Of a DNA stretch of 34,249 nucleotides, positions 1 to 34,249 are shown one piece after another. The stretch spans positions 1-34,249 of the forward strand of contig CANQGD010000017.1 of the NCBI GenBank assembly GCA_947601445.1. The letters are read 5' to 3'. The notes under the pieces were generated by a model. It saw only the letters and a list, made by a program, of their open reading frames with translations, had not been told where the DNA came from and ran no database searches. Numbering within the stretch: position 1 is the stretch's first letter; every line of letters begins with the position of its first letter. Source of the stretch: an uncultured Clostridia bacterium. Its GTDB lineage: Bacteria; Bacillota; Clostridia; Christensenellales; CAG-314. Position numbers and translations under genes: made by a program.

Positions 1-19
1 GAACGCATAAGTTAAGCTG

Positions 20-39
20 CCGAGGGGTTCTCCCCTCGG
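20..39. other. Perfect GC-rich stem-loop at the left edge
   Basis: An 8-bp perfect stem (20-27 pairing with 32-39) encloses a four-base loop. No clear T-run follows on either strand, so it is not an obvious intrinsic terminator. It may close the 3' end of a transcript from outside the window. It lies beyond the downstream end of the leftward restriction gene, so it could also mark that transcript's end. Confidence 0.5.
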
Positions 40-80
40 TGGGCTTTATAATGAAATCTTTGGGGCGATACCTGCCTTGC

Positions 81-109
81 TTGATTTTCGTATGGGTTTA
101 TGGTATAAT
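81..109 (+). promoter_or_regulatory. Sigma-A-type promoter pointing into the 3' end of the restriction gene
   Basis: TTGATT at 81-86, a 17-base spacer and TATAAT at 104-109 form a near-consensus promoter with predicted start near 116. It reads rightward, against the leftward restriction gene ending at 185. Only a 23-codon frame (117-188, ATG about one base after the predicted start) follows before the convergent gene. An imperfect inverted repeat (124-131 with 146-153) lies just downstream. It could produce a short leaderless peptide, or antisense RNA over the restriction gene; both are inference. Confidence 0.55.
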
Positions 110-184
110 GAAGGCAATGAACAGGAATTTTAGCGGAGAAGTAAGAAAATTCCCATGTTTAAGCGTTTCGCCGTTAAATAGAAT

Positions 185-1138
185 TTAGTTCCATTTGCAA
201 TTTATTGCAATAATTGTAGTCGGCATTCCAATAATTTGAATATCAAACTTCAAACTTGGCTCGACCATCGTTGCCGCATTGTGAATCCGAAAACTGAATT
301 GCCAACCGCCATCTAAATATAGCTCAACAGTATTGGTACTATTCGGCTTATAATCAAAAGAAACAATCCGTGTGGGCAAGCAAGCCACGGGGACAACGAT
401 TTTAGGCTTAATAGACCGCGCCGAGCGATTTAACTGCCCGTGCATATTATAAGTTTGAATTTGAGTTAATCGCCTTGTATCAATACTTATTACTTTGTAA
501 AAATCAAATTCGCCTAAAAGATATTCCACCATTTTTCTCGGCACAGTAGAATCCAACGAATTACACCTATTTACTTCCGCAACGAAAGCGTTAAGAAGGG
601 GGATATAAATGCGCTTATCTTTGTCAATCAGGTCATGCCATGCGTGTCCTAAATGTTTTTCTCTTTCCAAAAGGTCAAAGATAGGTGCAATACTTTTCCA
701 ATAATCATTTGAGCAAGGAATGCCATACCACTTCGCACCGAAGTCTAACTTCTTGGCAAGGCGGCTATGCTTAACTGCAAAATGGTTGTGCTTAATACTC
801 AATCCAATCTCCCATTGAACATCTTTGCGGGAAATAACAATATCGCGCACATCACCTTCCTTTCCCTCTTTATCTGTTTGAATTTTAATCGAAAGAATAT
901 CTTCGCTACGCTCGATAATCATCGGCTCCATATCAAAGATAGTAGCCACCGCCGCCTTTGCGCTTTCAGTTAAAATGGACTGTAATTCAGGACTGACTGA
1001 CTCCCAAGCATGGAGGGCGGCAAAATAAGCACTATTTTGCTCAATGACTGCTTCCCGAAAACGATGAATTTCTTTCGATAATGTAATCAAACAAATATAT
1101 TCATAAGCACGCCCTTGATTATTACTCTGTTCGCTCAT
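185..1138 (-). CDS. haeIIIR: HaeIII-like type II restriction endonuclease (GGCC)
   Basis: A 317-residue protein I recognise as the HaeIII restriction endonuclease family. The N-terminus (SNNQGRAYEY) matches my recollection of R.HaeIII, and the next gene upstream is a close match to M.HaeIII. The expected activity is cleavage of unmethylated GGCC in double-stranded DNA. The ATG lies four bases after the methylase stop. Its purine-rich ribosome binding site (complement of TACCCCCTT around 1142-1150) overlaps the end of the methylase gene, so translation is probably coupled and the methylase is made first. No controller (C) protein gene is visible. The gene is more AT-rich than its neighbours and contains no GGCC, which suggests transfer as a cassette. 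The frame is intact, so the enzyme is probably active. Sequence specificity is inferred from family resemblance, not shown. Confidence 0.88.
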   Translation of the reverse strand: MSEQSNNQGRAYEYICLITLSKEIHRFREAVIEQNSAYFAALHAWESVSPELQSILTESAKAAVATIFDMEPMIIERSEDILSIKIQTDKEGKEGDVRDIVISRKDVQWEIGLSIKHNHFAVKHSRLAKKLDFGAKWYGIPCSNDYWKSIAPIFDLLEREKHLGHAWHDLIDKDKRIYIPLLNAFVAEVNRCNSLDSTVPRKMVEYLLGEFDFYKVISIDTRRLTQIQTYNMHGQLNRSARSIKPKIVVPVACLPTRIVSFDYKPNSTNTVELYLDGGWQFSFRIHNAATMVEPSLKFDIQIIGMPTTIIAINCKWN

Positions 1139-1141
1139 ATT

Positions 1142-2140
1142 TTACCCCCTTGCGGTCAAAACGTCTTTGATTGCGACTGCAACCTCATAAGCAAGATGAA
1201 CAGGAACGGCGTTCCCTATCATTTTATAGGCATCGTCTGTATCGTTATATACGAATTGGAACGAATCGGGAAATCCTTGTATTCGCGCAATTTCCCTAAT
1301 TGTCATCCTGCGATATAAATCTTCCTTGCCCTTAACGAACTCCCGTTTATTTTGACTAATGAAAACCATTTTCGGTGCTTGCGGGTGAATTTGACACTGA
1401 CGTCCCGATGCTTGAACTGTGAATGCTTGTTCGTCCCAAGACTTTACACGATTTCGGCTCATAAAAATGGGAGAAAATGCGCCCGTAAAATATTCATTAT
1501 TGTTGATTGCTTTGGGATTATGAGAATTGTGTGGTCCCGCAGGAACGGCAGTTTCTTGCAAATCCCATATCGTATCCCGAAGCGTCAATTTCAATTTGTC
1601 ACCTTGCGTAGACCCCCGAGGAAAAATGAAATCAATATCCAAATCTTCTCGGAAACCAATGTAAAATACGCGACGACGCTCTTGCGGAACGCCATAATTC
1701 TTTGCGTTTACCAATGAAAGAGTAACACGATAGCCACTTTCTTTGAACATTGAAAGAATTTGCTTGACGGCGTATGAATGCCTTGATGCAAGCATTCCGC
1801 TTACATTTTCAGCTAAAAAGAATTTCGGTCGAACAGTTTTCAAAATGCGAATGTATTCATAAAACAGCTTTCCGCGGGCATCCTCAATTCCGCGCAAAGC
1901 ACCTGCTTCCGACCAAGATTGACAGGGCGGACCGCCGATAATGCCGTCCACCTCTTTGGGAAAAATACTTTCATCGAGATTACGAATGTCGCCTTTTACT
2001 AAATTCGTCTTGGGGTGATTAAGGATATAAGTCTGCCATATTGTAGGGTCATATTCGTTTGCAATCGGGATTTCAAAACCCGCCCGCTCAAATCCTAAAT
2101 CAAGACCACCACAGCCACTAAATAGACTAATAACTTTCAT
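1142..2140 (-). CDS. haeIIIM: HaeIII-like DNA cytosine-5 methyltransferase (GGCC)
   Basis: A 332-residue C5-cytosine methyltransferase that should methylate cytosine in GGCC and protect the host from the adjacent nuclease. Motif I ([11 protein letters not shown], about residues 7-17) binds S-adenosylmethionine. Motif IV (GGPPCQSWS) carries the catalytic Cys73. Motif VI is FFLAENV, motif VIII is [12 protein letters not shown] and motif X is GNAVPVHLA. The target-recognition stretch ([11 protein letters not shown] and HPQAP, about residues 240-256) is essentially that of M.HaeIII as I remember it, which is the basis for the GGCC assignment. It is first in a two-gene minus-strand operon. The promoter lies at 2172-2200 and a weak AAGGG-type binding site precedes the ATG. 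The frame is complete, with no missing motif. Confidence 0.93.
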
Positions 2141-2171
2141 AAGTAACGCCCTTTTATTTCTCTTATACTTA

Positions 2172-2200
2172 ATTATAGCATATTACAAGAAAATAATCAA
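2172..2200 (-). promoter_or_regulatory. Promoter of the restriction-modification operon
   Basis: Read on the minus strand: TTGATT (2195-2200), a 17-base spacer, TATAAT (2172-2177). The predicted start near 2165 leaves about a 25-base leader before the methylase ATG at 2140. I see no C-box-like dyad around it, so control by a C protein is unlikely. Confidence 0.7.
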
Positions 2201-2290
2201 GCGGAAAAGTATATTGAACTGGCATTCGATTTTTGGCATAACTACTATTTGAATGGTCAAATCGTTTATACTTCAAGCAAAACAATATAG
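2186..2290 (+). pseudogene. Possible C-terminal remnant of a displaced gene
   Basis: A 34-codon stretch, open to a TAG at 2288-2290, has protein-like composition (KYIELAFDFWHNYYLNGQ followed by a polar tail). It has no start codon or ribosome binding site of its own. It overlaps the restriction-modification promoter on the other strand. I do not recognise the family. It could be the tail of a gene truncated when the restriction cassette arrived, or a chance open frame. Confidence 0.25.
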
Positions 2291-2297
2291 TAAAACC

Positions 2298-2324
2298 GCC
2301 GACGGAGCGTAATGCTCTGTCGGC
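2298..2324. terminator. Stem-loop in the methylase-cyclophilin gap
   Basis: An 11-bp stem (2298-2308 with 2314-2324, one G-T pair) has a five-base loop. A short T-rich stretch follows on either side, neither of them a clean U-tract. It could end transcription of the presumed lost gene whose remnant stops at 2290. The whole gap (2141-2502) holds this hairpin, the remnant and two promoters, and nothing else I can support. Confidence 0.45.
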
Positions 2325-2442
2325 AATTGCCATTTTTAGGTTTATGACTTTCGGCGCAACATTTCAAATTGTTTTTTACGATTAACCTTAAAATTTATTT
2401 TCGCCGCGTTTGCGATTGCGTGCTGAGATTACAAACAGGTTG

Positions 2443-2471
2443 TTGCCAAATTGCGACGAATATAGTACAAT
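2443..2471 (+). promoter_or_regulatory. Promoter of the cyclophilin gene
   Basis: TTGCCA (2443-2448), a 17-base spacer and TACAAT (2466-2471). The predicted start near 2478 gives a leader of about 25 bases containing the AAGGAG ribosome binding site. Confidence 0.65.
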
Positions 2472-2502
2472 ATTTTCAAACACGATTCAAGGAGCGCACA
2501 TT

Positions 2503-3024
2503 ATGCAAAATCCAACGGCAAAACTCACTATGGCAAACGGAAAAATCATCACGATTGAGCTGCTTCCGCAATACGCGCCCAACACGGTAAACAATTTTAT
2601 CGCTTTGGCAAACGCAGGCTTTTACGACGGGTTGATTTTTCACCGCGTGATACGCGGGTTTATGATACAGGGCGGTTGCCCGCAGGGCTTGGGTACGGGC
2701 GGTCCCGGATACTGCATCGAGGGAGAATTTGCCGACAACGGTTACGGCGACAACACTCTCGCTCACGAGCGCGGAGTGGTATCTATGGCGCGCGCGATGA
2801 ATCCGAACAGCGCCGGCAGTCAGTTTTTTATTATGCACAGATCCGCGCCGCATTTGGACGGACAGTATGCCGCTTTCGGCAAAGTTATTGACGGAATGGA
2901 CGTCGTGGACGAAATCGCCGAAGAATACACCGATTTTTCCGACCGACCCTACAACGAGCAAAAAATTTCCTCCATACGCGTGGATACTTACGGAGTCAAC
3001 TATCCCGAGCCGAAAAAAATTTGA
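2503..3024 (+). CDS. Cyclophilin-type peptidyl-prolyl cis-trans isomerase
   Basis: A 173-residue single-domain cytoplasmic cyclophilin that would isomerise Xaa-Pro bonds and act as a folding helper. The hallmark FHRVIRGFMIQGG segment (about residues 46-58) carries the catalytic Arg. GSQFFI and the AFGKVIDGMDVVD stretch complete the fold. There is no signal peptide, so it is intracellular. The ATG at 2503 is chosen over an upstream in-frame start at 2410 because AAGGAG sits nine bases before it, a promoter ends at 2471, and the conserved domain begins right after. It appears monocistronic; the next gene has its own promoter. Confidence 0.93.
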   Translation: MQNPTAKLTMANGKIITIELLPQYAPNTVNNFIALANAGFYDGLIFHRVIRGFMIQGGCPQGLGTGGPGYCIEGEFADNGYGDNTLAHERGVVSMARAMNPNSAGSQFFIMHRSAPHLDGQYAAFGKVIDGMDVVDEIAEEYTDFSDRPYNEQKISSIRVDTYGVNYPEPKKI

Positions 3025-3154
3025 TATTGTCCCTCGGAATTTTTGAAAAAAACGCTTAGCGGCGTAATTTTTGTCTTTGTTTGAGGCAGTCTTTTTATCT
3101 GAAAAGAAACTTGATTTTTTTTGGCAAATCACGGCATAATTTTTTGTTTTGCTA

Positions 3155-3183
3155 TTGAATTTTCCGTTTGATTATTGTATAAT
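3155..3183 (+). promoter_or_regulatory. Promoter of the nucleoside kinase gene
   Basis: TTGAAT (3155-3160), a 17-base spacer and a perfect TATAAT (3178-3183). The predicted start near 3190 gives a leader of about 90 bases with GC-rich inverted elements between 3198 and 3242. Confidence 0.7.
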
Positions 3184-3280
3184 ATACTTCCTATATGGGC
3201 GCGCTCTCGTGCGAATTTGACTTTGAACGCAAGGGCGCGACTCCGGTATCATTTTGTATCGAAAAACAAGGAGTCAGTTT

Positions 3281-4927
3281 ATGTTCAAAGTAAAAATGAA
3301 TGGCAAGGAGACGATTCTTACCGAAAAAAAGCCGATACTCGATCTTTTGGATGATTGCGACAAACGATATGTCGTTGCAAAAGTCAACAACCGCCTGAGA
3401 GAATTGACTTATGAGCTTAGTTTCGATTCGGAAGTGGTGCCGTTGGATTTGACCTCATCGGACGGAGTAAAGGTGTACGAAACCTCTTTCCGTTATTTGT
3501 TGGCAATGGCATTTCACAATTTATATCCCGATTATCAGATAAAAATAAGTTACGCCGTATCCCGCGCATTGCTTATAACGCTTGTCCAACCCAAAATGAC
3601 TATGGATCGCCGTATGATAAACGACGTAATCGCCGAGTTGGATCGGTTGGTTGCCGCGGATATTCCCTTTGAACGCACAGTTATGAGCAAAGAAGACGCT
3701 TATGACTACTTTGTGGCGCAGGGTCAGCAGGACAAGGCGGACGCGTTGCAGTACCGTCCGGAAAAAACCTGTCATTTTTACCGTTGCGGCGACTATCTCA
3801 ATTATATGTACGGCTATATGGTGCCGTCCACAGGTTACATAAAGACCTACAAACTGTTTGCTTATGACGGGCATATGATTGCGCAATATCCGCGTTATGA
3901 GGCGGGCGGCATTATTCCCGAGTTCAAAGACGAACCCACTTTCAGCAAGGTGCTCAAACGCGCTCATCGTTGGGCAACCATTTGCAATGCGGAAATCATT
4001 TCCAAAATGAACGACCACGTAAACGAATCCACCTATGTGGATTTCATAAATATGAACGAAACGTTGCACAACGATATGCTTCACGAATTGGGCGACCGTA
4101 TCGCCGAAGATATTGAAAATATCCGTCTCATTTGTATTGCGGGACCGTCCAGTAGCGGCAAAACCACATTCAGCAACAGACTGCGTATAGAGTTGATGTC
4201 GCGCGGCATCACTCCGTTGCGCATATCTTTGGATATGTACTACAAAGACCGTTCGCAAATTCCGTTAGACGAATACGGACAAAAGGATTTTGAACATATC
4301 GACGCATTGGATGTGGAATTGTTCAACCAAAATATGCTTGCGCTTATCAACGGCGAGGAAACGGAACTGCCAAACTATCAATTTGAACAAGGACGCGCCG
4401 AAAAGGGCATTATTACAAAGATCGGTCCCGATACGCCCATTATCATCGAGGGAATACACGCCTTGAACGACAAATTGAGCTATCTGATACCCAAGCACCA
4501 AAAGTTCAAAATCTACATCGCGCCGCAATTTCAGATCAACATCGATTATCACAATCCCATCAGCTACACGGATATTCGCCTGTTGCGCCGCATAGTGCGT
4601 GACAAAAAATATCGCGGTGCAAGCGCCGAGCGTACCCTCGATATGTGGCCGTCCGTTCGCCGCGGCGAATTTAAGTGGATTTATCCCTATCAGGAAGGGT
4701 GCAACTATGTGTACAACTCCGCGCTTACTTATGAGCTTTGCGTTCTAAAAAAATATGCGTTGCCCGCTTTGCAAGAGGTAAAACAGGACAGCCCGCATTA
4801 TATCACCGCAAACAGACTTATCAAGTTTTTAAAATATTTCAACGAAATGGACGACAAGTGGGTCCCCTGCAATTCGCTGCTCAGAGAATTTATCGGAGGC
4901 AGCTGTTTTGCCGAAGTAGATGAATAA
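3281..4927 (+). CDS. TGS-domain nucleoside (uridine-kinase-like) kinase
   Basis: A 548-residue protein of the family that joins a TGS domain and a threonyl-tRNA-synthetase-like second domain to a C-terminal uridine kinase/phosphoribulokinase domain. The N-terminal 60 residues have TGS character. The P-loop GPSSSGKTTFSNR lies near residues 287-299, followed by the kinase segment SLDMYYKDRSQIP and later DIRLLRRIVRDKKYRG. The likely reaction is ATP-dependent phosphorylation of a nucleoside such as uridine; the substrate cannot be fixed from sequence. The start at 3281 has AAGGAG eight bases upstream and is preferred to an in-frame ATG at 3254. A strong terminator follows at 4986, so it is a single-gene transcript. 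Confidence 0.88.
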   Translation: MFKVKMNGKETILTEKKPILDLLDDCDKRYVVAKVNNRLRELTYELSFDSEVVPLDLTSSDGVKVYETSFRYLLAMAFHNLYPDYQIKISYAVSRALLITLVQPKMTMDRRMINDVIAELDRLVAADIPFERTVMSKEDAYDYFVAQGQQDKADALQYRPEKTCHFYRCGDYLNYMYGYMVPSTGYIKTYKLFAYDGHMIAQYPRYEAGGIIPEFKDEPTFSKVLKRAHRWATICNAEIISKMNDHVNESTYVDFINMNETLHNDMLHELGDRIAEDIENIRLICIAGPSSSGKTTFSNRLRIELMSRGITPLRISLDMYYKDRSQIPLDEYGQKDFEHIDALDVELFNQNMLALINGEETELPNYQFEQGRAEKGIITKIGPDTPIIIEGIHALNDKLSYLIPKHQKFKIYIAPQFQINIDYHNPISYTDIRLLRRIVRDKKYRGASAERTLDMWPSVRRGEFKWIYPYQEGCNYVYNSALTYELCVLKKYALPALQEVKQDSPHYITANRLIKFLKYFNEMDDKWVPCNSLLREFIGGSCFAEVDE

Positions 4928-4985
4928 AGCGATTTAGCTCCCTTAAAATCGGATCGCGGCATCGATCCAAATCGTTTATTTCATA

Positions 4986-5018
4986 AAAAGCCGATTTTCC
5001 AAGCGAAAATCGGCTTTT
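4986..5018. terminator. Strong bidirectional intrinsic terminator
   Basis: A perfect 14-bp stem (4986-4999 with 5005-5018) is flanked by A-run and T-run and has a five-base loop. It ends the nucleoside kinase transcript ahead of spoIIID. Confidence 0.85.
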
Positions 5019-5037
5019 GCATATTTTTTGTAATATT

Positions 5038-5066
5038 TTGTCGAGAAAACGAATTTAATATACAAA
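5038..5066 (+). promoter_or_regulatory. Possible promoter of spoIIID
   Basis: TTGTCG (5038-5043), a 17-base spacer and TACAAA (5061-5066) form a weak sigma-A-like promoter. In Bacillus spoIIID is transcribed by sigma-E. The ATACAAA run here is loosely sigma-E-like, but I do not find a well-spaced -35 partner, so the sigma factor is undecided. Confidence 0.35.
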
Positions 5067-5084
5067 ACAGCGTCGGAGCATACA

Positions 5085-5330
5085 ATGAAAGACTATATCC
5101 AAGAGCGGGTGGTGCAAATGGCGGATTACATCATTGCGCACAAGTGTACGATACGAGCCGTTGCCGATGTCTTTTGCGTAAGCAAATCCACGGCGCACAA
5201 GGATTTGTCCGAACGGCTTCCGCAAATAGATCATGACAGATATGTTCTCATTGCCGCAATTCTTGCCGACAATTGGCAGGAACGCTACATACGAGGCGGC
5301 GCCGCCACAAAAAACAAATATATGGGGTAG
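5085..5330 (+). CDS. spoIIID: Stage III sporulation transcriptional regulator SpoIIID
   Basis: An 81-residue DNA-binding protein that closely matches SpoIIID. It starts MKDYIQERV, and the helix-turn-helix VCVSK-type segment FCVSKSTAHKDLSERLP (about residues 30-46) is nearly the Bacillus sequence. The RGGAATKNKY motif near the C-terminus is also typical. In spore formers it acts in the mother cell, switching the sigma-E regulon and promoting sigma-K expression. It is about 12 residues shorter than the Bacillus protein as I remember it, lacking the C-terminal tail. GGAG lies nine bases before the ATG. Its stop codon sits in the loop of the terminator hairpin. Its presence implies a spore-forming lineage. 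Confidence 0.95.
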   Translation: MKDYIQERVVQMADYIIAHKCTIRAVADVFCVSKSTAHKDLSERLPQIDHDRYVLIAAILADNWQERYIRGGAATKNKYMG

Positions 5331-5345
5331 TTTGCCCCATATATT
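5317..5345. terminator. Terminator shared by spoIIID and the leftward DUF697 operon
   Basis: An 11-bp perfect stem (5317-5327 with 5335-5345) has a seven-base loop. In the leftward direction it is followed by a T-rich run, so it best serves the leftward operon. In the rightward direction the tail is AT-rich only. The spoIIID stop codon (5328-5330) is in the loop and the leftward gene's stop begins at 5346, so the two genes are packed around it. Confidence 0.75.
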
Positions 5346-6422
5346 CTATATCGCCGCTCCGACGTTGCGTTTTTTTGTTTTCAATTCTTTTTCCAGCTTA
5401 TCGCATGCTTCTACAAGTTCTTCCTGAGTCTCGTCCAGATTTACTTCGTCCAATATGTTTTGCAAACGGTATTCGTGTGTGAGGTATCTTATCGTTTGAT
5501 AGCCGATGACCGTCGTCAATGTGCCGTTTGCAAGCCCTTGCACGCTGCTGTCCACAATGGCGGCAATGGCGTTGCCGAGAATGGGAATACCTTTTACCGC
5601 CGAACCCATGGTTTGTACAACGCTGTGTCCTATGTTAAGACCGCCGAGTCCGTAGGCAATCAATGCGTTCTGCAGTACCCTTGCCACTATTTTTGCAAGC
5701 CGTGCGTCCGACGGGCGAAATCCGTAAAGAAACACAAGGTCCTTTATCAGCTGCAAATTGAGGAAAATCACCAACGCGGTATCTACTTTTGCCGCTTGCG
5801 AAATTGCCGAATATGCGGCGCATTTGATACTGCTCCTGAATATCATATCTTTGGCGTTTTTCTTTACGCAGCCTTGATACAGCTCCGTTAAGGCGGATTT
5901 GAGCTTTTCTTCATCGCCGACCTTCAAGGCGATTGCTATTCTTCCCACAACTTCGCTGTCGTACCAACCGACGCCTTCCACCTTGCTCGTCAAATCGATT
6001 ATTTTCTCCGCGACGTCGTGGCGCAGTTTTTTGTTGTGGCGTTTGGCTTCTCGTGCCGTCGCCGCGTTGACGTTGGTGACAAAGGCGCCTGTTTTTACAA
6101 TTTTGCACAGCGGCACCACAAATATGCACACAAACAGTATCAAACATGCCGCGCCCGTTGCGTAACCTGCGTATTCGTTTATTTCGTATATGCGCATTGT
6201 AAGGAAAAACAGGCATACAAACAATATAACGCCTACCAAACTTGCGCACATCCACAAGATGAGCCGCGCTCCGCGCACGTTTTGGCGGCGCGTATATTTT
6301 TGTTCGTAGTCGTATATGGTCATTTTGCCCTGTGTCGGCTTGGTTTGAGGCTCCCCGTTCTTTTCCCGAGCAACGGGCAGCTGCGTTTGCGCGCCGTTGT
6401 CGATTTTGTCTTTTTTATTCAT
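5346..6422 (-). CDS. DUF697-type membrane protein
   Basis: A 358-residue protein with a polar N-terminus, two predicted membrane segments (about residues 54-76 and 86-106), then a long cytoplasmic part. Its C-terminal third has the glycine-rich helical pattern of DUF697/YcjF-like proteins (GLGGLNIGHSVVQTMGSAV, then GIPILGNAIAAIVDSSV, about residues 250-300). The family function is unknown; it is often linked to small GTPases or membrane stress. The start at 6422 is chosen because AAAGGAG lies seven bases before it; an in-frame start 26 codons upstream would overlap the preceding gene. It follows the TtcA-like gene by 19 bases, so the two form an operon. Confidence 0.65.
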   Translation of the reverse strand: MNKKDKIDNGAQTQLPVAREKNGEPQTKPTQGKMTIYDYEQKYTRRQNVRGARLILWMCASLVGVILFVCLFFLTMRIYEINEYAGYATGAACLILFVCIFVVPLCKIVKTGAFVTNVNAATAREAKRHNKKLRHDVAEKIIDLTSKVEGVGWYDSEVVGRIAIALKVGDEEKLKSALTELYQGCVKKNAKDMIFRSSIKCAAYSAISQAAKVDTALVIFLNLQLIKDLVFLYGFRPSDARLAKIVARVLQNALIAYGLGGLNIGHSVVQTMGSAVKGIPILGNAIAAIVDSSVQGLANGTLTTVIGYQTIRYLTHEYRLQNILDEVNLDETQEELVEACDKLEKELKTKKRNVGAAI

Positions 6423-6441
6423 AAAAAGCTCCTTTGGCGTG

Positions 6442-7164
6442 TCAGTTTTTGGGTTTTGTCCACAAATTGTATCTTTCCGGGTGCATAATGGCGTTTGCAA
6501 ATTTTTCTTCCAATCCGGGATTGTCTTTTGACAGTTCTTTCAACAGCAGTTTCATATGTTCGCGTTCCGTATGATGATTTGCGGGACACGGATTTTTTAC
6601 AACGGGCAAATTTTTGGCATAACCGATAAGATCGCGTTCGGGTATGTAAATCATCGGACGAATGAGCGTGACTTGGCTTCTCGACATATAACTGACAGGT
6701 TGAAACGTATTCAGCCGTCCTTCGTAGAACAAACTCAACAAAAAAGTTTCCACAACGTCGTCGCGGTGGTGTCCGAGAGCAAGTTTGTTGAAGCCGCGGC
6801 TTACTATTTCGCTGTTGAGGGCGCCTCGGCGCATTTTCGCGCAAAGACTGCACGGATTTTTTTCCTTTCTGACGTCGAATATTATTTGGGCGATGTCGGT
6901 TTTGACTTGACTGTATTCCACGCCCAATTGTCGGCAGTACTGTGCGACGGGATCGAATACCCCTTCGGCAAAGCCCATATCTATAGTTACGGCGAGCAGA
7001 CGAAAGGGAATATCGAAGTATTTTTGAAACGCCGCAAGCAGAGTGAGCAACGCGAGGCTGTCTTTACCGCCGCTGACGCCTACGGCAATCCTGTCGTCAG
7101 GTTCGATCATATTGTAATCGTTTATTGCCCGTCTCAGGGGCGAAAGCAATTTGTTCGTTTCCAT
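6442..7164 (-). CDS. TtcA-like PP-loop tRNA thiolation enzyme
   Basis: A 240-residue ATP-pyrophosphatase of the TtcA/TtuA family. The PP-loop SGGKDSLALL is near residues 30-39, the CSLC pair near residues 105-108 and a third cysteine in NPCPA near residue 195. These cysteines bind an iron-sulfur cluster in the family, and GHHRDDVVETFLL is the conserved adenylation-domain segment. The expected role is sulfur insertion into tRNA (2-thiocytidine at position 32 for TtcA); the exact nucleotide is not certain for this short clostridial subgroup. No Shine-Dalgarno sequence precedes the ATG, and the promoter's -10 box ends only six bases before it, so translation is probably leaderless. The usual family start (KLLSPLRRAINDYNMI) supports this N-terminus. 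Confidence 0.85.
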   Translation of the reverse strand: METNKLLSPLRRAINDYNMIEPDDRIAVGVSGGKDSLALLTLLAAFQKYFDIPFRLLAVTIDMGFAEGVFDPVAQYCRQLGVEYSQVKTDIAQIIFDVRKEKNPCSLCAKMRRGALNSEIVSRGFNKLALGHHRDDVVETFLLSLFYEGRLNTFQPVSYMSRSQVTLIRPMIYIPERDLIGYAKNLPVVKNPCPANHHTEREHMKLLLKELSKDNPGLEEKFANAIMHPERYNLWTKPKN

Positions 7165-7170
7165 ATTCTA

Positions 7171-7199
7171 ATTGTACATTGCGCAGATTTTTTTTGCAA
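7171..7199 (-). promoter_or_regulatory. Promoter of the ttcA-like operon, leaderless geometry
   Basis: On the minus strand: TTGCAA (7194-7199), a 17-base spacer, TACAAT (7171-7176). Six bases separate the -10 box from the ATG at 7164, so the predicted transcript starts at or next to the A of the start codon. Confidence 0.6.
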
Positions 7200-7226
7200 G
7201 TTTTTTTAAAATTGTTAATCAGCTTA

Positions 7227-7255
7227 TTTACAAAAAAGTGGAAAAATGCTATTAT
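7227..7255 (+). promoter_or_regulatory. Promoter of the rubredoxin-rubrerythrin pair
   Basis: TTTACA (7227-7232), a 17-base spacer and TATTAT (7250-7255), followed by a leader of about 28 bases with a clear AAAGGAG site. It is back-to-back with the ttcA-like promoter. I see no obvious operator dyad. Confidence 0.6.
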
Positions 7256-7289
7256 TTAGATACCATAATTTCAGTAAAGGAGAGAGACT

Positions 7290-7400
7290 ATGAAATGGAT
7301 TTGCAATGTTTGCGGTTACGTTCATGAGGGAGAACAACCCCCGGAAATTTGTCCTCTTTGCGGAGTCGGTTCCGAAGAGTTTACCGCGGAAGAAGAATAA
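7290..7400 (+). CDS. Miniature rubredoxin-like protein (36 residues)
   Basis: A 36-residue protein with the four iron-binding cysteines of a rubredoxin knuckle pair: C5, C8, C21, C24 (CNVCGY and CPLCGV). AAAGGAG precedes the ATG by seven bases. It is almost the same length and cysteine spacing as the first 35 residues of the next gene's rubredoxin domain, ending in an acidic tail instead of a ferritin-like domain. A normal rubredoxin has about 53 residues, so this is a truncated form. It would bind one iron or zinc. Given the neighbour, a role as electron carrier to the rubrerythrin is plausible but inferred. It is separated from that gene by 53 bases. Confidence 0.8.
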
Positions 7401-7453
7401 AACGCTTTTGCGCCGATTTTTTGGCGCTTGAAATTTATCAAGGAGAAACAATT

Positions 7454-7996
7454 ATGAAATTTGTATGTTCGGTTTGCGGATACGTTTACGAAGGCGACGA
7501 GGCTCCCGAAAGATGCCCTCAATGCCGTGCTCCCAAAGAAAAGTTTGTCGCTCAAAACAGTGAAATGAGTTGGGCGGCGGAACATGTAGTTGGCGTTGCA
7601 AGCGGCGTGCCGCAGGATATTATCGATGATTTGAGAGCAAACTTCAACGGCGAATGTAGCGAGGTCGGTATGTATCTTGCAATGAGCCGCGTGGCTTTTC
7701 GCGAGGGCTATCCCGAAATTGGTCTGTATTGGGAAAAGGCGGCTTACGAAGAAGCCGAACACGCCGCCAAGTTTGCCGAACTGTTGGGAGAAGTAGTTAC
7801 CGACAGTACCGCTCAAAATCTGAAAATGCGTATCGAAGCGGAAAACGGCGCCACGATGGGCAAAACTCAGCTTGCCAAACGCGCCAAGGAACTCGGTTTG
7901 GACGCCATTCACGACACGGTTCACGAAATGGCGCGCGACGAAGCGCGGCACGGTAAAGCGTTTTTGGGTTTGTACAACAGATATTTCAAAAAATAA
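7454..7996 (+). CDS. Reverse rubrerythrin (rubredoxin-ferritin-like peroxidase)
   Basis: A 180-residue protein with an N-terminal rubredoxin domain (C5, C8, C21, C24) and a C-terminal four-helix ferritin-like domain (about residues 45-180). This order is the reverse of classical rubrerythrin. Diiron ligands are visible in [11 protein letters not shown], in EEAEHAAKF and in DEARHGKAF. In clostridia this family reduces hydrogen peroxide with electrons from NADH via rubredoxin partners and is strongly induced by oxygen. AAGGAG lies nine bases before the ATG; an upstream in-frame start at 7349 is ignored because it would overlap the small rubredoxin gene. A strong terminator follows. Indicates an anaerobe that meets oxygen. 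Confidence 0.92.
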
Positions 7997-8011
7997 TTTG
8001 ATTAAACCGAG

Positions 8012-8039
8012 AGCGACAGAACGACATTGTTCTGTCGCT
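8012..8039 (+). terminator. Intrinsic terminator of the rubrerythrin unit
   Basis: A perfect 11-bp stem (8012-8022 with 8029-8039), a six-base loop and a short T-run directly after it. Confidence 0.85.
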
Positions 8040-8059
8040 TTTCGGTAAAAAATTTGCAC

Positions 8060-8088
8060 TTGCGCAAGCACTGATATTGTTGTATAAT
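8060..8088 (+). promoter_or_regulatory. Promoter of the patatin-MBL-aro unit
   Basis: TTGCGC (8060-8065), a 17-base spacer and TATAAT (8083-8088). The predicted start near 8095 lies inside the longest open frame, so the first gene must start downstream of it. No terminator is seen until 18308, so this promoter may serve all eight genes. Confidence 0.6.
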
Positions 8089-8121
8089 AATATAAATAAT
8101 ATATTTCGGACGTTATTCGAC

Positions 8122-8925
8122 GTGAAAAGAAAATTTCAATTCAAACAACAGGAAACAATCAAACTCAAATACAAGTTGGGATTGGCATTGGCGGGCGGAG
8201 GCACGCGCGGATTTGCGCATATCGGCGTGTTGAAGGCTTTCAATGAGGAACATATCGGGTTCCATTGCGTAGCGGGTACATCTATCGGCTCGCTTATCGG
8301 TTCGCTGTATTGTGCGGGAGTCGGTTTGGATGCAATGCTGCACGAAGCTAAGCTGGTTTCCCGAAAGGAACTGCTCCGACGGATGTGGCTCAATTCCGAT
8401 TCCGCCAATATCGCGCGCGTTGTAAACAGACTGTTGGTTGACAAGACCTTCGACGAATTGTCCGTCCCGTTTGCCGCCGTAGCGGTGGATATTCAAAACG
8501 GCAACGAGGTGATATTAAACAGCGGCAATGTTGCAAAGGCGGTATCGGCAAGTTGCGCCGTACCCGCGCTTTTCAAGCCCGTTGAAATAGACGGACAATT
8601 GTTGGTGGACGGAGGACTTCTCAACAATATGCCCGCCGATATTTGTCGAAATATGGGCGCGGAAAAAGTTATAGGCGTGGATTTGAATCATACGCGGCAA
8701 GGCGCTCGATCGGGAAAACTTACCGATATTCTTATCGCCACGTGGAATATTACAACAAAATCGACAATGTACAAAGGACAGCAAAACAGCGATATTATCA
8801 TTGAACCGGAATTGAAAGATTTCAAACGCACCAGCCTTGACAATATTGACGAAATGGTTATGGAAGGGTATCGCGCAGCAAAAGAAAAAATGCCCGAAAT
8901 AAAAAAACTTTTGGGAATAAAGTAA
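8122..8925 (+). CDS. Patatin-like phospholipase
   Basis: A patatin-family serine acyl hydrolase, about 267 residues from the GTG at 8122. The oxyanion-hole loop GGGTRG is near residue 25, the nucleophile elbow GTSIGS has Ser near residue 53, and the catalytic Asp is in DGGLLNN near residue 162. These are all the residues needed for the Ser-Asp dyad. It has no signal peptide, so it should act on lipids at the inner face of the membrane or in the cytoplasm, like the RssA group. The start is uncertain: the open frame reaches back to 8077 across the promoter, and the GTG has only a weak GGA upstream. The stop is 13 bases before the lipoprotein ATG, so the two are cotranscribed. Confidence 0.85.
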   Translation: MKRKFQFKQQETIKLKYKLGLALAGGGTRGFAHIGVLKAFNEEHIGFHCVAGTSIGSLIGSLYCAGVGLDAMLHEAKLVSRKELLRRMWLNSDSANIARVVNRLLVDKTFDELSVPFAAVAVDIQNGNEVILNSGNVAKAVSASCAVPALFKPVEIDGQLLVDGGLLNNMPADICRNMGAEKVIGVDLNHTRQGARSGKLTDILIATWNITTKSTMYKGQQNSDIIIEPELKDFKRTSLDNIDEMVMEGYRAAKEKMPEIKKLLGIK

Positions 8926-8938
8926 CGGAGACAGAGCT

Positions 8939-11900
8939 ATGACTGATTTTCGCATAAACAAAAAAATCGCCATTGCGGTGCTTGTTTTACTTATATTTGT
9001 AAGTCTTACGGCGCTTTCGGGATGCGATTCATCTCAAACTTTGGATGTGACCTATACGGGAGGCAATATTCCCTTAGGAGGAGAAATCGACCGATCCGAT
9101 CTTGTCGTCGGAATTATCGGCGGATGGGGAACGCACAGACTCAGAGACGACCAATACGAGTTAAGCGATTTTGACAGTTCGACTATCGGCGAAAAAACCG
9201 TAACGGTTACATACACAGACGGAGATAAAACGCTTACCGCAACTTTTATCGTTACCGTTGTGGAAAGTTCTTCTCCCGCAAAACTGTCTCGCATAGAAGT
9301 CGAGTACAGCGGCGGAGATATTTTTGTCGGCGGCACGCTTGACAACGACAAAATCACAGTAAAAGCGTTTTACAGAGACGGTAGCAGTAAAACCGTTACC
9401 GGATGGACGCTGGACTTAGACAGCTCCAAGCCCGGGGATAAGACCGTAACGGTATACTATACCGAAGGCGAACAAACGGTCACGGATACGTTTACCGTAA
9501 AAATTGTGGAAGATAATTCTCCCGCAAAACTGTCTCGTATAGAAGTAGAGTACAGCGGCGGAGATATTATTGTGGGCGGCACGCTTGACAACGACAAAAT
9601 CACGGTAAAAGCGGTGTATACCGACGGCAGCAGCAAAACCGTGTCCGGATGGACATTGGGCGACTTTGACAGCGCCTCCGCCGGTACCAAAACCGTAAAA
9701 GTATCTTACACCGAAAACGGCGAGAGCGCGTCCGCAACATTCGAAGTGCAAGTAAAGTTTGCAAAGTTGATTCGTATCGAAGCAAGCTACAACGGCGGAG
9801 AATTGGTGATCGACGAAAAAATCAATCCCAACGAAGTGGCTGTTGTCGCCTACTTTGAGGACGGCTCGTACAAAAGCGTAACGGGTTTCGTTTTGTCACC
9901 GGAAAGCAGTCATACCGCAGGCAGGTTGGATGTTACCGTAACGTACACCGATACTCAAAGCAATACCACGGCGACAACCGTATTCTACGTAAATGTGCAG
10001 GCGGCGAAACCGACTGCTCTCCACATCGAAACTTCCGACTCTCCCGTATATTTGGGAGACGAAGTTCGCCCCAACCTTACTGTAACCGTGTCTTACGACG
10101 ACGGCAACAGCAAAATCATTACTGACTATACCCTTTCCGACGAAACGTTTGACACATCGGGCAAATTTACCGTCACTGTATCCTATACCGTGGGAGAAAT
10201 CAAATTGCAAGCCGAGGCGACTTTCAATGTACTGTCTTTGGTTTTGGAAAAAATAGAGGCGACCTACACGGGCGGAGATTTGGAAATAAACGGTTCCTTA
10301 GACAAAGACAAACTTTCCGTTACCGCCTTTTACTCCAATCAAAAGACCAAACAAATCACCGAAGGGTATACTTGTAATGTGGATACTTCCGTTGCGGGAG
10401 AAAAGCAAATAACCGTCGAATATTCCGAAAACGGCGTTACCGTTTCCGCTTCGGTAACATGCCGTGTTGTGGCGCGTGTAACCACGCTTACGGCAGAATA
10501 TCGCGGTGCAAATCCGCATTTGGGCGATAAGTTGAATGTAGACGAGATAGATATAAAAGTAGCGTTCAATGACGGCGTCGTTTGGCCGTTGAAAGGCAAC
10601 AGCCCCGGTGTGGAATTGTCTCCTACCGTATTTGATCAAGAAGGATTGCAAACGGTAAACGTAACCTATACCGTACCGACCGACCCGACCATTTATCGTA
10701 CGGGAAGCGCGCAGGATACGTTCAGCGTCATAGTGTTAGCCGCAGAAAAAACTTTGCAAAAAATAGAAGCTGTCTATACCGGCGGCAATATATTCGTAGG
10801 CGCTCAACCTGATAAAAGCAAGTTGACGGTAACAGCGTATTACAGCGACGGTTCTTCGAATACGGTTACCAACTTTACGGTAGGTACCGTGGACAGCAGT
10901 TCGGTCGGAACAAAGCAGTGGGAAATTTCCTATACCGAGGGAGAAACCAAAACCGCTTATGTCACAATAACAGTTGTGTCGCAACAAAGTTCAAGCGAAC
11001 CTGTCGAGGGAAAATACGACGTAAACACAATCAAGCAAGAAAACTTGTCTATTCATTTTCTTATGTTGGGTAACAAATACACAGGCGACAGCGTTTATAT
11101 CAAGGCGGGCGATACCGATATTTTGATTGACGCCGGTTCGCGCTACGATAGTGCGTCAACCATAACGAATTATGTAAATCAATATTGTTCCGACGGCAAA
11201 TTGGAGTATGTTATTGCGACGCATGCGCATCAGGACCATATTGAGGGATTTGTGAACGGAAGTGGAAACAACGGCGGAGTACTCGACAGGTTTAAGGTCG
11301 ATACAGTTATTACCTATGCTCGAAAGAAAACAACTTCTAATATTTCCAGTAAATTCACCGACAAGTTGAATACACTCAAAGAACAGGGTGTAAATGTATA
11401 CACGGCGAACGACTGCATTAACAACGCCAACGGCGCACAAAAGGAATTTACCCTTGCCGACGGAATTACAATGGAAATTCTCGACCAAAAGTACTATCGT
11501 CAAAGCGCAAGTAACGACAACAATTATTCCGTTTGCCTTATGATAAAGCAAGGGGAAAACAATTATCTGTTCACGGGCGACTTGGAAGACGACGGCGAAG
11601 AGTCGCTTGTGCAACTCAACCCGAATTTGCCGAAAGTGAAACTGTGGAAAGGCGGTCATCATGGCTCGTACACCGCGGGCAGCACGACGCTTCTGAAAAA
11701 GATACAACCCGAAACAGTGTGCATTTGCACTTGTATGGGCACAATTGAATATACAAAGACTACAACGAGTAATCACATGTTCCCCGCGCAGGAGTTTGTC
11801 GAGCGCGTTTCGCAATATACCGACAGAGTGTACTGCACGTCCGACGGCACAAAATATTCGAGCAGCAGCGCTTGTATTCCCGCCAACGGCAACATCGTGT

Positions 11901-12031
11901 TTGCTTGCACAAACGGTCAGATAACGATGTATTTTTCCAATAACAACCTCAAACTGAAAGATACGGATTGGTTCAAATCCACTTCTTGGTTCAAAAACAA
12001 CCCGAACATTCACCAAAGCTGGTATAATTGA
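8939..12031 (+). CDS. Secreted lipoprotein: about eight Ig-like repeats plus ComEC-type MBL domain
   Basis: A 1030-residue protein. It starts with a lipoprotein signal peptide ending in the lipobox LSGC (Cys about residue 29), so it should be anchored on the outer face of the membrane. Residues 35-690 are about eight repeats of 75-90 residues beginning near 35, 116, 198, 277, 360, 437, 515 and 603. Each opens with a line like IEVEYSGGDI and ends with a beta-rich TVTYT segment, typical of bacterial Ig-like (Big_3-type) domains. Residues 695-1030 form a metallo-beta-lactamase fold related to the soluble domain of ComEC: THAHQDH metal motif, FTGDLEDD, and KGGHHGS. In that family it cleaves phosphodiester bonds of nucleic acids, but the substrate here is unknown. 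GGAG lies nine bases before the ATG. It is paralogous to the next gene. Confidence 0.87.
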   Translation: MTDFRINKKIAIAVLVLLIFVSLTALSGCDSSQTLDVTYTGGNIPLGGEIDRSDLVVGIIGGWGTHRLRDDQYELSDFDSSTIGEKTVTVTYTDGDKTLTATFIVTVVESSSPAKLSRIEVEYSGGDIFVGGTLDNDKITVKAFYRDGSSKTVTGWTLDLDSSKPGDKTVTVYYTEGEQTVTDTFTVKIVEDNSPAKLSRIEVEYSGGDIIVGGTLDNDKITVKAVYTDGSSKTVSGWTLGDFDSASAGTKTVKVSYTENGESASATFEVQVKFAKLIRIEASYNGGELVIDEKINPNEVAVVAYFEDGSYKSVTGFVLSPESSHTAGRLDVTVTYTDTQSNTTATTVFYVNVQAAKPTALHIETSDSPVYLGDEVRPNLTVTVSYDDGNSKIITDYTLSDETFDTSGKFTVTVSYTVGEIKLQAEATFNVLSLVLEKIEATYTGGDLEINGSLDKDKLSVTAFYSNQKTKQITEGYTCNVDTSVAGEKQITVEYSENGVTVSASVTCRVVARVTTLTAEYRGANPHLGDKLNVDEIDIKVAFNDGVVWPLKGNSPGVELSPTVFDQEGLQTVNVTYTVPTDPTIYRTGSAQDTFSVIVLAAEKTLQKIEAVYTGGNIFVGAQPDKSKLTVTAYYSDGSSNTVTNFTVGTVDSSSVGTKQWEISYTEGETKTAYVTITVVSQQSSSEPVEGKYDVNTIKQENLSIHFLMLGNKYTGDSVYIKAGDTDILIDAGSRYDSASTITNYVNQYCSDGKLEYVIATHAHQDHIEGFVNGSGNNGGVLDRFKVDTVITYARKKTTSNISSKFTDKLNTLKEQGVNVYTANDCINNANGAQKEFTLADGITMEILDQKYYRQSASNDNNYSVCLMIKQGENNYLFTGDLEDDGEESLVQLNPNLPKVKLWKGGHHGSYTAGSTTLLKKIQPETVCICTCMGTIEYTKTTTSNHMFPAQEFVERVSQYTDRVYCTSDGTKYSSSSACIPANGNIVFACTNGQITMYFSNNNLKLKDTDWFKSTSWFKNNPNIHQSWYN
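9272..9627 (+). repeat. DNA-level tandem duplication within the Ig-like repeats
   Basis: Two stretches about 110 bases long, starting near 9272 and 9518 (period 246 bases, one Ig-like domain), are almost identical in DNA, with only scattered third-position changes. The other repeats of the gene are alike only in protein. This points to a recent in-frame duplication of one domain. Confidence 0.8.
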
Positions 12032-12054
12032 TTGACTGCGGTAGGCAAAAGTCA

Positions 12055-13263
12055 ATGGCAGATTCGCAAAAGGATATTTTCGACAAAGTAACAATTTTCG
12101 GCAAACGCACCTCGATGACAAAACGTCAATTCAAGGTGCTTTGCGTATGTATGACGGTTATTGTGATTGTCGGCGTGTTCGCATTGGTGATTGCGGGGTA
12201 TTTTTCGGGTTGGTTCGGCGGAGAGTATGGGCTGCACCGATATGACAAACGTTATTACAACATAAAATCCATTGCCGCCGAACAGCTATCGATACATTTT
12301 TTGCAGATGGAAAAGGGCAACGGAGACTGTATATTTGTCAAGGCGGGCGACACCGAAGTATTGATTGACGCGGGTTCTCAACCTGTCGGCGCGGCGTCTA
12401 TAAGGCAATATATCGACAGATTTTGTCAGGACGGCGTTTTGGAATATGTCGTTGTAACGCACGGAGACAGCGATCATTTGGCAGGTTTTGTGGGTACATC
12501 GGGCATAAAAGGTATTTTGGAACGTTACAAAGTAGGCAGAATAATACAATTTGCGCGCACCAACTCGCAAGGAGGTTTGTTTGCCGACTATTGCGCTGCG
12601 CGGGATAAGGCAATTGCCGACGGCACCGCTTTTTGTACCGCCTTGGATTGTTGCAAAGAAATTCGCGGCGCTCAACGCTCGTATACTCTTGCAAACGGCG
12701 TAACAATGGAAGTTTTGTACCAAGAGTTTTACGAAACTTCCACAAGCAATGAAAACGACTATTCCGTTTGTCTGCTGTTTACGCAGGGAGACAACCGTTA
12801 TTTGTTTACAGGGGATTTGGAACGTGCGGGCGAAAAATCTTTGTTGGAATGTAATCCCGAGTTGAAGGATGTTACTTTGTACAAAGCGGGGCATCACGGC
12901 TCTGCCGATTCGGGCAGCGGAATATTGCTCAACAAAATAAGACCGCAGTACGTTTGTATATGTTGTATAGCCGGCAGCACGGAATACACGCAGAATCTTA
13001 ACAATACTTTCCCCACGCAGGATTTTTTGCGCCGCATTGCTACCTATACGGACAACGTGTATGTGACAAACTGTGCTTACACGGAACAAAACGAATGGGG
13101 ACGGTTTACCGACGTGGAATACGGCAAACTTAACGGAGATATAGTGTTTGCTTGTACCGACGGCAGAATCTCAATGTATTTTTCCGAAAACAACGACAAA
13201 CTCAAAGACAGCGAGTGGTTCAGAAATAATCGCGAACTTCCCGCACAGTGGAGTGAATCATGA
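12055..13263 (+). CDS. Membrane-anchored ComEC-type MBL protein
   Basis: A 402-residue paralogue of the MBL part of the preceding lipoprotein. Residues 1-22 are cytoplasmic and basic, residues 23-45 are a single hydrophobic anchor, and the rest should be outside the cell. The metal motif is THGDSDH, the HxDxDH form common in ComEC-like enzymes, followed by FTGDLERAG and KAGHHGS. Alignment with the neighbour is continuous from the start of the MBL domain to the C-terminus, including the CIC cysteine cluster and MYFSENN tail, so it is a tandem duplicate. The start at 12055 has only a weak AGG upstream; an in-frame TTG at 12028 is less likely. Its TGA overlaps the aroC ATG by the ATGA pattern. 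The substrate is unknown. Confidence 0.82.
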   Translation: MADSQKDIFDKVTIFGKRTSMTKRQFKVLCVCMTVIVIVGVFALVIAGYFSGWFGGEYGLHRYDKRYYNIKSIAAEQLSIHFLQMEKGNGDCIFVKAGDTEVLIDAGSQPVGAASIRQYIDRFCQDGVLEYVVVTHGDSDHLAGFVGTSGIKGILERYKVGRIIQFARTNSQGGLFADYCAARDKAIADGTAFCTALDCCKEIRGAQRSYTLANGVTMEVLYQEFYETSTSNENDYSVCLLFTQGDNRYLFTGDLERAGEKSLLECNPELKDVTLYKAGHHGSADSGSGILLNKIRPQYVCICCIAGSTEYTQNLNNTFPTQDFLRRIATYTDNVYVTNCAYTEQNEWGRFTDVEYGKLNGDIVFACTDGRISMYFSENNDKLKDSEWFRNNRELPAQWSES

Positions 13264-14306
13264 TAACATATTCTTTTTTCGGCGCTTCTCACGGAGACGG
13301 ATACGGCGGCACCATTTGCGGTTTGCCGGACGGGTTTGTATTTTCCGTGGAGCAGGTCAACGAAATTCTTGCGTTGCGCAAGCGCGGTTATGGCAGAAGT
13401 CAACGCCAAACAATGGATGACAAGGTTCGATTTGAAGGTTTCGAATCCGACTTGGTGACGGTACACGGAGAATTGCGTTTTTTTATAGCGAATTTTTCCG
13501 TGGAAGCACGTCCCGAAATCACCGCATTGCGCAGCGGACACAGCGATGTGGTCGGCAGAGCGCGGTTTCCGCAATTGACCGTGAGACAAATCGCCGAACA
13601 GACAAGCGCTCGAAATAGCGTTTGTTATACGGTATTGGGCGCAATATGCAAACAATTATTGGTTGAAAAGGGTATATTTACATATCACTATGTGGAAAAA
13701 ATCGGCGGTATAGCCTCGCGAAACCGTTACCGTTTCGGACTTTCCGAAAAAGAACCTTATTTTCAGACACTGCATTGTCCCTGTCGTTACGCGACGGGAT
13801 TGATGTGTACGGCTATCGACAACGCGCGAGAGCAGGGCAACAGCTTGGGCGGTGTTGTGGCGGTGGGCGCAACGGGTATTCCTATGGGTATAGGAGAAAT
13901 TTTCCCCTATGACAAGCGTCTGGATGCTGTAATTGCGGCAAATTTGATGGGAATACCGTCCGTAAAGGGTGTGGCTTTCGGAATCGGTGACAAGTATGCG
14001 AGTTTGGACGGTGTTTCCGCTCATGACGAATTGAGTTTATCAGAGGAAAAAATAGTTTACTCCACAAACAAGTGCGGCGGTATTGTTTCCGGACTCACCA
14101 CGGGACAGGATATACTCTGTCATTTGACAGTGAAACCCGTTCCCACGGTAAAGGGCGTTTTTACTGTGGACAATATCACTCACGAAAAGGTTTTGCAGCA
14201 TTACGAACGGGCGGATACCTGCGTGGTTCCCAACGTGGGAGTTATAGCGGACAGCGTCCTGGCTTTCGTTTTGGCAAATCAAATGATTGAACAACATTTA
14301 ATATGA
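13260..14306 (+). CDS. aroC: Chorismate synthase (divergent)
   Basis: A 348-residue chorismate synthase, converting EPSP to chorismate with reduced FMN. Recognisable signatures are FGASHGDGYGG (first catalytic His near residue 11), LRSGHSD (second His), QTSARNSVCYTVLG, GGVVAVGATGIPMGIGE, LMGIPSVKGVAFGIG and GGIVSGLTTGQ. Several positions differ from the usual consensus. The standard RPGHAD is RSGHSD, and the C-terminal RHDPCVVPRA is RADTCVVPNV, keeping Asp but losing the His of that motif. The two catalytic histidines are present, so it is probably active. The ATG overlaps the stop of the MBL gene, and its own TGA overlaps the aroB ATG, which makes translational coupling likely on both sides. 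Confidence 0.9.
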   Translation: MITYSFFGASHGDGYGGTICGLPDGFVFSVEQVNEILALRKRGYGRSQRQTMDDKVRFEGFESDLVTVHGELRFFIANFSVEARPEITALRSGHSDVVGRARFPQLTVRQIAEQTSARNSVCYTVLGAICKQLLVEKGIFTYHYVEKIGGIASRNRYRFGLSEKEPYFQTLHCPCRYATGLMCTAIDNAREQGNSLGGVVAVGATGIPMGIGEIFPYDKRLDAVIAANLMGIPSVKGVAFGIGDKYASLDGVSAHDELSLSEEKIVYSTNKCGGIVSGLTTGQDILCHLTVKPVPTVKGVFTVDNITHEKVLQHYERADTCVVPNVGVIADSVLAFVLANQMIEQHLI

Positions 14307-15229
14307 AACAACTTGGCGACTGCATTTTGAAATACGGCAAATTTCGTATGTCCGACTTTGCCGCAAGTTACATTGTTACAGACAAAAATATTGCCGCGTT
14401 GTACGGTATAACGGGCGATAACGTATATTTTTTGCCGCGTGGCGAAGAGGCAAAAAGTTTTTTTCATGCGGAACAATTGTGCAAGTGGTTGCTTAAACGC
14501 AACGTGCGCACGGATTCGTTGGTTGTTGCGCTCGGCGGCGGCAGTATAGGGGATACGGTAGGGTTTGTATGCGGCATTTTTAAGCGCGGCGTAGAATTGT
14601 TGCATGTTCCTACAACGCTTGTGGCAATGGTGGATAGCGCTATCGGCGGAAAAACGGCGATAGACCTTGACGGCGTAAAAAACGCTGTCGGAAACTACCT
14701 GTTCGCCGATACGCTTATAGACGTGGATTTTTTACAAACATTAGATGACAAACAGATGCTTAACGGTATGGGCGAAATATTCAAATATCGCATGTTGAGC
14801 GACGAAATCGATCGAGTTTTTCGAGACGGAAATTTGAACGATACAATCTGTGCCTGCGCCGAATTTAAGCGCGGTATCTGCATTGCCGATCCCTATTGTC
14901 AAGGCGTGCGCAACAGTCTGAACTTCGGACATACATTGGGACATGCAATGGAATTGTCCTTGGGTATTCCTCACGGAATAGCCGTTGCAAACGGAATATA
15001 TTACGAGACGCTGCTTTCCTGCAAATTGGGTCTGTGTTCTTGCAAATATTCGGATAAGTGGCGAGAGGAAATTTTCCGACAGTTTGAGATATTCCCCGTT
15101 GCGGAGGTTTTGCCGTTGACGCTTCAAGACAAAAAGAACGTCGGCAATGACGTAAGTTTTGTTTTGCCGCCCGCTTTTGAAACGGTGCGTATACCTTACG
15201 AACGAATTAAAGAGTTACTTTTGAAATGA
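14303..15229 (+). CDS. aroB: 3-Dehydroquinate synthase
   Basis: A 308-residue AroB, closing DAHP to 3-dehydroquinate with NAD and a divalent metal. GGGSIGDTVGF (about residues 76-86) binds NAD. VPTTLVAMVDSAIGGKTA follows. The metal ligands are the Glu in GMGEIFKY and the histidines in NFGHTLGHAME and GIPHGIAVANG. It is about 40-50 residues shorter than common AroB proteins, mainly at the N-terminus and C-terminal domain, but all catalytic motifs are there. It is coupled by ATGA overlaps to aroC upstream and to the fused aroA-aroE gene downstream. Confidence 0.93.
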   Translation: MKQLGDCILKYGKFRMSDFAASYIVTDKNIAALYGITGDNVYFLPRGEEAKSFFHAEQLCKWLLKRNVRTDSLVVALGGGSIGDTVGFVCGIFKRGVELLHVPTTLVAMVDSAIGGKTAIDLDGVKNAVGNYLFADTLIDVDFLQTLDDKQMLNGMGEIFKYRMLSDEIDRVFRDGNLNDTICACAEFKRGICIADPYCQGVRNSLNFGHTLGHAMELSLGIPHGIAVANGIYYETLLSCKLGLCSCKYSDKWREEIFRQFEIFPVAEVLPLTLQDKKNVGNDVSFVLPPAFETVRIPYERIKELLLK

Positions 15230-17226
15230 TAGCTTTCAACGAAAAATTTCATTTATCCGACAATTTTTTTTGCAGCGACAAATCATTGACGCATCGAGCG
15301 TTTATTCTTGCCGCCATTGCCGACGGAGAATGTCGTTTGGAAAACGTCACTTTTTCCCGCGATATTTGTTCAACCGTCAATGCGTTGCGTGTTTTGGGTG
15401 CAAAAATTCGCATTGAAGGCAGTTGTGCAACCGTCACGCCGATAGTAAAACCGCCTTTGAACGAGGTGACATTGGATTGCGGCAACAGCGGAACAACGGC
15501 GCGATTGCTTGCAGGATTGGTCGCGGGTTTGGGTGTAAAAGCGCGCTTCGTGGGAGATGAAAGTTTGTCTGCCCGCCCAATGAAAGCCGTGGTTGAGTTT
15601 CTGCGAGCGCTCGGTGCCGACATATCTTTACAACAAGGTTGTTTGTTTGTGTGTCGCGGCGGAGTTCTTACGGGAAAAAACCTGTATGCCGAAGTAAGTT
15701 CCGCCCAAGTAAAAAGTGCTGTTGTGCTTGCGGGACTTTTTGCAAAAGGAATAACGCGGTATGCGGAAAAGTTGTCTACGCGCAATCACACGGAAATTAT
15801 GCTTGCAAATTTCGGCGCCAAGGTATCAACCTTTTGCGAAAACGGGCGCAGCGTTGTGACGGTGGAGCAAAGCCGTCCGCACTCTTTTTGTATCAAGTTG
15901 CCGCGCGATCCGTCCGCCGTGGCATATTCGGTTGCGTTGGCATTGTTAAAAGAACAAAACGTCACTTTTACCGATGTGTTGCTCAATCCCGCGCGCTTGG
16001 GATTCTACGATGTTTTGCGACAAAGCGGCGCCAAAATATCCTATACCGATCTGCACACCGTCGCAGGCGAGCCGGTTGGAAATATTGTGGTGCAGCGCAG
16101 TCGCTTAACGCCCTTTTTCGCGTCGGAGCAGGATTCCGTCAATGGTATCGACGAATTGCCTTTGTTGGCTGCAATGGCGCTGTTTGTGGCGGGAGAACAC
16201 CGATTTGAAGGGGTGGCGGCGCTAAGATACAAGGAATGCGACCGAATAGAGGCAATCGCGGATATTATATGTGTGTGCGGACAAACGTACAGCTATGACG
16301 GCAACTCTCTTACCGTCCGTTCAAACGGTATTGTTCCGTTGAACAGACGGTTCAGAACATTCGGCGATCACCGTATCGCAATGTGCTGCGCCGTGCTGTC
16401 CGTTGCCGTCGGTCGCGGATGTATTGACGGCGCGCCGTTCGATGTTTCCGACCCGAATTTTTTGCAGTCTTTGGGTATCAGTCCCCTCAAATTGGGACTT
16501 ATAGGTTCGGACATAAAACAAAGCGTATCACCGCGCCTGCATACATATCTGGCTATGTGTGCGGGGGTGTGTTGCAGTTACGATATTATACAGTTAAGTC
16601 GCGACGTTTCGGACGACGAGCTTTTGCGGATTATCGACAAATACGACGGTCTCAATATAACTATGCCCTTCAAAACGCGCGTTGCGCAACTGTTGCATTC
16701 CGAAATTCCGGCTGTCAACACTGTAGGTAAAAATATTGTACCACAATCCACCGACGGTTACGGTTTGATACATCCTTTGCAAAAAGGCGGTGTGGATTTT
16801 GTCGGGCAACCCATGTGGATAGTGGGCGCGGGCGGTGCAGCCGAATCGTGCGTGAGAGAATTGTCGAAATACGGCTGTAAAATGCAGATTATCAACAGAA
16901 CCGAGTCGCATGCCGAGGCGCTGCGCAACAAGTACGATTTACCGCGGCAAGTATCTGATCCGATGGGTGTACTTACGTTTATCCCCGCGTGTCAATTCGA
17001 GCGTGAGTTGATATTGCCCGAAAGTTGCAAGTTTGTGTTAATTGCCGCATATATGGGCAGCAGTAACATCCGTCTTCAAGCCGAAAAGCGCGGGTTGACC
17101 GTTGTGGACGGTTTGGAAATGAATTACTATCAAGGCACGGTAGGGTTTTCTTTGTGGACAGACACGCCCGTACAGGATAATTACGAAGATTATCTGAAAT
17201 ACATTGAAGAATTTGATTATATTTGA
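15226..17226 (+). CDS. aroA-aroE: EPSP synthase-shikimate dehydrogenase fusion (AroA-AroE)
   Basis: A 666-residue bifunctional protein in one uninterrupted frame. Residues 1-420 are EPSP synthase: SDKSLTHRAF, CGNSGTTARLL, GDESLSARPM, RDPSAVAYSVA, RYKECDRIEAI and FGDHRIAM are all present. Residues 421-666 are shikimate dehydrogenase: SVSPRLH at the shikimate site, NITMPFK with the catalytic Lys, STDGYG, the nucleotide-binding GAGGAAES, and NRT for NADP preference. The two halves catalyse the dehydroshikimate to shikimate step and the shikimate-3-phosphate to EPSP step; the kinase between them is the separate aroK. The EPSP half is of normal length and the dehydrogenase half slightly short (about 246 residues). 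Fusion of these two enzymes outside the fungal AROM protein is unusual to my knowledge. Confidence 0.93.
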   Translation: MIAFNEKFHLSDNFFCSDKSLTHRAFILAAIADGECRLENVTFSRDICSTVNALRVLGAKIRIEGSCATVTPIVKPPLNEVTLDCGNSGTTARLLAGLVAGLGVKARFVGDESLSARPMKAVVEFLRALGADISLQQGCLFVCRGGVLTGKNLYAEVSSAQVKSAVVLAGLFAKGITRYAEKLSTRNHTEIMLANFGAKVSTFCENGRSVVTVEQSRPHSFCIKLPRDPSAVAYSVALALLKEQNVTFTDVLLNPARLGFYDVLRQSGAKISYTDLHTVAGEPVGNIVVQRSRLTPFFASEQDSVNGIDELPLLAAMALFVAGEHRFEGVAALRYKECDRIEAIADIICVCGQTYSYDGNSLTVRSNGIVPLNRRFRTFGDHRIAMCCAVLSVAVGRGCIDGAPFDVSDPNFLQSLGISPLKLGLIGSDIKQSVSPRLHTYLAMCAGVCCSYDIIQLSRDVSDDELLRIIDKYDGLNITMPFKTRVAQLLHSEIPAVNTVGKNIVPQSTDGYGLIHPLQKGGVDFVGQPMWIVGAGGAAESCVRELSKYGCKMQIINRTESHAEALRNKYDLPRQVSDPMGVLTFIPACQFERELILPESCKFVLIAAYMGSSNIRLQAEKRGLTVVDGLEMNYYQGTVGFSLWTDTPVQDNYEDYLKYIEEFDYI

Positions 17227-17235
17227 GGAAACGAA

Positions 17236-17676
17236 ATGAGAATACTACTGCTTAACGGGGTCAACCTCAATATGTTGGGTAAGCGCAACCCCGAATTTTA
17301 CGGTTATTTTACGCTCGAAGAATTGGAACGGCAGGTAACCGTATATGCCGAAAAGAAAGGCGTACTGATTTATTGCCGTCACAGTAATTGCGAAGGAGAA
17401 TTGGCGGATATTTTGCAGCAGACAGACTGCGATGCCGTTATTTTCAACGCCGGAGCGTACAGTCATTACAGTTATGCGTTGAGAGATTGTATAGAGTGTC
17501 TCGGTGTACCCGTCGCGGAAGTGCATCTGTCTGACATTGAAAAACGAGAATCTTTCAGACATACGGATGTGCTGACAGATGTATGCGTTGCGCGTTTTAT
17601 GGGAAAAGGATTGCAAAGTTATTTCGATGCAGTTGATTATTTGTTGAGTATCGACGGTTCCAAACATGAGGGCTAA
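17236..17676 (+). CDS. aroQ: 3-Dehydroquinate dehydratase, type II
   Basis: A 146-residue type II dehydroquinase, dehydrating 3-dehydroquinate to 3-dehydroshikimate and normally a dodecamer. LNGVNLNMLGKRNPEFYG holds the catalytic Tyr on its mobile loop. NAGAYSHYSYALRD carries the Asn and His of the active site. AEVHLSDIEKRESFRH is the substrate-phosphate-free pocket typical of the family. A GAGGAAA site lies just before the ATG, ten bases after the fusion gene. Normal length, all key residues present. Confidence 0.94.
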   Translation: MRILLLNGVNLNMLGKRNPEFYGYFTLEELERQVTVYAEKKGVLIYCRHSNCEGELADILQQTDCDAVIFNAGAYSHYSYALRDCIECLGVPVAEVHLSDIEKRESFRHTDVLTDVCVARFMGKGLQSYFDAVDYLLSIDGSKHEG

Positions 17677-18195
17677 ATGAATAACATCATTCTCATCGGA
17701 TTTGCCGCAACCGGCAAGTCGACCGTAGGAGCATTACTTGCGCGCAAAATGTGCAAGCAATTTGCAGATACGGATAGCTTAATAGAATGTGAAATGTCGA
17801 TGTCTGTTTCTCAAATATTCGAAAAGTTCGGGCAACAATATTTTCGCGATAAGGAAAGCGCAGTATTGTTTCGTTTGAAACAAACGGACAACTCCGTCAT
17901 TTCCTGCGGCGGCGGAAGCGTGTTGTCTCCTTTCTTTACGGATTTTGCTGCAACGGGTACGGTAGTATGGTTGCGAGCGTCGGTGGACGCGGTGCAAAAC
18001 AGAATGAATGGCGGCAGACCATTATTCGACGGTTTGTCGCGCGATCAATTACAAAATCATATTCGCAGTCGCGAGCAATTGTATAAGATATTTTCCGACA
18101 TTGTTATCGACACCGACGATAAGACCCCCGAACAAGTTGCGGAACAAATTTATTTACTGCTGCAAAAGTTTACGACGGAAAATTTGTTGAAATAA
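17677..18195 (+). CDS. aroK: Shikimate kinase
   Basis: A 172-residue shikimate kinase, phosphorylating shikimate at O3 with ATP. The P-loop GFAATGKSTVG is at residues 8-18, FADTD has the shikimate-binding Asp, FRDKES has the conserved Arg and Glu, SCGGGSVL is the glycine-rich loop and GGRPLF carries the lid Arg. The ATG follows the aroQ stop directly, with GAGGG at the end of aroQ as binding site. It is the last gene before a terminator. Together with the preceding genes it completes the path from DAHP to chorismate; no DAHP synthase is in this window. Confidence 0.94.
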   Translation: MNNIILIGFAATGKSTVGALLARKMCKQFADTDSLIECEMSMSVSQIFEKFGQQYFRDKESAVLFRLKQTDNSVISCGGGSVLSPFFTDFAATGTVVWLRASVDAVQNRMNGGRPLFDGLSRDQLQNHIRSREQLYKIFSDIVIDTDDKTPEQVAEQIYLLLQKFTTENLLK

Positions 18196-18307
18196 ATTTA
18201 AGTCGTATTTCATTTTCAACATACTCGCCGAATAAGGGCAAGTGAAAATTAAAAACTAATGGAAAAATATCTTGGGTATTAAGACTTTAATGGAACTTTA
18301 TCAAAAT

Positions 18308-18344
18308 AAAAGAGGCTGACGCAATTGTTTGCGCCAGCCTCTTT
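18308..18344. terminator. Bidirectional terminator between aroK and the large surface protein
   Basis: A long stem (from about 18308 to 18344, one mismatch) with a short AT loop; A-rich before and T-rich after, so it can work both ways. The 170-base gap it sits in has no other feature I can support. Confidence 0.85.
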
Positions 18345-18366
18345 GTTTAGCTTGTAATATTATTTT

Positions 18367-21153
18367 TTAAGCGGCTTTCTTTTGATTTTTTCTGTTTTTG
18401 AACATTTTAACGACTACCACAACGAGCAGTGCCGCAACCAAAGCTATACTGGAAACAACCGATAGCAACAGTCCCCAATCCACGGGGTTCTTTTCTTCGG
18501 CGGGTTCTTCTTCGTTTCCGTCGTCTTCGGGAGTTTCGGGAATTGTAAGCATGGTGTTCCAAGCTTCTTCGTCGGGCAAGAATTTGCTGTCAACCATCAA
18601 ACTGCTCAATACGCCGTCCTTTGCGGTTTCGCCTTCCAAATCGAGCGCACCTACTTTTACAAGCAATTCCGCTTGACTCTTGGAAAGCAGATCGGTTACG
18701 GCAAGGTTTTTATCGTTTACTTTGTAGCTGCTCATAGACCAATTGACAATGTATTTTTCCGCTTCTTCGCCTTCTTGGAGATCGGTATCTTCGCTCATAG
18801 AGTAGCTGCCGAGGGTGATCAATTGTACTTGATCGAAATACACATTGCCCATACTCAACGTTTTACCGTCAATGCTGCCGTTAAACAATGCGACGCGTAC
18901 CGTCTGAGTGCTGTCGCCCGTTATCATTACAATATATTGACGAGTCCAGCCGTTGCCCAATTCACTGCTTGCATAAGCTTGTCCCAAACTGTTTTCGTTT
19001 TCCGTCAAGCTTTTGCCTGTTGCGATCAAGCGTTCGCTTCTTTCGAGAGAAGTGTCCGTATTGAGCAGATAGAAGTAGGGATGAGTACCTTCATTTGCCT
19101 TTACCAGCGCCGACATTACGTAAATTGTTCTTGCCGAAAGAGTTATATCTCCCGAGTAGTAACCGAAGCTGGTGGCAACGTTGTTCTTTATCAAGAGAAC
19201 GTTCTTTTGTTCGTCGTCAAGATTGTCGTCTTTACCTTCTCCTGCGTTTTTGTAAGAGACGTATTGATCAAATCCGCGTTCAACCTGACTGCCGACAACA
19301 TCTTCGGCAAGTCTGTTTATGCCGTTAATTTCATCGTTGCCTTTTCCGTCACGGTAGAGCATATTGTCTCCCGCAAATACAGCCGTCCAACCGGAGGGTT
19401 GCTTGGCGGTGTTGTTGAGAGATGAAAAGCTGCCGTTCGAAACGCTTGTCGTTGCCGATTCGCCGATGAGGTCCAACTTCTTTGAATAGGTGTTGCCGGA
19501 AGCGTTGTTGTAATCTTTCGAAGAAATATTTTCGTAAGCGGGTTTGGTTATATACAAGGTACCGCTCGGGAACAGTTTGTTTCCCGTTTCAAGTTCGGAA
19601 TACGTTCCGTCCTTGTTGCCCAAAGTGACAAGAATACTGATTTCACGTTCTACCGCAGCCGGTTTGATGTAAATATCGTACTTAATAAAACCGCAGTTAG
19701 AATCGGTATCTATTTCCTGATTGCTCACCTGAGCCGTCCAACTTCCGTTATCGAGGTCTTCCCATTCGTCTTCGCCCTCGGCGGCGTTATCGTTGTGAGA
19801 TTGAACGTATATGTTTAATTTCGCGACTTTATTGCCGGAAGTTTGATCCACTCTCGCCCAGAAGCTGATATGATGGTGATCCTTTTGCCACAGACTGTAC
19901 AGCGTAACGATACCGCCGTGCGCTCCCTTGACGGATGTTGCTATATCGGAATCGGTCACATTCAGTCTGAATCCGATAGGTTTGTCAACGGAAGTGCCGT
20001 TGTGTCCGATTTTGTAAATCTCGAATCCTGTGGGAACGTCGTGTCTCGGGTCCGTTTCCTCGTCCTCTTTCTCGGCGTCCTTGTAGAAGTCGTCTCTGTT
20101 GGTAAACGGAGAGTATCCTCCTTCACTGTCGGCAAATTCTTTTGCGTCGGTATAGGTGGTTACGTCCGCTTCCGTTTTACCTTCCAACAAATCCCAATTG
20201 AGATATTTGCTTTCGTCCTCTATATCTTCGTTTTCTATAACCTTGAAAGCGGTGCTGTTGGAAGCGCCTTCTGCGTCTACCGTTTCACGGTAGTCGTTTG
20301 CGGTTACTTCTTCGTAGGTAATGTCATCGACAAACAGAACGCCTTCGGCAGTGATGGGCTGTCCGTCAATAAGGTTCAAGCCTTCCTCGCCGCTGTACAC
20401 ATTTCCCAATCCGACGCTCAAACGGATGTATTTTGTGCCGGTGTCGCGATTGAAAATATAGAATGTAAGCTCTTGCCAATCATTTTGATTTGCAACATTG
20501 AAGTTGTAGGCATACCAGTTTTCCGCCAATGCGGATACGGTGGATTTTTGCAACATTATCACAGCGTTGCCACGCGTGATCTGTTCGGTGTTTAAGTGTA
20601 CCGTAATTTTTACCGATTTGCCGCTGGATACGCTGAAACTGTCGGACAAAATGCTTGCCGTAGTAGCTTCCTTTGTTGCAATCATGTAAACGTTGTCGTC
20701 TTCCGATTCGCTATCGGGTTTGCCGGGATTCTTTCCGATTTCGATACCCTCTGCCGCGAGATCTTCGATGACGGTATTCCAAGTGTCTCCGTCCCCTTCC
20801 GTTGTTGTGGTTACAATTCCCATAACGGATTTTTCGTTGGTGGATAACGTCTCGAAACCGTGCGAACTTCCGCTCACCGCTTCATATCCGTATCTGGACC
20901 AGTTTTGCGCCGTTTTGGGATAAGCGGTGTCATCCGAACCGGTGTAATAGAAGTCGCCGTTGCGAATTGTCAACGAAGAACTTCCCGAACTGCTCGAATT
21001 GTTGTCGGATGGAGTGTTTTGTGCAGGTTTGAGTATCAGAGCCAACGCAACGGACAAGATTATCACCGCAACCAAAATGATGGCGGTTATGATAATCGCT
21101 CTGCGCGTATTCTCCGATAACGGTTGTACTGCTGTTTTAGATTTCTTGCTCAT
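18367..21153 (-). CDS. Large membrane-anchored extracellular protein, unknown function
   Basis: A 928-residue protein with a membrane segment at about residues 18-41, a Ser-rich linker, a long acidic extracellular region and a second membrane segment (about 892-915) followed by a basic tail. The extracellular part has three or more beta-rich blocks. Segments such as NGDFYYTG and NGSFSSLNNTAKQPSGW followed by tracts on joint or grouped structures resemble galactose-binding-like or carbohydrate-binding modules. That resemblance is weak. There is no LPXTG motif. The start at 21153 is chosen because the TM helix follows naturally and the promoter lies at 21221; the upstream in-frame codons are discounted. 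AAGG is 13 bases upstream, so binding-site support is weak. I do not recognise a named family. Monocistronic, ended by the shared terminator. Confidence 0.75.
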   Translation of the reverse strand: MSKKSKTAVQPLSENTRRAIIITAIILVAVIILSVALALILKPAQNTPSDNNSSSSGSSSLTIRNGDFYYTGSDDTAYPKTAQNWSRYGYEAVSGSSHGFETLSTNEKSVMGIVTTTTEGDGDTWNTVIEDLAAEGIEIGKNPGKPDSESEDDNVYMIATKEATTASILSDSFSVSSGKSVKITVHLNTEQITRGNAVIMLQKSTVSALAENWYAYNFNVANQNDWQELTFYIFNRDTGTKYIRLSVGLGNVYSGEEGLNLIDGQPITAEGVLFVDDITYEEVTANDYRETVDAEGASNSTAFKVIENEDIEDESKYLNWDLLEGKTEADVTTYTDAKEFADSEGGYSPFTNRDDFYKDAEKEDEETDPRHDVPTGFEIYKIGHNGTSVDKPIGFRLNVTDSDIATSVKGAHGGIVTLYSLWQKDHHHISFWARVDQTSGNKVAKLNIYVQSHNDNAAEGEDEWEDLDNGSWTAQVSNQEIDTDSNCGFIKYDIYIKPAAVEREISILVTLGNKDGTYSELETGNKLFPSGTLYITKPAYENISSKDYNNASGNTYSKKLDLIGESATTSVSNGSFSSLNNTAKQPSGWTAVFAGDNMLYRDGKGNDEINGINRLAEDVVGSQVERGFDQYVSYKNAGEGKDDNLDDEQKNVLLIKNNVATSFGYYSGDITLSARTIYVMSALVKANEGTHPYFYLLNTDTSLERSERLIATGKSLTENENSLGQAYASSELGNGWTRQYIVMITGDSTQTVRVALFNGSIDGKTLSMGNVYFDQVQLITLGSYSMSEDTDLQEGEEAEKYIVNWSMSSYKVNDKNLAVTDLLSKSQAELLVKVGALDLEGETAKDGVLSSLMVDSKFLPDEEAWNTMLTIPETPEDDGNEEEPAEEKNPVDWGLLLSVVSSIALVAALLVVVVVKMFKNRKNQKKAA

Positions 21154-21220
21154 AGTTGTTTCAATACCTTTTTCCAAAAGTTTTTGTGTATTTCGGATTC
21201 CCGAATACATACGTGCTATT

Positions 21221-21249
21221 ATTTTAATACAAACTAAGATAAAAATCAA
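21221..21249 (-). promoter_or_regulatory. Promoter of the large surface protein
   Basis: On the minus strand: TTGATT (21244-21249), a 17-base spacer, TAAAAT (21221-21226), giving a leader of about 60 bases. An imperfect inverted repeat (about 21187-21210) lies at the start of that leader. Confidence 0.5.
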
Positions 21250-21287
21250 TCAAATAAACACAATCAAAATAAATTAGGACGAAAAAA

Positions 21288-21653
21288 ATGAATTTAACGG
21301 CAAAAAACAAGTGTATTTTGGCGGCATTTTCCGCCACGGCGGGTTTTGTCAACGGTTTTTTGGGCGGCGGCGGAGGCGTTATCATTGTGGCGCTGCTGCT
21401 TGCCGTAATAAAACTGCATCAGAAATATGCCCAAGCTACCGCTCTTTTGGTGGTTTTGCCGCTTACGGCAGTGAGTGCGGCGGTGTATTTGTGGAAGGGC
21501 AGCGTTGATTGGATTCCCACTCTTTGGGCGACTCTCGGCGTAGTTGTAGGCGGTGCGGCGGGAGCGTTGTTGCTGAGCAAACTCAAAGGCAACGTTGCGA
21601 AAATTATTTTTGCATTGGTGTTGATAGCCGGCGGCGTCAAGATGTTTTTTTAG
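21288..21653 (+). CDS. TauE/SafE permease, first half
   Basis: A 121-residue membrane protein with about four helices and the glycine-rich signature GFLGGGGGVIIVALLL near its start. This is the N-terminal half of a TauE/SafE (DUF81) transporter, a family that exports sulfite, sulfoacetate and related anions and normally has about 250 residues and eight helices. It ends in TAG; nine bases later, in the same reading frame, the second half begins. AGGA lies nine bases before the ATG. Probably works as a heterodimer with the next gene. The substrate cannot be told. Confidence 0.82.
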   Translation: MNLTAKNKCILAAFSATAGFVNGFLGGGGGVIIVALLLAVIKLHQKYAQATALLVVLPLTAVSAAVYLWKGSVDWIPTLWATLGVVVGGAAGALLLSKLKGNVAKIIFALVLIAGGVKMFF

Positions 21654-21662
21654 GAGGAGCTC

Positions 21663-22076
21663 ATGCAGGTTTTTTTGTTGATATTGTTCGGATTTATCGC
21701 CGGGATTTTCGGCGGAATGGGTATGGGCGGCGGTACGGTATTGGTTCCGCTTTTGTCCTTTCTCGATCTTCCGCAAAAAACCATACAAGCCATCAATCTG
21801 ATCGGTTTTTTACCGATGTGTTGCGTAGCGCTTGTTTTCCACGCCAAAAACAAACTTTTGAAACCTGTCGGTATCGGGTGGCTTATTGTTCCCGCTTTGG
21901 CGCTTGCGGTTGTCGGCGCGTTGGTCGCCGATTCGGCAAGCAACGATGTGTTGAGATATTGTTTTGCCGCGTTTTTGCTTACTGTGGGCGTGTGGCAGCT
22001 GATTGTCGCGATCAAATTTGCGATTGCTCAAAAAAAGCAATCCCGTTTTGACGACAACGATACAAAACGGCAATAG
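21663..22076 (+). CDS. TauE/SafE permease, second half
   Basis: A 137-residue membrane protein with about four helices and the signature GFIAGIFGGMGMGGGTVLVPLL, homologous to the first half as expected for the two internal repeats of TauE/SafE proteins. A strong GGAGGAG site lies directly between the upstream stop and this ATG, so it is set up for independent translation. The polar C-terminal tail is cytoplasmic. Cotranscribed with the first half. Confidence 0.82.
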   Translation: MQVFLLILFGFIAGIFGGMGMGGGTVLVPLLSFLDLPQKTIQAINLIGFLPMCCVALVFHAKNKLLKPVGIGWLIVPALALAVVGALVADSASNDVLRYCFAAFLLTVGVWQLIVAIKFAIAQKKQSRFDDNDTKRQ

Positions 22077-22099
22077 AATTCGCACTTTATTTTTGATTG

Positions 22100-22123
22100 C
22101 GGCGTTTCCGTTGAGGAACGCCG
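22100..22123. other. Stem-loop after the TauE pair
   Basis: A 9-bp stem (22100-22109 with 22115-22123, one bulged T) lacks an immediate T-run, so terminator activity is doubtful. It is the only structure between the permease pair and the exonuclease promoter. Confidence 0.4.
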
Positions 22124-22188
22124 AAAAATTCCGATAAATTTTTTATTGATATTCGGCATGTTCAACCGACACAATTTTATTTTTTTCC

Positions 22189-22218
22189 TTGCAAAAACCG
22201 ACGCAGATATGGTAAAGT
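22189..22218 (+). promoter_or_regulatory. Possible promoter of the exonuclease-hexokinase operon
   Basis: TTGCAA (22189-22194), an 18-base spacer and TAAAGT (22213-22218), close to an AAGGAA ribosome binding site. The -10 box is not a strong match. Confidence 0.4.
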
Positions 22219-22237
22219 ATAAGCAAGGAATTTTTTT

Positions 22238-23182
22238 ATGAAGTATTTGGCTTTCGACATCGAGGCGGCAAACGGATACATGCTGTCAAGCGTGTGCAGC
22301 GTGGGTATTGTGATCGCCGACGAAAATTTCAATATTTTGCACCGCGAAAATATTTGGATAAATCCACGCACGAAATACAATCTCAACGGAACGCGTCCCG
22401 GCGTCGGTATCGACTTACATCTCGATAAAAAGTTGCTCAAATCCTCGCCCGATTTCAAACAAATATACGATCGTCTCAAAAATCTGCTAACCGACAGGCA
22501 ATACACAATCGTGGGACATGCGGTAGACAGCGATGTGCGTATGCTTAACAAGTCGTGCGAACGATACGGTTTGCCGAGTATCGATTTCGAATTTATTTGT
22601 TCCCAATTGTTGTATCGGTTGTACAAAGGAGAAAACGAAGTTAAAGGTTTGAGCAAAATCGCCGACGAAATAGGCGTGGAATTTTCTCAGCACAATTCGG
22701 AAGAAGATGCCTATGCCTCGATGATGACGCTAAAATATCTTGTGGAACACAGCGGACTGAGCGTAGAGGAGCTTGTGACAAAGTATCACGTTCGTCGCGG
22801 TTCCAACAACAATTTCGAATTGATCCGCCCCGTTTCATTGGAAGGGCAGATAAGCAAAAAACGCGTCACGCAGGCGGCGATAGACGGAATAAGAGAATAC
22901 GTATCGTCCGTCAAAAAAACAAACGACAAATACAAGGGTAAAGTTTTTTGTTTGGCACGTTCGTTGGAATTAAGCGGCGGCGATGAACTGTATGCCGTAC
23001 TCAGACATATTGCCGAGTGTAACGGACGTTATACCGCAAAGCTATTCAAAGGCAATTACTATGTGGCAAACGACGTATCCGTTCAAACGGACGTCATGCG
23101 GGAAAAAAAAGTTGCGGAACTCGCCGAACAGGGAGCGATAAAGGTAATTTCGATAGCGGATTTATTGGAGGACAGGTTATGA
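22238..23182 (+). CDS. DEDD-family 3'-5' exonuclease with C-terminal BRCT-like domain
   Basis: A 314-residue DnaQ/RNase-T-type exonuclease. Exo I is FDIEAANG (Asp7, Glu9), Exo II includes HAVDSDVRML, and Exo III is HNSEEDAYASM with the His and Asp of the DEDDh set. Residues about 225-314 look like a BRCT domain: KVFCLARSLELSGGDELY, then VSVQTDVMREKKVAEL, then IKVISIADLLED. This architecture occurs in clostridial DNA polymerase III epsilon-like proteins and suggests a DNA repair or proofreading nuclease, though RNA substrates are not excluded. Its stop overlaps the hexokinase ATG. Confidence 0.83.
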   Translation: MKYLAFDIEAANGYMLSSVCSVGIVIADENFNILHRENIWINPRTKYNLNGTRPGVGIDLHLDKKLLKSSPDFKQIYDRLKNLLTDRQYTIVGHAVDSDVRMLNKSCERYGLPSIDFEFICSQLLYRLYKGENEVKGLSKIADEIGVEFSQHNSEEDAYASMMTLKYLVEHSGLSVEELVTKYHVRRGSNNNFELIRPVSLEGQISKKRVTQAAIDGIREYVSSVKKTNDKYKGKVFCLARSLELSGGDELYAVLRHIAECNGRYTAKLFKGNYYVANDVSVQTDVMREKKVAELAEQGAIKVISIADLLEDRL

Positions 23183-24420
23183 CGGCAAAAGAATTTTTAT
23201 TTGTACACGGTCAAAGCGCGGACAACATAGACATACGCCAATCTTTGGATATGTTTTGGCGGCAAATGCGGTCGGGATTGGAAGGAAACGGCGGTATGCC
23301 CATGATTCCGACCTATCTTGTGAACGTCAATCGCAACCGAATAAAGACGGGCGAAAAACGTATTCTGATAGATGCCGGCGGAACCAACTTTCGCAGTGCG
23401 TTGGGATACTTTGACGGGGGCAAGGCGCATATAGAAAAGTTAAGCAAAACGCACATGCCCGCGTCCGACCGATTTCTCACCAAAGAGGAATTTTACGCGC
23501 AGATCGCCCAAAACATTTCCTCTCTTTTGCCCGATTCCGACAAGATAGGCTTTTGTTTTTCCTATCCGGTGGATATGGGGGAGGATGTGGACGGAACGGT
23601 TCAACCTTTTACCAAGGAGGTTAAAGCCCCCGAGGTCGTGGGTACCCGTGTGGGAAAGGAAACCGTTGCCGCATGCAAAGTCATCGACGGCAAAGATCGC
23701 AAGGTTGTTGTGCTAAACGATACGGTCGCGACGCTGCTCGGAGGAATGGCAACCTGCGACGAGCGTTTTTCGGCATATCTGGGTTACATTTACGGTACGG
23801 GCACCAACGTATGTTACATAGAAGATGCGGCAAATATAACCAAATTGAATTTGTCGGACGGAAAAATGCTTGTAAATACCGAGTGCGGTACTTTTAACGG
23901 TTTTCCGCGCGGAGATTTCGACCGACTTGCAATTGCGCGTACCGCCGATCCCGACAGACAGCTGTTTGAAAAAATGACCAGCGGCAAATATCTCGCCGAT
24001 ATAATATACGAGGCTTTTCGTGCCGCAGAGGAAGGTCTTTTTGTGGGAGAAACGCACATACAGCCCTTCACTCTTCGGGACGTGAGTGAATTTTTGGAGG
24101 GAAATGGTCTGCACGGTATGTTTTCGGACAGACGCGACGTAACCGCGGCGACGGAAATTTGCGACGGTCTCGTTCGCAGGGCAGCCAAATTGGGAGCAAT
24201 AGTCAACAGCGCGCTTGCGATAGCGTCTTGCAATGATAAAAGTTTGCCCGTGGCAATTGTTGCGGAAGGCACAACGTTCAATAAATTACCGGGTTACCGC
24301 AAATATTTCGAACAATACCTTAAACAAATTTTGGGCGACTACGGTATAGATTACAGAATATTGCAGGGAGAAGAGCTCAACCTCGTAGGAACGCTTATGG
24401 CAACTATGGTGTTGGATTAG
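23179..24420 (+). CDS. Hexokinase, eukaryote-like family
   Basis: A 413-residue protein of the eukaryotic-type hexokinase family rather than the bacterial ROK or Glk families. The phosphate-binding loop is IDAGGTNFRSA (about residues 64-74), followed by FSYPVDMGED, VLNDTVATLLGG with the catalytic Asp, GYIYGTGTN and NTECGTFNGFPRGDFD. It phosphorylates a hexose such as glucose with ATP; the sugar specificity is not visible. GGAGG precedes the ATG, which overlaps the exonuclease TGA. The length fits one hexokinase domain (about 450 residues in yeast), slightly short. Confidence 0.88.
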   Translation: MTAKEFLFVHGQSADNIDIRQSLDMFWRQMRSGLEGNGGMPMIPTYLVNVNRNRIKTGEKRILIDAGGTNFRSALGYFDGGKAHIEKLSKTHMPASDRFLTKEEFYAQIAQNISSLLPDSDKIGFCFSYPVDMGEDVDGTVQPFTKEVKAPEVVGTRVGKETVAACKVIDGKDRKVVVLNDTVATLLGGMATCDERFSAYLGYIYGTGTNVCYIEDAANITKLNLSDGKMLVNTECGTFNGFPRGDFDRLAIARTADPDRQLFEKMTSGKYLADIIYEAFRAAEEGLFVGETHIQPFTLRDVSEFLEGNGLHGMFSDRRDVTAATEICDGLVRRAAKLGAIVNSALAIASCNDKSLPVAIVAEGTTFNKLPGYRKYFEQYLKQILGDYGIDYRILQGEELNLVGTLMATMVLD

Positions 24421-24427
24421 GATTGCT

Positions 24428-26233
24428 ATGACCAAACTTACCGATACAGTTCAAAAACCATACCGTTATTTCGGCGGAGAATACAATGTGCCCGATATGG
24501 ACAAGCCCTGCGACGTACGTTTTTGTATGTGCGTTGCTGACAGCTACGAAGTCGGAATGTCCAATTTGGGCGTTCGAATATTGTATTATTTGTTTAATTC
24601 CATTGACAAGGTGGTGTGCGAAAGGTGTTATGCGCCGTTTGAAGACTACGCCGCTTATTTGCAATCGCAGGGTAAAAGTTTGTGCAGTCTTGAAACGCAG
24701 CGTCCTTTGCGCGAATTTGATTTCGTGGGATTTTCCATGCAGTACGAAATGTGTTACAGCAATGTTTTTTACATGCTGGAACTTGCCGGTATACCCGTCA
24801 CCTGCGAACAGCGTGGCGAAGATTATCCGTTTATTGTGGGCGGCGGTCCGTGCACCGTCAACCCCGAACCGATGTACAAGTACTTCGATTTCTTTTTCGT
24901 CGGTGAAGGAGAAACGCCGTGGAAGGAAATAATAGAAGATTACAAAATTCAAAAAATAGAATATGGGGTAAAAAAATCCGAATTTTTGCAATATGTGGAC
25001 GAACATTACGACTGTATTTACGTGCCGAGTCTGCATCCTGCGAGTTACCTTTCGGACAAGGCGGTAGCCGTTCCCGATCGGCGTGTTTGGAGAAATATCG
25101 AATCTGATATGAATCAAACGTTCACCCCGAAGACGCAGCTTGTACCGTCAATGGAGATAGTCCACGACCGCGCCGTTGCGGAACTTTTCCGCGGGTGCGC
25201 AAACGGATGCAGATTTTGTCAGGCGGGCTTTATCTATCGCCCCGTCAGGGAGCGTACTCCCGACAACGCGTTTGAGTTGTGCAAGGCGCTTTTGGAAAGT
25301 ACGGGCTACGACGAACTTTCGCTCAACAGTCTATCCACAAGCGATTACAGCGGGTTGGAAGATTTGTTGCAACGTTTGTACCCTTATGCGGAAAAGAATC
25401 ATATACAACTCAATCTGCCGAGTCTGCGTTTGGATAGTTTCAAGGGCAGAATGGCTCAGAGCAACCGAAAAAGTTCGTTGACGTTTGCTCCCGAAGCGGG
25501 TACGCAGCGGCTGAGAAACGTTATCAATAAAAATATCACAGAGGACAACATTTTCAGAACGCTTACAGAAGCCTTTCAAGAGGGTTATTCTTCCGTTAAG
25601 CTATATTTTATGTTGGGTTTACCTACCGAAACAATGCAGGATGTCGAAGGGATTTACAGTCTGGCGTGCCGAATCAAATCGCTTTACAAAAAGACGCGAA
25701 CTTCGGCAAAACCGTTGCGCCTGTACGTATCGACCTCTACGTTTATTCCCAAACCGTTCACGCCCTTTCAGTGGTGTGCGTTTACCGAAAAAGAGACTTT
25801 GGAAGCCAAACAAAAGTATCTTGCGGACAACTGCAAAAAGGCAGGGATCGAATTTAGTTACAACGACTATAACAGTTCCCTTTTGGAAGCGGTTTTGGCA
25901 CGCGGCGGCAGGAGTATCGCCGACGCTTTGTATCTTGCCTACAAGGATGGCGCGCGTTTTGACGCATGGGATGAGTATTTTGATTTTGAACACTATCGCA
26001 ACGCCTTCGAACAATGCGGCATCGACATTCGTCAAATTGTGGGAGCCAAAGAAACAAACGAAACATTGCCTTGGGATTTTGTAGATATAGGCGTAACAAA
26101 ACAGTATTTTCAAAAAGAGTATGCCAATGCTCTCAACGAAATTACCACTCCGTCTTGCAACAAACGGTGCAACGGCTGCGGACTTGCCAAGTACGGCTAC
26201 TGCAAGGATACGCACGGTAACGCAAAATATTAA
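24428..26233 (+). CDS. B12-binding-like radical SAM protein (TIGR03960 type)
   Basis: A 601-residue radical SAM protein. The N-terminal third has the fold and spacing of a B12-binding-like domain (about residues 20-190). RGCANGCRFCQAGF near residue 255 gives the CxxxCxxC iron-sulfur motif. The C-terminus ends with a short cysteine cluster (CNKRCNGCGLAKYGYC) that could hold a second metal site. This is the known partner of the DUF2344 protein encoded next, a pair found next to RNase G and ribosomal protein L21 genes in many clostridia; its chemical role is not established. AGGA precedes the ATG eight bases after hexokinase. Confidence 0.85.
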   Translation: MTKLTDTVQKPYRYFGGEYNVPDMDKPCDVRFCMCVADSYEVGMSNLGVRILYYLFNSIDKVVCERCYAPFEDYAAYLQSQGKSLCSLETQRPLREFDFVGFSMQYEMCYSNVFYMLELAGIPVTCEQRGEDYPFIVGGGPCTVNPEPMYKYFDFFFVGEGETPWKEIIEDYKIQKIEYGVKKSEFLQYVDEHYDCIYVPSLHPASYLSDKAVAVPDRRVWRNIESDMNQTFTPKTQLVPSMEIVHDRAVAELFRGCANGCRFCQAGFIYRPVRERTPDNAFELCKALLESTGYDELSLNSLSTSDYSGLEDLLQRLYPYAEKNHIQLNLPSLRLDSFKGRMAQSNRKSSLTFAPEAGTQRLRNVINKNITEDNIFRTLTEAFQEGYSSVKLYFMLGLPTETMQDVEGIYSLACRIKSLYKKTRTSAKPLRLYVSTSTFIPKPFTPFQWCAFTEKETLEAKQKYLADNCKKAGIEFSYNDYNSSLLEAVLARGGRSIADALYLAYKDGARFDAWDEYFDFEHYRNAFEQCGIDIRQIVGAKETNETLPWDFVDIGVTKQYFQKEYANALNEITTPSCNKRCNGCGLAKYGYCKDTHGNAKY

Positions 26234-26270
26234 CTCCCGCCGTTTTGCAAAAAATCGCTTTTGAAAAACT

Positions 26271-26906
26271 ATGATTATATTTAAATTTACCAAAACTTCG
26301 ACAGCCGCGCTTGTGTCTCACGTAGACAATTTGCGTGCAGTAACATATCTTTTGCGTCGTGCAGGCGTAAACGCTCTGTATTCTATGGGCTTCAACCCGC
26401 ACATGGAGCTGGGTTTTTCCGCGCCTATCGCGCTAGGCGTTGAAAGTTTGGCGGAATACGTTTCCGTCAAGACGGACGAGCAAAGTTTTCCGTTGGAACA
26501 ACTCAATTTATGCAGTCCGGTCGGATTGACTTTTGTCGCACAGTGGAACGCTTCCGTCAATCTCGCTGCCGTTCTTGATCGCGCGCAGTACCGTTTGCAA
26601 GCTAAAAAAATCGGCAACGTTATAAACGAAATTTTAACTCCAAACTATTGTATCTCCTACCTCGAAAGGGACAAAGAGGTCGTAAAAGATGTATCGAACC
26701 GTATTTTTTCGGCTGAGCGCGTCGATGACGATTCTGCGTTGGTGACGCTTGCTATCGGCAACGACAACCTTCGCCCCGATCGTCTTGTATTGCACCTGAT
26801 GAACAAACATGGTTTAGACGGAGACTACCGTATCACCAAGCTTGCCGCTTTTGCCGGCGATGTTCCCGCAGACGAGTACATAGCTTCGCACAACATATTG
26901 TCTTGA
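26271..26906 (+). CDS. DUF2344 radical-SAM-linked protein (TIGR03936 type)
   Basis: A 211-residue protein of the DUF2344 family, which always accompanies the preceding radical SAM protein. The opening FTKTSTAALVSHVDNLRAV and the GFNPHMELGFSAPIALGVES stretch are typical. The exact role is unknown; a function in tRNA or rRNA modification is guessed from genomic context in other species. No good ribosome binding site precedes the ATG, and a 37-base gap separates it from the upstream stop. Confidence 0.8.
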   Translation: MIIFKFTKTSTAALVSHVDNLRAVTYLLRRAGVNALYSMGFNPHMELGFSAPIALGVESLAEYVSVKTDEQSFPLEQLNLCSPVGLTFVAQWNASVNLAAVLDRAQYRLQAKKIGNVINEILTPNYCISYLERDKEVVKDVSNRIFSAERVDDDSALVTLAIGNDNLRPDRLVLHLMNKHGLDGDYRITKLAAFAGDVPADEYIASHNILS

Positions 26907-27199
26907 TTCGTTAATTCGCGACTATCAATATAAGGGGTTTTTACGATATTTTTTCATAAAGCAACCCGAAAAACGAATATAACGCCGAGCCGAGACCGCA
27001 CACGACAGAAAAAAAGCGATAAATTTTATTTGATCGGCGTCTATGCGTTTATTATGCGCCTATTCGCTGTGCGTCTGTGTAAAAGAACGTACAAGCGGTA
27101 TATGTTTCGGTGCAGTTGTTTTTTATCCAAAAAAAAATTTTTACCATGCACGGTTAGTGTTTTTATGCAAAAATTTTTCTCCGAATGCTCGTTTTGCTT
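26907..27199. other. AT-rich gap without a supported gene
   Basis: About 290 bases with long A and T runs and short open frames on both strands, none with a ribosome binding site or protein-like pattern. No convincing terminator after the DUF2344 gene. I see nothing else in it. Confidence 0.5.
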
Positions 27200-27243
27200 G
27201 TTGGAGCAAGTCCTATTCCACTGCCGTTGGAGTAAATCCAACG
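27200..27243. repeat. Direct repeat and hairpin upstream of the XRE gene promoter
   Basis: GTTGGAGCAAGTCC (27200-27213) and GTTGGAGTAAATCC (27226-27239) are 14-base direct repeats with two mismatches, 26 bases apart (about 2.5 helical turns). The second also forms a hairpin, 27225-27231 with 27237-27243. They end nine bases before the -35 box, the usual place for an activator or autoregulator site. The downstream gene encodes an XRE DNA-binding domain. Confidence 0.55.
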
Positions 27244-27251
27244 CGATTGCA

Positions 27252-27280
27252 TTGCAAAAAAGCTCGGTATAGAGTAGAAT
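27252..27280 (+). promoter_or_regulatory. Promoter of the XRE membrane regulator
   Basis: TTGCAA (27252-27257), a 17-base spacer and TAGAAT (27275-27280). The start is predicted near 27287, directly before a perfect AAGGAGG at 27289-27295, so the leader is about 18 bases. Confidence 0.6.
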
Positions 27281-27304
27281 TAGTACACAAGGAGGTCGCT
27301 TTTT

Positions 27305-28645
27305 ATGTCTAAACAAATTATGGGCGAATTTCTTTCCTCGCTGCGACACGCGCACGGTTATACTCAGCAGCAAGTCGCAGACAAATTGAACGTCTCCAAC
27401 CGAACCGTTTCCGCTTGGGAGAGGGACAACGCGGTGCCGGACGTTTTGTTGTTGCCGGCAATTGCCGAGTTGTACGGCGTAACGGTAGACGAATTGCTGC
27501 GCGGAAGCCTCACCGAGCGCGACTCCGACAAACCGATGTTTTCCAAACAGACCGAGTTGTCCATGCAACGCAAAAAGGTCTCCGAATATATTTTGCGGGC
27601 TTATATATTATTGGGCGTAGCCGTATTGGGTCAGATATTGCTTTTTACGGGTTATCTCAACAGCAGGATAAATACCGATGATGTTGTGTACGTCGTTTGG
27701 ACGGTATTCGAATATGTCGGACTTGCCCTGACGGTAATCTGTACCGCGGTATTGTTCGCGCTTTGGAAAAGCACCGAGAGTACATTGCCGCCGACAGAAG
27801 ACAACGAGGAGCTTTTGTACAAACTGTACTCTCCCGTCATTGTATATTTGTATATCTGGTCTTTTATTTCTTTGCTTTGTTCGCTGACGCTGTCGTTGTT
27901 GGTCGGTAAATTGATTGCCGTCACCGTCGGCATAATTTCTTATGTAATTTTCGGCGTTTGCGCAAGTGTATGCGGAATGGTACTGCATACGTATGCCGCA
28001 ACTAAGTGGAATAAGTCGAATAGGGGCACGATCGCCAAGCTGTGGACGGCGGCTATGGTAACGACCGCTTTCTGTATTGCCGTATTTTCCGTACTGATTG
28101 TTGCCTCCGATAAAATTTGGCAAAATTTGATTGTATATGCCGCCGTGACATACGCGTTTGCGTATGTGTTTTTGCTGTTCGTAATGTTGTTCGAACGCGT
28201 TTATGTCTGCAAGTATTTCAAAGCGGACGCGCAGCTGTTGTACTGCGAGATAACATCTGTTGCCGTGACGTTGACGGCGTTGATCTTTATCGCCGTATCT
28301 TTGAATTTTCTCGCCGTAAACGCTCCTATTACCGCCGTGTCGCTCACCGTTTGTATATCCTCGCCCATACTTATCATTTTGGGGTGCGTACTTCCGCATA
28401 TCGATCTTAAACGGCACGCCTCCGACTCGTTTAAAAGCATAATGAAACGCAACGCCCGTCTATATCGAAAAATTTGGCTATGGGGTTTGATTCCCCTCGG
28501 CGTAGGCTGTGTTTTTTGCGGTGTGGGATTTTATTTTTCCGTTCCCGTTTTCTTCGCCGGAGTGGCGATTTTGTCGGCTTCCGTTGTCGCGTGTACGACT
28601 ATTTGTCTTGCCAAACGCGAAAGACCCGACCGGCCGCAGGATTGA
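27305..28645 (+). CDS. XRE-family regulator fused to a multi-helix membrane domain
   Basis: A 446-residue protein. Residues about 7-62 form a helix-turn-helix of the Cro/CI type (YTQQQVADKLNVSNRTVSAW is the binding unit). After a short polar linker come about nine hydrophobic helices up to residue 435, ending in a basic tail. Membrane-bound XRE regulators of this plan occur in clostridia and often control their own transcription or respond to membrane state; the signal is unknown. AAGGAGG lies ten bases before the ATG. It appears monocistronic; rnpB follows with its own promoter. Confidence 0.78.
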   Translation: MSKQIMGEFLSSLRHAHGYTQQQVADKLNVSNRTVSAWERDNAVPDVLLLPAIAELYGVTVDELLRGSLTERDSDKPMFSKQTELSMQRKKVSEYILRAYILLGVAVLGQILLFTGYLNSRINTDDVVYVVWTVFEYVGLALTVICTAVLFALWKSTESTLPPTEDNEELLYKLYSPVIVYLYIWSFISLLCSLTLSLLVGKLIAVTVGIISYVIFGVCASVCGMVLHTYAATKWNKSNRGTIAKLWTAAMVTTAFCIAVFSVLIVASDKIWQNLIVYAAVTYAFAYVFLLFVMLFERVYVCKYFKADAQLLYCEITSVAVTLTALIFIAVSLNFLAVNAPITAVSLTVCISSPILIILGCVLPHIDLKRHASDSFKSIMKRNARLYRKIWLWGLIPLGVGCVFCGVGFYFSVPVFFAGVAILSASVVACTTICLAKRERPDRPQD

Positions 28646-28661
28646 CGTTTTGTCTTTTTGT

Positions 28662-28690
28662 TTGACAAATCGCTTGCGTTGAGGTACAAT
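28662..28690 (+). promoter_or_regulatory. Promoter of RNase P RNA
   Basis: Perfect -35 TTGACA (28662-28667), a 17-base spacer and TACAAT (28685-28690). The predicted start at 28697-28698 coincides with the 5' base of the P1 helix. Confidence 0.8.
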
Positions 28691-28697
28691 CTGTACC

Positions 28698-29029
28698 GTA
28701 AGAGACAGCCGGACGGTTGCGTGGGCACGTCTCACGAGGAAAGTCCGAGCACCACAGAGCAAGAGTGCAGGCTAACGGCCTGTGAAGGCGACTTCAAGGA
28801 AAGTGCAACAGAAATATACCGCAACGGCAATGTTGTAAGGGTGGAAATGCAGGGTAAGAGCCTACAAACGTTTTGGTGACAACGCGTTCATGTAAACCCC
28901 ACTCGGTGCAAGAAATGAGATAAAATGCCTGCTCGGCATCTCGACATATTCGCTGGAGACTGTCGGTAACGACAGCCGTAGACAGATAACCGTTCAAGAC
29001 AGAACTCGGCTTACAGACTGAACTCTTAC
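28698..29029 (+). ncRNA. rnpB: RNase P RNA (bacterial, probably type A)
   Basis: The catalytic RNA that matures tRNA 5' ends. The diagnostic conserved region GAGGAAAGTCCGAGC is at 28736-28750, with ACAGAAATATACCGC downstream, the AGATAACCGT element at 28984 and ACAGAACTCGGCTTACAG near the 3' end. Outer bases 28698-28704 pair with 29023-29029 to form P1, which sets both ends. Length is about 332 bases. The GGTAAGAGCC element at about 28853 suggests the ancestral type A fold. It contains one of only four GGCC sites in the window (28777), part of a GCAGGC-loop-GCCTGT stem. Confidence 0.96.
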
Positions 29030-29032
29030 AAG

Positions 29033-29064
29033 AATATGCGTTCCGATACGTCGGAGCGCATATT
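29033..29064 (+). terminator. Intrinsic terminator of rnpB
   Basis: A 14-bp stem (29033-29046 with 29051-29064, one G-T pair) with a four-base loop. The T-rich tail (TATTTTGTTG) overlaps the start of the ecfA1 promoter. Confidence 0.8.
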
Positions 29065-29067
29065 TTG

Positions 29068-29096
29068 TTGCCAAAAACGCTTTTATTTGGTACAAT
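29068..29096 (+). promoter_or_regulatory. Promoter of the ecf operon
   Basis: TTGCCA (29068-29073), a 17-base spacer and TACAAT (29091-29096). The predicted start near 29103 leaves only about four bases before the ecfA1 ATG. Confidence 0.6.
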
Positions 29097-29106
29097 ACAT
29101 AAGGTT

Positions 29107-29958
29107 ATGGAAATTATCAGGTTGGACAACGTAAGCTACTATTACAAGGCGTACAATGACGACGGCACCGTCGGCTCCGCTGTCGGAGTGGAAGGCGTCA
29201 CCCTCTCGATAGAGGAGGGCTCTTTTGTCGCGCTTGTAGGTCACAACGGCTGCGGAAAGAGTACCCTTGCAAAGTTGATGAACGGGTTGCTCATTCCCAA
29301 GAGCGGCACTGTAACCGTAAACGGATTGAATACCGCCGACAGAGACAATATCTTCGAAATACGCAAAAACGTAGGAATGGTATTTCAAAATCCCGACAAT
29401 CAAATGGTCGCAAGCATTGTTGAAGAAGACGTTGCGTTCGGTCCGGAAAATCTCGGTGTTCCGCAACCTGAAATCGTCGAACGCGTTTACGAGGCGTTGG
29501 AACAGGTCGGAATGGCGGAATATGCAAAAAGCTCTCCGCATCGACTCTCGGGCGGACAAAAACAGCGTATTGCCATTGCGGGTGCGTTGGCAATCCGTCC
29601 TCGGGTGTTGGTTTTAGACGAATCGACTGCTATGTTGGACCCTTTGGGGCGGCGCGAAGTGTTGGATGTCGCACACAAACTCAATGTCGGGGGAATGACG
29701 GTGGTTCTCATCACGCACTTTATGGAAGAAGTGTTGGACTGCGATAGCGTAGTGGTCATGGACAACGGACATGTTGTGCGCGTCGGTACCCCGGGAGAAA
29801 TCTTTGAGGATAGTTCATTGCTTGGCAATGTGGGGCTCAAAGCGCCTCGCACCATAGCGTTGGCGCAAAAACTTGCCGACGCAGGTTTCGATGTTCCCCG
29901 CGATCAGCGTGACGCCGGCAAATTGGGAGGTGACGTATGTCAAAGTCTGAAAAAGTGA
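29107..29958 (+). CDS. ecfA1: ECF transporter ATPase EcfA1
   Basis: A 283-residue ABC ATPase that powers vitamin and trace-metal uptake through EcfT and interchangeable S components. Walker A is GHNGCGKST, the Q-loop is FQNPDNQMVA, the signature is LSGGQKQR and Walker B is VLVLDEST, with Ser in place of the Pro found in EcfA2, as usual for EcfA1. The switch His is in LITHFMEE. The ATG at 29107 has AAGG only three bases away and the promoter leaves an almost absent leader, so start selection may be unusual. It overlaps ecfA2 by 22 bases. Confidence 0.93.
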   Translation: MEIIRLDNVSYYYKAYNDDGTVGSAVGVEGVTLSIEEGSFVALVGHNGCGKSTLAKLMNGLLIPKSGTVTVNGLNTADRDNIFEIRKNVGMVFQNPDNQMVASIVEEDVAFGPENLGVPQPEIVERVYEALEQVGMAEYAKSSPHRLSGGQKQRIAIAGALAIRPRVLVLDESTAMLDPLGRREVLDVAHKLNVGGMTVVLITHFMEEVLDCDSVVVMDNGHVVRVGTPGEIFEDSSLLGNVGLKAPRTIALAQKLADAGFDVPRDQRDAGKLGGDVCQSLKK

Positions 29959-30848
29959 CATATTCATCCGTCACGGTTCCGGAAAATGCGGCAATATTTG
30001 CGCAAAATCTTGATTTCACCTACAATCCCAAGTCTCCGTTTGCCAAACGCGCGCTGAAAGACGTTACCGTTACGGTAAATAAAGGCGAGTTCGTTGCGAT
30101 AGTGGGACACACGGGAAGCGGCAAAACTACATTTGTGCAGCATCTCAACGCCCTTATAAGAGTCCAAAAAGGCTATCTCAATGTGTTGGGACAGGACATT
30201 TCAATAAAAAAACCGGATTTGAAGGCGCTCAGACAAAAGATTGGCATGGTATTTCAATATCCTGAGTATCAACTGTTTGCCGATACCGTTTTGGCTGATG
30301 TATGCTTTGGATTGAAAAACTTCGGTGTTGACAAGGACAAGCGCGAGCAGATGGCGAAAGATGCGCTGGAACTTGTAGGATTGGAATTTGACAAAATAAA
30401 AGAAAAATCTCCGTTTGATTTGTCCGGAGGAGAAAAGCGTCGCGTCGCGCTTGCGGGCGTATTGGCAATGAAACCGCAAATACTCGTTATGGACGAGCCA
30501 ACTGCCGGGTTGGACCCGCGCGGTAAGACGGAAATACTCACGCTTGTAAAAAAACTCAACAGAGAAAACGGCGTAACCGTCATAATGGTTTCGCACGATA
30601 TGAACGAGGTTTACGAAAACGCAGATCGGGTACTCGTGTTCGGCGACGGCGCTATTGTTTATGACCGAACCCCTCGCGAACTGTTCAAGCTGGAAAAGGA
30701 AATAGAAGCGATGAATCTCGAAGTTCCGTCTATGGCTGCATTTTGCAACGAGTTGGAACGACGTGGATTTGTCATAGACGAGAATTGCAAAACAGTGGAC
30801 GAGGTTTTTGCCGCGGTAATGGCGTTGAAGGAGGCAAGCGATGTTTAG
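29937..30848 (+). CDS. ecfA2: ECF transporter ATPase EcfA2
   Basis: A 303-residue partner ATPase. It has a 30-residue N-terminal extension before the ABC fold. Walker A is GHTGSGKTT, the Q-loop is FQYPEYQLFADTV, the signature LSGGEKRR, Walker B ILVMDEPTAGLDP and the switch His in VSHDMNE. It forms the heterodimer with EcfA1 below EcfT. A good GGGAGGTG site lies within the end of ecfA1. It overlaps ecfT by eight bases. Confidence 0.94.
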   Translation: MSKSEKVTYSSVTVPENAAIFAQNLDFTYNPKSPFAKRALKDVTVTVNKGEFVAIVGHTGSGKTTFVQHLNALIRVQKGYLNVLGQDISIKKPDLKALRQKIGMVFQYPEYQLFADTVLADVCFGLKNFGVDKDKREQMAKDALELVGLEFDKIKEKSPFDLSGGEKRRVALAGVLAMKPQILVMDEPTAGLDPRGKTEILTLVKKLNRENGVTVIMVSHDMNEVYENADRVLVFGDGAIVYDRTPRELFKLEKEIEAMNLEVPSMAAFCNELERRGFVIDENCKTVDEVFAAVMALKEASDV

Positions 30849-31686
30849 AGACGTTTCCTTCGGTCAATATTATCCGGGCAGTTCTTTCGTACACAAAATG
30901 GACCCGCGTATAAAGCTTGTGCTTACATTGCTTTTTATGGTAGGAATATTCTTTGTGCAAAGTTTTGCTGTATTTGCGTTTGTAACGGTGTTTTTGTTGG
31001 CGATTATTTTTATCGCGCGACTGCCTTTGCGTTCGGTACTCAAATCGATAAAAGGTATCATCGTTTTGTTGGTGCTTACTTCGTTACTAAACATCTTTTT
31101 CACAAAAGGCGTCGAAGGCGAAGAACCGCTGTGGGCATGGCGAAAGATAGAAATTTACGTTACCGGACTTAAACAGGCGGCAAAAATATTTTTGCGGTTG
31201 GTATATTTGGTAATGGGTTCATCAGTTTTGACATTGACGACCACGCCGGTGGATTTGACTCATGCCGTGGAAAGTCTGTTGAAACCGCTGAGAGTAAGAA
31301 AGTTCCCCGTGCATGAATTTGCGTTGATTATGAGTTTGACGCTTAGCTTCATTCCCAGCCTTATCGATGAGACCGATCGTATTATACGCGCTCAAAAAGC
31401 ACGCGGCGCAGATTTCGATACGGGCGGTTTGATAAAGCGTGCCAAGGCGTTTGTTCCTATTCTTATACCGTTGCTTGTGGGCGGTTTCCGTCGGGCTGAG
31501 GAACTCGCAAACGCCATGAACAGCCGTTGTTATGAAGGCGCGACGAAACGCACATGTATGCGCGTTATGAAATTGACTTGGCGTGATTTTGTCGGAGGAT
31601 TTGTCGTCGTTGCGTTTTTTACGGGCGTATTTTTACTGTACGGCATGGCAAACAAGTGGGGCAACATCATCTGGTTGTATTATTGA
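30841..31686 (+). CDS. ecfT: ECF transporter transmembrane subunit EcfT
   Basis: A 281-residue membrane protein with about five or six helices, the scaffold that couples the two ATPases to substrate-binding S proteins. The cytoplasmic coupling motifs are seen as RAQKARGAD and, further on, NAMNSRCYEG, corresponding to the two Ala-Arg-Gly-type helices of EcfT. No S component is encoded here, so this is a shared group II module. Followed by truA with one base between stop and ATG. Confidence 0.92.
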   Translation: MFRDVSFGQYYPGSSFVHKMDPRIKLVLTLLFMVGIFFVQSFAVFAFVTVFLLAIIFIARLPLRSVLKSIKGIIVLLVLTSLLNIFFTKGVEGEEPLWAWRKIEIYVTGLKQAAKIFLRLVYLVMGSSVLTLTTTPVDLTHAVESLLKPLRVRKFPVHEFALIMSLTLSFIPSLIDETDRIIRAQKARGADFDTGGLIKRAKAFVPILIPLLVGGFRRAEELANAMNSRCYEGATKRTCMRVMKLTWRDFVGGFVVVAFFTGVFLLYGMANKWGNIIWLYY

Positions 31687-31687
31687 A

Positions 31688-32422
31688 ATGACAAAGATCA
31701 AATTGACAATCGAATATATAGGCACCGATTTTTGCGGTTGGCAAAGTCAAAAAAACGGCAATTCGGTGCAGGACGCAATAGAACGCGCATTGGGCAAGTA
31801 TTTCGGTTGCGAGTTTGTGCGCATTTACGGTGCGGGACGTACCGATGTCGGGGTACATGCCAGGGGACAGGTTGCGCATTTCGTTACGGAAAAACCTGTC
31901 AATTGTTACAAGCTGTGTCTCGGAGTGAACACCGCATTGCCCTCTACGATAGCAGTCACTTCCGCCGAAGAAACAGACGACGGTTTTGACGCCCGTTTTT
32001 CCGCTCTGTCCAAAACTTATTGCTACCGTGTTTATATATCTCCCACGCGCAGACCTATGTTGGATTTCAATCATGCGCAGGTCTACAAAAGTTTGGATGT
32101 CGCCGCTATGCGTCGGGCGGCAGCTATGATGGTCGGCACGCACGATTTTGCGGCTTTTCAAAAGACGGGAAGCAATTTGAAAGGAACCGTTCGCACCGTA
32201 AACAGTTTCGAAGTGCAGGAAAACGGCGACGGTACATTGAGTTTTACCGTAAACGGCAATGCTTTTTTATACAATCAGGTGCGCGTAATGTGCGGATTGT
32301 TGATAGAAGTCGGCAAAGGACGTTACGGCACGGAAGATGTAAAAGCAATGCTGAACGGAGTCAAATTGAAATTCAGAACGATGCCCGCCAAAGGGCTTAC
32401 ACTCGAACGCGTATATTACTGA
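31688..32422 (+). CDS. truA: tRNA pseudouridine(38-40) synthase TruA
   Basis: A 244-residue pseudouridine synthase acting on positions 38-40 of the tRNA anticodon arm. The catalytic Asp lies in AGRTDVGVHARGQ. FSALSKTYCYR and the C-terminal NAFLYNQVRVM are family motifs. The start at 31688 follows the ecfT stop by one base and is chosen over an in-frame upstream ATG inside ecfT because the conserved KLTIEYIGTDFCGWQ start follows at once. It has no clear binding site of its own, so translation may be coupled. The ecfA1-ecfA2-ecfT-truA order is the common Bacillota arrangement. Confidence 0.94.
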   Translation: MTKIKLTIEYIGTDFCGWQSQKNGNSVQDAIERALGKYFGCEFVRIYGAGRTDVGVHARGQVAHFVTEKPVNCYKLCLGVNTALPSTIAVTSAEETDDGFDARFSALSKTYCYRVYISPTRRPMLDFNHAQVYKSLDVAAMRRAAAMMVGTHDFAAFQKTGSNLKGTVRTVNSFEVQENGDGTLSFTVNGNAFLYNQVRVMCGLLIEVGKGRYGTEDVKAMLNGVKLKFRTMPAKGLTLERVYY

Positions 32423-32441
32423 TTTTGCTACGAGGTGAAAT

Positions 32442-32792
32442 ATGGCTAATAAAAAACAAATAGTATATCGAGCGTTTTTTTATTTGCTTATTGTATGTAC
32501 AGCGGCATGCGCGGTGACGGCAAGCTGTTTGCTGTCACGTTTTCCGACGGCGAGCTATTGCCTCTACGGCGGAGCCGGTGCGGCGCTTCTCGGACAACTG
32601 CTTTTGGCGATTTGCGGCGTTTTTTCTAAATTCGGCGGCAAATTGTTCGGCTTTGAGCAATGGGCGACTTCGCTCGAAGTGGTATTGGTTTGCGTTTTAT
32701 TTGTCGTTTTGTCACCCATTTTGCTGATACTTTGCGTCGTGGCTGCAATACGCGAATATACTCTGTCTCATCATCGCAAGGCGACAAAATAA
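32442..32792 (+). CDS. Small integral membrane protein, unknown
   Basis: A 116-residue hydrophobic protein with three predicted helices (about residues 10-31, 42-62 and 77-103) and a basic C-terminal tail. AGGTG precedes the ATG, 19 bases after truA, so it is part of the same operon. I do not recognise a family. The hydrophobic content and in-frame spacing make a real gene likely. Confidence 0.65.
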   Translation: MANKKQIVYRAFFYLLIVCTAACAVTASCLLSRFPTASYCLYGGAGAALLGQLLLAICGVFSKFGGKLFGFEQWATSLEVVLVCVLFVVLSPILLILCVVAAIREYTLSHHRKATK

Positions 32793-32821
32793 ATCGGCTT
32801 TATGCCCTCTTGCTTTTGTAA

Positions 32822-32850
32822 AATACCGATTGCCGTTTTGCAACGGTATT
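32822..32850. other. Stem-loop ahead of the hydrolase gene
   Basis: Nested arms (32822-32828 with 32844-32850, then 32830-32833 with 32840-32843, one bulged A) form an 11-bp hairpin with a six-base loop. Neither side has a clean T-run. It may end the ecf-truA transcript or structure the leader of the hydrolase. Confidence 0.5.
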
Positions 32851-32896
32851 GCGGACAAACAATTCAAAAAAAACATCGAACTGTTTCGGAAAAATT

Positions 32897-33805
32897 ATGT
32901 CAAAAAAATCTTTTGCGGCACAAATTACGGCATTGATATTACGTTTCAAATTCAAACGTCCGCGCAGTGCAAGCGTCGCCAAATTGACTAAACAATTTGA
33001 AAAACAAAAACTTCGCGGAGAACAGCCCTATGTGATTCCCAAGAAAATAAAATTCCATTGCAATGTATGTAAATCGGTATTCCGAGGTATGGATATTTAC
33101 ACCTTGACGGGCAGTGCCGCGACTGATTTGACCGTACTTTATTTCAGCGGCAGCGGATATGTACACGGTCCGATGAAATATCATTGGATTATGTGCGACC
33201 GTATTGCAAAGCAATGCAATGCCAAAATTATTTTACCTATATATCCGCTTGCTCCCTTTCACAGCTATCGCGATCTATATGAAGTAATGGTTCCTATGTA
33301 CAACAAATATGTTGCGGATAATCCCGACGAACGTATTATTTTTATGGGCGATTCGGCGGGCGGCGGACTTGCGCTTGCATTTTACGAGTACGCGATCGAA
33401 CGCGGATTGCGTCTGCCGGAGAAAGTGGTGGCGGTTTCGCCATGGGTGGATATTGCAACGGACAATTCCGAAATAAAAAAATTGGCAAGGAAAGACCCTA
33501 TGATTGTACAACATTGCGCGCAGTTGTGGGGCAGACTGTGGGCAGACGGCGGCGATGTTTCCGATTTTATGCTCAGTCCCATTCACTACGCCAATACGGA
33601 AAAACTGACCAATGTTCATATAATTGCGGGAACGGACGGTATTTTGTTTCCCGATATAAAATTATTCTTCGACAAAATAAAAAACAATCCCGGCTGCACG
33701 TTTACGGTCGGTCCGCGTATGAACCATGATTACCCGTTGTATCCCTCGGTGATTCCCGAAGTCAGAAAAGAGCAAAAACACATTATGGATTTAATAACCC
33801 ATTAA
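32897..33805 (+). CDS. Alpha/beta hydrolase, hormone-sensitive-lipase-like
   Basis: A 302-residue esterase of the alpha/beta hydrolase-3 group. The nucleophile elbow is GDSAGGGLA, the acid is in GTDGILFPD and the His is in NHDYPLYP, giving a complete Ser-Asp-His triad. The oxyanion-hole segment (FSGSGYVHGP) replaces the usual HGGG, so the pocket differs from the typical member. There is no signal peptide; the first 30 residues are basic and partly hydrophobic. The start at 32897 has a weak GGAAAA before it; an in-frame ATG at 32849 is within the hairpin. Substrate unknown. Confidence 0.8.
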   Translation: MSKKSFAAQITALILRFKFKRPRSASVAKLTKQFEKQKLRGEQPYVIPKKIKFHCNVCKSVFRGMDIYTLTGSAATDLTVLYFSGSGYVHGPMKYHWIMCDRIAKQCNAKIILPIYPLAPFHSYRDLYEVMVPMYNKYVADNPDERIIFMGDSAGGGLALAFYEYAIERGLRLPEKVVAVSPWVDIATDNSEIKKLARKDPMIVQHCAQLWGRLWADGGDVSDFMLSPIHYANTEKLTNVHIIAGTDGILFPDIKLFFDKIKNNPGCTFTVGPRMNHDYPLYPSVIPEVRKEQKHIMDLITH

Positions 33806-33888
33806 ATATTGCAAATATTTTTGCCGAAAAATTATTTCGGATATTATGCCGTAAAACGTCGATGTAAAGTTTTCCGTCTTTGTCAGAC

Positions 33889-33918
33889 TTGATAAAACTT
33901 TTTTCACAGATATATGAT
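33889..33918 (+). promoter_or_regulatory. Promoter in the right-hand gap
   Basis: TTGATA (33889-33894), an 18-base spacer and TATGAT (33913-33918), with start predicted near 33925. No protein gene with a ribosome binding site follows before the terminator at 34110. Confidence 0.5.
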
Positions 33919-33924
33919 ACGGCA

Positions 33925-34140
33925 AGTGGTTGTTGTCGTATTGCCAAACGTTGCGGCGTTTGAAAACGGCTTTATGCGTCTTTGTGTTTTAGCGGAAGAC
34001 AAAAGCGTATGTTGCCGTTTGACGCGCGGAACAAACAACATATATTTTAATATTTTGTGCAAAAAACAGCGAGAAAAGTTTGTGCGTCTTTCATAGGGAT
34101 TCTATGAATAAGCGGTTTGGCGGTTAGTCAAACCGCTTTT
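33925..34140 (+). ncRNA. Candidate small RNA with long hairpin
   Basis: The stretch between the promoter at 33889 and the terminator at 34110 folds into an imperfect hairpin over 33956-34025. Helices 33956-33959 with 34022-34025, 33964-33970 with 34014-34020 and 33974-33985 with 33999-34010 (11 of 12 pairs) are separated by small bulges, with a 13-base loop. A further small hairpin is at 34092-34106. A 60-codon open frame covers the region but has no ribosome binding site. I do not recognise a known RNA family, though a long rod of this size recalls 6S RNA. Proposed from structure only. Confidence 0.35.
34110..34138 (+). terminator. Intrinsic terminator in the right-hand gap
   Basis: A perfect 10-bp stem (34110-34119 with 34129-34138) with a nine-base loop, followed by a short T-run. 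It would end the candidate small RNA transcript. Confidence 0.75.
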
Positions 34141-34142
34141 AA

Positions 34143-34243
34143 TATGTCCCCAAGTGGGCATATTTTCTTTCCAAGGAAAGCAGGATAAGGATTGTGGGCA
34201 GGTCTGCCCCAATCGATCCTCAAAAGCGGGAAACCCGCCTTTT
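34143..34243. other. Cluster of four stem-loops at the right edge
   Basis: Four consecutive hairpins lie in about 100 bases: 34143-34162; 34167-34180; a longer bulged stem over 34182-34220 (34182-34186 with 34216-34220, 34190-34199 with 34205-34214); and 34222-34243, whose last stem is followed by a T-rich tail and could be a terminator. The density is more than expected by chance and might be a structured RNA, leader or riboswitch of a gene beyond the window. I do not recognise its class. Confidence 0.4.
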
Positions 34244-34249
34244 ATGCCA

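Follow-up and report, generated by a model that had tools for sequence, protein, structure and literature searches.

Near-complete absence of GGCC from a genus of Clostridia, probably maintained by recurrent restriction rather than by a resident HaeIII-type cassette

The tetranucleotide GGCC is almost absent from the genome of an uncultured Clostridia bacterium and is deeply depleted in nearly every measured species of its genus, including species in which no GGCC-specific restriction system was recognised. The explanation that we favour, with a probability of roughly 0.6, is that GGCC restriction arises again and again among strains of the genus and in its gene pool and keeps the chromosomes nearly free of this word, the HaeIII-type cassette found in the analysed DNA being one passing carrier. 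This DNA (hereafter the window) is a stretch of 34,249 nucleotides from base 1 of contig C17, which belongs to a draft genome (G000) of 1.606 Mb in 59 contigs that is 92% complete.

An earlier note on the window had listed four GGCC sites where 80-100 were expected. There are exactly four, starting at 4647, 10584, 28632 and 28777, and the expected number is 94.7 from base composition, 92.9 under a maximal-order Markov model (z -11.6) and 96.7 as the mean of 100 dinucleotide-preserving shuffles (sd 9.8). The accompanying statement that CCGG and GCGC are plentiful is correct for GCGC (205 observed versus 208.7 expected) but not for CCGG, found 57 times versus 182.6 expected from trinucleotides (z -12.5); CTAG is also rare (1 versus 18.4). 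The GGCC gap is real and not local, but it is not specific to GGCC alone, CCGG being low once trinucleotides are allowed for. Two of the residual sites (4647..4650 and 10584..10587) lie in Trp-Pro codon pairs, TGG-CCG, which no synonymous change can free of GGCC, whereas the Arg-Pro pair CGG-CCG at 28632..28635 could lose its site synonymously. The fourth (28777..28780) falls, as had been claimed, within a bacterial class A RNase P RNA (28701..29030, forward strand; Rfam RF00010, 242.7 bits), where it overlaps the 3' side of a stem, with three bases in the stem and one in the stem's loop as read by eye from the Rfam structure line.

Avoidance extends beyond the cassette and is genome-wide as far as sampled. 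All 16 palindromic tetramers were counted with a Markov expectation, the check proposed in the earlier note, over 399 kb, a quarter of the genome, made up of 20 stretches of contigs C1-C7 outside the window. GGCC occurs there 63 times versus 1001 expected under the maximal-order model, a ratio of 0.063, and is the most strongly depleted palindrome by z; CTAG (0.049) and CCGG (0.40) are also low, and GCGC is normal. The GGCC ratio lies below the threshold of 0.78 applied to restriction-site avoidance in PMC4687349, which refers to a different measure. Whole-genome counts on both strands of GGCC with four A/T bases directly after it agree with the sampled depletion, giving 45 occurrences in G000, 22 in G005 and 26 in G012, versus 1707, 2134 and 1869, respectively, for GCGC.

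The window does encode a HaeIII-like nuclease and methylase, as family and structure-sequence matches confirm. The gene for a HaeIII-family type II restriction endonuclease (185..1138, reverse strand, 317 aa) matches the family over its full length (PF09556 RE_HaeIII, 461.5 bits, profile positions 1-298 of 298), and lies 3 bp from a gene on the same strand for an M.HaeIII-like DNA cytosine-5 methylase (1142..2140, 332 aa; PF00145, 338.7 bits). The best PDB match of the methylase is M.HaeIII itself (1dct, 430.7 bits, query residues 1-327), to which it aligns end to end, with near-identical stretches round MSRNRV and ASGRQCQ; no solved structure resembling the endonuclease by sequence was found. 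The HaeIII family is specific for GGCC, and the window cassette is predicted to cut and methylate this word, in a host different from that of the HaeIII system. The two genes, described in the earlier note as AT-rich and apparently acquired, are no more than mildly AT-rich ([G + C] of 0.397 for the endonuclease gene and 0.427 for the methylase gene, versus 0.462 for the remainder). The cassette sits at the contig start, with no GGCC in the first 2300 bases, and is probably a recent arrival. Relatives of the endonuclease were found at 62 loci in Clostridia, Bacteroidales, streptococci, Neisseria, mycoplasmas and others, as well as in four plasmid records, three of which cover at least 80% of the query, a distribution over many taxa and plasmids as expected for a mobile system. 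Phage records gave a single match, at 23% identity.

Could this cassette itself have caused the erasure? The specificity of its family fits, and of the 50 HaeIII-bearing loci with at least eight GGCC expected (of 62), 49 have a GGCC ratio below 0.78 and 26 below 0.25, ratios that include the cassette itself and have no matched control without HaeIII. The idea is nonetheless very improbable, being largely refuted by the similar erasure of congeners that lack the cassette, and the HaeIII endonuclease is present in just 1 of the 25 genomes of the genus (G000) and 4 of the 396 of the order, G000 included, one match being a short fragment. The GGCC ratio to Markov expectation lies at 0.016-0.27 in 20 of the 24 congeners measured, at 0.38-0.46 in three and at 0.71 in one (G021), hence below 0.78 in all 24. 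These figures come from 9 to 180 kb of sequence each and one genome per species; the thinnest samples are G016 (8.9 kb, two of its four stretches being left out for N) and G008 (9.4 kb, stretches L029 and L256 being dropped as runs of N), and G054, G057 and G060 were lost entirely for the same reason. Among the larger samples, the ratio is 0.018 in G005 (9 GGCC in 160 kb), 0.052 in G012 (24 in 154 kb) and 0.123 in G015 (42 in 140 kb).

A second type of endonuclease, NgoPII, was found in 1 of the 61 genomes searched, that of the congener G020, beside an M.HaeIII-like methylase 64% identical to that of the window. The NgoPII family is also specific for GGCC but differs from the family of the window endonuclease. 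Several non-carriers are at least as depleted as the two carriers, G000 (0.063) and G020 (0.099), so that within the genus avoidance is not stronger where a system is present. As far as the searches tell, relatives without a recognised GGCC system are equally depleted, and the adjacent cassette, to which the earlier note had linked the gap, is thereby largely refuted as its cause, within the limits of draft genomes and one genome per species. The former system with this specificity that the note also proposed points in the right direction, but a single past system is too narrow, since the pressure must have recurred or persisted throughout the genus; the note's broader view that the lineage has long been exposed to GGCC cutting agrees with a pattern that fits long selection against the word. 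Elsewhere in the order, the HaeIII gene of G228 lies on a contig of 4.3 kb, and that genome has a ratio of 0.60 in 24 kb; other genomes range from 0.02 to 1.10, which indicates that depletion is common there but not universal.

Depletion is also found where methylases are missing. In eight congeners neither protein nor family searches detected a C5 methylase, and their pooled GGCC count is 69 versus 580 expected (0.119); 15 other measured congeners, with such a methylase, have 289 versus 1052 (0.275). The family search left out G023 and G024, whose methylase matches come from a separate search. G012 and G015 gave no match to the C5 (PF00145) or the N6/N4 (PF01555) methylase families. PF01555 was matched in 17 of the 25 genus genomes and is missing from the other eight (G000, G008, G010, G011, G012, G015, G023 and G024), which rules out N4 methylases as a general explanation. 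The Dnd phosphorothioate system is associated with GGCC; a DndE gene was found in none of the 25 genus genomes, and 14 control genomes gave no match either.

The sites were removed by selection and not by decay of 5-methylcytosine, as every codon frame is purged. In 433 kb of G000, with genes taken as ORFs of at least 100 aa without a gene caller, the glycine codon GGC precedes a codon starting with C 20 times versus 401 expected. Glycine codons before C shift mainly to GGA (share of 0.51, versus 0.25-0.30 elsewhere) and GGG (0.19, versus 0.06-0.10) rather than to GGT, which shows that several escape routes are used. Outside these ORFs, 8 GGCC remain (9 in the site list) versus 89 expected. 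Mutation could be invoked in place of selection, by deamination of methylated GGCC or by Vsr mismatch repair, the more so as G000 has a cytosine-5 methylase and, elsewhere in the genome, a Vsr gene beside a second methylase. However, the deamination products GGTC/GACC are depleted (0.62 in G000) and not enriched. The methylated position in GGCC is the inner cytosine, GGmCC, and alanine GCC preceded by a G-ending codon is not silently removable by its deamination, yet this is the most depleted context of all (13 versus 605). Congeners without a detected C5 methylase, moreover, have the same pattern. Deamination and Vsr repair are rejected as the cause in view of the GGTC/GACC depletion and the codon context, and the mutational account has hardly any probability left.

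The avoidance extends into the proteome. Every Trp-Pro pair is encoded by TGG-CCN and hence contains GGCC, and it is the most depleted of the 399 dipeptides with an expectation above 20, both in G000 (15 versus 37.2 expected, Poisson p 3.2e-5) and in 23 congeners, G021 being left out (22 versus 75.7, p 3.5e-13). The reverse dipeptide Pro-Trp gave 39 versus 37.2 and 64 versus 75.8, respectively. In eleven genomes of the order with a GGCC ratio of at least 0.5, partly picked for high counts, Trp-Pro is at its expected level (40 versus 39.5, rank 224 of 394), whereas nine with a ratio below 0.3 have 3 versus 13.3; G228 and G059 (0.43) are in neither set. In the relaxed congener G021, the numbers (4 versus 7.0) are too small to judge. 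Among the 67 GGCC that remain in the 433 kb of G000, 15 are Trp-Pro, and two of these belong to the four sites of the window.

A different possibility is that an ancestral GGCC system removed the sites once and that they never returned. Traces of lost systems are documented in the consulted parts of PMC4687349, whose authors expect site return to be very slow. We simulated neutral synonymous and intergenic change from G000 under a simple base-composition model with a rough clock, and GGCC returned to 0.26 of expectation at a fourfold-site identity of 0.86, 0.57 at 0.62, 0.70 at 0.48 and 0.77 at 0.35. The identity with G000 at these sites is 0.41 for G005 (39 gene pairs), 0.36 for G012 (8) and 0.38 for G015 (48), close to saturation, yet their GGCC ratios are 0.02-0.12. 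By interpolation, with half of the distance on each branch, an absence passed down from a shared ancestor would in this model have faded to about 0.6. Neutral return at near-saturated synonymous sites implies that something kept GGCC absent once the species had separated, and the ratio of G021 suggests that the word can return; a single ancestral loss is thus improbable. The 0.71 of G021 is near the simulated neutral plateau (0.57-0.77).

Invading DNA may share the same feature. In 132 CRISPR spacers from arrays of G000, G005, G018 and G004, no GGCC was found versus 9.7 expected, CCGG (10 versus 14.7) and CGCG (17 versus 20) being present and GCGC somewhat low too (11 versus 18.8); after removal of near-duplicates (129 spacers), none of 100,000 permutations gave zero GGCC. 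This suggests that DNA entering the genus is also without GGCC, although the spacers, being chromosomal, may be purged in place. The arrays of G052 (7 spacers) and G043 (12) are uninformative, with GGCC expectations of just 0.4 and 0.0, and no array was seen at the cas1 locus of G013. Viral contigs were scanned six times with spacer-derived patterns and no phage of the genus was identified, five scans being empty; the remaining one gave three 18-base matches, which were rejected as chance since 9-11 of the 30 positions of the complete spacers do not match, and the GGCC content of those contigs is near normal. A terminase search for prophages was positive in 1 of the 25 genus genomes, on a 3.3-kb contig with 1 GGCC versus 12 expected, too little for use.

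We infer that the agent is restriction recurring at strain level, strain turnover being an assumption with one genome per species. GGCC-specific type II systems of several kinds, such as the HaeIII type here and the NgoPII type in the congener, would move in and out of strains. A cell bearing GGCC would pay a cost when a system arrives before methylation is full, and again if methylation fails or if, after loss of the system, leftover enzyme attacks sites that are no longer modified; invaders that contain GGCC would be cut as well. Sites would thus vanish from chromosomes and invaders alike, at synonymous codons first and then even at Trp-Pro pairs, and the window cassette would be one resident and not the origin of the erasure. 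Against recurrent restriction weighs the absence of a recognised GGCC endonuclease (HaeIII or NgoPII) from 23 of the 25 genus genomes, although draft genomes can lose accessory islands. The depletion of the carriers G000 and G020, which is no deeper than in several non-carriers, the ratio of 0.60 in the HaeIII carrier G228 and the somewhat low GCGC of the spacers also count against it, as do the low ratios of G012 and G015, where no methylase of either family was matched.

An agent of another kind retains some claim, since several of the most strongly purged species have no detected methylase. An unrecognised GGCC-directed cutting system, lacking a methylase of known type, might be present in nearly the whole genus, the HaeIII and NgoPII cassettes being incidental. 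This would account for the near-complete erasure in G012 and G015, which match neither methylase family, for an absence maintained close to synonymous saturation and for GGCC-free spacers, but no candidate gene emerged, short of a genome-wide search, the nuclease would have to spare the remaining sites (about 158 per Mb in G000, 56 in G005, 156 in G012 and 300 in G015), and known systems suffice for two genomes; we regard it as unlikely. Slightly less likely again is its boldest form, in which an undescribed defence that cuts GGCC, methylase-free or with an unusual modification, would reside in nearly all members of the genus and reshape codons, Trp-Pro and invader DNA, the known cassettes settling there since a GGCC-free genome tolerates them almost cost-free.

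Avoidance without a resident system is already published, and the interesting part here is its depth and its protein footprint. In the consulted parts of PMC4687349 (Rusinov et al. 2015), type II palindromes are under-represented with and without a cognate system, and of 5162 cases in which a system occurs just in congeneric species, 18.4% nonetheless show avoidance; cognate systems are likewise found here in the genome itself (HaeIII type) and in a close relative (NgoPII type, G020). The present case differs in being deep in nearly every measured species of one genus and in a proteome that avoids Trp-Pro, dipeptides not being mentioned in those parts. Restriction-site avoidance has also been described in viruses (Rusinov et al. 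2018, PMC6286503), and in plasmids and core genes, where according to the portions consulted of PMC10359461 it follows the taxonomic distribution of systems. There as here, avoidance tracks the systems of the wider taxon rather than those of the single genome, but the main results there concern 6-bp targets, 4-bp palindromes giving no difference between plasmids and core genes, whereas the target avoided throughout the present genus has 4 bp. A narrow search, with most subscription papers outside it and sources seen in part, located no description of GGCC being kept out of an entire genus or of site avoidance leading to the loss of a dipeptide. Species without a detected system stay nearly GGCC-free despite near-saturation, which separates restriction-site avoidance from the resident system and allows a direct test of what maintains it, be it strain-level turnover, the pool of mobile genes or an unknown nuclease. 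Through the Trp-Pro deficit, a conflict at the DNA level reaches into protein sequence. GGCC cassettes could also settle at little cost in a GGCC-free genome, and might for that reason recur in such lineages.

GGCC is not the only tetramer that is scarce in these genomes. In the genome that contains the window, CCGG is present at 0.40 of the expectation based on trinucleotides, a genus-wide pattern (for example in stretches L002-L021); most congeners likewise fall below this expectation, at about 0.2-0.7. At several HaeIII-bearing loci of Clostridia, CCGG is reduced to 0.04-0.21, with GGCC near zero at the same loci. Other tetramers are nearly erased in single relatives. CGCG is almost absent (observed/expected in the stretches examined) from G010 (1/45), G026 (2/50), G034 (1/28), G038 (1/42), G043 (4/40) and G055 (0/17), and GATC from G051 (1/124) and G067 (0/85).

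In the congener G020, an NgoPII-family endonuclease is partnered with an M.HaeIII-like methylase (L043), and this mixed pair suggests that endonuclease and methylase families of the same specificity are swapped between systems. Vsr genes were also found next to methylases: a second C5 methylase gene of the window's own genome (L114, contig C27) is immediately preceded by a gene coding for a Vsr mismatch endonuclease, and a Vsr-type gene adjoins a methylase in the relative G013 (L104). The own genome also harbors, on contig C10 (L243), a CRISPR array of 42 repeats and 41 spacers with a cas1 gene nearby.

In the window itself, a run of shikimate-pathway genes (13260-18195) contains an EPSP synthase-shikimate dehydrogenase fusion (15226-17226), and two short adjoining ORFs (21288-22076) match the TauE/SafE exporter family with its halves in swapped order, the second preceding the first.
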